Origin: Carex sylvatica
Lineage: Eukaryota; Streptophyta; Magnoliopsida; Poales; Cyperaceae
Direction: 5' to 3'
Length of the DNA: 64,000 nucleotides
NCBI GenBank assembly: GCA_964058845.1
Contig: CAXKVR010000036.1
Coordinates: 930,001 to 994,000 of the forward strand
Shown in pieces: positions 1 to 64,000 of the stretch (positions within the stretch are counted from its first letter, which is position 1; the number at the start of each line of letters is the position of its first letter). The notes beneath the pieces are model-generated. The model was given only the letters and a program-made list of their open reading frames with translations, was not told where the DNA came from and did no database searches. The position numbers and the translations under genes are program-made.

Positions 1-613
1 ATTATAAAGGTTTTAATATTTTGATGGAGGAATTTAGTAACAACGAAATAGTTCGATAACAGCTAAAAATAACTTATATGTTTGAAATTCGACAATAAAT
101 ATAATATATATGAATATGACGATATTTATGGAATATTCACCTTTAATTAACAAATGACATCATGAGATCGATATGCAACTATTCATATTTAACAGCTAGC
201 ATTCGATAAAACAATATCAAATGAAAATTGAACTAATATATATATAATGAAAACAATATGTCTATAATGTTTTCTATTTCTTTGAAGCTGTTTTTGGCAT
301 AAATTGAGAAAATATTGTTAAGGTTGTCAATATATATATATAAGTAATTGCCTGTCAAGGGATCTCCATCCTGTTAATTTTGATATATTATTTTTATTAT
401 AAAACATCGAACTATTTCTTAATTCTATTTTAGTTTATGTGTGTAATATTTGAATCATAAATTTTTGACCTTATTGAATTATTATCAACTAACAAACTTG
501 ATCATGTTACAAGAAGCAACATATATATATGTACACACGATTGATCTTCATAGCTTAATAGTCTAACTATGTCCCTGAACTAATCACAGAAGATCCTGTA
601 ACATCTAGAATTA

Positions 614-614
<1 letters not shown>
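1..614. other. AT-rich intergenic DNA, no gene seen
   Basis: No open reading frame with recognisable protein features and no clear repeat. The stretch is AT-rich with short (TA)n runs, as expected for plant intergenic DNA. Confidence 0.5.
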
Positions 615-662
<48 letters not shown>

Positions 663-667
663 GGGGG
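615..667. repeat. (TG)n microsatellite running into a 22-base G tract
   Basis: About sixteen TG units (615-646) run directly into 22 consecutive G residues (646-667). The reading frame that crosses it is a low-complexity artefact. A compound tract like this should be length-polymorphic and prone to sequencing error. Confidence 0.95.
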
Positions 668-670
668 AGA

Positions 671-861
671 TTATCCTCTGCAGAATTTTTCCGTGCGGAA
701 CCGTGCGGTTCTTTTTATCTGGTCCGTTCATTTTCGATCGGACGGACCATAACAGAGGGGGCTATTTTTTTTAAATCTGATCTGGTCCATTCGATCAAAA
801 TAAACGGACCAGATTAAAAATTCCTCACAGCTCCGCATAAAAAAACTCCGCAGAGGATAGT
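671..861. mobile_element. Small MITE-like element with inverted ends
   Basis: The left end reads TTATCCTCTGCAGAATTTTT, and the reverse complement of the right end (about 836-861) reads CTATCCTCTGCGGAGTTTTT. The roughly 190-bp interior holds repeated 'tggtccgttc/acggacca' motifs and no coding potential. This fits a short non-autonomous DNA transposon. I could not identify a TSD because the left flank is a G tract, so the superfamily is open. Confidence 0.6.
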
Positions 862-1949
862 ATTCCGGGAAAGTGGATGTCTGAAACCTCAAATCTCAAC
901 TACTTTGAAGTTTGAAGCATATATAGGTGTGAGTGTGAGTGTGAGTGTGTGTGACCATGACCATGCATGACTTGGTCCCGGAAGGAAGGACCGCATAATA
1001 ATTCATAAACAGTGAAATGTCATGTATGCATTACCATTTTGTTTTGTGCAATGGGGAAAATAGTACCCACCGGTGCCTTTTTAAAAGATAATTAATTGGT
1101 TTTCTTCTTTTTTTCTCTCTGAATGGAATGATGAGGCTATTATTAGTTATTAGGTGAATAAATATATTGCAACGGATACTATGTTTATTTCACACTTTTA
1201 AGCATACAATATTCTAATTTAAAAATAAAAAATTATAAATACATTATTTAGAATTTCAATTGGACATGTATTAAATTTGAATATTTGGAAGTGGTTTAGA
1301 ATTCTTTCAAACAATTTAAAAAAATTTAGAGTTAATTTTTAATGGATTTTTTATTTAAATTTAACACGTGTATTATCTAAATGATTGAGAACTCCTTCAA
1401 GATTTTAGTTTTAGATTTGAATAAATGTTTTATACTATATCAGATGTATTATAAAAGTTGAATATATAATAATTATATATCCAATTGCAACGTACAACTA
1501 AATTTAAGTCATAATCTCTGTTAAAATAATGGGCATGTTATTTATAATTAAATTATCTCAGACTTGATGTGTCTCCATCATATCATTATTTTGTGTGTCT
1601 CTGACATGTCTTCATTTTTAAAATATTAATAACTCAAAATTTAAAACGTAAACGTCAAAGTAAAATCATTAGATATGATATATGCTATTTTTTCTCTGTG
1701 CTTATTAAAAATTATTACATTTCAATTTTATTTTTATGTGAATCAATAAGTTCAAAAATAAATATTTAGAAATTATTCACATTAGTATATTTGTACAAGC
1801 TCTTGATGATAACCAAAATAAGTTGAAATGCCATAATATTTTACACATGCATAGATAAAATGATGTAGATCATATTTAATGATTTTATTTTGACTTTTAA
1901 GTTGAAAGCATGATGGAGGCACAAAAAATAGAAGCATTGTTGATCCCAA
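862..1949. other. AT-rich intergenic DNA, no gene seen
   Basis: Nothing recognisable apart from a short (GTGTGA)n-like run near 928-952. No credible coding sequence on either strand. Confidence 0.45.
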
Positions 1950-2870
1950 AGGCACTTATATGTCCCTAGTGTGTCTTATAGTTATTCTTAGCAGAAACTA
2001 GAATAACTTGGTTCTGAAGTGTAAACTAAATTAATAAATAATAAAATAAAAGAGTAGAGTTTAGAGACATTTGACACGAGAGTTGTTTATGGAGTTCAGC
2101 ACTAACGTCTACGTCTCTGGAGTCCGCGAAATTCGAGATGGCGCGCCTTTCTTTACCCAATAATAAATGAATACAAGGTGGAACCAGTGAGCCCTTACAA
2201 TCTTTTGAAAAGTCACACGGCCTGAGCACGAAATCGGCTCACGAGCACTAAAGGCTCAAAGAAAATAATCCGAGTAACAAAGGGCTTAAGAATTACTAGG
2301 TGAGCAACAAGGCTCAAGGTAATAGTTGATTTGATCTCGCATGATCACTCTAGGAGTTTTTATATTGCTTGAATAAGCTTGAGATTGATTGTGAGTATTG
2401 AAGTTTGAGTGCACAAGCAATAACAACTTTCTCTAGATCCGAAATTTGAAATATTAAAGTTGGGGGTGGCTAGGATTATTTTCCAAACCTTGGTACTGCT
2501 TTTATTTATAGAGAGCTGATAAAAATGAATTAAGTGGCCCTGACCGTTGCAACGGTACAAGGACCGTTACAACGGTAGGTTAATTCGAACATGTTTGGAT
2601 TTGAGGGAACCATAGCGGTAGATTAAAGTGGACAACGGTGGATTCTGTTGGCAACGGTAGATGACTGTTGCAACGGTTCTCTCAACTATAATCCTCTGGA
2701 ATGCCGACCGTCAAGTGACAGTTCTGATCGATTTAAACCGTCACAGACTCAGTTGAGGATTTATTTATTTCGTTGCAATGGTTCCTGGACTGTTGCAACG
2801 ATAGGCCTCACTTAGGTTATTCTCGAGCTTATTTTATCAATTTTACAAATTAAATATCCTTAATCTTGAG
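1950..2870 (-). mobile_element. Possible degraded LTR-retrotransposon LTR fragment
   Basis: The stretch carries several 'ccgttgcaacggt' palindromic motifs (about 2540-2810). On the minus strand there is a TATA-like sequence (reverse complement of 'tatttatagagagc', about 2509-2522). GC-containing motif clusters of this kind are common in LTRs of plant copia-type elements. I found no partner LTR, TSD, PBS or coding part. It could equally be unrelated intergenic sequence. Confidence 0.3.
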
Positions 2871-3724
2871 ATGATGCTTCTGTTGTTCAATGTCTTGTGT
2901 TTCATGACTACATCCTTGATATTGTATTGCAATTTATTTATTCATCATTGATATGTATTTATTGAATCTTCTGTTATCATGAACCTACATAATGTCTCAA
3001 GAAGTAATAAAACTGTAAAATATAATTTATATATATTTTGCAAATCTAGTCAAATAGACAAATATATTATAGCACAAGCTAACAAGCATTAGAACCCTCC
3101 TCAATTTTTAATTATTTAACACCGTCAAGTGCAAATAAAATTGGATTAGTAATTTGTAAATCACTTGATGGGGACTTACTAATTTTAAAGTTACATTAAA
3201 TTTAATACACAATCTATCTAAACGAATATATCAATTATATACTTTTTATTTCTATTTTTGATAGGTACAGTCGGTACTACATTAGCAATATATCGGTGAA
3301 GGCCACACAACTTTCTTTCATTGGAATGAGATGGTGTCATTATGATTGATATGTGTCAACGAGAGAATTAATTAATGTCTCTATGAGTTGTCGTTTTATT
3401 ACAAAAGTTGATGAGCAATTGAACATCATGATATATACTGTGTATATTAATTATTTAATATATTTGAAAAATAATTTCATCCCATATATATATTTTTTGT
3501 TTTGTTATGAGTAAGAGGCAACCGTGTATATCATAGCTCATTACATTTGTAAAGGCTTTTTAGATAAAATAAATTTAGTGTAAATCCTCACTTGTAGACT
3601 TGTTGTTTTGTTGTTGTTAATTTAAAAAAAATATATATATTAGAATCAAGTCATTCAAATTATTTAATATTAACAAACAAATTCTATCAGATATTAAACC
3701 TATAACCTCCTGATTTGAAAATTA
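2871..3724. other. AT-rich intergenic DNA, no gene seen
   Basis: No coding sequence or repeat is supported. It ends at the 8-bp TSD of the neighbouring hAT element (3725-3732). Confidence 0.45.
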
Positions 3725-4618
3725 TCTTTTGCTAGTGATTTGCTCTCGGGTAGGGGCAAGGCGGGTCGGACATATCCAGGCACGGACATGGGTAGGGATC
3801 GGGCACGGGTATCATGGGTAGATGAGTACCACGGGCCGGACATCACAGGTTTTTTTTAGAAAAACAGTGCCCTGTCCGTCTTATACCCGTGCCCATTGTA
3901 CCCTTGAGGGGCAGGGTGGTCCGGGTAGGGGGCTGGGCGGTCCGGTCCGGCCCGGTCTATTTTTTTTCTGTTTTTCAGTGTTGTACGAATATTATTACGT
4001 GTTTATAATTCGACATTTAAAATCAGAATATTTCAATATCAAATAGTGTATATAAATAAATAAAATTTGTAACTTATATATAAAAATTATTCATGCAAAA
4101 ATTTGTATATTTATTCGGCTAAGTACAAATGTATTTATTTATTTCTTTACACGAGTAATTTTTTATTTTTTTTTACAAATTCTCATTCTAATTATATAGT
4201 TTCATAATTTATTTATATCTCAAAATTTATAGTTTACATTTTAAATTGATAATATATTTTCTAAACGTTCATTTATTTTTAATAGGTTAAATAAAATATA
4301 AATAAGAAAAATAATTAAATCAGAAACTTTAAAACAATAAAATAAAAATAAATTTTTTCTTAAATCAATTACTTTAAAAATAATTATGAATTATTTTAAA
4401 ATAATAGATTAAAAAATAAAAGTTACCCTCCTCCTTTATTCCGGACTTGGAACCGACTATGTAAAATAACATAGGCAGAGTTCTAACTGTTTTTCTTGTT
4501 AGTAATTCTTCTTTAAAATGAATAATTTAAAAACTAATTGAAATATTTAGAAATTTATAATTTAAAAAATAACCATAAATATTAAAAGAGGTTAGAAATT
4601 TATACCGACACTACCAAT

Positions 4619-7189
4619 CTAGTAGTTTGAATTCATATACCATTGTTTGCTCCCTTCGGCACCGTCTGAATCCAAATTAGTCTCGTGCCGGGCCTCAGTA
4701 CCACTTTCTTCAGTGTCGGCTTCAAATGATGATGGTTGTTGAGGGATATGTTGCATGTGCTCTTCAGCAGTAATTCAATCTTTCAAGCACACAAGTCTCT
4801 CAAAAATATGTTCACCCAACTTACTTCGTTTATCGGAGAGGATCCTGTTCGCCAAACTTAAACAACTTTCGGAAGGGATGGTTGATACGGGCACGGCAAA
4901 TACATCGCGGGCCATCATCGCCAGCTTTGGTAAGGCCATTTGATGCCTCCTCCACTAAGCCATGACGTCAAATCCATGTTCATTTTCATTGAGCATCGAT
5001 ATATAGCTCAATAACTCGTTTGTGGATGTGTGCGATTTGCTCTCTGACTAGAAATTTGTTAATAATCCACCACTGCTAGTGCTCCTATGAGTAGAACTAT
5101 TAAAAAATAAAAAAAATTAGTGGACAAATAATGTAGATATTATAAATAATAAAGGTTAAAAATACATGTATATTTATATTCATACCTAGGGGCGGCATGG
5201 GACGAAGTCAGGTTTTGGTTGTTACTCATTCTTGCGTGATATTTGTTAAACATCTCATCAAACTTCGAATTCACGTATGCCTCCACCCCGGTTGAGTCTA
5301 AATGTAAATTCTGTTTGTACCTCTCAACTACTTTGATTGTGTACAACTTCTTGTATACCGGGTTGAGGCAGTTTGCGATAATGGCCAGGAGGGGTACATC
5401 TTCCAAATATTTTAGAAATTTTTATTTCATGGCATCTACGATCAGCGTGAGAGATGTATCGTAGGTTTCAGCTTGTTCCAATTAGCAATACACCTTGGAG
5501 ATGTCATAGAGATATCTCAGCAACTCAAATGATGTCGGTGAGTACGAGCAGGATAGTTGGACGGTTGAAGTAAAAAAGATCCCTAGGAGTTTGCTAAGCC
5601 TTTGCAGTTGCTCTCATTCTTCGTCAATGAGTTTCAATTGCAGTGCCTCGGTGGTGGAGCTTCTCAAAAACTCCCATATGACAGCTTTGTAAGGAAGACA
5701 TCGGTTCAACAACATATATGTTGAATTCCAACGGGTATCTATATCCTAAGGTACCTTCAACTTGCTCAATCTATAGTTGACGCACAATTCAGCAAACTGC
5801 TATTTTCTTTCTTGGTTTGAAACAATGTGGTTGAGGGCATACTTAAATTTAATTATCAATAGTTTTACGGCTTCTGTTTTTAGACCCGCCTTCACGACGA
5901 GGTTAAAAATGTGACAAGCACACTTTTGATGAAACATTTCACCATTCATGATCGGGTTTAGTGACCGTTTAAAAATCTCAATGGAAGTAATGTTGTTACT
6001 AGCATTATCGAAAGATATAGAAAAAACTTTGTTATCCATATTCCTCTTAAGGTTATACTTTTCTAAAACCTCAATAATGGATTTGAAAATTACATTTGCA
6101 GTGTGGAGAAATTCAACACTCGAAAACTTAATATCCTTTTTTGTAATACCCAATGATCATCTATTCAATTCCCGGTAATACAAGAGTACCCAAGGCCATG
6201 TTTAACGACAGTCCATATATCGGAGGTAATTGACACCTTATTATTTTGGTATGCAAATTGAGCTTTAAGGTCATTTTTGGTGGAAGTAAACTGATTTTTT
6301 TATTTCACTAACCATATTTCTATGATGGACCCCTTGTACATTGGTTGAGTTAACACTCGAATGCATAACCAGATAAAACTCGTGCAATCACCCATACTTA
6401 TTGGTTATTCTTTATGGGTAATGTACCAGGCCAATTCACTAAGCATTTTTTATTCATCGAATTTTGAGTTGGTTCTGGTACCATCCGTATTTTTAAGGAA
6501 TTGAATTTGTCTCGGTTCAGGATTTTTACATGGAACCTCACCCTTTCTTTTGTGCATTTCAGCATGTCTCTTAAAGCTAGTCATACCACTAGATTGTTTA
6601 TACTCAAAAATTTTCTTGCAGCCTTTTGCCTTACATTGTGGAAATTGCATAATTTCGGCCTTATCTCTGGTAATCTTATAAAATCTCGCCCACGGTTGAT
6701 TGTATTAGGGAGCAAGTCTTTTAGTCTTCTTTCTGGCTGATTCTTGTGGTATGACACTTGTCGAAGAAGGTACAACTTCTTCTTGAATTTCAGGTTCACC
6801 TGTCGAAGGTGTACATCCTATAAGGGCAGTGTCAGTGAATTGACTCGATGCTACAGAAGAAGAGCCCATGCCATATGTATATAGTGGTGTCGGTTGAAGT
6901 GTTTCTTGTGGAATGAATACGTTTAAATCGTTTGAAGTATAATACTGTGGCGGTGCACTCATTTGTGGGGGTTATTGATAATTTGTTTGGAGCATTAGGT
7001 CCCTTCTTGGATAATTTTGTGGATAATGGTATGGATAATTAGGTGGTTGCATTTGGGAGGAACTAGCAGTATAATTGGGTTGATAATCTTGTGGATAATT
7101 AATGGTGGCATATCGGGGACGGGGCCAAAAAGATCGGTCGAATATCTTTGAATGGTTTCTTCCACTGATTCGCGATTCAGAGTTGTCAT
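4619..7189 (-). pseudogene. hAT transposase pseudogene (BED finger, RNase H-like core, dimerisation domain)
   Basis: The reading frame runs from about 7189 down to 4619 but is broken into pieces (6995-7189, 6705-6962, 6450-6650, 5800-6153, 5140-5406, 4619-4940). A BED-type zinc finger is visible near 6530-6650 (C-x4-C ... H-x4-H, 'SFKRHAEMH'). The RNase H-fold core includes 'FDNASNN' and the 'CACH' motif near 5900-6040. The hAT dimerisation region with 'VPSESCFSLANR' lies near 4810-4900. In-frame TAA stops at 6450-6452 and 5422-5424 also occur in copy 2 (38177-38179 and 37148-37150), so both derive from an already defective ancestor. Other breaks are private frameshifts. The product would have been a cut-and-paste transposase acting in the nucleus; it is certainly not functional now. 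Confidence 0.9.
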
Positions 7190-7229
7190 TTTTTAAACCT
7201 ATTCAAAAAAATATATAAATTACTTAACA

Positions 7230-7990
7230 CATTCAAAAATAATATCTAACCTATTTATTTAACATATTAAAAAACATAAATTTAAAAAATAGAATTTAAA
7301 AAATAGAATTTAAAAATCAAAAATTAAAAAAAAGAAATTAAAACAGAATTTAAAAAACAGAAATTAGAAAACAGAATTTAGAAAATAGAAATTAAAAAAC
7401 AGAAATTAAAAAACAGAAATTAAGAAACAGAAATTAAAAAACAGAAATTAAAAATAAAGAAATAAAAAAAAGAATTAAAATACAGAATTAAAAAAACAGA
7501 AATTAAAAATACAGAAATTAGAAAAACAGAATTAAAAAACAGAATTTAAAAAACAGAAATAAAAAAAAACAGAAATAAAAAACAGAATTTAAAAAACAGA
7601 ATTTAAAAAACAGAATTAATACAACAGAATTTAAAAAACAGAATTAAAAAAAAACAGAATTTAAAAAAATAGAATTAACAAACAGAATTTAAATAACAGA
7701 AATAAAAAAACAGAATATTTAAAACAGAATTTAAAATAAATATAATTACTTCACATATTCAAAAATAAAATCTAACATATTCAAAACAAATATAATTACT
7801 TTACATATTAACAAAAATAATTCTAACACATTTTTTTAACCTATTAAAAATAAATCCAATATTTCAAAAATAAAATCTAACCTATTCAAAACAAATCTAA
7901 TTACTTAACAAATTTAACAAATTTAACAAATTTAACAAATCTAATTACTTAATATTCAATAAATCTAACTTAAACTAAATTTACTCTACA
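7230..7990. repeat. A-rich degenerate tandem array (aaacagaaatta type)
   Basis: Imperfect repeats of 'aaaaaacagaaatt' (about 7260-7740), then 'ttcaaaacaaatataattacttcacatatt'-like units. It lies 5' of the transposase frame, between the first Met codon and the presumed promoter near 8230 (TTTAAATA on the minus strand). The homologous site in copy 2 has expanded to about 3.7 kb. Confidence 0.85.
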
Positions 7991-8389
7991 AAAATAAATT
8001 AATCTAACATGAAATAAATGTAAAATTTAAATTTCGCAGATAAATCTTGCGGGAGGTGCCGAACTTCGTAATTTTGATACCTTCGTAATTCCGTTTGCGT
8101 ATTTGTAGAATGAATTAAATTTACAACTATATTTTTTTTAAACAATAAATCTAAAAATTAAGAATAATAAAATGAGATATTGAGAGAATAAGAGATTGAG
8201 ATAGTGTGAAAATATGGAGAGGAAGAGGGATGTATTTAAAGAAAATGTTGGAGGGGGAATAAAATTTGAAAAAAAAAAAAAACATAATTGGGACGGGTGG
8301 GCCCGGCCGGTCCGGATTGATTTGACCGGTTCGGGCCCGGTTTTAGTTTGAACCGATGGGAGGAGGAAATATTTGAAATAAAAAACGGG

Positions 8390-8867
8390 TACGGGTATAC
8401 GGGTGCGGGCACAGGCACACGGGTTCACGAGCACGTGCACGAGGGTATACGGGTACGGGTAAACAAGTCCGGATATGGTCGAGTTTTTTTTCCAAAAATA
8501 CATGTATTCCCCTATATCTGTTTATCCGTCCTATACCCGGGCTCGGGCACGGGTACCTCGGGTACCCTGGGCATAGGGCACGGGCATGGGCTACCCTAGG
8601 CGGGTAGTGTCAAACCTCTACACGGGTATATGGTACACGGGTATACGAGTGCGGGCACGGGCACGGACATGGACACACGGGTTCACGGGCACAGGCACAG
8701 GGTTATACGGGTATGGTCAGGTTTTTTTTCCGAAAAGACATACCCTGTCCATTTTATACAACTACTCGTGTACTCGCTTGTATCCGAGGCTGAAGCATGA
8801 GCACTCCAAGTAGCGGACACGGACGGTCCGAGCACGGACAGTCTCCCCGGATAGTGTCAATCCACTA
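8390..8867. repeat. Tandemly duplicated hAT right terminus
   Basis: Two related copies of the terminal region lie in tandem: about 8390-8620 and 8621-8867. Both contain 'gggtatacgggtgcgggcac', 'cacgggttcacg' and a poly-T stretch followed by 'ccaaaa/ccgaaa'. The inner copy ends 'gtcaaacctcta' (8609-8620) and the outer one ends 'gtcaatccacta' (8856-8867). Both read inward as a TAG-rGG-TTTG-like terminus, but only the outer one abuts the TSD. Confidence 0.75.
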
Positions 8868-9233
8868 CCTTTTGCCAAAACTAGACCAAAGATATGAATT
8901 AATTCTAATACAAAGATCCGTACTAGATATGAGATATCTAGGAATTTTTTTGATAAACCATAATTAAAAAAATCATTTTCACTAATCCAGCATAATTGCT
9001 TTTTTTTTTTAAAAAAACCACAAGAACCGGAGGAGCCCTCCGGTCCCATTTTTTTTTTTTTTTTTGGACCAGGTGGCTCCTCCGGTCCCAAATTTTTTTT
9101 TTTTTTTTACAGTTTTTTTATATATTTTTTCCGTGCGGCGATTTGTGTAGCATCTCTATTTTTTATATATGTATATATGTATATGTATATGTATATATAT
9201 GTATATATAATATAATATAATATAATATATGCA

Positions 9234-9640
9234 GGGACCGGCTAATTTGCTGCTGGCAGCATTTCTGCCCGAGGTGCTGCCGGCCGTTTTTTTATTTTGT
9301 GATATCCAAACAACAAATCCAAACCGTTAGATGTTTAATCCATATTATAATCTACTTGGAGACCAAATTTTACATTTTTTTGAATTTGTTTACTATTTAT
9401 TAAGCTGGTTTGAAAACTTCTGATTTCAATGCTGCAGAAATTTACTGAAATCAGCAGTTTTCAAACCAGCTTAATAAATAGTAAAAAAATTCAAAAAAAT
9501 ATAAAATTTGATCTCCAAGTAGATTATAATATGAATTAAACATCTAACGGTTTGGATTTGTTGTTTGGACATCACAAAATAAAAAAACGGCCGACAGCAC
9601 CTCGGACAGAAATGCTGCCAGCAGCAAATTAGCCATTCCC
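9234..9640. mobile_element. (TA)n-associated palindromic element, terminus type A, copy 1
   Basis: A near-perfect 407-bp palindrome. The outer part of each arm reads GGGA(C/A)(C/T)GGCTAATTTG followed by 'ctgctggcagca' and 'gaggtgctgc'. The inner part is the common core ('ggagaccaaattttacattttt', 'tttactatttattaag'). The centre contains 'ctgcag'. It is flanked by TATA-rich microsatellite on both sides and has no coding capacity. Confidence 0.85.
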
Positions 9641-9791
9641 AATATATGTATATAAGTATGTAAGTATAAATTATTTTCTTAATTATGATTTATAAAAAAA
9701 ATTCAGAATTATATTATACATATATTACATTATATTATATATACATATATATACATATACATATGTTATATTTTATTATATATACATATAC

Positions 9792-10218
9792 AGAGGTTGG
9801 CTACTATGCTTATATAAGCATATCCCCACATATGCTTATAACTCATTTTTGTACTTTCAATGTCCAAATGGTCGATCTGAACCGTTCATCTTGTTCTCCA
9901 TATTAATATGTGCTTGGAAACTAAATTTTACATTTTTCTGAATTTTTTTACTATTTATTAAGCCACTTTGAAAATCGCTGATCCAACGGTGGCTGCACAA
10001 AACAGTAAAATCAGCAGCCACCGTTGGATTAATAACTTTCAAAGTGGCTTAATAAATAGTAAAAAAATTCAGAAAAATGTAAAATTTAGTTTCCAAGCAC
10101 ATATTAATATGGAGAACAAGATGAACGGTTCAGATCGACGATTTGGACATTGGAAACACAAAAATGAGTTATAAGCATATGTGGGGATATGCTTATATAA
10201 GCATAGTAGCCAACCTCT
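9792..10218. mobile_element. (TA)n-associated palindromic element, terminus type B, copy 1
   Basis: A 427-bp palindrome starting AGAGGTTGGCTACTATGC and ending with its complement. The arm carries 'tgcttatataagcatatcc', itself a small hairpin, then 'aaatggtcgatctgaaccg' and the common core. The unpaired centre is 'cacaaaacagtaaaatca'. It lies in a TA-rich tract of the foldback MULE. The two small reading frames over it are mirror images of each other, as expected from a palindrome, and are not genes. Confidence 0.88.
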
Positions 10219-10487
10219 ACATATACATATATACATACATATACATATATTACATATACATAAAAATAGAGATGCTACACAGATCGCCGCATGAAAATAA
10301 CTGTAAAAAAAAAAAAAAAATTGGGACCGGAGGAGCCACCCGGTCCCAAAAAAAAAAAAAAAAAAAAAAAATGGGACCGGAGGGCTCCTCCGGTTCTTGT
10401 GGTTTTTGAAAAAAAAAAAAACAATCATGCTGGATTACTAAAATTAATTTTTTTAATTATGGTTTATCAAAAAAATTCGATATCTAG

Positions 10488-11955
10488 AGTCCAAGTAATT
10501 TACGGAACAAATTTTAAGGTTCTTTATTATTGGCGACGTCGCTTTTATATAACATTAACATGTCAATGATTAATTTGTACTATGCCTCAGAATTTGTAGT
10601 ACAGAATTTATGACATTAGTACTTTTGTTATATAATGAAACTGATATTCCATTTGTAATCAACCAAATTAAAGTTATACAATGGAATCAGGAGCGGACTC
10701 ACATAGTCCCTGGAGCAGGTGTTTTTTTTTTAATTTTGAGTTTTAGTGGATTTATAGGTCCCGACCGACTTCCTTTTTTTTAAAATTTTTTGTTCTCTCT
10801 GGATGTTTGATTTATAATTCGGATTCAATTTAGAGCTAAAATTGAAATAAATTTGTTGAATTTTGATTGGTAATTAGAATTATAAGTTAGAGTATCAGAA
10901 ATTACAAATTAAAGTATTAGAAAGTATAAGTTAAAAATATTATTTTTTATCGAGTACTTAATTAGTTAATTGATTTAAATCCGATTCGATATTTTTTTGT
11001 CTCTCTTGACAAAAATTCTGAATTTGTCTCTGAATGAAATCCATGAAAACTATAAGAAAGCATGCATCATATCTTAATCAAGGAAACAACATAAAACTTA
11101 CCTAAAATAAACTTATAATTAATTAACGTGTTTATTGATTAGATCATGAATACAACTCGACAAATAAATGGTACAAAGGAATCCCTCCACTTAGAAAGAG
11201 TACCCTCACCAGCGCACTATCACTGTCCCCACCATTAACAACTAATTCACTTTACAGGATATGTAGAAGAGGAGGGGGAAGAATTGAAGTAGTGGGGGTG
11301 GGGCCATGAAAAATAGAATTACATTTATTCGACGGTGACGAGACACGGCCAGGCATCTCAGATATCGGCTGCGGTCGGTCGATATGTGTATGTGTCGTCA
11401 TGGCACATTGTTTTCTCTCCTCCATCTTTGCCCCTCTCCATTAATTATTGTTGCATATCACATCCCTTTTTATTTTATGTGGCGAAAAGAAAAAGGAAAT
11501 ACCAAATTTACAAAGAAGAATTAGAGGCATTGTGGACACAAAGAGATGAAAACAGAAAAAGAATAAAAACAGTATTCTTTTTGTGGTTGAGAATTTTTTT
11601 TTTTTAAATAGCGAATTTTAAGTGTGTTTGGATAGTCAAAGAAACAGTGCAAGAATAGTGATATTTAAAATAGTGTATGAGATAATAAATTTAGTGCAAA
11701 GAAAAAAGTGTTAGTTCGAACAGTGTAAAATTAAAGAGGGCTAATTTGAGCTCTTCGGAATATATAATAGAAATAATATTTAGATTGTATGATTCGAAAT
11801 AGTAATTGTTTGATTGGTTAACCAATAGTCTCTAATTCGAACTATATATTCTGAATAGCAACAGTTGTTTGAATTGCCATCCTAATTCAGAATAATAACA
11901 AGTTAGTGCTATCTGAATGGATCTAAATATATATATATCCAAATTAACAGTATAA
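10488..11955. other. AT-rich intergenic DNA, no gene seen
   Basis: A segment near 10685-11060 ('aggagcggactcacatag ... gaatttgtctctgaatg') resembles transposon debris but I cannot classify it. The small frame at 11335-11607 has no recognisable features. Confidence 0.4.
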
Positions 11956-12187
11956 GGGCCTATTCGGCGGACAGAGGGGAATAGAAATGAGAATGTGATT
12001 GCAAAAATTTTAAATTGATTTTTACTGTTTACGTGGAGAAAAAAAATTCAATCTAAGTGAAAATTTAGAAATGAGAATGTGATTGCAAAAATTTTAAATT
12101 GATTTTTACTATTCACGTGGAGAAAAAAAATTCAATCTAAGTGAAATTTTTTTTTTCCCACATAAATAGTAAAATTCGAACAAGGCC
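11956..12187. mobile_element. hAT-like MITE containing an 84-bp tandem duplication
   Basis: The ends read GGGCCTATTCG on the left and, inverted, TGGCCTTGTTCG on the right, similar to many short hAT-type elements. The interior has two near-identical 84-bp units (11983-12066 and 12067-12150) starting 'agaaatgagaatgtgattg'. A further 'cccacataaatagtaaaattcgaa' stretch mirrors the unit end. I found no convincing TSD. Confidence 0.55.
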
Positions 12188-12758
12188 AAAGAGTTTCACA
12201 TATATTTTACCTCTTTTTACTGAGACAAAAATTAAATTGGCAAAATTGAGACATTAATTGACGAATCTTTTTTTCTCTTTTCCGGTTTCTAAAACTTCTA
12301 AAACAACAATATACTTAGTTTTAAGAGTTTCACAGTTTCACAGTTTTTTTTTATTTTTTTTTATTTTAAACACATGTATACAGCAGTTTAACTGAATTCA
12401 TGCATTCTGAGAATCAAAGTGCATAAAGAATAATTTTATATGTAGCATTTGGTGCCCTACCCTTTTGTGTTTTTGTGTTTGTCTTTATAAAAAAAAAATT
12501 ACAATACTTTCAGCCGTCCCAATTAGAGGTTTGCTAAAACCCAGCCGGACTCAATTCGGACCGGTTCGCCTGTGCTCGGTACTCGGTACTCGGGGTATCC
12601 ATATTTGAGTCCAGGTATAGACGGGTAAATGGGTGCGGGTATTAAACGGACCGGTCACGGTTTTTTGAAAAAAAAAATCCGAGCTAACCCGAACCGGATT
12701 GAACCCGTGCCCGCCCGTTGTACCCATTTTTTTTTTAATTAATTTTTTTTCAAAAAAT

Positions 12759-12781
12759 CCCCCCCCCCCCCCCCCCCCCCC
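12759..12781. repeat. 23-base C tract
   Basis: Twenty-three consecutive C residues within the hAT subterminal region, with a second short C run near 12818-12826. Low complexity; its length may be unreliable. Confidence 0.95.
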
Positions 12782-13312
12782 GAACAGTTCATATCAAAGA
12801 AAAAAAAAATTCGGAAATCCCCCCCCTACTCTCCTAAAAATTTCAAATACTTGAGTTCTTTAAACTTAAAAAAATGAGTCAATTAATATTTTTTTTCATT
12901 ATAAACATATAACATTTTAATAGAAAAATAATCAGTTTTTTTTGGACAACACTAAAATATTAATGAGATTTCATATTAAATTTAATTACAAACTTACGGG
13001 CGGCATCTCAAAAATAGCCACAAATATTGTTATTAACGTTGTTAAACTTTAATTGTTTTCTATATCTCAAAAATAGCCACAAATGTGAATAAAATAGTAA
13101 CTTGGTGTACTATTAAGTTTTAATATGGTGATAATATTTAGTGGTTAGATTGACATTTGATAAATTTTTTTTAATAATCATTAGCATTCATCTTATAAAT
13201 ATATGTATATACATATATTATACATGTATTATATATTATATTATATTATATTATATTATATATACATATATCATATTACATATACATTTATATATATATA
13301 TATATATATATA

Positions 13313-13716
13313 GGGAATGGCTAAATTGCTGCTGGCAGCATTTTGGCCCGAGGTGCTGCCGGCTGTTTTTTTATTTTGTGATATCCAAACAACAAATCCA
13401 AACCGTTAGATGTTTAATCCATATTATAATCTACTTGGAGACCAAATTTTACATTTTTCTGAATTTTTTTACTATTTATTAAGCTGGTTTGAAAACTGCT
13501 GATTTCAGTAAATTTCTGCAGCATTGAAATCAGCAGTTTTCAAACCAGCTTAATAAATAGTAAAAAAATTCAGAAAAATGTAAAATTTGGTCTCCAAGTA
13601 GATTATAATATGGATTAAACATCTAACGGTTTGGATTTATTGTTTGGATATCACAAAATAAAAAAACAGCCGGCAGCACCTCGGGCCGAAATGCTGCCAG
13701 CAGCAATTTAGCCAAC

Positions 13717-13719
<3 letters not shown>
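13313..13719. mobile_element. (TA)n-associated palindromic element, terminus type A, copy 2
   Basis: Same structure as the type A copy at 9234. The left end is GGGAATGGCTAAATTGC. The outermost bases of the right end read inward as GAGGTTGGCTAAATTGC, which is the type B terminal sequence on a type A arm. The central loop is in the opposite orientation to copy 1, so it inserted the other way round. (TA)n lies on both sides. Confidence 0.85.
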
Positions 13720-13752
<33 letters not shown>

Positions 13753-13863
13753 TATATCATATATCATATTACATATATATATATATATATCATATTACAT
13801 ATATATATCATACATCATATATCATATTACATATATATATATCATATATCATATTACATATAT

Positions 13864-14263
13864 GAGGAGGGATCAACTTACAATATTTTTTGAGTTACAA
13901 CAAATTACAACAAGCATTTTCTACATTTTTAAAGTCCAAATCATTGATCCAAACCGTTAGATGTGATCTCCACAATAAAATGTGCTTGGAGACCAAATTT
14001 TATATTTTTTGGAATTTTTTTACTATTTATTAAGATGGGTATAAAATTCAATGGTCTGAATTTGACTAGTTTTTGTACCCATCTTAATAAATAGTAAAAA
14101 AATTCCAAAAAATGTAAAATTTGATCTCCAAGCACATTTTATTGTAGAGATCACATCTAACGGTTTAGATCGACGATTTGGACTTTGAAAATGTAGAAAA
14201 TACTTGTTGTAACTTGTTGTAACTTGTTGTAACTCAAAATATGTTATAACTTGATCCCTCCTC
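13864..14263. mobile_element. (TA)n-associated palindromic element, terminus type C
   Basis: A 400-bp palindrome with ends GAGGAGGGATCAA, a 'gttacaacaaattacaacaa' stretch (repeated as 'aacttgttgt' on the right), then the common core. The centre is 'caatggtctgaatttgac'. Flanked by TATAT microsatellite. No coding capacity. Confidence 0.85.
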
Positions 14264-14289
14264 TACATATATATATATATATATATCAT

Positions 14290-14716
14290 AGAGGTTGGCT
14301 ACTATGCTTATATAAGCATATCCCCACATATGCTTATAACTCATTTTTGTGCTTCCAATGTTCAAATGGTTGATCTGAACCGTTCATCTTGTTCTCCATA
14401 TTAATATGTGCTTGGAGACCAAATTTTACATTTTTCTGAATTTTTTTACTATTTATTAAGCCACTTTGAAAATTATTAATCCAACGGTTGCTGCTGATTT
14501 TACTGTTTTGTGCAGCCACCGTTGGATCAGCGATTTTCAAAGTGGCTTAACAAATAGTAAAAAAATTCAGAAAAATGTAAAATTTAGTCTCCAAGCACAT
14601 ATTAATATGGAGAACAAGATGAACGGTTCAGATCGACCATTTAGACATTGAAAGCACAAAAATGAGTTATAAGCATATGTGGGGATATGCTTATATAAGC
14701 ATAGTAGCCAACCTCT
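14290..14716. mobile_element. (TA)n-associated palindromic element, terminus type B, copy 2
   Basis: Nearly the same sequence as the type B copy at 9792, also 427 bp, with AGAGGTTGGCTACTATGC ends and the central loop reversed relative to that copy. Flanked by (TA)n. Confidence 0.88.
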
Positions 14717-14763
14717 ATATCATATATCATATTACATATATATATATACATGTATTATATTAC

Positions 14764-14806
<43 letters not shown>

Positions 14807-15095
14807 TATATACATAGCTCATGCGGCGGCAAATACGGCTTAAGTAATTGATTTCAGTAATTGATTTAAGCAACATTGTTTTAAAATAATTAGTAATTTT
14901 TATTTATATTTAAAGTAATTGATTTAAGTAATTGATTTAAACAACATTGTTTTAAAATATACAACTATATCAAATGAATTTTAGTTTAAATATACAACCA
15001 TGTCAAATGAATTTTAGTTTAAATGAATTTGGATTTATAATTTATTGGTTTACAAAGAAAAAAAACAGAAAAAAAACTCACCTATTCGTGAACCC

Positions 15096-17341
15096 TGTCA
15101 CACCCCGGAACCAGGGGGCGCGACAGTTACGCTGTGAATATATATTTTCTATATACTCACGAGGCAAGAACGATGAGATGATTTATATTCATCCCAACTT
15201 TAACCAAAAATGATTTAAACATTCAGACACGCAGTTAATTGAAATCAGATAATTAAAACACATCCTACTTACAACACCTCCTACTTACAACACCTCCTAC
15301 TTAACGAATTAAACATTTACACTACATAATTAAAATAAGTTTTACAAAGGTCTGGTTCAAAGGTTATACACAACAAAATATGATCTGAGTACTTAACTAG
15401 TACAAAACGATCATTAATTAAGGCATATCTATACCTCTCCTTTCTTATCCTCGCCGCACGATCTCGAAATCCTATTCCTTCTTTCCTGAAAAACCCACGA
15501 GGGGGAAGAGGGGTGAGAAACTTATTCGCAGTTTCTCAGTGCAGAATTTAAATAGGGCTACTGGATTTGTAAGAAATCCATTATCAGAATTAAATTGATT
15601 CATTGGTATACTATTCAGTTATTTATTCGCTAATCATGAAATGCAATTACTTAAAAAGGGAATTCAAGCGAACTTCTACTATTATCACATTCGGAGAAAA
15701 TCAAAACGGAATTATTCAGGATGTTTGGATCTAAATGCAAACTCTCTAAGTCAGGTTGGAAAGATAGAAATCAGTTATCTATCTTTGTCGGCTTAACCGT
15801 TCTATTGGTTCTGGTTTATAATTAAACATGCATATCAATCAGAATTTCACGGATAGCAATAAAGTAATTCGATCAGAAACAAAGATTATCAATACAGTAA
15901 CAGTTTCACATCAATCACTATACCGCAGTTCAGTATTCCAACAATCACAATAATATATGTAATAACAGTATCCCCTACCCAACCGGTACTGGGTTCAGTG
16001 GGGTCATTCCCCAAATGCGCATATGGTTCCTGAGGCAAAGTCTAGCGTCGACTCTAGACTTTGCAATAACTATGAATATACAATATAATATAACAATATC
16101 AATTCAGTACTGTGGTTTCATTCTCTTATCAGAATCAAAGGAACAGTCAATCAGTAAAACCATACCAATATGCTAGGTCATCATCAATATAGCAATTCCG
16201 ATATAACATTTACTTAATTATGCAATAATGCCATGATGCATGCAATTAGAAATTCAACATGCCATTTATACGTAACTATTTAATTCTTAAAAATAAATCC
16301 CAAGACAAATCCCGTGAACCCCCGCACCTGATCACGTAAGATGCGTAGAGAATCAGCTATCACTAGATTCCGAACTTCCGACGATTTCGCTGAATCGTAC
16401 TCGATAGGATCTATGCCTATGTTAATAAAGCATAGATGAATTAATAAAAGAAATTCAATCGATTTAAATACAAGTCAAGTCGATTATCGAGTCATAATGT
16501 TTCAAATCAAATTCGAATTCGAAATTTCACCAAAAATCTAACAAATCACTTGAATTAGGGTTTCCAAGAGAAAAGGAAGACAAATCATATCAATTATCAC
16601 AAATTAACAACTAATCGAGCTAGAACTCGATTACTGAAACCCTAATTCGAATTTCAACCGAAATCACGACAAATCGAATAATTTAGGGTTTTCAAGGACT
16701 TGCAAAAGAGATGTATATACCAATTTGAAGCTTTAGAATCGATCAAGGATCGTCAATTCAGCTCGAATCTCAATTTTCCGGTCAGTTCGATCAGTTTCCG
16801 CGCTCAATTTCTCTCTCTCTCTCTCTTTCTCTTTTTCCTTTCGGCTCACCCTAATTCTCTCAATTAATTTCCATGAAAAATGAAAGAAGAAGAAAGAGAT
16901 TTAAGTATTAATTGAAATTTTGCAAATAAACCCCTCAAAAATAACAAAATTACATATCAGTGCGGATCAATCATCCGCACTGCGGATAATATCCATCCGC
17001 ACTACGGTCCATCCATCCGCACTACGGATCATCCAGCCGCATTCACTGCGCAGAAGAAAAAGTCCGAGCCTAGTGCGGACGCACTGAGGACAGTGCGGAT
17101 GATCCCATCCGCATTCAGGACTTAGCGAAAAATTCGGCAACTTCAGAACTTGTCCCAGTGCGGGTGAAGCCACCCGCAGTGCGGGTCATCCATCCGCACT
17201 GGACCGTTTTTCTATATTTATAATTCGATTTTCATTCAGTCAGTATAGAAATATTTCCAAACATTATATTTTTAACTTCTAAAACCATATTTAATTTAAT
17301 CTTTTAAAATCTTACTATTTTAAAAGTTTCACTACGTTACA
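15096..17341 (-). repeat. Element 1 3' LTR
   Basis: This LTR lies next to the polypurine tract, so it is the 3' LTR of the minus-strand element. Its sense-direction order is a short AT-rich leader, TATA-like sequence, GC-rich 'agtgcggat' repeats (16958-17203), an AG-rich run (about 16808-16845) and the TGACA end. The small reading frame at 16967-17173 is a by-product of the GC repeats. Confidence 0.96.
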
Positions 17342-17355
17342 TTTCTCCCTCACTT
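17342..17355 (-). other. Element 1 polypurine tract
   Basis: The minus-strand sequence AAGTGAGGGAGAAA lies immediately upstream of the 3' LTR, where plus-strand DNA synthesis is primed in LTR retrotransposons. Confidence 0.85.
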
Positions 17356-17384
17356 AAAAATAAAGTTCAATCCTTTGAACTTAA

Positions 17385-20300
17385 CTACGTACCTGAACTG
17401 TCGAATAACTCAGGATATTGCTCGTGAATTTTCGTTTCGAGTTCCCATGTTGCCTCTTTTTCCGAGTGTCGACCCCATTGTACTAAAACAAGTCTAATCG
17501 TTCGATTTCTTAACCTTTGCTCTTTTCTATCAAGTATTCGCATTGGTTCTTCTTTATAGGCCAAATTCTCATTAAAGTATAAGTCAGAATGGTCGATGCA
17601 GTGAGATGGATCTCGTACATATTTTCGAAGTTGTGACACATGAAACACCGGGTGTACCCGGTCCAAGGTTGGAGGCAATGCAAGCTCGTAAGCTACAAGT
17701 CCCACTCGGTTCAGAATCTGAAAGGGACCGATATACCGTGGACTTAGCTTACCCGATACTCCAAACCGATGTACTCCTCTAACCGGAGATACTCGGAGCC
17801 ACACATGATCACCTTCTTGAAACTCTAAAGGTCTTCGATGTACATCAGCATATCTCTTTTGTCGATCTTGAGCTGATTTGAGTCGGCTCAAGATAACCTG
17901 TGTCTTCTCTGCTGCCTCTTGTATCAATTCTGGTCCTGTGGACGGATGAGTACCCGCCGGACCCCACCACAACGGTGTACGACAAATCTCTCCAGTAAGC
18001 GCTTCTAATGGTGGCATCCCGATACTTGAGTGATAACTGTTGTTGTAGGCAAATTCAACCAAATGCAAATGGTCGAGCCAAGACCCTCGAAAGCTCAAAG
18101 CACACGCTCGAAGCATGTCTTCCAATGTCTGGATTGTTCTTTCTGACTGTCCATCAGTCTGCGGATGATGTGCGGTGCTGAACCTCAGTTTCGTACCCAT
18201 ATTTTCTTGGAAACTTTTCCAAAAATGCGAAGTGAACCTGGTATCTCGATCAGATATAATTTCTCTTGGACATCCATGATATTTAACGAAAAATTTCAGA
18301 AACAAGTTGGCTAACGTTCGACCCGATGTATCAGGTCCGAGTGGAATAAAATGTGCCACCTTCGTTAATGTATCCACAATAACCCATATGGTATCGTGTC
18401 GGCCCACTGTCCTCGGAAAACCAGATACGAAATCCATTGCAATAACTTCAAATTTACCTCTCTTCTTATTCAGCGGTTGAAGTAACCCAGCTGCCTTTCG
18501 TCGATCAGCCTTCACTTGCTGACAGACTTGACATTTCTCAACGTACCTTGTCACATCCCTTTTCATGTTCGGCCACCAGAAATACCGCTTCAGAGTTTGA
18601 TACATTTTAACTTCGCCGGGATGGATCGTGTATCCCGAATCATGTGCTTCGGATAGAACTAGGGTCTTCAAGTCTGAATCTTCAGGAATGCATATGCGGT
18701 TGCCAAACCGCAAGATACCCTCGTCATCAAGTCTAAATGGAGTGTCTCGGTCCGATTCTACATGTTCTCGAAATTTCTGACATTTCTGATCTTCGTGCTG
18801 CGCTACCCGTATACGGTCATGTAACTCCGGTCTCACCTCAATAGCAGTAGAAATAATGGACATACCGACCGATTTATTCATACCCGCTTCTTCCTCGAGT
18901 AAGCGAGTTGCAACTGACTTTGCCAATTCGTGCGATGCTCCAACATGTAAATTCATCCTTCTCATTTCTTCAATCAACTGCACTTCACTTGAAATCACGC
19001 TTGCCAGGTTAACCTGATTCTTCCTACTCAACGCATCTGCTACCGCATTAGCTTTGCCCGCATGATACTGAATATCAAGATCGTAATCCTTCATTAACTC
19101 CAGCCACCTTCGTTGTCTCAAGTTCAGTTCCTTCTGAGTAAAGACATACTTTAAGCTTTTATGATCCGTGAAAATCTGGCACTTCACACCATACAAGTAA
19201 TGCCGCCAAATTTTGAGCGCAAAGATCACCGCTGCTAGCTCCAAGTCATGAGTCGGATAGTTCTGTTCATGTGGCCGTAACTGTCGAGAAGCGTAGGCAA
19301 TAACTTGCTCACCTTGCATCAAAACGCAACCCAAACCCGTACGGGATGCATCTGTAAACACCGTGTAGTCCTTTCCAGTTATTGGCATTGTAAGAATCGG
19401 GGCTGACACTAGCCGACTCTTTAACTCCTCAAAACTTTTTTCTTGTTTTTCACCCCAATCGAACTTAACACCTTTATGTAGCAACTCCGTAAGAGGGCGG
19501 GCTAATTGTGAGAATCCAGCTACAAACCTTCGATAGTACCCAGCTAAGCCGAGAAAGCTACGGATCTCTGTAACAGTTGTTGGTCTCTTCCATTCAGTTA
19601 CCGCTCGGATCTTCTCAGGATCTACCGCCAAGCCTTCACCCGAAACTATATGGCCCAAAAATGCCACCTTGTCCATCCAGAATTCGCACTTCGAAAATTT
19701 GGCATAAAGCCGATGATCTCGTAGTCTTTGTAACACCACTTTAAGATGTGCCGCATGCTCCTCATATGAACGCGAATAGATCAGTATATCATCGATGAAG
19801 ACCACCACACTGGAATCCAACAAATCTCTAAACACACGCTGCATGAGATCCATAAAAGCTGCCGGTGCATTTGTCAATCCGAATGGCATGACTAGGTATT
19901 CATAGTGCCCGTACCTAGTACGGAAAGCCGTCTTCTCCACGTCACTTGGATATATACGCAACTGGTGATAACCCGTTCTTAAATCGATCTTGGAATAGAC
20001 CGACGATCCTTGTAGCTGATCAAAAAGATCATCAATCCTAGGCAATGGATACTTGTTCTTCACAGTCACCTTATTCAACTCCCGGTAATCTATGCACAAC
20101 CGCAGAGTTCCATCCTTCTTTCTTACAAACAACACTGGTGCGCCCCATGGAGAAGTACTTGGTCGAACATAGCCTTTCTCCATCATTTCTTCTAATTGCA
20201 CCTTCAATTCTTTTAGCTCAGCCGGAGCCATCCGATAAGGAGCCTTCGAAATCGGGATTGTGCCAGGTATCAAATTAATGTTAAACTCAATTTCTCGCTC

Positions 20301-21968
20301 CGGAGGTAACCCTGAAATCTCATCAGGAAAAACATCAATGTATTCCGAAACAACCGGAATGTTAGATATTTCTGGAATTTCAGTAGCAGTACTCATAACC
20401 CTCACTAAATATGCTGTACATCCCGACTCAATTAAGTGCCTTGTCTCTATTGCTGAAATATACGGTACCACCTCTTTTAATCCTCTACACTTTAATGCAC
20501 ATGTAGCACCACTTGACAATGCGAATTGAACGGTACGGCTCAAACAATCAATCGTAGCTAGGTGTTGAGTTAACCAATCCAAACCCAACAATGCATCATA
20601 CTCAGAAATGTCCATGACCAACATTTCGGCTAGAAAATCCCTTCCATCTACTCTCACTTTCAGGTTTCGGCACGTCCTCGCAATTTGGGTAGTTGAACCG
20701 AGAGGGGTATGAACATCCAATACTCTCCCACTCGATTCCGTTAACCACCCACACTTCTCCACTAACGTACTAGATATGATCGAATTGCTACAACCCGTAT
20801 CAATCAACACATATGCAAGGTGTCCCGAAATAGAAATAGTACCTGCTAGCAAATCAGTCTGAGTAGAAATAGGAATCAACTCGTCTCCTGCATTCGGTAG
20901 CTCTATTGCCTCTACCGCGTGAACACTGGCTCGTCCTCCTGCACGGCCTTCCCTCAACTGTGGTGTAGGGCCTCGACCTCGTAGCGAAGGTATGCCTCCA
21001 CGTCCTCGCCCCTGTGGACCTCTATAACCACCACTGCCACTGCTCCCGGGTGTACTCGAAAAAGTATTTGGGCAATCCTTGATCCAATGATTCTTGCTGC
21101 CACAGCGAAGACAAGTCTGATTGAGGCGACGACACTCAGATTCAGTATGTGGCTTCATGCAAATACGGCACCAAGGTCCAGTAGCTCCCGGGGTAAACTG
21201 AGGTACCGCTATCTGTCCTGTAGGGTATCTAGGGGCTTGAGGTCTAACCCCCGATCCACTCGCTTGCTTTCTTTGATCAAATTTAGGCCTAACATTTCTG
21301 GAGAGGGTTTGTTGCGCACTTCTCTTGAGATATACCTCTGTCTGCTCCGCACATCTCATAAGAGCTGGAACTCCTGCAGCTGTGGAATGATGTATGGCTA
21401 GTGCAATATTCGGGTCCAACCCGTCCAAATACTGCCTCCGGTATCTATCAAGATCCCTTTTCACATCTGGAGCATAGCGGGACAGGTCAAAGAACAAACG
21501 GTTGTACTCTTCTACCGACCTTTCATTCTGTCTTAGGTTCAGGAATTGGCTTCTCAAAGCCTCCCGATGTAAGTCACTCAAGAACTGCTCCCCAAACTTC
21601 TGTTCAAACCATTCCCAAGTAATCTCTCCTTCGCCCCCTTCAAACTCCATTTTAACTCCCTCCCACCAATGCCTACCAGACTTTTCAAGCAATTGTGCGG
21701 CCAACTCCACTTTGTTCACCTCTGGCACCCGGCATAGGGTGAACTTTGCTTTCAGACTCACCATCCATTCTTCCGCAGCCGGATATCCCCCCGACCCATC
21801 AAACCGAGGGGGTGTCAAACGCATAAACGCTTCATATAATTGTCGGAATTCCTCCCCATTTGCTCCAGCCACAGGAGCTGGTCCGCGTTCCAGATTTTCC
21901 GCTCTACGACCTCTTTCATAGGCCGCAATTAACATTTCTCCGAGATCTCTCTCCATTTGACTATTCAA
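17385..21968 (-). CDS. Element 1 gag-pol polyprotein (chromovirus)
   Basis: A 1527-residue uninterrupted polyprotein. The gag domain covers about 45-225. It is followed by two Cys/His clusters: C267-x2-C270-x3-H274-x4-C279 and the standard zinc knuckle C286-x2-C289-x4-H294-x4-C299. The aspartic protease has the DTG at 390-392. Reverse transcriptase spans about 570-770, with the catalytic FIDD at 724-727. RNase H follows, with D873, E910, D935 and D978. Integrase shows H1109, H1116, C1146, C1149 and a D1179/D1240/E1276 (DD35E) triad. A chromodomain-like segment near 1467-1524 ('[11 protein letters not shown]', 'EATWELE') is typical of plant Tekay/Del chromoviruses and is thought to guide integration to heterochromatin. 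Gag and pol share one frame with no frameshift. All catalytic residues I could check are present, so it looks intact. I chose the first Met, 134 bp from the LTR and downstream of the PBS. Confidence 0.97.
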
Positions 21969-22080
21969 TAATCAATAAGTTAATATTTCAATTCACGCAG
22001 TTTAACGTTACCAATCTAACTCTAGACTTACCCCACTCGTTTATCCTATCATGTCTGGTTAGGGTTTAAAAACTAACTTG

Positions 22081-22092
22081 GCTCTGATACCA
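22081..22092 (-). other. Element 1 primer binding site (tRNA-iMet)
   Basis: On the minus strand it reads TGGTATCAGAGC, complementary to the 3' end of plant initiator tRNA-Met. It starts 9 bp downstream of the 5' LTR. Confidence 0.93.
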
Positions 22093-23963
22093 ACAATTAA
22101 CTGTCACACCCCGGAACCAGGGGGCGCGACAGTTACGCCGTGAATATATATTTTCTATATACTCACGAGGCAAGAACGATGAGATGATTTATATTCATCC
22201 CAACTTTAACCAAAAATGATTTAAACATTCAGACACGCAGTTAATTGAAATCAGATAATTAAAACACATCCTACTTACAACACCTCCTACTTACAACACC
22301 TCCTACTTAACGAATTAAACATTTACACTACATAATTAAAATAAGTTTTACAAAGGTCTGGTTCAAAGGTTATACACAACAAAATATGATCTGAGTACTT
22401 AACTAGTACAAAACGATCATTAATTAAGGCATATCTATACCTCTCCTTTCTTATCCTCGCCGCACGATCTCGAAATCCTATTCCTTCTTTCCTGAAAAAC
22501 CCACGAGGGGGAAGAGGGGTGAGAAACTTATTCGCAGTTTCTCAGTGCAGAATTTAAATAGGGCTACTGGATTTGTAAGAAATCCATTATCAGAATTAAA
22601 TTGATTCATTGGTATACTATTCAGTTATTTATTCGCTAATCATGAAATGCAATTACTTAAAAAGGGAATTCAAGCGAACTTCTACTATTATCACATTCGG
22701 AGAAAATCAAAACGGAATTATTCAGGATGTTTGGATCTAAATGCAAACTCTCTAAGTCAGGTTGGAAAGATAGAAATCAGTTATCTATCTTTGTCGGCTT
22801 AACCGTTCTATTGGTTCTGGTTTATAATTAAACATGCATATCAATCAGAATTTCACGGATAGCAATAAAGTAATTCGATCAGAAACAAAGATTATCAATA
22901 CAGTAACAGTTTCACATCAATCACTATACCGCAGTTCAGTATTCCAACAATCACAATAATATATGTAATAACAGTATCCCCTACCCAACCGGTACTGGGT
23001 TCAGTGGGGTCATTCCCCAAATGCGCATATGGTTCCTGAGGCAAAGTCTAGCGTCGACTCTAGACTTTGCAATAACTATGAATATACAATATAATATAAC
23101 AATATCAATTCAGTACTGTGGTTTCATTCTCTTATCAGAATCAAAGGAACAGTCAATCAGTAAAACCATACCAATATGCTAGGTCATCATCAATATAGCA
23201 ATTCCGATATAACATTTACTTAATTATGCAATAATGCCATGATGCATGCAATTAGAAATTCAACATGCCATTTATACGTAACTATTTAATTCTTAAAAAT
23301 AAATCCCAAGACAAATCCCGTGAACCCCCGCACCTGATCACGTAAGATGCGTAGAGAATCAGCTATCACTAGATTCCGAACTTCCGACGATTTCGCTGAA
23401 TCGTACTCGATAGGATCTATGCCTATGTTAATAAAGCATAGATGAATTAATAAAAGAAATTCAATCGATTTAAATACAAGTCAAGTCGATTATCGAGTCA
23501 TAATGTTTCAAATCAAATTCGAATTCGAAATTTCACCAAAAATCTAACAAATCACTTGAATTAGGGTTTCCAAGAGAAAAGGAAGACAAATCATATCAAT
23601 TATCACAAATTAACAACTAATCGAGCTAGAACTCGATTACTGAAACCCTAATTCGAATTTCAACCGAAATCACGACAAATCGAATAATTTAGGGTTTTCA
23701 AGGACTTGCAAAAGAGATGTATATACCAATTTGAAGCTTTAGAATCGATCAAGGATCGTCAATTCAGCTCGAATCTCAATTTTCCGGTCAGTTCGATCAG
23801 TTTCCGCGCTCAATTTCTCTCTCTCTCTCTCTTTCTCTTTTTCCTTTCGGCTCACCCTAATTCTCTCAATTAATTCCCATGAAAAATGAAAGAAGAAGAA
23901 AGAGATTTAAGTATTAATTGAAATTTTGCAAATAAACCCCTCAAAAATAACAAAATTACATAT

Positions 23964-24209
23964 CAGTGCGGATCAATCATCCGCACTGCGGATAATATCC
24001 ATCCGCACTACGGTCCATCCATCCGCACTACGGATCATCCAGCCGCATTCACTGCGCAGAAGAAAAAGTCCGAGCCTAGTGCGGACGCACTGAGGACAGT
24101 GCGGATGATCCCATCCGCATTCAGGACTTAGCGAAAAATTCGGCAACTTCAGAACTTGTCCCAGTGCGGGTGAAGCCACCCGCAGTGCGGGTCATCCATC
24201 CGCACTGGA
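23964..24209. repeat. 'agtgcggat' palindromic repeat block in the element 1 5' LTR
   Basis: At least ten copies of AGTGCGGAT, ATCCGCACT or AGTGCGGGT occur in both orientations, so hairpins can form repeatedly. The same block is in the 3' LTR (16958-17203), both solo LTRs (about 32838-33265 and 43319-43640) and the element 2 LTRs (51258-51675 and 58942-59359). Copy number differs between families, which points to local expansion. Confidence 0.85.
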
Positions 24210-24236
24210 CCGTTTTTCTATATTTATAATTCGATT
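24152..24236 (-). promoter_or_regulatory. Candidate LTR promoter: TATA-like box plus GC hairpin, identical in both chromovirus families
   Basis: In the sense direction this 85-bp block starts AATCGAATTATAAATATAG, followed by 'ggtccagtgcgg' and a hairpin-forming 'acccgcactgcgggt ... acccgcactgggac'. It lies about 110 bp from the LTR start, a sensible place for a core promoter. The block reads identically in the element 1 3' LTR (17146-17230) and in both element 2 LTRs (51618-51702 and 59302-59386). The TATA function is inferred. Confidence 0.55.
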
Positions 24237-24779
24237 TTCATTCAGTCAGTATAGAAATATTTCCAAACATTATATTTTTAACTTCTAAAACCATATTTAA
24301 TTTAATCTTTTAAAATCTTACTATTTTAAAAGTTTCACTACGTTACAAACCCGGACCGCCAGGTCCCTGAATCTAAGATGGGCACGGGTATGAAATGGGC
24401 AGGGCAGAGTTTTTGAAAAAATATCTGTGTACCTGTGCCCGTTCTACCCAGATACCCGTTGTACCCGTGCCTGTTATATCCATCACCCGTCACGAATTTT
24501 GTCCGGCCCGGTCCGAGGTACCCGGAAGCAAACCACTAGTTCCAATGCATCAAATTTTCAGTATATAACTGGTAAATTCATAAAGTAAGTATTTAAACTT
24601 AAATTTTTTAAAATCCGTTAATTAATATTTTGTTGTTACATTCGCTGTAACTAAACAAATCTATTCGAATCCGGGTCAAAATCCGAATCCATATTTGAAT
24701 CTCAAATTCTTTTTTTGTATATAATATGAAATCCACATGCGGATCTTATATAATCTTACACAAAATTATATTTTGGATT

Positions 24780-25230
24780 CTAATGAATCCATTGCCAGCT
24801 GGTGTGGGAAAAATGGCACGCTAGAGCCGGCTCTGTCATGGAACGGCACGGTAACAGTACGGCATGTGTTATTGTTCTGTACCGTAATTTGTGTGTCGCG
24901 TGCCGTGATTATCCCTTGACATTTGGTGACGGCACGGCACGCGAAAGATCCGGTCACAGTACGTAATCACACAAGTTACTTGTAATTAGGACCGTTATGT
25001 CTTAATCAAATGGTGAATCTTGAAAAAACTAACTTAAATGTGAGAAACGTGACTAGTTACGATTGAACACGGCACGCGAGTCACAGTGTGACTGGCATGC
25101 CGTGACCACCCCTTGACATTTTAGTCACAGCACGAATCACTGTTCAGTTAATCACGATACGAGACTAAAATCACAGTGTGTTAGTCACAATACAGCACGG
25201 CAGGGCACGTTTTTTCCACTCTATTGCCAG
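24780..25230. repeat. Degenerate 'cacggcacg' repeat region, possible hAT-type remnant
   Basis: Many short 'ggcacg', 'cacggcacgc' and 'gtcacagt' motifs occur in both orientations. One end reads inward as 'tagggctggcaatagagtgg' (near 25209-25234), like many hAT termini. The other end (about 24793) is only weakly similar and I see no TSD. The two small frames here are artefacts. Confidence 0.35.
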
Positions 25231-27244
25231 CCCTACTAATGATTGGCTGTCGCCCACCCAAGCGCAATGACCCAAAGGCAAACCGATAGGTACACTCCCA
25301 CAATGGACAGCTCCAGTGTTTGGTTATAACTGCAGAAGAGGATTGGATTACTTGAGTGGGGTCCCGGTCCCTCCCTCCACTGCCGTTATAAGCAAAGCAT
25401 AGTCCATAGATAGATTCGGAGCCCCAAGAGGCAAGAGGATCCCTGGATTGTAACCACCACTTTAAAAAAACTGTTACACTTACATCACTATTCACTAATC
25501 AAGTCATTAATGGATTATTCAACATATATAATGGTGACTCATCATTGCATGCGTTGCCAGGTATCACAATTATTGGTTTTCATAATAGACCGCCTCAAAA
25601 TGCATGGTCTCGTCATATCATGCAAAAAAAAAATTAGAGACATTAATTTCTTGCAAAAGTTTATAAATAGCTAAAACATTATTATTTGTACTTATTCAAT
25701 GATTGGATGAGAGGTATCACATAAGTGAAGTATATATATATTAAGTCCAGAAAGTGACTAAGTTTAGAGGTATTAGGTAGCTAGGCATCAAATTTTATTA
25801 GGCAACAATTTATTTTTTCTATTAATAAAAATGATGCTCAAACCCTTTTTTTTTATTCAATTGAGGATTACAAAATTATTGGGCAGTACTTCACAGAGAT
25901 TTATGCAGTTGAAATTGTGTAATAAATTAACTAGGAATTCGAAATAACTATTTTTTTTTTATAAATTAAAGAGTTATGAGCTCCTATTTTTATTAACATA
26001 ATTAAAAAACTAATTTTACAGGAAAAAAGAAGAAGATATATATACAGCTAAAAACCTAAATTAACCTAGCTAATTACCCTAAAACAGAATACACTTGCAA
26101 ATTCATCTGTAAGCAAAATACATATGCTCAAATTAATATATAAATAAATAATAAATTAAAAAAGGCATCCACGAATGGAAAGCATGATTACACATTCAGT
26201 AGTAGTCGATATCATACGGTATGACGATGTAACATGCATGATAGCTCATTTTAGCCATTAACATTCATGGAATAACATGAACCATATAACCTGACGAGGG
26301 ATCAGCTGCCTCCGTAATTACATAACCCTGTTGCTTGCATTGGTGCAACATATAATTCTTCAAATAAATCATCAGATTGATTTTTCGTTTGTAAAGTTAC
26401 GATCGAGTTAATCCACTCAACTATATATGCTAATTATTAATATTCAGAAAAAAAAAAAAAATCATTCATAGTTTGGGCATGTAAGTTTAATATCATAGGA
26501 AAGTGTATCAAATTAATTAAGGCTGGTTTCTCATAATCAGAATCTTGAAGATAAGGGAAAGTTAGGTTGTGTGTAGTGTACAGTGTGCAGGGGACCGTTG
26601 CTGTTTAATGATTATTGAGCAGGCAGTTCGGAGTAGGTCCGATGCTCATTTGACCTACTTCGGTTCGATGGGTGATCTGATCATCCAATTGCATCAAGAA
26701 TCGTGCACTTCGTATTAAAATCCGTTTGAGTTTTTATTAATTTTCGTGCAGGCATATCTTAATGCTAATCATACGGTGATAGAGCTAATTGAATCTAAAA
26801 GTAGATCCAATGTCCATCGAACCTACTCCTATCTCATTGAGCAGGTGGTACAAACAGTTCTCTTCTACATGCATATATGGTTGGTAAAACTTGTTGCAAA
26901 AGCTCTTGTAATACTGTTACCTTTTTTGGCTGCTCAAAAGTATATATGCATTATTTAGATATGACCAAAACTCCAAGACTTTTACGCTATGTTGCATAGA
27001 TACGGTAATTTTTAAAAATTTAGGATACAATACGTCTATTATATATATATTATTTTTTATTATTTTATATGTTGCATTTAAATAATCATAAAAAAAATTA
27101 ATTAAATAGATGAATATATTAAAAAAGTCTAATTTATTGAATAGTCAGCCAAACTCTGGCAGAGTGGTCAAAGACACAAACCAAACTCTTATATAAGACA
27201 CAAATTCAGCCTAATTTAGATTAAATAACAGTGTTACTAGTATG
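25231..27244. other. Unassigned DNA, no gene recognised
   Basis: The first 270 bp (25231-25500) has higher GC than its surroundings and an open minus-strand frame of 104 codons (25181-25495) that matches nothing I recognise. The rest is AT-rich. 26560-26960 is moderately complex with an open 70-codon frame of no visible domain. It could hold gene remnants or regulatory DNA. Confidence 0.35.
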
Positions 27245-27255
27245 AGACACAAGCA

Positions 27256-27324
27256 AACTCTGATAGAGTGGTCAAAGATTTTGTTTCTCAATTAGAAATC
27301 CCAAGTTCGAACCCTGCACTCCGA
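27256..27324 (+). repeat. tRNA-derived fragment (SINE-like head or tRNA pseudogene)
   Basis: The sequence has an A-box-like 'tagagtggtcaaag' and a B-box-like 'agttcgaaccc' about 40 bp apart, the internal RNA polymerase III promoter layout of tRNA genes. It ends 'cactccg' followed by a run of A. The acceptor stem does not pair properly, so it is not a functional tRNA. A second A-box-like copy ('cagagtggtcaaag') lies about 84 bp upstream. Short SINE or tRNA pseudogene are both possible. Confidence 0.5.
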
Positions 27325-27344
27325 AAAAAAAAATGAAGATTAGC

Positions 27345-27660
27345 GCTGCTAGTGTATCACGGACCATGGGTGCGGAAGTGGTTCACGGGCGCGGCTCACG
27401 GTGCAGAGCGGTTCGCGGGCGCAGTTCAGGGTAGGTTCACGGGCATTAATGGTTCAATCCAACCGTATCCACGTGTATCCTTCTGTATCCTACCGTATCT
27501 AGCAATTTCAACGGAGTATCGGCGACCGTATCGACTGATTAAGGATACGCCACGTAAGCGGATACGCCAGCTGGCGTATTGGATACGTATCGGTGCCATA
27601 TCGGGCACGTATCGGTATCCGATACGGGTACGGAGCCTATAATGGAGTATCCGAGTAACA
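27345..27660. repeat. GC-rich 'ggatacg/cgtatcc' repeat region, likely transposon-derived
   Basis: Many 'gtatcc', 'ggatacg' and 'tcacgggcgc' motifs in both orientations, similar in style to hAT subterminal repeats. No paired termini or TSD found. The mirror-image reading frames on both strands reflect the inverted motifs. Confidence 0.35.
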
Positions 27661-27685
27661 TAGGTTGTACATATGAGATTTGGGG

Positions 27686-27989
27686 TACGTTAGGGGTACG
27701 TGCAAACGGATCGGATAATATCCGACCGTATTCAGACCTATATCCGAAAATTTAATACGAATATCTGATATTCAAAAATCCGTACAGATACGGATACGGA
27801 TACGGATATGGTTTTAAATTTTAATTATCCGTATCCGAATAATAGTTATATAATGTATAGTTTAATATAATTACGAAAATATTTATATATATATCTATAG
27901 ATATCTGATATCCGATCCATATCAGTATCCGAAAAATAAAAGCAGATACAGATATGATTTTACTACTATCCGATCCGTTTGCACCCCTA
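27686..27989. mobile_element. hAT-type MITE with 'gtgcaaacgg' ends
   Basis: Inverted ends read 'taggggtacgtgcaaacggatcgg' on the left (from 27691) and 'taggggtgcaaacggatcgg' on the right. Subterminal 'ggatacggatacgga' repeats are present. The flanks ATTTGGGG (27678-27685) and TTTTGGGG (27990-27997) fit an 8-bp TSD with one mismatch, if the left end includes a short duplicated 'tacgt'. About 300 bp, no coding capacity. Confidence 0.7.
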
Positions 27990-29009
27990 TTTTGGGGTAC
28001 TCTTTTAAAGAACAAACCCTATATATTAAGGGAATATTTTTTTTGCTGCTCCAAAACTTAGAAATTACCAAATTGCCACCCCAAAGCTTAAAATTATCAA
28101 ATTTCCACTCTAAAATCATTGAAATTATGAAATTACCCCAATTATACATTTAATATACATATTTAATTAAATTTATTCTGAAAAATATTGTATTAAAACG
28201 TATTTTCATATTTTTTTCAAATTACCCTTCATTTTAACAGATAATATTAGAAATAGAGGCCTACAGTCCCCCTTTCCTTCATCCCTTCGCCTCTCTTAAT
28301 TTCTCTCGTCGCTCTCCACTGACGCACCTCTGTCGCCGATCCACCTCCGTCACTCTCCACTGACATATGCCCCGAATCCAGACCACCAATCCGCCTCTCT
28401 TTCCCTCTACCGCTCTCCGTCGCTCTCCACTATCTCCTCTCTTAAGATAAATACCTCTTTCAATTATGTCTGTCTCCTTTCTCCGTTTGCTGTCATTTGA
28501 CTAAAAATTTGAACAATTTAAATTTGGCAATAGGGTAATATACAACAAGTCTTTGCGGCTTATCACAGCTTCTTCAACCAGTACGCCAGTTTTACGAGAT
28601 AAATCTGACCTGGATGCTGCTTCTAGATGCATGCTATTTTTTCAGTTACTTATTAAGTTCATTACCTCTTCTCTGCTAGCTTTTAGTATTAATTAACCTA
28701 GTAGCAGCTGACCTGTCGTCTGTAATTAATTTTTGCATTTTTTTCCCCTTTCTATGGTCAGAAATTGAAGAGCATCCTTTGAGTGTCAATTCACTATATA
28801 TTTTGAATGTAATGTACATGGAAATGCTCTCAAAGATTTTTGATATCTATTTGCTTGATCTCACTGCAATAATGTTTCTCATTTGTAGAAAACAATTTGT
28901 ACTATTCTCCAAAACCGAACCTCCTACCTCTTTATTGAAGCTGGACTGAAAAGTACAATCTAATAGGAAGGGGACTACATCATTCCTAGCGGGCTGAAAA
29001 GTACTGGTA

Positions 29010-29144
29010 CGGGCAGTATGCAATAATGACATCCAGGACTTTACTCATTGGCATGCAGCAGAGTTGGTAAAAGAAAGGGCTTTTAATGGGTACCCAAGCA
29101 AGAATTTTATGGAAGAATTGGAGCTGCATTCTGACCTAACTTGA
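29010..29144 (+). pseudogene. Possible captured host-gene exon (C-terminal tail)
   Basis: In one frame it reads '...NNDIQDFTHWHAAELVKE...' and stops at TGA 29142-29144, after about 38 well-composed codons from 29031. The amino-acid make-up (W, H, E, K, Y in balance) looks like real protein, unlike the frames in neighbouring repeats. A splice-acceptor-like CAG precedes it near 29016 and 29036. I do not recognise the source protein. It sits inside a MULE, where captured gene fragments are common. Confidence 0.35.
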
Positions 29145-30587
29145 ACCATATTCTGCTACACATAACAGGGGCATAAGTGGAACAACATAATCACTTTAGA
29201 ACTTATGTTAACTTTCTGCATCTGGAATTTAATTTTTCTGATCATGTTGTATTTGAATTTGAGATAATTTTATTTACCAAGAACTGCTATGTAAGGTTAA
29301 GAAGTAGAATAACAGTTAGATATTTATTTTCTTTTTTCTTAATTGTTTTGAACTTTTTTGTGAACTTTGCCTTTCTATAATGTAAGTTACAAAACTGATC
29401 AAATGATGTGGATACTGATATGTGTTAACATAATTCAACATAATTCTTGAAAACTAAATACAAAAAACAACAGAATTCAAAACAATATAATAGAATATAT
29501 GGTACCAAAATACATGTACCAAAGCATATTTCAAGCGCTCATAATATCCAAACAAGATTCACACTAAAAATTACACACATAACACTAAAAATTTCACACA
29601 TAAATCCCTAATGTGAAAAACTAAGCAAAAGATATTAATAAAGTACAACAATTCACAATGATTAACAACCGCTAAACTACACTAATTAACTCCCTTCCAG
29701 TTGTCCTAACCTCCCATTTAGCGTTGTCTACCCTTGAATGGAATAGAATTCAAAGAGTGATTGTATACCCTTGAATGGAATAAAAAAGCACCAAGTCCAT
29801 AAAAGCAACAAAATCTAAAAGTTCTTGTAAGAGCTCAATCTCTCTTGATGTTACCTCCTCGAGATACTACTGGCGTGCTTGTCTAAATAGGAGCTTCTTT
29901 TGTCTCCTAGCCATTACTTATTCTTTTTAAGTCTTGATCTTTCCCTGGTAAATGTTGAGCAAGTTAGAACTTAAAGCAAGACTGGTACGACTTTCCCCGG
30001 TACAGGATGTTGAACAAGTCAGAGCTTCTTTTGTCTCTTAGCCATTACCTCTTTCTTCACCTAAAAGGAAGATTCAAATGAGATAAATTCTGCCTAAGAA
30101 ACATCAAAGTTGCAAGCGTTGATCAATTAAAAAGGAAAAAAAAGCTGCATTTCATTTCATATCAATTTTTCAGCTCAATTTTTCTACGACAAGCCACTGG
30201 TACGACTTGCCCCGGTACAGAATGATGGCGAACCCCTTAGATTAGACTAACTCAAACATGATTGTGATCGCTTAATAAACTCAACTTCATTAGATTAAGG
30301 CACAAAAATTGTCAATATTTAATGAAACGTGTCAATACAAGTTTTATTTCTAGATTTAACTATAAGAAGATTATTTTCAAACTTTGTTAGTTTTTACTAA
30401 TATGTACTTATAACTCTAATATTGCTAAAGTCAAAACTAAAAGAATATTTAATTATCAAAAGACGGATCAACAAATTACAAATACATTGAAGCAAGTTTA
30501 CTAGAGAATATTTATTATCTTCTTAGAGTTCAAATTGTTAGCATCAATCACAACAAAACAAAATTTTTATAATTTCAAGTCACAAAA

Positions 30588-31013
30588 TTACACTTTGATA
30601 CAATTCAGAAGAGATAAACAAAAATGGGCAGTAGGATTAGAACACAATGGGTAACTTTCAGACTTTGTACCATAGTGAAGTATCTTGCAATTTCGTTCAA
30701 ATGAATTCTTAATACAATAGAGAAAAGCCAGCCATGAGTCAGAGAGAGAGAGAAAGAGGGATACCTCACGCTGTCCTGCTTGTACAATTCGAACTACGCC
30801 ACGGCTAAATCCATTGAGAGGAGTATGAAGGACTTCCATTAGCGTCAGAAAGGTAGCGAGCTTGATGGAGCGATTCCTCCCGTAACGGAGACAAACCCAG
30901 ATTTGTAGAAAAGGAAGAGGGATAAACCCTAGATCTGATTTGAGAGGATAAAATCGAGAGAGGGGTGGCGCAAAGGTCGGAATAAGTAAAACAAGAATGA
31001 TTAATCGGGCCAA
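30588..31013 (-). pseudogene. Open frame in the MULE, possible captured 5' gene fragment
   Basis: A 141-codon open frame on the minus strand. The middle part ('EVLHTPLNGFSRGVVRIVQ') looks protein-like. A GT-containing splice-donor-like site follows 'gcaggacagcgtgag' near 30760, and the frame beyond it turns low in information. This may be a first exon with 5' UTR taken from a host gene. I recognise no family; it may be chance. Confidence 0.3.
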
Positions 31014-31442
31014 GTTTGCAATTTTGGAGACGAAATGAGGATTTCGTTAGAATCCTAGCGGCTAATTGAGAAAACTAAATTATTAAAACCACAACCAAAA
31101 TAATTTTCAATAGCATGACGCAGTACCTAATTTTATCTGCCGAAGGAAGGGTGAAAGAGATTCGAAGGGGAAGGAAGGAGGTGTACGGGATGAAGGGAAG
31201 GGGACTGGAGAGTCTGTTTTCCTAATTTTATCTCTTGAAATGAAGAAAATATGAAAATACGTTTTTTATACAACACTTTTCATAATAAATTTAATCAAAT
31301 ATGTATATTATATATATAATTGAGGCAATTTCATAATTTCAATGATTTTAGAGTGGTAATTTGATAATTTTAAGTTTTGGCGTGGCAATTTGGTAATTTT
31401 CAAGTTTTGAGGTGGCAAAAAAAAATATTCCCTATATATTAA

Positions 31443-32628
31443 TCATAGTCCATATTACGAACAACCCATAAATTAATTCCACAATAGATACATTAATTTT
31501 CGAACGAATATATTAGCAAATTAGTAACCAAAGGTGCTCAAAATTTTGACAATTAAAATAAGACCAGTTCCAAGTAATCCAACATCATAAATTATATGCT
31601 ATTCTGCACAAAATATTTAATTTTTCAATGGTACGTAATACAGACCTCCATATAATAGACCTATAAATTAGATATACTGCCAAAATCTAACTAATTATAA
31701 AATGAATGAACACTGAATACCTCTTTTCTCAAAATTAATTTGATTCGAAATTAGTTTGATTCAAAATAAATCAAACCTAGTTCAATTCGATTTTATTCAA
31801 ATTCAAACTCAAACTAGAATAAGTTCATTTCAATTTAATTTGTTGCCACCTCTAATTCAAAATGATTGTTTAAAAATAAAAACATATATGAATCCGTAGC
31901 ACAAATCTATGTGGGCATTTAGTCTTCCTTGAGGCAAAAGGTTTTTTTTTTTTTATGCGGGGAGGCCACAATTTTAAATTCAGATTTTTAACTCATGTGT
32001 CTTTGCCACTAAATTAACAGCTAGTTTTGGTATTGAAAAACACTCAATATATAAATAAATGGAGGTAGCCTGTAGATATGAGAAAGAAACAAGGACAGGT
32101 GATGTGAACTGAAGAGGAACAGGAAGTGGAGGTGGCCGACAAGGCAATGGCCAGCGGCCGGTCAAATGCCCTGCACTGCTATTATTTAGATTACGACCTA
32201 TTTTGACCTGCTCGCTCTTTTCTCTCTTTCATTTTTATTTTTACCACTCTCCATTGCCTAGCTCCCCTGTACGGATCCTTTCCAATTAAACAGGCTCATC
32301 AAAGAGACAGAGAGGGGAATGTTATCCAAATATTCTTTGAACCTAGCTTGGGCTGAATATATTATACATGCATCACATTATTTTTAGTGCTTCTTTATGG
32401 TAAGCAAGGAAAATGGACATATCCAGTTTACGCATGACTGCTGAGTAGAATATAAACAGACTTTATGGTAAGCAACAGGGCCCAAAAGCCGAAAGGCAAT
32501 AGATGTCTTTGCATGAATAGAAGGCCCATGAAGCCAGTACATATATTACTGTTTGTGTTTTAGTTGCACTGTTGCGTTGGCATAATGACGTTAAGAGAAT
32601 AAAAAAGAAAAATATTCTCCTTCCATTG
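31443..32628. other. Unassigned intergenic DNA with a small transposon remnant
   Basis: 31725-31855 has 'aatttgattcgaaattagtttgattc' repeats ending near 'ttgttgccacctctaattc'. Inverted, this is a 'gaggtggcaacaaatt' terminus resembling the element that starts at 63866. The rest shows no gene or repeat I can support. Confidence 0.45.
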
Positions 32629-32759
32629 AGCTGAGCTAGGGGTTTGCTAACGGGTAGGGTATATTCGGGGTCGGGTACGGATATGGGTCGGGTACGGGTA
32701 TCACGGGTATACGGATATCACGGACCGGGTATCACGGATATTTTTTTCAAAACCCGTAC

Positions 32760-35488
32760 TGTGACATAATAAATATTTTATACTGACTGATTGAATTAAG
32801 GCGTTAAGAATCGAATAATAAATATAGAAAAACGGTCCAGTGCGGATGGATGACCCGCACTGCGGGTGGCTTCACCCGCACTGGGACAATTTTCCTTAAC
32901 GAATTTCTGTGATTTTCACTGGGTGCGGATGGTAATGCGGATGGGAATCCGCACTGCGGGTGAGTTCTGTACTCTTCTGAAGTTGACGAATTTTCGCTAA
33001 GTATTGGATGCGGATGGGGATCATCCGCACTGAGCTCAGTGCGTCCGCACTAGGCTCGGACATTTTTCTGCGCCGTGAGTGCGGCTGGACGGATCCGCAG
33101 TGCGGATGATCGGTCCGCACTGGGATGTGTGTTTGCTATTTGCGCTGTGAGTGCGGCTGGACGGATCCGCAGTGCGGATGATTGATCCGCACTGGGGTGT
33201 GTTTGTTATTTGCGCAGTGAATGCGGCTGGATGGATCCGCAGTGCGGATGGTTGGTCCGCACTGGGGTCTGTATTTCTGTTATTCTTGTTATTTTGAGGG
33301 ACCTATTTGCAAAATGGATTAAATAAACATCTTCTCTCTTTCTCTTTCATCTTTTTAATAAATAAAATATTTACACAAGGGCCTATTTGTAATAAACATT
33401 TTCAAGTTGGTAATATTAAGAAAGTTGGAGGGTTTATTTGCAAAATTCCAATTAATACTCAAATCTCTCTTTCTTCTTCTTTCATTTCACCGAAGGAAAA
33501 TTGAAATAATTCGTGAGTTAGGTTTAGGCCGAAGCAAAGAAAGGGAAAGAGAGAGAGAGAGAGAAATTGAGCGCGGAAACTGATCGGACTGACCGGAAAA
33601 TCGAGAGTCGAGCTGAATTGACGATTCTTGATCGATTAGAAAGCTTCAATTTGATATATATTTCTCCCTGGTAATTTCTTTTGAAAACCCTAATTTATTC
33701 GATTTATTCGATTTGTCGTGATTTCGGTTGAAACTTGTGATTAGGGTTTCGTAATCGAGTTCTAGCTCGATTATTGGTTAATTTGTGATATTTGATACGA
33801 TTTATCTTCCTTTTCTCTTGGAAACCCTAATTTTAATTGATTGGCTATATTTTGGTGAAATTCGAAATTCGAATTTGATTTGAAACGTTATAACTCGATA
33901 ATCGGATTGATTTGCTTGTGGAATTCGGAATTGAACTAAGGTTTTGGGGTTGGATTGTAATGGAAATGAATTATGATAGTTTCATGTGAAATTCGGGAAA
34001 TTCGGGAATTAATCGAGTTATAACTTCGTAAAACATATCGATTCATGTTGTTTATTCAGAACTACCGATTGAATTGGAATTCGAATTAGGGTTTGGTAAT
34101 GGTGTTAATTATCAGATATTAATCGAACGCGTTAATCGAATTAACGTGTAAAATAGGTGGTAATCATACGAGGCAAAGGATTTCTGGATCGTTCGAGACG
34201 CCTGAGCCTTAGTCGAGCGTGCTATTACTCAGGTGCGGGGTTTCTGGACTTGTCTGATAGTTTATATTCAGAAATTAAACTGTGTTTTGATTCATGTAAT
34301 TAAACTGTGTTTCGATTCATATGCATTGCATTGCCCAAATAAAGTAAAACTTGAATTGTTTAATCTGATTGATTTGCATGCTGGTATGGTTGTTATTTGT
34401 GTTGATCTGAATGATCTGATTTTGGAATTAAAGTCACCGTGCTTTATATCACCATCGGTTGGTGGATATGGTATTATTGTCATCCACCGTGATGACGTCA
34501 CCCAGGGGGTGAATCCGGATTTGTCAAGTCTATGCATGGACTGTGACGCTCAGTGTTCTAAAGCTTTAGATCGTCTGACCTTCGGCAGTTCCCAGTACCG
34601 GTTGGGACGAAGGGTAAGTGACTTTGTACTATGATTTTGGATGTGGTGACTGTGTATCGGATGGCATTACCCAGGGGGTATTGCGTTTGGATGGTCAGTT
34701 GGATTTATATGGATTTCCGGATATGAATTAGAACCAGACTTTTAATTAAACAGTTAAGCCTGTAACTACAGATGAGTGTCATGAGAAAAGGTTTTACCTG
34801 GTACAGCCGTCTGTAGGTGTTTGTAACCCTACAGACGAGTGGGAATGAACTGGGGTCCAGTTTGGTGGAACATCTGTAGTTACTACCAGATATTCTGAAA
34901 TCGAGTTAAACCAAATATTGTGTGCTTGAATTTCATCTTGGCAATTCCTGAATTGTGATTTCATTTGGATATATGTTGTCGGGTTTGTGTATTCATGTTT
35001 ATATATGATTATAAACTGATTTGAGCTATATTTGTGTTTACTTTTTGAATATAATCTGTGATTGCAAGTCCAGGGACGATTTGTGGCAATTTATCGCACT
35101 GAGAATTCAATTCTCATCCCCTCTTTTGGGTTAATTTTTCAGGTACCGGTTCGGTGGATCCGAGAGAGACACGAGGTCGGTAGGCCTGGTTTTCACCGCT
35201 GCTTAGATTGTTCGGTATTGTGACATTAGAGATTATGTATATCTTTATGTTTTGATTGTATATATATATTCTCTATGTCATCCTGTGATGCGTATCCATC
35301 GAGATACGGATTTTGTATGATATTACCTGACCAGTTGGGATATGTGAACTGTTTTTCTTAGTTATTTGTTTGTTTTGTTGGTGTGTTTTACTTTCTATTA
35401 TATCGTACTTGCCTTGTAGGCATACGGGCAACCGTATGTCTACGGCAGGAGGCACCTGTCGCGCCTCGTGGGGCCGCGGGGTGTGACA
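32760..35488 (+). mobile_element. Solo LTR, element 2 type
   Basis: A 2729-bp LTR starting TGTGACA and ending GGGTGTGACA on the plus strand, closely related along its length to the element 2 LTRs (2709 and 2734 bp) and in opposite orientation. It is flanked by the perfect 5-bp TSD CGTAC (32755-32759 and 35489-35493). There is no internal domain, so it is the product of LTR-LTR recombination. The open frame at 34233-34634 lies in non-coding LTR sequence. Confidence 0.93.
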
Positions 35489-35551
35489 CGTACCCTACCC
35501 GTAGTACCCGGCACGGATAGGGCGGTCCGGGTAGGGTACCCGGTCCAGTCC

Positions 35552-35735
35552 GATTTTTTTTTTTTTCTGTTTTTTCTTTTCTCTGTTTTATTTTTCTGTT
35601 TTTTTTTTGTTTTTTATTTTTTGTTTTTTCTCTGTTTTTTTTTTCTCTTTTTTTTTTTCTCTTTTTTCTCTTTTTTTTTCTCTTTTTTCTCTGTTTTTTT
35701 TTCTCTTTTTTTTTCTATTTTTTATGATATTTTTT
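35552..35735. repeat. T-rich pyrimidine tract with 'ttttctctttttt' units
   Basis: About 185 bp of almost pure pyrimidine on the plus strand. At the homologous place in copy 1 (about 3959-3981) there is only a tract of around 20 bp, so this is a private expansion in copy 2. The phenylalanine-rich frames across it are artefacts. Confidence 0.9.
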
Positions 35736-36346
35736 TACGGTGTTGTACGAATATTATTACGTGTTTATAATTCGACTTTTAAAATCAAAATAGTTCAATA
35801 TCAAATAGTGTATATAAATAAATAAAATTTGTAACTTATATATAAAAAATATTCATGCAAAAATTTGTATATTTATTCGGCTAAATACAAATGTATTTAT
35901 TTATTTCTTTACACCAGTCATTTTATTTTATTTTCAAATTTTCATTCTAATTATATAGTTTCATAATTTATTTATATCTATAATATATTTTATAAACGTT
36001 CATTTATTTTTAATAGGTTACATAAAATATAAATCAAAAATATAATTAAATCAGAAACTTTAAAAGAATAAAATAAAAATAATTTTTTTTAAATCAATTA
36101 CTTTAAAAATAATTATGAATTATTTTAAAATAATAGATTAAAAAATAAAAGTTACCCTCCTCCTTAATTCCGGGTTTGGGACCGGCTATGTAAAATAACA
36201 TAGGCGGAGTTCTAACTTTTTTTTTGTTAGTAATTCTTCTTTAAAATAGATAACTTAAAAACTAATTGAAATGTTTAGAAATTTATAATTTAAAAAATAA
36301 CCATAAAGATTAAAAGAGGTTAGAAATTTATACCGGCACTACCTAT

Positions 36347-38905
36347 TTAGTAGTTTGGATTCATATACCATTGTTCGCTCTCTTCGGCACCGTCAAAATC
36401 CGAATTAGCCTCACGTCGCGCCTTGGTACCGCTTTCTTCAGTGTCGGCTTCAGATGATGATGGTTGTTGAGGCACATGTTGCGTACGCTCTTCAGCAGCA
36501 ATCCAATCCTTCAAGCACACAAGTCTCTCAAAAACATGTGCACCCAACTTACTTCATTTATTGGAGAGGATCCTGTTTGCCAAACTGAAACAACTTTCAG
36601 AAGGGACGGTTGATACGGGCACGGCAAATGCGTCGCGGGCCATCATCGCCAGCGTTGGCAAGGAACTTTGATGCCTCCTCCATCATGCCATCACGTCAAG
36701 TCCTTGTTCACTTTCGTTGATCATCGATATAGCCCAATAACTCGTTTGTGGATGTGTGCAGTTGGCTTTCCGACTGAAAATCTGCTAATAATCCACCACT
36801 GCTAGTGCTCCTAGAAGTGGAACAATTAAACAATTAAAAAAATTAGTGGACAAATAATGTAGATATTATAAATAATAAAAATTGAAAACACATGTATATT
36901 TATATTCATACCTAGGGGCGGGACGGGACGAAGCCGGGTTTCGGTTGTCACTCATTCTTGAGTGGTATATATTAAACATCTCATCGAACTTCGAATTCAC
37001 GTAAGCCTCCACCCCGGTTGAGTCTAAATGTAAATTCTGTTTGTACCTCTCAACTACTTTGATCGTGTAAAACTTCTTGTATGCCGGGTGGAGGCAGTTT
37101 GCGATAATGGCTAGGAGAGGTACATCTTCCCAATATGTTAGGAATTTTTATTTCATGGCATCTACAATTGGCGTGAGAGATGCATCATAGATTTCAGATT
37201 GTTCTAATTCGTAATACACCTTGGAGATTTCATAGAGATGTCTCAGCAACTCAAACGACGTCGGTGAGTACGAGCATGATGGTTGAACGGTTGCAGTAAA
37301 AAAGATTCCTAGGAATTTGCTAAGCCTTTGCAGTTTATCCCATTCTTCGTCAATGAGTTCGAATTGCAATGCCTCGGGGTTGGAGCTTCTCAAAAACTCA
37401 CCTATGATAGCTTTGTAAGGAAGGCATCGGTTCAACAACCTATATGCTGAGTTCCAACGGGTATCTATATCCCAACGTACCTTCAACTTGCTCAATCTAT
37501 AGGTGATACATAATGCAGCAAACTGTTGTTTTCTTTCTTGGTTTGAAACAATGTGGTTGAGGGCATTCTTAAATTTAATTATCAATAGTTTTACGGCTTC
37601 TGTTTTTAGACCCGCCTTCACGACGAGGTTAAGAACGTGGCAAGCACACTTTTGGTGAAATATTTCACCATTCATGATCGGGTTTAGTGACCGTTTAAAA
37701 ATCTCAATGGAAGCAATGTTGTTGCTAGCATTATCGAAAGATATAGAAAAAACCTTGTTACCCAAATTTCTCTTAAGGTTATACTCTTCTAAAACCTCAA
37801 TAATGGACTTGAAAATTACATTTGCAGTGTGGGGGGAATCCAAAACTCGAAAACTTAATATTCTTTTTTGTAATACCCAATGATCATCGATCCAATGGCC
37901 GGTAATACAAGAGTACCCAAGGCCATGTTTACCGGCAGTCCATATATCGGAGGTAATTGACACCTTATTATTTTGGTATGCAAATAGAGATTTAAGGTCA
38001 TTTTTGGTCGAGGTAAACTAATTTTTAATTTCACTAACCATCTTTCTATGATGGATCCTCTTGTACATTGGTTGACCTAACCCCCGAATGCATAACCGGG
38101 CAAAACTCGTGCAACCACCCATACTTATTGGTTGTTCTTTATGGGTAATGTACCGGGTCAATTCATTAAGCATTTTTTATTCATCGAATTTTGGATTTGT
38201 TCTGGTACCATCCGCGTTTATAAGGGTTTGGATTTGTCTCGGTTCATGATTTTCACATGGAACCTCACCCTTTCTTTTGTGCATTTCGGCATGTCTCTTA
38301 AAGCTAGCCATACTACTAGATTGTTTATACTCAAAAGTTTTTCGGCAATTTTTTACCATACATTGTGCAAAATTCATAATGTCGTTATTCCCTCTGGTAA
38401 TATTGTAAAATTTCACCCACAGTTGATTGTATTCGGGGGGAGGTCTTTTAGTCTTCTTTCCTGCTGGTTCTTGCGGCGGATCACTTGTCGAAGGAGGGAC
38501 AACTTCTTCTTGAATTTCAGGTTCACCTGTCAAAGGTGTACCTCCTACAGGAGCAGTGTCAGTGAATTGACTCGATGCTACAGAAGAAGAGCCAATGCCT
38601 CCAAATGTATACTGTGGTGTCGGTTGAAGTGTTTCTTGTGAAATGTATACATTTGGATTGTTTGAAGTATAATACGGTGGCGGTGCATTCATTTGTGGGG
38701 GTTGTTGATAATTCAAATCTAGCATTTGGTCCCTTCTTTGATAATTTGGTGGATAATTTGGTGGATAATTAGGTGGATAATTGGGTGGTGCAATTTGGGA
38801 GGAACTTTGTGGATAATTTGGTGGATAATTTGGTATTGGCGGGCCAAAAATATCGGCCGACAGTCTCGCGATGTCCTCTTGCACGGAATCACGATGAGAT
38901 GACAT
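36347..38905 (-). pseudogene. hAT transposase pseudogene, copy 2
   Basis: One nearly continuous minus-strand frame from the Met at 38905 to the end at 36347, broken by in-frame stops. The N-terminal part has 'NYPPNYP' repeats and a BED zinc finger near 38280-38380 (C-x4-C, 'SFKRHAEMH'). The RNase H-like core (37148-37963) begins 'SITSDIWTAG' and contains 'FDNASNN', 'CACHVLNL' and 'DTRWNSAY'. The dimerisation region with 'VPSESCFSLANR' lies near 36560-36640. Stops are TAA 38177-38179, a TAG near 38018-38023, TAA 37148-37150, and a TGA near 36548-36560. At the last site copy 1 keeps CGA (Arg), which suggests C-to-T decay. The first and third stops are shared with copy 1. It would have been a cut-and-paste transposase; it is not functional as read. 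Confidence 0.92.
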
Positions 38906-38929
38906 TTATTAAACCTATTCAAAATAATT

Positions 38930-41900
38930 ATAAAAAAAACAGAAATAAAAAAACAGAAATAAAAAAACAGAAATTAAACTAACCTATTTTAAAAAACCTA
39001 TTAAAAATAAATCCGAATTTTGAAAAATAAATCTAACCTATTCAAAACAAATATAATCACTTCACATATTCAAATCTATAAAACTAACCTATTTTAAAAA
39101 ACAGAAAATTAGAAAACAGAAATAAAAAAACAGAAATAAAAAAACAGAAATAAAAAAACAGAAAATTAAAAAACAGAAATAAAAAAACAGAAATAAAAAA
39201 ACAGAAATAAAAAAACAGAAATTAAAAAACAGAAATAAAACTAACCTATTTTAAAAAACCTATTAAAAATAAATCCGAATTTTGAAAAATAAATCTAAAC
39301 TATTCAAAACAAATATAATCACTTCACATATTCAAATCTATAAAACTAACCTATTTTAAAAAACAGAAAATTAAAAAACAGAAATAAAAAAACAGAAATA
39401 AAAAAACAGAAAATTAAAAAACAGAAAATTAAAAACAGAAATTAAACTAACCTATTTTAAAAAACCTATTAAAAATAAATCCGAATTTTGAAAAATAAAT
39501 CTAACCTATTCAAAACAAATATAATCACTTCACATATTCAAATCTATAAAACTAACCTATTTTAAAAAACAGAAAATTAGAAAACAGAAATAAAAAAACA
39601 GAAATAAAAAAACAGAAATAAAAAAACAGAAAATTAAAAAACAGAAATAAAAAAACAGAAATAAAAAAACAGAAATAAAACTAACCTATTTTAAAAAACC
39701 TATTAAAAATAAATCCGAATTTTGAAAAATAAATCTAAACTATTCAAAACAAATATAATCACTTCACATATTCAAATCTATAAAACTAACCTATTTTAAA
39801 AAACAGAAAATTAAAAAACAGAAATAAAAAAAACAGAAATAAAAAAACAGAAAATTAAAAAACAGAAAATTAAAAACAGAAATTAAACTAACCTATTTTA
39901 AAAAACCTATTAAAAATAAATCCGAATTTTGAAAAATAAATCTAACCTATTCAAAACAAATATAATCACTTCACATATTCAAATATATAAAACTAACCTA
40001 TTTTAAAAAACAGAAAATTAAAAAACAGAAATTAAAAAATAGAAATAAAAAAACAGAAATAAAAAAACAGAAAATTAAAAAACAGAAATAAAAAAACAGA
40101 AATAAAAAAACAGAAAATTAAAAAACAGAAAATTAAAAACAGAAATTAAACTAACCTATTTTAAAAAACCTATTAAAAATAAATCCGAATTTTGAAAAAT
40201 AAATCTAACCTATTCAAAACAAATATAATCACTTCACATATTCAAATCTATAAAACTAACCTATTTTAAAAAACAGAAAATTAGAAAACAGAAATAAAAA
40301 AACAGAAATAAAAAAACAGAAATAAAAAAACAGAAAATTAAAAAACAGAAATAAAAAAACAGAAATAAAAAAACAGAAATAAAACTAACCTATTTTAAAA
40401 AACCTATTAAAAATAAATCCGAATTTTGAAAAATAAATCTAAACTATTCAAAACAAATATAATCACTTCACATATTCAAATCTATAAAACTAACCTATTT
40501 TAAAAAACAGAAAATTAAAAAACAGAAATAAAAAAAACAGAAATAAAAAAACAGAAAATTAAAAAACAGAAAATTAAAAACAGAAATTAAACTAACCTAT
40601 TTTAAAAAACCTATTAAAAATAAATCCGAATTTTGAAAAATAAATCTAACCTATTCAAAACAAATATAATCACTTCACATATTCAAATATATAAAACTAA
40701 CCTATTTTAAAAAACAGAAAATTAAAAAACAGAAATTAAAAAATAGAAATAAAAAAACAGAAATAAAAAAACAGAAAATTAAAAAACAGAAATAAAAAAA
40801 CAGAAATAAAAAAACAGAAAATTAAAAAACAGAAAATTAAAAACAGAAATTAAACTAACCTATTTTAAAAAACCTATTAAAAATAAATCCGAATTTTGAA
40901 AAATAAATCTAACCTATTCAAAACAAATATAATCACTTCACATATTCAAATCTATAAAACTAACCTATTTTAAAAAACAGAAAATTAGAAAACAGAAATA
41001 AAAAAACAGAAATAAAAAAACAGAAATAAAAAAACAGAAAATTAAAAAACAGAAATAAAAAAACAGAAATAAAAAAACAGAAATAAAACTAACCTATTTT
41101 AAAAAACCTATTAAAAATAAATCCGAATTTTGAAAAATAAATCTAAACTATTCAAAACAAATATAATCACTTCACATATTCAAATCTATAAAACTAACCT
41201 ATTTTAAAAAACAGAAAATTAAAAAACAGAAATAAAAAAAACAGAAATAAAAAAACAGAAAATTAAAAAACAGAAAATTAAAAACAGAAATTAAACTAAC
41301 CTATTTTAAAAAACCTATTAAAAATAAATCCGAATTTTGAAAAATAAATCTAACCTATTCAAAACAAATATAATCACTTCACATATTCAAATCTATAAAA
41401 CTAACCTATTTTAAAAAACAGAAAATTAGAAAACAGAAATAAAAAAACAGAAATAAAAAAACAGAAATAAAAAAACAGAAAATTAAAAAACAGAAATAAA
41501 AAAACAGAAATAAAAAAACAGAAAATTAAAAAACAGAAAATTAAAAACAGAAATTAAACTAACCTATTTTAAAAAACCTATTAAAAATAAATCCGAATTT
41601 TGAAAAATAAATCTAACCTATTCAAAACAAATATAATCACTTCACATATTCAAATCTATAAAACTAACCTATTTTAAAAAACAGAAAATTAGAAAACAGA
41701 AATAAAAAAACAGAAATAAAAAAACAGAAATAAAAAAACAGAAAATTAAAAAACAGAAATAAAAAAACAGAAATAAAAAAACAGAAATAAAACTAACCTA
41801 TTTTAAAAAACCTATTAAAAATAAATCCGAATTTTGAAAAATAAATCTAAACTATTCAAAACAAATATAATCACTTCACATATTCAAATCTATAAAACTA

Positions 41901-42643
41901 ACCTATTTTAAAAAACAGAAAATTAAAAAACAGAAATAAAAAAAACAGAAATAAAAAAACAGAAAATTAAAAAACAGAAAATTAAAAACAGAAATTAAAC
42001 TAACCTATTTTAAAAAACCTATTAAAAATAAATCCGAATTTTGAAAAATAAATCTAACCTATTCAAAACAAATATAATCACTTCACATATTCAAATATAT
42101 AAAACTAACCTATTTTAAAAAACAGAAAATTAAAAAACAGAAATTATAAAATAGAAATTAAAAAACAGAAATTAAAAAACAGAAAATTAAAAAACAGAAA
42201 TTAAACTAACCTATTTTAAAAAACCTATTAAAAATAAATCCGAATTTTGAAAAATAAATCTAACCTATTCAAAACAAATATAATTACTCCACATATTCAA
42301 ATCTATAAAACTAACCTATTTTAAAAAACCTATTAAAAATAAATCCGAATTTTGAAAAATAAATCTAACCTATTCAAAACAAATATAATCGCTTCACATA
42401 TTCAAATCTATAAAACTAACCTATTTCAAAAAACAGAAATTAAAAAACAGAAATTAAAAAACAGAAATAAAAAAACAGAAATAAAAAACAGAAATTAAAA
42501 AATAGAAATTAAAAAACAGAAATTAAACTAACCTATTTTAAAAAACCTATTAAAAATAAATCCGAATTTTGAAAAATAAATCTAATCTATTCAAAACAAA
42601 TATAATCACTTCACATATTCAAATCTATAAAACTAACCTATTT
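38930..42643. repeat. A-rich satellite with a 704-bp higher-order repeat
   Basis: Every monomer contains 'ctaacctattttaaaaaacc', a CCGAATTTTG block, 'ttcaaaacaaatataatcac' and a variable run of 'aaacagaaat' units. The CCGAATTTTG block occurs at 39481, 39715, 39922, 40185, 40419, 40626, 40889, 41123, 41330, 41593, 41827 and 42034. The spacings cycle 234, 207, 263, so each type recurs at exactly 704 bp. Less regular monomers lie at both edges (39013, 39275, 42240, 42345, 42562). The array is 5' of the transposase frame and corresponds to the much shorter array at 7230-7990 in copy 1. No coding capacity. Confidence 0.95.
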
Positions 42644-42652
42644 TAAATAGTT

Positions 42653-42880
42653 CATAACTGTTTAAAAATAATAATTTGGTACACATCTTAATAAATACTA
42701 AAAAAGATTCCAAAAAATATAAAATTTGGTATCCACACACATTCTAATATGGAGATCATGATGAATGATTTGGATCAACTATTTGAACTTTAGAATTATA
42801 AAATTAATTTATAAACATATAGTGCAGTCAAGATGTATCACCATAAAATGATATAATTGGATCTCTCCTCTCCTCTCCTC
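42653..42880. mobile_element. Half of a palindromic element (right arm only)
   Basis: It begins around the palindrome centre ('ttggtacacatcttaataaata') and continues through the common core ('ccaaaaaatataaaatttggt', 'tctaatatggagatca') to a terminus ending 'ggatctctcctctcc', resembling type C. The left arm is absent and hAT satellite sequence takes its place. Confidence 0.65.
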
Positions 42881-43168
42881 TTATTATTATTGCGAGTTCT
42901 TTTAGACATTGTAATGATAATATCTTAAAGTTTGTACTGTGAGTCCTTTTATGCATAATGCAAGAGTTTTTTTTTTATCCCCATTTGTTGTTCTTCTATT
43001 AAACTGTCTTAGAATTTTGCATGAGTATAGTAATTTCTTCATATTTATTTAGTTCTGATCTGTTATGACCGTGACTTGTATATTGTTATATCAATACCTA
43101 TCTTATTAATTTAAATAATATGAAATATATATATGATACAACATCAACTGAAAGAATACCCACGCTAC

Positions 43169-45476
43169 TGTAACGTAGTGAAACTTTTAAAATAATAAGA
43201 TTTTAAAAGATTAAAGTAAATATAGTTTAGAAATTAAAAATCTAATGCGTGGAAATATTTTTATACTGACTGATTGAGTTAAGGCGTCGAAAATTGAATT
43301 ATAATATAGAAAAATGGTCCAGTGCGGATGGATGACCCGCACTGCGGGTGGCTTCACCCGCACTGGGACAAGTTCCTTAATAAACGGCTGAAAAATCTCT
43401 GGGTGCGGATGGTGGTGCGGATGGGCACACGCACTGCGGGTGAGTTCTGTACTCTTCTGAAAATTTCGCTAAGTACTGAATGCGGATGGGAGCATCCGCA
43501 CTGGCCTCAGTGCGTCCGCACTAGGCTCGGACTTTTTCTTCTGCGCAGTGAATGCGGCTGGGTGATCCGCAGTGCGGATGGAGAGACCGCAGTGCGGATG
43601 GAGAGGATCCGCAGTGCGGATGAATGATCCGCACTGAAATGTAATTTTGTTATTTTTGAGGGGTTTATTTGCAAAATTTCAATTATAAATCAAAATCCTC
43701 CTTCTTCTTCTCATTTTACGGGAATTAAAAGAGATAGTTAGGTTAGCCGAAAGGAAAAAGAGAAAGAGAGAGAGAGAGAGAAATTGAGCGCGGAATCTGA
43801 TCGAACTGACCGGGAAATCGAGATTCGAGCTGAATTGACGATCCTTGATCGATTCTAAAGCTTCAATTTGGTATTTCTTTCTCTTTTGCAATTCTTTGAA
43901 AATCCTAAATTATTCGATTTGTCGTGATTTCGGTTGAAATTCGAATTAGGGTTTCAGTAATCGAGTTCTAGCTCGATTAGTTGTTAATTTGTGATAATTG
44001 ATATGATTTGTCTTCCTTTTCTCTTGGAAACCCTAATTCAAGTGATTTGTTAGATTTTTGATGAAATTTCGAATTCGAATTTGATTTGAAACATTATGAC
44101 TCGATAATCGACTTGACTTGTATTTAAATCGATTGAATGTCTTTTATTAATTCATCTATGCTTTATTAACATAGGCATAGACCCTATCGAGTACGATTCA
44201 GCGAAATCGTCGGAAGTTCGGAATCTAGTGATAGCTGATTCTCTACGCATCTTACGTGATCAGGTGCGGGGGTTCACGGGATCTGTTTTGGGATTTATTT
44301 TTAAGAATTAAATAGTTACGTATAATGGCATGTTGAATTTCTAATTGCATGCATCATAGCATTATTGCATAGTTAAGTAAATGATATATCGGAATTGCTA
44401 TATTTAGGATGATCTAGCATATTGGTATGGTTTTATCGATTTTACTGTTCCTTTGATTCTGATAATGGAATGAAACCACAGTACTGAATTGATATTGTTA
44501 TATTATATCATAGTTATTGCAAAGTCTAGAGTCGACGCTAGACTTTGCCTCAGGAACCATATGCGCATTTGGGGAATGACCCCACTGAACCCAGTACCGG
44601 TTGGGTAGGGGATACTGTTATTACATATATTATTGTGATTGTTGGAATACTGAACTGCGGTATAGTGATTGATGTGAAACTGTTACTGTATTGATAATCT
44701 TTGTTTCTGATCGAGTTACTTTATTGCTATCCGTGAAATTCTGATTGATATGCATGTTTAATTATAAACCAGAACCAATAGAACGGTTAAGCCGACAAAG
44801 ATAGATAACTGATTTCTATCTTTCCAACCTGACTTAGAGAGTTTGCATTTAGGTCCAAACATCCTGAATAATTCCGTTTTGATTTTTCTCCGAATGTGAT
44901 AATAGTAGAAGTTCACTTGAATTCCCTTTTAAAGTAATTGCATTTCATGATTTAACTGATTAATATACTAATGAATTGATTTAATTCTGATTTTGGATTT
45001 CTTACAAATCCAGTAGCCCTATTTAAATTCTGCACTGAGAAACTGCGAATAAGTTTCTCACCCCTCTTCCCCCTCGTGGGTTTTTCAGGAAAGAAGGAAT
45101 AGGATTTCGAGATCGTGCGGCGAGGATAAGAAAGGAGAGGTATAGATATGCCTTAATTAATGATCGTTTTGTACTAGTTAAGTACTCAGATCATATTTTG
45201 TTGTGTATAACCTTTGAACCAGACCTTTGTAAAACTTATTTTAATTATGTAGTGTAAATGTTTAATTCGTTAAGTAGGAGGTGTTGTAAGTAGGAGGTGT
45301 TGTAAGTAGGATGTGTTTTAATTATCTGATTTTCATTAACTGCTTGTCTGAAAGATTTAAATTATCCGATAAAATTGGGATGAATATGAATCATCTCATC
45401 GTTCTTGCCTCGTGAGTATATAGAAAATATATATTCACGGCGTAACTGTCGCGCCCCCTGGTTCCGGGGTGTGACA
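43169..45476 (+). mobile_element. Solo LTR, element 1 type
   Basis: A 2308-bp LTR on the plus strand, TGTAACGTAG to GTGTGACA, closely matching the element 1 LTRs for most of its length. The 5-bp TSD GCTAC is present on both sides (43164-43168 and 45477-45481). Near 43270-43300 it has a 'gactgattgagttaaggcgtc' segment found in element 2 LTRs but missing from element 1. The small frames at 43322-43627 and 43679-43891 lie in GC repeats and leader and are not genes. Confidence 0.93.
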
Positions 45477-45481
45477 GCTAC

Positions 45482-46156
45482 TTATATGACTACAGGCCAA
45501 AATATTATTTTGTACTCTGTGGACACAATAAATATATGATATAGATCTTGGTGAAATAACAACTTATCATAAGATTTTGCTCTCACTAGAACTTTGATTT
45601 TTTGCAATCTTTCATTAACCACAGAAAATAGTAAAAATAAATAATTTAACTACTATAGGAGCATCGAACATGCATAATAACTACATATATTTGAAATGTA
45701 TTTTTATTACATACCATGACTTTTTTTGACGTAAAATTAATATCAATGAGAGATTGGAGGAAAAATCAAAACCACATATTATTTGGTAATTTCTAAAAAT
45801 AAAAACTTAGTCAAAGTACAACGATAGAAAATTGAATACCTATGTAATACAATTTTATAAATATGTTAATAGTTGCAAACAAAACAATATATATCAGATT
45901 TGAGTGCCAACTTAATCTAAAGACTTACTAACATGTACACTATTGAAATTGTTTAGATTCAATATTCAGGACACATGCATAACAATGCAAATTTTTAAAA
46001 CTAATAGGAAAGAAAACATAAAAATAAATATTATTAATTGTAAACTTGTCAATGTATCATCTATGTATTATGAAAAAAATAATGCTGATAGTCAGTATTA
46101 ATAATTCAATAAACAGTTCACATTTACTACTTCAGCAATAGATTCTACATTTGTTA
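45482..46156. other. AT-rich intergenic DNA, no gene seen
   Basis: No open frame or repeat of note. It ends at the 9-bp TSD of the next MULE. Confidence 0.45.
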
Positions 46157-46403
46157 CATACTTGTCGGTCATTTTTATTAATATCCTAAAAAAAAAAAAA
46201 TTTTAAAGATACCCCCGCATTAGATTTTTTGTCAAAACTACCCCGACCGCCAGGCCCACGGGCGGTCCAATCCCCTAGCGGACCGCCCGTGACAGGGGCG
46301 CCCCACTAGGGACCAGACCGCCCCTGGTCCGGGCGGTCCACTTTTTTTTTTTTTTTTTAAGAGATCTAATATGTATATATATAATATAATATATGTATAT
46401 ATA

Positions 46404-46443
<40 letters not shown>

Positions 46444-46452
46444 ATATAATAT

Positions 46453-46878
46453 AGAGGTTGGCTACTATGCTTATATAAGCATATCCCCACATATGCTTAT
46501 AACTCATTTTTGTGTTTTCAATGTCCAAATGGTCGATCGGAACCGTTCACCTTGTTCTCTATATTAATATGTTCTTGGAGACCAAATTTTACATTTTTCT
46601 GAATTTGTTTACTATTTATTAAGCCACTTTAAAAATCTCTGATCCAACGGTGGCCTAACAAAACAGTAAAATCAGAAGTCACCGTTGGATCAGAGATTTT
46701 CAAATTGGCTTAATAAATAGTAAAAAAATTCAGAAAAATATAAAATTTGGTCTCCAAGAACATATTAATATGGAGAACAAGATAAACGGTTCCGATCGAC
46801 CATTTGGACATTGAAAACACAAAAATGAGTTATAAGTATATGTGGGGATATGCTTATATAAGCATAGTAGCCAACCTC
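46453..46878. mobile_element. (TA)n-associated palindromic element, terminus type B, copy 3
   Basis: AGAGGTTGGCTACTATGC ends, the 'tgcttatataagcatatcc' hairpin in each arm and the common core, about 426 bp. It is embedded in (TA)n in the loop of the foldback MULE. Confidence 0.87.
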
Positions 46879-46940
46879 ATATAATATATATATATATATG
46901 TATATATAATATAATATATATATATGTATATATATATATA

Positions 46941-47180
46941 GTAAGGCTATGCTACTTCGCAAATTAAAAGGGAATGTTTTCATTCGCGCTCATATCTATA
47001 GTTTCAAAATCCAAAAAGTCGATCTGAACCGTTAGATGTGATCTCTATATTGAAATGTGCTTGGAGACCAAATTTTATATTTTTCTGATTTTTTTTACTA
47101 TTTATTAAGCCACTTTGAAAATCGCTGATTCAACGTCTACCGTTAAACGAAAACTTAAACTGCATTTTTGAGACACTATG
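46941..47180. mobile_element. Half of a palindromic element (left arm only, distinct terminus)
   Basis: It starts GTAAGGCTATGCTACTTCGC after a (TA)n tract, continues into the common core ('ggagaccaaattttatatttttctg', 'tttactatttattaagccac') and breaks near the centre at 'gctgattcaacgtctaccg'. No right arm follows; a (TATG)n tract and unrelated sequence do. The terminus differs from types A-F. Confidence 0.65.
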
Positions 47181-47187
47181 GTCCTGT

Positions 47188-47272
47188 ATATATATGTGTA
47201 TATGTATGTGTATATATATGTATATGTATATGTATGTATATGTATATGTATGTATATGTATGTATATGATGC
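47188..47272. repeat. (TATG)n/(TATA)n microsatellite
   Basis: Alternating 'tatatg', 'tatgta' units. The tyrosine/threonine/isoleucine frames across it are artefacts. Confidence 0.9.
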
Positions 47273-47279
47273 AATATGG

Positions 47280-47594
47280 TCCTGCGCATGCTTCACGAAA
47301 AGGGGCACAACTTTTGATCCGTCCGTCGGATCGGGCTGAAATTTTGCCATGAGCTCCACAGCCCCAAATCCAAGCTCACTTACTTTCCAGCCCGATCCGA
47401 CCGTCAGATATAGAGTTTTTAGGGTCTTTTATGTATTTTCTGTTTTTTAAGATTTGTATTTAAACAGACGTGATGTCTTTTTGGGATAGTTATTTATTGA
47501 CGTATCAGTTTTTATCAAAGAATTGAGAATCTGTGTGATCTCAGAACCAAATCTATTTTTCCGTTACTTTTTCCAATTTCTTGATCGGTCGTGC
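47280..47594. other. MULE internal sequence, no gene recognised
   Basis: Contains a moderately GC-rich block 'gatccgtccgtcggatcgggctgaaattt ... cagcccgatccgaccgtcag' (about 47317-47408) whose two halves are partly complementary. No coding evidence. Confidence 0.4.
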
Positions 47595-47596
47595 AT

Positions 47597-47778
47597 CAGT
47601 ATATGTATATGTATATGTATGTATATGTATGTATATGTATGTATATGTATGTATATGTATGTATATGTATATATATGTATATGTATATGTATATGTATAT
47701 ATATGTATATGTATATGTATGTATGTGTATATATATGTATGTGTATATATATGTATGTGTATATATGTATATATGTAT
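47597..47778. repeat. (TATG)n-rich microsatellite, about 180 bp
   Basis: Nearly pure 'tatgta' and 'tatatg' units. It opens long artefactual frames on both strands in several phases, all of low complexity. Confidence 0.95.
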
Positions 47779-48196
47779 AGAGTAAGTCTACCATACATTG
47801 CAATGCATAGGCACCTCTATGCATTGGACTATAAATCATGGATTCAAAGTCCAAATGACCGATCCAAACCGTTCATCTTGTTCTCCATATTAATATGTGC
47901 TTGGTGACCAAATTTTATATTTTTTGGAATTTTTTTACTATTTATTAAGTCACTTTGAAAATTACTGATCCAACGGTGCCTTTTGATTTTACTGTAACCG
48001 TTGGATCAGCGATTTTCAATGTGGCTTAATAAATAGTAACAAAATTCCAAAAAATGTAAAATTTGGTCTCCAAGCACATATTAATATGGAGAACAAGATG
48101 AACGGTTTGGATCGGTCATTTGGACTTTGAATATGGTGATTTATAGTGCAATGCATAGAGGTGCTTATGCATTGCAATGTATGGTAGACTTACTCT
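47779..48196. mobile_element. (TA)n-associated palindromic element, terminus type D
   Basis: A 418-bp palindrome with ends AGAGTAAGTCTACCATACATTGCAATGCATAG, then 'gattcaaagtccaaatgaccgatcc', the common core, and 'tgatccaacggtgcc' near the centre. Flanked by 'tatgtata' microsatellite on both sides. Confidence 0.87.
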
Positions 48197-48662
48197 ATAT
48201 GTATATATGTATACCATTGAGGCAATCTAACTATATTTTCTGGTGTATATTTGAATTAATGTCAAATCCTCAATTAGTGTTATTTTTAGACTTATGATAT
48301 CCAACTGACAAATCAAATCAATCAAAGTTATAAAGACTTACGACATCACTTCATAAATATATCAAATGTCTTATTTTTTTTTGATTAAACAAGAAAAAAA
48401 ATTATTCACAAAATTATTTAAATAAAAAATATTAACATCTCTCCCTTAAAAAAAAAAAAAAAAAAAAAAAAAAGGTGGACCGCCCGGACTAGGGGCGGTC
48501 CGCTAGGGGATTGGGGCGCCCCTGTCACGGGCGGTCCGCTAGGGGATTGGGCCGCCCGTGGGCCTGGCGGTCGGGGTAATTTTGACAGAAAATCTAATGT
48601 AGGGGTATCTTTAAAATTATATATTTTTTTTAGGATATTAATAAAAATGACCGCATACTTGT

Positions 48663-49024
48663 TGTTGTAATCTCGTTATTAATTAGTTCAATATTAAACT
48701 TATCTAAAATAAATAATAAAATATAACAATAAAATTATTTTATTTTTGTATTAAATTATTATATATAGTAAATGTACAAGAAAATATATCAGATATTATT
48801 TTGTTTCTATTATCTCTTTGAATTAATTTTATGATTTAAAACTTTGATAAGTTTGTTTTTCAATTTATTTTTTTATATTTGATTTCACTGTAATGAGATA
48901 TTTAAATGAACTGCATGTTTTTTTTCTCTCTGTCCTTCTCATAAGAATTATGGTAGTTGCCATTTTTATATAAATTATATAATGTGTTGCTTAGTTTATT
49001 TTATTGTTATAATTGGTTACCACT
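48663..49024. other. AT-rich intergenic DNA, no gene seen
   Basis: No feature supported. It separates the foldback MULE from the TSD of element 2. Confidence 0.45.
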
Positions 49025-49029
49025 TTGTA

Positions 49030-51763
49030 TGTCACACCCCGCGGCCCCACGAGGCGTGACGGGTGCCTCCTGCCGTAGACATACGGTTGCCCGTATGCCT
49101 ACAAGGCAAGTACGATATAATAGAAAGTAAAACACACCAACAAAACAAACAAATAACTAAGAAAAACAGTTCACAAATCCCAACTGGTCAGGTAATATCA
49201 TACAAAATCCGTATCTCGATGGATACGTATCACCAAATGACATAGAGAACACATATATATATACAATCAAAACATAAATCTATACATGTCTCTAGTCACA
49301 ATACCAGACAGCTAAGCAGCGGTGAAAACCAGGCCTACCGACCTCGTGTCTCTCTCGGATCCGCCGAACCGGAACCTGAAAAAGTAACCCAAAAGAGGGG
49401 ATGAGAATTGAATTCTCAGTGCGATAATTTGCCACATATCGTCCCTGGACTTGCAATCACAGATTATATTCAAAAAGTAAACACAAATATAGCTCAAATC
49501 AGTTTATAATCATATATAAACATGAATACACAAACCCGACAACATATATTCAAATGAAATCACAATTCAGGAATTGCCAAGATGAAATTCAAGCACACAA
49601 TATTTGGTTTAACTCGATTTCAGAATATCTGGTAGTAACTACAGATGTTCCACCAAACTGGACCCCAATTCGTTCCCACTCATCTGTAGGGTTACAGACA
49701 CCTACAGACGGCTGTACCAGGTAAAACCTTTTCTCATGACACTCATCTGTAGTTACAGGCTTAACTGTTTAATTAAAAGTCTGGTTCTAATTCCTATCCG
49801 GAAATCCATATAAATCCAACTGACCATCCAAACGCAATACCCCCTGGGTAATGCCATCCGATACACAGTCACCACATCCAAAATCATAGTACAAAGTCAC
49901 TTACCCTTCGTCCCAACCGGTACTGGGAACTGCCGAAGGTCAGACGATCTAAAGCTTTAGAACACTGAGCGTCAAACGTCCATGCATTAGACTTTGACAA
50001 AATCCGGATTCACCCCCTGGGTGACGTCATCACGGTGGATGACCATAATACCATATCCACCAACCGATGGTGATATAAAGCACGGTGACTTTAATTCCAA
50101 ATTCAGATCATTCAGATCAACACAAATAATAACCATACCAGCATGCAAATCAATCAGATTTAAACAATTCGAGTTTCACTTTATTTGGGCAATGCAATGC
50201 ATATGAATCAAAACACAGTTTAATTACATGAATCAAAACACAGTTTAATTTCTGAATATAAAATATCAAACAAGTCCAAAAACCCCGCACCTGAGTAATA
50301 GCACGCTCGACTAAGGCTCAGGCGTCTCGAACGATCCAGAAATCCTTTGCCTCGTATGATTACCACCTATTTTATACGTTAAATGCGATTAACGCGTTCG
50401 ATTAATATCCGATAATTAATACCATTACCCAACCCTAATTCGAATTCCAATTCAATCGGTGGTTCTGAATAAACAACATGAACCGATATGTTTTACGAAG
50501 TTATAACTCGATTAATTCCAACAATTTCCAGAGTTTCACATGAAACTATCATAATTCCTTTCCATTTCAATCCAACCCCAAAACCCTAGTTCAATTCCAA
50601 ATTCCACAAGCAAATCAATCCGATTATCGAGTTATAACATTTCAAATCAAATTCGACTTCGAATTTCACCAAAATATAACAAATCAAATGAAATTAGGGT
50701 TTCCAAGAGAAAAGGAAGATAAATCGTATCAATTATCACAAATTAACCAATAATCGAGCTAGAACTTGATTACGAAACCCTAATTACAAATTCCAACCGA
50801 AATCATGACAAATCGAATAAATCGAATAAATTAGGATTTTCAAGAAATTACCAAAGGAGAAATATATACCAAATTGAAGCTTTCTATTCGATCAAGGATC
50901 GTCAATTCAGCTCGACTCTCGATTTTCCGGTCAGTCCGATCAGATTCCGCGCTTAATTTCTCTCTCTTTCTCTCTTTCCCTTTCTTTGCTTCGGCCTAAA
51001 CCTAACTCACGTATTCTTCTTAATTTTTACGGTGAAATGAAATGAGAAGGAAGGGAATTTGTTTTAATAATTGGACTTTTGCAAATATACCCCTCCATTT
51101 TATTAATATTACCAAACTTTAACATGTGTGTTACAAATAGGCCCTTATGTAATATTTTATTTATTAAAAAGATGAAAGAGAAAGAGAGAAGATGTTTAGT
51201 TTATCCATTTTGCAATTAAGTCCCTCAAAATAACAAGAATAACAGAAATACAGACCCCAGTGCGGACCAACCATCCGCACTGCGGATCCATCCAGCCGCA
51301 TCCATTACGCAATAACAAACACACCCCAGTGCGGATCACTCATCCGCACTGCGGATCCGTCCAGCCGCACTCACAGCGCAATTAGCAAACACACATCCCA
51401 GTGCGGACCGATCATCCGCACTGCGGATCCGTCCAGCCGCACTCACGGCGCAGAAAAATGTCCGAGCCTAGTGCGGACGCACTGAGCTCAATGCGGGTGC
51501 TCCCATCCGCATTCAGTACTTAGCGAAATTTTCAGAAGAGTACAGAACTCACCCGCACTGCGGATTCCCATCCGCACTACCATCCGCACCCAGTGAAAAT
51601 CACAGCCGTTTATTAAAGAACTTGTCCCAGTGCGGGTGAAGCCACCCGCAGTGCGGGTCATCCATCCGCACTGGACCGTTTTTCTATATTTATAATTCGA
51701 TTCGTGACGCCTTATCTCAATCAGTTAGTATATAATATTTATTATAAAATTCATAATGTCACA
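49030..51763 (-). repeat. Element 2 3' LTR
   Basis: Adjacent to the polypurine tract. Compared with the 5' LTR it has one extra 25-bp unit containing 'aaaacacagtttaattacatg' (two tandem copies against one). The GC repeat block is at 51258-51675 and the 85-bp promoter-like block at 51618-51702. Confidence 0.96.
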
Positions 51764-51777
51764 TTTCTCCCCCCCTT
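51764..51777 (-). other. Element 2 polypurine tract
   Basis: The minus strand reads AAGGGGGGGAGAAA immediately before the 3' LTR. Confidence 0.88.
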
Positions 51778-51814
51778 AAAATAAAGTTCAGTCCGCTGAA
51801 CTTGATTTCGTACC

Positions 51815-54800
51815 TTAATTGTCGAATAATTCCGGATACTTTTCTCGGATGCTCTCTTCGAGCTCCCACGTCGCTTCCTTATCGGAATGGCGTCCCCATT
51901 TTACCAACACGAGCCGAATCACTTTGTTTCGTAGCCGTTGCTCTTTTCGATCCAATATCTGCATTGGTTCTTCTTGATATGTCAGATCATCTTGTACGTG
52001 TAAACCCGAGTGATCAATACAATGCGACGGATCTCGCACATATCTGCGTAACTGTGATACATGGAATACCGGGTGAACCCGGTCCAACGCTGGTGGTAGT
52101 GCAAGCTCGTATGCAACCGGTCCAACTCGTCGCAAAATCTGGAACGGCCCAATATATCGAGGACTTAGCTTGCCCGAAACACCAAATCGATGCACGCCTC
52201 TGACAGGCGAAACTCGAAGCCATACGTGATCACTTTCTTGAAATTCCAACGGTCTTCGGTGAACATCCGCATATTTCTTTTGCCTTTCTTGAGCCGACTT
52301 GAGCCGACTCAAAACCATCTTTGTTTTCTCAGCAATTTCTTCTAACATTTGCGGCCCTGTAGGTGGATAGGTACCCGCTGGTCCCCACCACAATGGAGTA
52401 CGGCACTGCTGCCCTGTCAGCGCCTCTTGCGGTGACATACCAATGCTCGAATGATAACTGTTGTTATACGCAAACTCCACCAGATACAAATGATCAACCC
52501 ACGAACCTTGTAAACTTAGCGCGCAGGAGCGCAACATGTCTTCCAGTGTCTGAATGGTACGCTCAGACTGACCGTCAGTCTGAGGATGGTGCGCAGTGCT
52601 GAATCTCAACTTGGTACCCATTGTTTCTTGAAAACTCTCCCAGAAATGAGAAGTGAACCGAGGATCTCGGTCAGAAATAATATTACGCGAGCAACCATGG
52701 TACTTAAACTGATATTTCAGGAACAATTCCGCCAATTCTGGCCCAGATGTCTCAATTCGAAGCGGAATGAAATGCGCTATCTTCGTTAACCGATCCACAA
52801 TCACCCAAACTGTATTATACCTTCCGACAGTTCTCGGAAATCCACTTACGAAATCCATCGTGATTGATTCAAATTTCCTTGTAGGTATTTCCAGCGGTCT
52901 TAGCAATCCTGCTTTTCTCTGCCGATCCGCTTTAACTTGCTGACATATTTGACACTTTTCAACGTACCTTTGTACTTCCTTTTTCATCTTTGGCCACCAA
53001 AAATACTTCTTTAGATCTTGATACATTTTTACCTCTCCCGGATGGATAGCGTATCCCGAATTGTGCGCCTCTGACAAAATCAGATCTTTCAACTCTGAAT
53101 TACTTGGTACACAAATGCGGTCATGAAACCGCAAGATGCCATCTCCTTGAACTTGAAACGGTGAATCTGCGTTTGACTCATAGTGCAGTTTGAATTTCTG
53201 ACATCTCGGATCATTCTGTTGCTCTGCACGAATCTGCTCGTGTAATTCCGATCGGATTTCAACCGCTGCTAGCACAACCGACGCCATTGCAGTTGCGCTA
53301 GTCCCAACCTCACTTCTATTACATTTAGATGCAACTTCCAACGCTAATTCGCGTGACGCGCCAACATGTATTTCCATTCTGCGCATTTCCTCGAGAAGAT
53401 GAGTTTCACTTGTAATCACCGACGCCAGGTTTACCTGACTCTTTCTGCTCAATGCATCTGCTACACTGTTCGCTTTTCCTGCATGATACTGGATATCCAA
53501 GTCATAGTCTTTCATCAATTCTAACCACCGCCTTTGTCTCAAATTTAACTCCTTTTGCGTGAAGATGTATTTCAGACTTTGATGATCAGTATAGATTCGG
53601 CATTTCACGCCATACAAGTAATGCCGCCAAATTTTCAGCGCAAATATCACTGCCGCTAACTCCAAATCATGCGTCGGGTAGTTTTGCTCGTGCGGTCGCA
53701 ATTGCCGAGATGCGTAGGCAATTACATGATCATCTTGCATCAATACGCAACCCAAACCCAATCGAGAAGCATCGGTATAAACCGTGTACTCCTTATCAGC
53801 AGTCGGCATAGCAAGGACTGGCGCGGATACCAGCCGACTCTTCAATTCCTCAAAACTTTTATCTTGCGCGGTACCCCAATCAAATTTCACGCCTTTGTGC
53901 AATAATTTTGTAAGTGGCGCGGCTAACCGCGAAAACCCGAGTACAAATCTCCTGTAGTACCCGGCTAACCCCAGAAAGCTGCGAATTTCAGTAACTGTCT
54001 CCGGCCTTTTCCAATCTGTCACAGCCCGAATCTTTTCGGAATCTACCGCTAACCCTTTTTCAGAAACCACATGCCCCAAAAATGCAACTTCCTCCAACCA
54101 AAATTCACATTTCGACAACTTTGCGAATAACTGATGTTCACGCAATCTTTGCAACACAATTCTAAGATGTACCTCATGTTCTTCTCGCGAACGCGAATAC
54201 ACCAGTATATCATCAATGAACACCACAACTGTAGAATCCAACAGATCGTGAAACACACGGTGCATCAAGTCCATGAACGCTGCCGGTGCGTTCGTCAGCC
54301 CAAATGGCATAACCAGGTATTCATAATGCCCGTACCTTGTACGGAACGCTGTCTTATCCACATCGCTCGGCCGTATTCTCAGCTGGTGATACCCTGTTCT
54401 CAGATCAATCTTTGAATATATTGAGGATCCCTGTAACTGATCAAACAGATCGTCAATCCGAGGTAACGGATATTTATTTTTCACAGTTACCTTGTTCAGC
54501 TCGCGGTAATCAATACATAACCGCAATGTTCCATCTTTCTTCTTGACAAATAATACTGGCGCGCCCCATGGCGACGTGCTAGGTCTGATAAATCCACTCT
54601 CCAACATATCTTCCAATTGCGCCTTAAGTTCTTTCAGTTCTGCCGGTGCCATTCGATACGGCGCTTTTGAAATCGGTGTTGTGCCCGGTACCAATTCGAT
54701 ACCGAACTCCACTTCTCGTTCAGGTGGCAACCCTAAAATCTCTTCCGGAAATACATCCACAAATTCTGAAACCACCGGAATGGTGCTGATCTCTGGAACT

Positions 54801-56593
54801 GCCGCAGACGCATAAACCACGGCCGCCAAGTAAGCATCACACCCTGATTCTAACAAATGTTTCATCTCTACAGCCGAAATACACGGTGTTAGTTTCCCAA
54901 TTTCTCTACAATTGAGTATGCAAGACATACCTCTTGAATTCGCGAAATGGATCCGACGATGCGGACAATCAATAGTAGCAGCGTGTCTCGTCAACCAGTC
55001 CATACCCAATAACACGTCGTAGCCGGAAATCTCCATTACCAACAAGTCCGCCTCGAACTCTCTTCCATCTATCTTAATCTTTCGGTTTCGGCATAAAGTG
55101 ATTCCTTGATCAGTTGAACCGAATGGGGTTTGAACATTTACAACTTGATTACACGTCTCAATTGGCCAATTCCCTTTTTCTACCAATTCCCTCGACACAA
55201 TAGAATGGCTGCACCCCGTATCAATCAAACAATACGCATCCTGATCAGATATAGAGAGTATACCTGTCATGACGTCAGTCTGGCCATCTCCCAGCGCAGT
55301 TGCAGCGTTGCGCGAAGTTCCAGCAATGTTAAGCGCATTCGCCGCCGCCCTGCCATCGTTCCTGCCGACGCTGCCGGCACCGCTAACCCTGCCGACACTA
55401 CCGGCGCTACTAGCCCTGCTAGCGCTAGCCCCGCCAGCTTGAGATGCACCACGTCCACGCCACGTTGGCGCTCCACGCCCAACGCTAGCGGACCCTCCCG
55501 CGCTACCAGCGCCTCGCATCCTCATAAGCGCATTCGGGCACTCCCTCGCCCAATGTCCCGCGCTACCACATATGAAACAAGCGCTAGTCTTGCGCCTACA
55601 CTCAACCTCATCGTGCGCTTGATTGCACGATCGGCACCATTGCGAAGGAATCACCGGTCTAAAACCCGGCATAGAGGTCTGTCTAAACGGAGGTCTCGGC
55701 GCCATATTTGACCGAGGGGGTCTAGCAAATGATGGTCCTCCCCTCGACCTCGACATTTGCCCACTCTGAGCATCCTTCTGTTTTACATTTCTTTCGGTTA
55801 GTTGCTCTTTCCTCCGCTTACCATGCATCTCTATCTGCTCTGCATGATCCATCATAGATTGCAACTCCGTAGCAGTCGGAGTATCAACAATCATCGATAT
55901 ATTTCCATCCAAACCATCCAAATAGTGCCTGTGATACCTTACCGCGTCATTCTGAATATCTGATGCATAACGCGATAACGCCAGAAACTCACTATTGTAA
56001 TCCCCCACCGGACGCCCATTTTGCCTCAATTCCAGAAACTTCCTCCGCAACGCTTCACGTTGAATATTGCTCAGAAACCTCCGGTTGAACTGCTGTTCAA
56101 ACCATTCCCACGGAATTCTCGCTTCCTCCCCGACATAGCTGCGTCGGGCTCCGTCCCACCAAAACCTTGCGTCACCCTCCAATTGCTGCTCAGTTACCTC
56201 TACTTTGTCTTCCTCAGGTGCGCGGCATAAATTCAGCTTTGCATTAATCTGCGCCAGCCATTCCTCGGCTGCCGCATACCCGCCGGTTCCATCATAGCGC
56301 GGCGGATTCAAGCGCAGAAATGAATCATACAACCTTCTAAACTCTTCGGGTGCACCACCGTGAACCACCGGTGCTGCATCCCGCATCTCCGCTTGGCGAC
56401 CTCTCTCGTAGGCCGCAATCAGCCGGTCATCTATGTCCCGGTCTCTACCTGGCGCTCCTCCAACGCCACCAGCTCCCTCAGCACCAGCTGGACCAGCCCC
56501 AGCCTGATCCGCAGCCGGCTCGATAATCAATTCCGTATTCCTCCGAGGTCTGCCTCTACCTCGGTGTGGTGTTTCCATTTTCTGAATAAACAA
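51815..56593 (-). CDS. Element 2 gag-pol polyprotein (chromovirus)
   Basis: A 1592-residue uninterrupted polyprotein. The N-terminus is basic then glycine/alanine-rich (to about 55). Gag covers about 80-270. Two Cys/His clusters follow: C320/C323/H327/C332 and the zinc knuckle C339-x2-C342-x4-H347-x4-C352. A serine/glycine/alanine-rich linker (about 360-420) leads to the protease DTG at 458-460. Reverse transcriptase has FIDD at 792-795. RNase H has its first Asp near 941. The integrase zinc region is near 1177-1217 and its D/D/E triad near 1247, 1308 and 1344. A chromodomain-like end lies at about 1535-1590. From protease onward it parallels element 1 at a constant offset of 68 residues, but gag and the linker are clearly different. 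The first Met is 56593; Met6 is an alternative start. Probably a functional polyprotein. Confidence 0.97.
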
Positions 56594-56714
56594 AGTTAGT
56601 TTATAACATTCGATATTCCTTACTTATCATACGAAATTCGCATAGTCGCGACGACCCCATTAATACGTATACCACTCTCGTATCCAAACAAGTCTGGTTC
56701 AGGTTCTAAACCAT

Positions 56715-56726
56715 GCTCTGATACCA
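56715..56726 (-). other. Element 2 primer binding site (tRNA-iMet)
   Basis: On the minus strand it reads TGGTATCAGAGC, the initiator tRNA-Met complement, 12 bp downstream of the 5' LTR. Confidence 0.93.
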
Positions 56727-56738
56727 CCAAAGGGGACC

Positions 56739-59447
56739 TGTCACACCCCGCGGCCCCACGAGGCGTGACGGGTGCCTCCTGCCGTAGACATACGGTTGCC
56801 CGTATGCCTACAAGGCAAGTACGATATAATAGAAAGTAAAACACACCAACAAAACAAACAAATAACTAAGAAAAACAGTTCACAAATCCCAACTGGTCAG
56901 GTAATATCATACAAAATCCGTATCTCGATGGATACGTATCACCAAATGACATAGAGAACACATATATATATACAATCAAAACATAAATCTATACATGTCT
57001 CTAGTCACAATACCAGACAGCTAAGCAGCGGTGAAAACCAGGCCTACCGACCTCGTGTCTCTCTCGGATCCGCCGAACCGGAACCTGAAAAAGTAACCCA
57101 AAAGAGGGGATGAGAATTGAATTCTCAGTGCGATAATTTGCCACATATCGTCCCTGGACTTGCAATCACAGATTATATTCAAAAAGTAAACACAAATATA
57201 GCTCAAATCAGTTTATAATCATATATAAACATGAATACACAAACCCGACAACATATATTCAAATGAAATCACAATTCAGGAATTGCCAAGATGAAATTCA
57301 AGCACACAATATTTGGTTTAACTCGATTTCAGAATATCTGGTAGTAACTACAGATGTTCCACCAAACTGGACCCCAATTCGTTCCCACTCATCTGTAGGG
57401 TTACAGACACCTACAGACGGCTGTACCAGGTAAAACCTTTTCTCATGACACTCATCTGTAGTTACAGGCTTAACTGTTTAATTAAAAGTCTGGTTCTAAT
57501 TCCTATCCGGAAATCCATATAAATCCAACTGACCATCCAAACGCAATACCCCCTGGGTAATGCCATCCGATACACAGTCACCACATCCAAAATCATAGTA
57601 CAAAGTCACTTACCCTTCGTCCCAACCGGTACTGGGAACTGCCGAAGGTCAGACGATCTAAAGCTTTAGAACACTGAGCGTCAAACGTCCATGCATTAGA
57701 CTTTGACAAAATCCGGATTCACCCCCTGGGTGACGTCATCACGGTGGATGACCATAATACCATATCCACCAACCGATGGTGATATAAAGCACGGTGACTT
57801 TAATTCCAAATTCAGATCATTCAGATCAACACAAATAATAACCATACCAGCATGCAAATCAATCAGATTTAAACAATTCGAGTTTCACTTTATTTGGGCA
57901 ATGCAATGCATATGAATCAAAACACAGTTTAATTTCTGAATATAAAATATCAAACAAGTCCAAAAACCCCGCACCTGAGTAATAGCACGCTCGACTAAGG
58001 CTCAGGCGTCTCGAACGATCCAGAAATCCTTTGCCTCGTATGATTACCACCTATTTTATACGTTAAATGCGATTAACGCGTTCGATTAATATCCGATAAT
58101 TAATACCATTACCCAACCCTAATTCGAATTCCAATTCAATCGGTGGTTCTGAATAAACAACATGAACCGATATGTTTTACGAAGTTATAACTCGATTAAT
58201 TCCAACAATTTCCAGAGTTTCACATGAAACTATCATAATTCCTTTCCATTTCAATCCAACCCCAAAACCCTAGTTCAATTCCAAATTCCACAAGCAAATC
58301 AATCCGATTATCGAGTTATAACATTTCAAATCAAATTCGACTTCGAATTTCACCAAAATATAACAAATCAAATGAAATTAGGGTTTCCAAGAGAAAAGGA
58401 AGATAAATCGTATCAATTATCACAAATTAACCAATAATCGAGCTAGAACTTGATTACGAAACCCTAATTACAAATTCCAACCGAAATCATGACAAATCGA
58501 ATAAATCGAATAAATTAGGATTTTCAAGAAATTACCAAAGGAGAAATATATACCAAATTGAAGCTTTCTATTCGATCAAGGATCGTCAATTCAGCTCGAC
58601 TCTCGATTTTCCGGTCAGTCCGATCAGATTCCGCGCTTAATTTCTCTCTCTTTCTCTCTTTCCCTTTCTTTGCTTCGGCCTAAACCTAACTCACGTATTC
58701 TTCTTAATTTTTACGGTGAAATGAAATGAGAAGGAAGGGAATTTGTTTTAATAATTGGACTTTTGCAAATATACCCCTCCATTTTATTAATATTACCAAA
58801 CTTTAACATGTGTGTTACAAATAGGCCCTTATGTAATATTTTATTTATTAAAAAGATGAAAGAGAAAGAGAGAAGATGTTTAGTTTATCCATTTTGCAAT
58901 TAAGTCCCTCAAAATAACAAGAATAACAGAAATACAGACCCCAGTGCGGACCAACCATCCGCACTGCGGATCCATCCAGCCGCATCCATTACGCAATAAC
59001 AAACACACCCCAGTGCGGATCACTCATCCGCACTGCGGATCCGTCCAGCCGCACTCACAGCGCAATTAGCAAACACACATCCCAGTGCGGACCGATCATC
59101 CGCACTGCGGATCCGTCCAGCCGCACTCACGGCGCAGAAAAATGTCCGAGCCTAGTGCGGACGCACTGAGCTCAATGCGGGTGCTCCCATCCGCATTCAG
59201 TACTTAGCGAAATTTTCAGAAGAGTACAGAACTCACCCGCACTGCGGATTCCCATCCGCACTACCATCCGCACCCAGTGAAAATCACAGCCGTTTATTAA
59301 AGAACTTGTCCCAGTGCGGGTGAAGCCACCCGCAGTGCGGGTCATCCATCCGCACTGGACCGTTTTTCTATATTTATAATTCGATTCGTGACGCCTTATC
59401 TCAATCAGTTAGTATATAATATTTATTATAAAATTCATAATGTCACA
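56739..59447 (-). repeat. Element 2 5' LTR
   Basis: 2709 bp and the presumed promoter-bearing LTR. It contains the GC repeat block (58942-59359), an AG-rich run near 58640-58670 and the conserved 85-bp block (59302-59386). The small frames in it also occur in the other LTR and are artefacts. Confidence 0.96.
59302..59386 (-). promoter_or_regulatory. Candidate LTR promoter block in element 2
   Basis: The same 85-bp sequence as in element 1 (24152-24236), with TATAAATA followed by the GC hairpin 'acccgcactgcgggt'. It is about 62 bp from the LTR start in sense orientation. Promoter function is inferred from position and conservation. Confidence 0.55.
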
Positions 59448-59452
59448 TTGTA

Positions 59453-60400
59453 TTTCAATGTACATTATTCATATGGCAATTGTTGGTTGTCAATTTTGGC
59501 GATTCAAAAAAATTCAGGGTTTTCAACAACCGTCTCTCCAACCCCTTTCCCTCCCCTCTTTCTCTCTCCATTCGTCAAATTTTTTAAAAATATCATACTC
59601 CTAAAAATAATAAACCAAAACGTCACGTTTTTTGAAAAATTTGAATTTTGACACGGCCGCATCCTCTAGATGCGACCACTCCTTTTTTTCGTTCAGATTG
59701 AACGGCCACACGAGAAGAAGAAGAAGAAAAAGGTGGCCGCTTCCCCAAGATGCGGCCATGCTATTTTTTGAAATTTCACAGAATCGTGGTATTTTGATTT
59801 ATTATTTTCTGAGGTATGGTATTTTTAAAAATTTCGATTCCATTCGACTCTATCATTTCTATTTCTTGTAGTTCTTATTCTGAAATAATACTTTCTCTCC
59901 CGATTCTACCTTCTCGAGTTGAGAGGAGAACAAAGAAGAGGAGAGGAATCGAAGTCAAGCGAAGATGATCTGAGTCAAGAGTACGGTATTATCAGAATTC
60001 AGAACGTAGAGATCCTATCTCAATTAGAGCATGACGTTGAGTAGATTTGGTCGTTGTCGGAGTGTGACGGCGATTAAAGAAGCAGATCTGATCGTGGAGC
60101 GAGATGACGATTAAAGTACCAGGGTGATCAACATATCGATCAGAGCGTAACAGTGATGATCTGATCATTAACACAGCTGTAATCGAATAAGCATGATAAT
60201 TAAGGTATTATGGTGATTACGAGAGGATTATAATATTATATTAATTTAGAGGATTTTACAAGAATAAATAAATTAATATTGGAATTATGATAATTTGATT
60301 TATTATAATATATTTTTTATTAATAAAATTATTAGTAGATATTTAATTAAAGCTAGTCATTTCGAAATTTTATCATTTATGAAATAGTGAATTAGCATAT
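59453..60400. other. Intergenic DNA with a GC-rich inverted motif, no gene recognised
   Basis: Near 59653-59760 there are two related blocks, 'cggccgcatcctctagatgcgacca' and 'ggtggccgcttccccaagatgcggcca', partly in mirror order, with a short GAAGAAGAAG run between. The frames at 59388-59651 and 59632-59871 have no recognisable features. Confidence 0.4.
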
Positions 60401-60429
60401 TCTATAAACCTCTCAATTCGTATTTGACA

Positions 60430-60625
60430 AATATTTTTAAGCATAATAGTAAAGAACTTTCAAAAAATATAAAATTTAGTCTCCAAGCACATTTTAATAT
60501 AGAGCGTCACATTTTAATATGGAGAACACGCTGTGCAGTTCAAATTAATTATTTAGATTTTGAAATTACAAAAACTCACTTGATATAACGAACTGTTGTA
60601 TACCAATGTTGGTATATTATCAAAC
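60430..60625. mobile_element. Half of a palindromic element (right arm only)
   Basis: It begins near a palindrome centre and runs through 'caaaaaatataaaatttagtctccaagcacattttaatat' of the common core to 'ttatatatata'. It contains a short duplicated 'cattttaatat(a/g)gag'. The left arm is missing. Confidence 0.55.
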
Positions 60626-60626
60626 T

Positions 60627-60645
<19 letters not shown>

Positions 60646-60666
<21 letters not shown>
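60646..60666. repeat. (GA)n tract after (TA)n
   Basis: About ten GA units directly bordering the next palindromic element. Confidence 0.9.
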
Positions 60667-60670
<4 letters not shown>

Positions 60671-61071
60671 GGCTATGGTACATTGTAATGTATAGCCTTC
60701 TCTGTACATTGCACTATAAATCACGTGATTCAAAGTCCAAATAACCGATCCAAACCATTCATCTTGTTGTCCATATTAATATGTGTTTGGAGACCAAATT
60801 TTATATTTTTTTAGAATTTTTTTACTATTTTTTTAGATTTATTGAAAATCATTGTTTTTAGACAAATCTGGACCATAAAAAAACAGCGATTTTCAATAAA
60901 TCTAAAAAAATAGTAAAAAAAATTCCAAAAAATGTAAAATTTGGTCTCCAGACACATATTAATATGGATAACAAGATGAACGGTTTGGATCGGTTATTTG
61001 GACTTCGAATCACGTGATTTATAGTCCAATATACAGAGAAGACTATACATTGCAATGTACCATAGCCCATC
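60667..61071. mobile_element. (TA)n-associated palindromic element, terminus type E, copy 1
   Basis: A 405-bp palindrome with ends GATGGGCTATGGTACATTG, an inner 'aaatcacgtgattcaaagtcc' hairpin and the common core with 'ttttttagatttattgaaaatc' at the centre. Flanked by (GA)n/(TA)n on the left and TATATCTATC repeats on the right. Confidence 0.87.
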
Positions 61072-61112
61072 TATATATATCTATCTATCTATCTATATAT
61101 ATATATATATAT

Positions 61113-61518
61113 AAGAATATGCTAGCATACTATGCGTAGCATAGAGGGCCTTCGTGCAACGGCTCAATATTCAACTTTTCAAAATTCTAACGGTCGATTT
61201 GAATCATTCATCTTGTTCTTCATATTAATATGTATTTGGAGACCAAATTTTACATTTTTTGGAATTTTTTTACTATTTTTTTAGATTGATTGAAAATTAC
61301 TATTTTCAGCAAATCTAGACCATAAAAAAAAAAAAATTCAATAAATCTAAAAAAATAGTAAAAAAATTCCAAAAAATGTAAAATTTGGTCTCCAAATACA
61401 TATTAATATGAAGAACAAGATGAATGATTCAAATCGACCATTAGGATTTTGAAAAGTTGAATATTGAGCCGTTGCACGAAGGCCCTCTATGCTACGCATA
61501 GTATGCTAGCATATTCTT
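61113..61518. mobile_element. (TA)n-associated palindromic element, terminus type F, copy 1
   Basis: A 406-bp palindrome with ends AAGAATATGCTAGCATACTATGC, 'ggccttcgtgcaacggctcaat' in the outer arm and the common core inside. (TA)n on both sides. Confidence 0.87.
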
Positions 61519-61557
61519 ATATATATATATATATAGATAGATAGATATATATATATA

Positions 61558-61964
61558 GATGGGCTATGGTACATTGCAATGTATAGTCTTATCTGTATAT
61601 TGCACTATAAATCACGTGATTCAAAGTCCAAATAACCGATCCAAACCGTTCATCTTGTTATCCATATTAATATGTGTTTGGAGACCAAATTTTACATTTT
61701 TTGGAATTTTTTTTACTATTTTTTTAGATTTATTGAAAATCGCTATTTTTTTATTGTCTAGATTTGTCTGAAAACAATGATTTTCAATAAATCTAAAAAA
61801 ATAGTAAAAAAATTCCAAAAAATGTAAAATTTGGTCTCCAAACACATATTAATATGGAGAACAAGATGAATGGTTCAAATCGACTGTTAGGATTTTGAAA
61901 AGTTGAATATTGAGCCGTTGCACGAAGACCCTCTATGCTATGCATAGCATGCTATCATATTCCT
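61558..61964. mobile_element. Chimeric palindromic element: type E left arm, type F right arm
   Basis: The left end is GATGGGCTATGGTACATTG (type E) with 'aaatcacgtgattcaaagtcc'. The right arm carries the type F sequences 'gattttgaaaagttgaatattgagccgttgcacgaag' and a 'ctatgcatagcatgctatcatattcc' end. Only the inner core pairs; the outer 120 bp of the two arms are unrelated. It lies between a type F element and a type B element. Confidence 0.85.
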
Positions 61965-61978
61965 ATATATATATATAT

Positions 61979-62404
61979 AGAGATTGGCTACTATGCTTAT
62001 ATAAGCATATCCCCACATATACTTATAACTCATTTTTGTGTTTTCAATGTCCAAATGGTCGATCAGAACCATTTATCTTGTTCTCCATATTAATATGTTC
62101 TTGGAGACCAAATTTTATATTTTTCTGAATTTTTTACTATTTATCAAGCCACTTTGAAAATCGCTGATCCAACGGTGGCTTAACAAAACAGTAAAATCAG
62201 AAGCCACCGTTGGATCAACGATTTTCAAAGTGGCTTAATAAATAGTAAAAAAATTCAGAAAAATATAAAATTTAGTCTCCAAGCACAAATTAATATGGAG
62301 AACAATATGAACGGTTCTGATCGACCATTTGGACAATGAAAACACAAAAATGAGTTATAAGCATATGTGGAGATATGCTTATATAAGCATAGTAGCCAAC
62401 CTCT
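61979..62404. mobile_element. (TA)n-associated palindromic element, terminus type B, copy 4
   Basis: Ends AGAGATTGGCTACTATGC on the left and AGAGGTTGGCTACTATGC on the right (read inward), with the same inner hairpin and core as other type B copies. About 426 bp in TA-rich sequence. Confidence 0.87.
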
Positions 62405-62441
62405 ATATATATATATATAGATAGATAGATAGATATATATA

Positions 62442-62845
62442 GATGGGCTATGGTACATTGCAATGTATAGTCTTCTTTATACATTGCATTATAAATCACG
62501 TGATTCAAAGTTCAAATTATCGATCCAAATCATTCATCTTGTTGTCCATATTAATATGTGTTTGGAGACTAAATTTTATATTTTTTGAAACTTTGTTACT
62601 ATTTTTTTAGATTTATTGAAAATCATTGTTTTCAGACAAATCTGGACCATAAAAAAACAGCGATTTTCAATAAATCTAAAAAAATAGTAAAAAAGATTCC
62701 AAAAAATGTAAAATTTGGTCTCCAAACACATATTAATATGGATAACAAGATAAACAGTTTGGATCAGTTATTTGGACTTTAAATCACGTGATTTATAGTG
62801 CAATGTACAGAGAAGACTATACATTGCAATGTACCATAGCCCATC
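62442..62845. mobile_element. (TA)n-associated palindromic element, terminus type E, copy 2
   Basis: 404 bp, nearly the same as copy 1 at 60667, including the centre 'cagacaaatctggaccataaaaaaacagcg'. Flanked by GATA/TATC-type microsatellite. Confidence 0.87.
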
Positions 62846-62895
62846 TATATATATCTATCTATCTATCTATCTATATATATATATATATATATATA

Positions 62896-63657
62896 GGAAT
62901 ATGCTAGCATGCTATGCGTAGCATAGAGGGCCTTCGTGCAACGGCTCAATATTCAACTTTTCAAAATCCTAACGGTCGATTTGAATCATTCATCTTGTTC
63001 TTCATATTAATATGTATTTGGAGACCAAATTTTACATTTTTTGAAATTTTTTTACTATTTTTTTAGATTTATTGAAAATTACTATTTTCAGCAAATCTAG
63101 ATCATAAAAAAACAGCAATTTTCAATAAATCTAAAAAAATAGTAAATAAATTCAAAAAAATGTAAAATTTGGTCTCCAAACACATATTAATATGGAGAAC
63201 AAGATGAACGGTTCAAATCGACCGTTAGGATTTTGAAAAGTTGAATATTGAGCCGTTGCATGAAGGTCCTCTATGCTTATAACTCATTTTTGTGTTTTCA
63301 ATGTCCAAATGGTCGATGTGAACCATTAGATGTGATCTCTATATTGAAATGTGGTTGGAGACCAAATTTTACATTTTTCTGAATTTGTTTACTATTTATT
63401 AAGCTACTTTGAAAATCGCTAATCCAACGGTGGCTTAACAAAACAGTAAAATCAGAAGCCACCGTTGGATCATAGATTTTCAAATTGGCTTAATAAATAG
63501 TTAACAAATTCAGAAAAAATGTAAAATTTGGTCTCCAAGCACATTTCAATATAGAGATCACATCTAACGGTTCAGATCGACCATTTAGACATTGGAAACA
63601 CAAAAATGAGTTATAAGAATATGTGAAAATATGCTTATATAAGCATAGTAGCCAACA

Positions 63658-63664
<7 letters not shown>
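62896..63664. mobile_element. Fused palindromic elements: type F joined to a truncated type B-like element
   Basis: 62896-63275 is a type F element whose right end stops at 'gaaggtcctctatgc'. At that point it passes directly into 'ttataactcatttttgtg', the inner part of a type B left arm. The B-like element then continues to its own right end at about 63664 ('aagcatagtagccaacatctct'). Its core uses 'gttagatgtgatctctatattgaaatgtg', as in the type C and half-element cores. The two are joined at the shared 'ctatgctta' with the intervening termini and (TA)n deleted. Confidence 0.8.
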
Positions 63665-63698
<34 letters not shown>

Positions 63699-63865
63699 TA
63701 TTACAAAGTACGGTAAATTAATGCTAGTAGCATCTCGATCGTATGTATCCACTTTTAGTGGGGAATATGTATTAGAATTGACATATAATTTGCATTCATG
63801 AATTTTACTCTTATGTGACATATATACATGTTATATTAAACTCGTGGGCGGCATTGAAGGACGGG
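63665..63865. other. AT-rich DNA, no gene seen
   Basis: A (TA)n tract followed by unremarkable intergenic sequence. Confidence 0.45.
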
Positions 63866-64000
63866 GTGGCAAAAAAATTCGTAGTTTGTGATTCGATTTG
63901 AATTTGATTTGAGTTTGATTTGAATTTAATTTGATTCTAAATTAGTTTATTCTGAAACAAATCAAATCAGTTCGGTTCGACTCTTATTCAAATCAAACTC
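63866..64000. mobile_element. One end of a transposon with 'gggtggcaaaaaaattcg' terminus, cut by the window edge
   Basis: It starts near 'acggggtggcaaaaaaattcgtag' and continues with 'gatttgaatttgatttgagtt' repeats like those in the remnant at 31725-31855. The terminus resembles hAT-type MITEs. The other end lies outside the window, so it cannot be confirmed. Confidence 0.4.

Follow-up and report, generated by a model that had tools for sequence, protein, structure and literature searches.

The Carex sylvatica window analysed here, a 64,000-nucleotide stretch of contig CAXKVR010000036.1 (positions 930,001 to 994,000), contains near-complete palindromes of about 400–430 bp that differ in their ends. 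These elements raise the question of what they are and how the ends can vary from copy to copy while the two arms of a copy keep matching.

Palindromic elements in the window and in the genome

The first-pass annotation had listed eleven palindromes in the window, seated in (TA)n and sharing an inner core. Inverted repeats were present at all eleven places, with arms of 77–233 nt that were 88–97% complementary, and both the common inner arm and the TA-rich microsatellite around the window elements were recovered. Inverted repeats of at least 60 nt amounted to 29 pairs, of which the best 25 of 29 were inspected; some pairs span neighbouring elements. No open frame of 150 aa or more was found inside the window elements.

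Terminus A was carried by the elements at 9234–9640 (inverted repeat I7) and 13313–13720 (I1, 97% complementary), the latter having relatives on other contigs with identities of up to 98% among the matches listed. Terminus B was found at 9792–10219 (I3), in a compound TA/TACA repeat with a 9/9 duplication, at 14290–14714 (I5), at 46453–46878 (I6), again with a 9/9 duplication and a TA-rich flank, and at 61980–62402 (I9). The outer 63 bases of a terminus E element at 13864–14267 (I11) gave at least 40 matches, including itself, from 217 candidates. A terminus F element at 47777–48196 (I12 and I25) is absent from the paralogous repeat on C1. A one-armed terminus G copy on the forward strand (46940–47190, right limit uncertain) lies within a larger repeat paralogous to C1:246054–249077. 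The idea that type G is a longer one-ended element was rejected, since its copies sit in a larger repeat.

The array near the end of the window is composed of a C element at 60667–61075 (I4), a D element at 61111–61516 (I2), a chimera at 61559–61960, the B element mentioned above, a second C element at 62442–62845 (I8), and a D element at 62896–63278 (I10) that lost its right tip on fusion to a B element without its left tip (63279–63660, I15). Arm typing identified the chimera as heterotypic, with a left arm of type C and a right arm of type D; its left arm matches the neighbouring C element at 97.1% identity to the right arm and 89.2% to the left arm. Within 60614–63277, the C-D pair at 60614–61493 recurs at 62389–63277 with 92.7% identity, which represents a duplication at the level of the array. 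Arrays of elements were also present in C1. Elements beyond the set first noted were the D element at about 62896–63278, the one-armed G copy, the truncated fused B element, and two remnants, one at 60445–60512 and the other a degenerate single arm on the reverse strand at 42673–42795 recognized by a mid-zone match.

The core motif gave 6,657 matches in 64 Mb of genome sequence (3320 and 3337 on the two strands), and the reversed control gave none. If every element has two core matches, this corresponds to some 3,300 elements. This abundance is far beyond chance and marks one very abundant family; a chance origin of the palindromes was rejected. When a 408-base element was used as the query, at least 104 genome matches were obtained from the 40 candidates scored out of 1295, and most elements gave a match on each strand.

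Insertion sites and the search for an autonomous partner

Among 58 elements with both ends set, microsatellite flanked 44 on both sides, 11 on one side and three on neither; these 58 were drawn from 84 paired elements, the rest having a tip unset by any type pattern or too short a flank. A 9-bp duplication matching at 8 or more of 9 positions was found in 12 of the 14 elements without microsatellite on both sides, compared with 21 of 182 mispaired controls. All 14 were of type B, and several lay in TA-rich compound repeats. The two misses were both tandem copies at locus L080, where an element is exactly duplicated, and clean cases were observed at L089 and L073. At L087, one B element has inserted into the end of a second B with a perfect 9/9 duplication; L088 is arranged in the same way, its flanks match, and it is probably a duplicate of that event. 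One type L pair (C1_357407) with a duplication was also spotted by eye. In a paralogous repeat pair, one copy possesses a B element and the other lacks it, and the reverse holds for an F element. Because the duplications are 9 bp, a Tc1/mariner-type TA duplication was rejected. Mutator-type MITEs have duplications of 8–11 bp, typically 9, and the duplications counted here are those of type B elements. The elements also have the terminal inverted repeats, the short length and the absence of evident coding capacity of that group, together with the clustering and the preference for (TA)n or other microsatellite that characterize mMITEs and SaTars.

MULE domains were detected at the 150 places scored out of 305 candidates, and long open frames occur at some of them. 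No family ends were found on both sides of a transposase in 30 MULE loci (about 1.5 kb on each side) and seven longer stretches, in agreement with the earlier remark that no transposase obviously serves the palindromes. Family arms beside a MULE at L054, L070 and L071 were read as neighbouring MITEs. The same applies to core matches beside MULEs of 665 and 900 aa: the MULE copies align with one another only within termini such as CCGACATTTTTAAAAATACCC or CCGAAATTTTTATAAATACCC. Two type B ends separated by 4.47 kb on C28 belong to two separate B elements and not to an autonomous one, and the sequence between them includes a NAM-domain exon, in keeping with a plant genome. In the single stretch examined for a 716-aa MULE family (L072), family arms were absent. 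On C317, two MULEs in inverted orientation are flanked by short TA runs on either side; this pair has no family ends and was rejected as a partner, and its perfect arms of 1,827 bases could have arisen in assembly.

Arm architecture, pairing and recombination

The outermost ~18 bp of the arm are conserved and are followed by ~45 bp of hypervariable sequence and ~110 bp of conserved sequence, with a variable centre. With automatically set starts, the conservation of the tip was much weaker and the order of zones was the same; bases 19–36 were then also somewhat above shuffles (4.35 vs 3.98). The outer 70–120 bp had been described as unrelated modules. This description holds for about bases 19–54, which are near shuffle level, but not for the conserved first ~18 bp, nor for the C and F termini, which are 85.7% identical over 84 bp. 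At least six modules had been proposed, and about 15 terminus types were distinguished in the 64 Mb, this number being clusters with kin merged by eye. Some types have graded intermediates (within D, G and I, as judged by eye), and the J and K termini are partly related to each other. The sampling was not random, as A and B loci were drawn from A and B queries, and the block consensuses of some types rest on few arms (G 6, H 5, J 4, K 4).

Changes in the hypervariable cassette of ~45 bp run in parallel on the two arms of a palindrome. One speculative reading, to which we give modest weight, is that it is a fast-evolving zone of recognition or silencing evasion (transposase specificity, escape from siRNA) that would be rewritten on one arm and copied to the other via the hairpin. 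Hairpins inside the variable zone reached z < −2.2 in five of 15 types (A, B, H, K and N), with a mean of −1.07 compared with −0.22 for the inner arm; they were too uneven among types to be accepted as a general rule.

Of 82 complete elements, 72 were homotypic, five were heterotypic (four J/K and one C/D), one was fused, one had lost a tip and three were unclassified. The statement that both arms of each copy carry the same module is thus true of most copies, with the five heterotypic elements, including the chimera in the window, as exceptions. The covariation of the arms was borne out: left-right identity was 0.940 within elements and 0.917 once partners had been shuffled inside each class (65 elements; 0 of 500 shuffles). 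B/B elements with one block haplotype per arm were fewer than expected under random pairing (5 of 34 vs 9.3 expected, P = 0.024; 4 of 33 with the tandem duplicate counted once, P = 0.012). However, the nearest arm was the own partner in only 38 of 162 arms (81 elements compared), a low total that is due to B (3/69) and F (1/18), whereas A (10/18), L (6/8) and D (4/9) gave higher values. Therefore, the abundant types do not undergo continuous arm copying, and continuous gene conversion in every copy was rejected, types A, L and D fitting it better than B and F. The earlier proposal that a change of terminus must be copied to both arms is required over the long run but not as a continuous process, and we infer that homogenisation of the arms is episodic.

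The inner-arm tree (137 of 187 arms, with eight unclassified arms omitted and B reduced from 72 to 30; 121 columns, 79 of 126 inner branches open) required 21 changes of terminus label, compared with a minimum of 15 and a shuffled mean of 95.3. Terminus type strongly follows core lineage: most types are tied to a core variant of their own, and ends are not as a rule exchanged freely on a common core. Recombination was nevertheless detected in the inner arm (PHI p = 0.020, 0.004 and 0.003 at three window widths, computed with a script written for this analysis). A block table contained 26-column blocks identical between otherwise distinct types, and B elements carry haplotype 1, haplotype 2 or one of each; core blocks are reassorted between types, at a lower level. 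The model of one core with exchangeable termini is thus displaced as the main pattern and survives in the block reassortment and the C/D chimera. The first-pass annotation had named terminus types forming their own lineages with private cores as the outcome that would overturn it; the tree comes close to this, yet blocks reassort.

We consider it probable that the family consists of non-autonomous, Mutator-type (MULE-derived) MITEs whose types arose by descent, block recombination and episodic re-homogenisation of the arms. A transposase acting in trans would move the elements, and insertion makes the 9-bp duplications observed for type B; most copies are seated in (TA)n or related microsatellites. 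The common inner arm and tip suggest that one old palindromic ancestor radiated into the about 15 types, and the ~18-bp tip is presumably a cleavage or binding site. The types would have diverged mostly by descent, the subterminal ~45 bp changing fast and the inner arm slowly, while clustered copies may have recombined or undergone gene conversion, which would have shifted inner-arm blocks between types and created chimeras. The two arms would match because the palindrome is episodically re-homogenised, and founders would then be amplified by transposition, carrying small arm differences along.

Other explanations account for part of this evidence. Repeated gain of unrelated termini by a common core, each new end then being transferred to the other arm by hairpin copying or arm-to-arm conversion, is possible but doubtful. 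It would explain the C/D and J/K elements, the blocks common to different types, the mixed B haplotypes, a homotypy exceeding random pairing and the likeness of own arms, but it is opposed by the fit of type to core lineage, by tips related across types, by the graded intermediates in D, G and I, by the kinship of J and K themselves and by the low proportion of arms nearest to their own partner. A separate autonomous MULE for each terminus type, with inner-arm likeness due to ancestry or convergence and no exchange, agrees with the inner-arm variants of most types and with the many MULE domains, some in long open frames. We regard it as unlikely, given the recombination signal, the identical blocks in otherwise distinct types and the 30 MULE loci and seven longer stretches, none of which has such ends on both sides of its transposase. 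Least probable is that the arrays arose from duplication, tandem or segmental, and from homologous recombination mediated by microsatellites instead of from repeated transposition; a circular intermediate has been proposed for SaTar elements (PMC5907723). The duplicated C-D pair and the exact tandem copy in L080 speak for it, but the 9-bp duplications, including the perfect one at the self-insertion, and the copies on many contigs argue against it.

Relation to known microsatellite-seated elements

Elements of this kind have already been published from pineapple, guayule, rice and Medicago. The pineapple families Ac-mMITE-1 and Ac-mMITE-2 are abundant Mutator-related MITEs clustered in (TA)n, for which no autonomous element is reported to have been found (PMC8449440). 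Their first and last bases are mostly GA/TC, flanking (GA)n is attributed to slippage, and copies outside microsatellite have 9/10-bp duplications (PMC8449440). The Carex elements resemble them in abundance, (TA)n seating, GA/TC end bases, (GA)n flanks, clusters, 9-bp duplications and the lack of a detected autonomous element. The two pineapple families measure 510–570 bp (TIR 140–180) and 210–270 bp (TIR 40–70) (PMC8449440), whereas the Carex elements, compared by description, are near-full palindromes of ~400–430 bp with ~15 terminus types. A bromelain query matched the 64 Mb, an incomplete genome, at 49–50% over about 190 residues, with 71% in one piece of 38 residues, and so gave no sign of pineapple as the host.

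SaTars of guayule and rice are non-autonomous MULEs in microsatellites that form arrays of mixed types; some members have 9–10-bp duplications, and four guayule families have elements of 380–425 bp with TIRs of 150–180 bp (PMC5907723). Microsatellite seating, clustered mixed arrays, 9-bp duplications, and the size and TIR range are shared with Carex. In SaTar arrays, no element is reported to interrupt another (PMC5907723); in contrast, type B is found within the end of another B at L087 and L088, and chimeras arise by recombination of arms. The foldback MITE MuTAnT of Medicago truncatula is 292 bp long, of Mutator origin and seated in TA repeats, with TIRs of 144 bp; 9-nt duplications are reported for those copies, 14 of 218, that lie outside perfect (TA)n, an autonomous Jittery-like element is known, and there are two subfamilies (PMC4486113). 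It shares the foldback form in TA repeats, the 9-bp duplications and the Mutator origin with the Carex family, which differs in its ~15 types and in that a partial search did not find an autonomous element. Micron of rice (Akagi, 2001, as cited in PMC5907723 and PMC12550479), to which the palindromes were first likened, is a small element in (TA)n that was later assigned to MULEs (PMC5907723). The comparison, made by description, is apt as an analogy of niche and later Mutator-type assignment.

A literature search over titles and the openings of abstracts, with few subscription journals covered, showed no report that plant microsatellite MITEs exchange ends or convert one arm by the other; in bacteria, mosaic non-autonomous transposons from Tn3-derived miniature elements have been described (PMC4133298). 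It is unusual for elements of this kind to vary and recombine with their arms still matched. If the architecture holds genome-wide, the family would test how near-perfect palindromes persist during sequence turnover, offering thousands of copies, visible intermediates with one haplotype per arm, and the arms of other copies as a built-in control. If the cassette reading is true, the elements would preserve, in a eukaryotic MITE, a natural history of one arm being converted by the other. The family would also be a case in which MITE "families" delimited by their termini are in part a single reticulate network, which bears on the building of repeat libraries.

The Element Family and the Anatomy of Its Arms

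An inverted-repeat search of the window recovered inverted repeats at every place named in the first-pass annotation, and comparison of the arms bore out its claim of a common inner arm. A single family accounts for fifteen palindromic or half-palindromic elements in the window, together with two remnants. The core motif was searched in 63.98 Mb on 950 contigs, giving 6,657 matches with no more than two mismatches and 0 for the pattern read backward; a NAM-domain exon in the searched genome points to a plant. Close analysis covered 315,546 bases in 76 stretches: the window, loci on contig C1 found by the core pattern, loci found by type A and B queries, and MULE loci. Types A and B are enriched because these queries partly drew the sample. 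An inner-arm profile identified 204 arms, including 189 full ones, and these formed 84 paired elements (both arms full in 82). Clustering of the outer 60 bases, with obvious kin joined by eye, sorted the termini into approximately 15 types, labeled A to O, with some singletons left over.

Across 15 type representatives, with arm starts picked by type-specific patterns that favor the tip, bases 1–18 scored far above shuffled sequence (−0.40 vs. −5.63) and bases 19–36 and 37–54 hardly above it (−5.42 and −5.74 vs. −6.15). The next 112 bases (15 representatives) shared 78.6% identity, compared to 63.7% after shuffling. Automatic starts left the order of conservation unchanged with a far smaller contrast: the tip scored 4.74 vs. 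4.10 shuffled and the zone behind it 4.35 and 4.33 vs. 3.98 and 4.08 (shuffle standard deviation, 0.11). When the kin types F and K were removed, the values were 4.68, 4.17, and 4.23 vs. 4.13, 3.94, and 4.09. Graded transitions between termini were observed inside D, G, and I and from C to F. The termini, previously described as unrelated, are nearly so at bases 19–54, but they share a conserved tip, and C and F grade into each other.

Insertion Into Microsatellites

Both tips could be set with type-specific patterns in 58 of the 84 elements. A microsatellite adjoined both ends of 44 of these 58, a single end of 11, and neither end of three. A 9-base direct repeat (at least 8 of 9 bases, slack of at most one base) flanked 12 of the 14 elements with a microsatellite at one end or neither, compared to 21 of 182 mispaired flanks under the same criterion; all 14 are type B, and some sit in compound TA/TACA repeats. 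The two exceptions are tandem copies in stretch L080 (C24:23100-24250), where ATATA alone separates two directly repeated, apparently identical type B elements, reflecting either recent duplication or assembly. Clean 9-base duplications were found in stretches L089 and L087, the latter a B element within the end of another B element. Of two paralogous larger repeats (window 46896-48507 and C1:246054-249077), one carries an F element that the other lacks, and for a B element the situation is reversed. Duplications, microsatellite seating, and filled and empty paralogues are all predicted by Mutator-type transposition into TA-rich tracts. The dispersed repeat at 46896-48507 also contains a type G copy with a single arm, along with a minisatellite rich in GTAT, and its relatives occur on other contigs.

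Descent, Exchange, and Matching of the Arms

On an inner-arm tree (137 arms, 121 columns, B thinned to 30 of 72), terminus type required 21 changes, compared to a minimum of 15 and a shuffled-label mean of 95.3, so terminus type mostly tracks inner-arm lineage; B, F, and I take four changes each. This weighs against termini freely exchangeable on one core, as first proposed, but recombination within the inner arm supports the proposal in part. The PHI test (our own implementation, 187 rows) gave p = 0.020, 0.004, and 0.003 at windows of 5, 10, and 15 sites. Among type consensuses, the first block is identical in G and H, while in the second G matches B2 and J, and H matches B1, D, and F; one center is common to C, D, and L and another to B, F, G, and I. 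Two block haplotypes, differing at 9 of 24 bases, accompany terminus B, the first on both arms of 26 elements, the second on both arms of three, and mixed in five.

Both arms were said to carry the same module in each copy. This holds for 72 of 82 elements; the others comprise four J/K, one C/D, one fused, one with a lost tip, and three unclassified. J and K are partly related (local score 17 vs. 6.5 shuffled, 0 of 1000). J/K elements recur on two C1 stretches in both orientations, so differing ends seem to be no bar to amplification.

A change of terminus had further been taken to be copied to both arms. Arms are 92% identical within one type and 60% between types over the outer 60 bases, and since never-homogenized arms would differ equally, the arms were presumably homogenized at some time. 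Own-arm identity also exceeded that with same-type shuffled partners (0.940 vs. 0.917; 0 of 500 shuffles, 65 elements). However, the nearest arm was the own partner in only 38 of 162 arms (B, 3/69; F, 1/18; A, 10/18; L, 6/8; D, 4/9). Continual conversion of every copy would usually leave the own partner nearest, and B and F depart from this. Together, the likeness within types and the rarity of own-partner nearness in B and F suggest episodic homogenization followed by amplification; the homogenization may be more recent in A, L, and D.

In the array at 60.6–63.7 kb, a C–D pair occurs twice (92.7% identity). Between the pairs lies a chimeric element (61559-61960) whose left arm, type C, is nearest the right arm of the adjoining C (97.1%) and whose right arm, type D, is nearest D arms within this array (94.6 and 93.1%). 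At 63279, D and B are fused into a single copy that has lost both outer ends. Recombination among neighbors would be expected to yield both the chimera and the fusion.

Transposase Search, Known Relatives, and Neighboring Sequences

MULE domains were scored at 150 places of 305 candidates in the genome. Consistent with the earlier remark that no transposase obviously served the elements, none of 30 MULE loci (approximately 1.5 kb each side) and seven longer stretches had family ends on both sides of the transposase, although a search of this reach would overlook ends lying farther out. Family arms beside MULEs in stretches L054, L070, and L071 are read as neighboring MITEs. Near base 145 of L071 (contig C190), a 900-aa MULE copy starts near the center of a family palindrome, as if inserted into it. 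At C317:14956-20058 (L059, L060), a MULE is present as a perfect 1,827-base inverted duplication that may be an assembly artefact.

This kind of element is already known; judging from the parts of the papers compared, the nearest are Ac-mMITEs of pineapple, SaTars of guayule and rice, and MuTAnT of Medicago truncatula. Within those parts, no report was met of a conserved-variable-conserved arm, a reticulate inner arm, recurrent heterotypic elements, or self-insertion.

Small palindromic units bordered by long A or T runs, apparently a separate miniature repeat linked to homopolymer tracts, were seen at window 10305-10420 and in L081, L087, and L088; L081 has several in succession, such as TATCTGGATCGGTT. 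Two Ty3-type polyprotein frames without stops, with chromodomain matches, occupy the minus strand at window 17388-21971 and 51818-56623. Papain-like cysteine protease matches recur at 4,253-base spacing, eight on contig C613 and three on C404.
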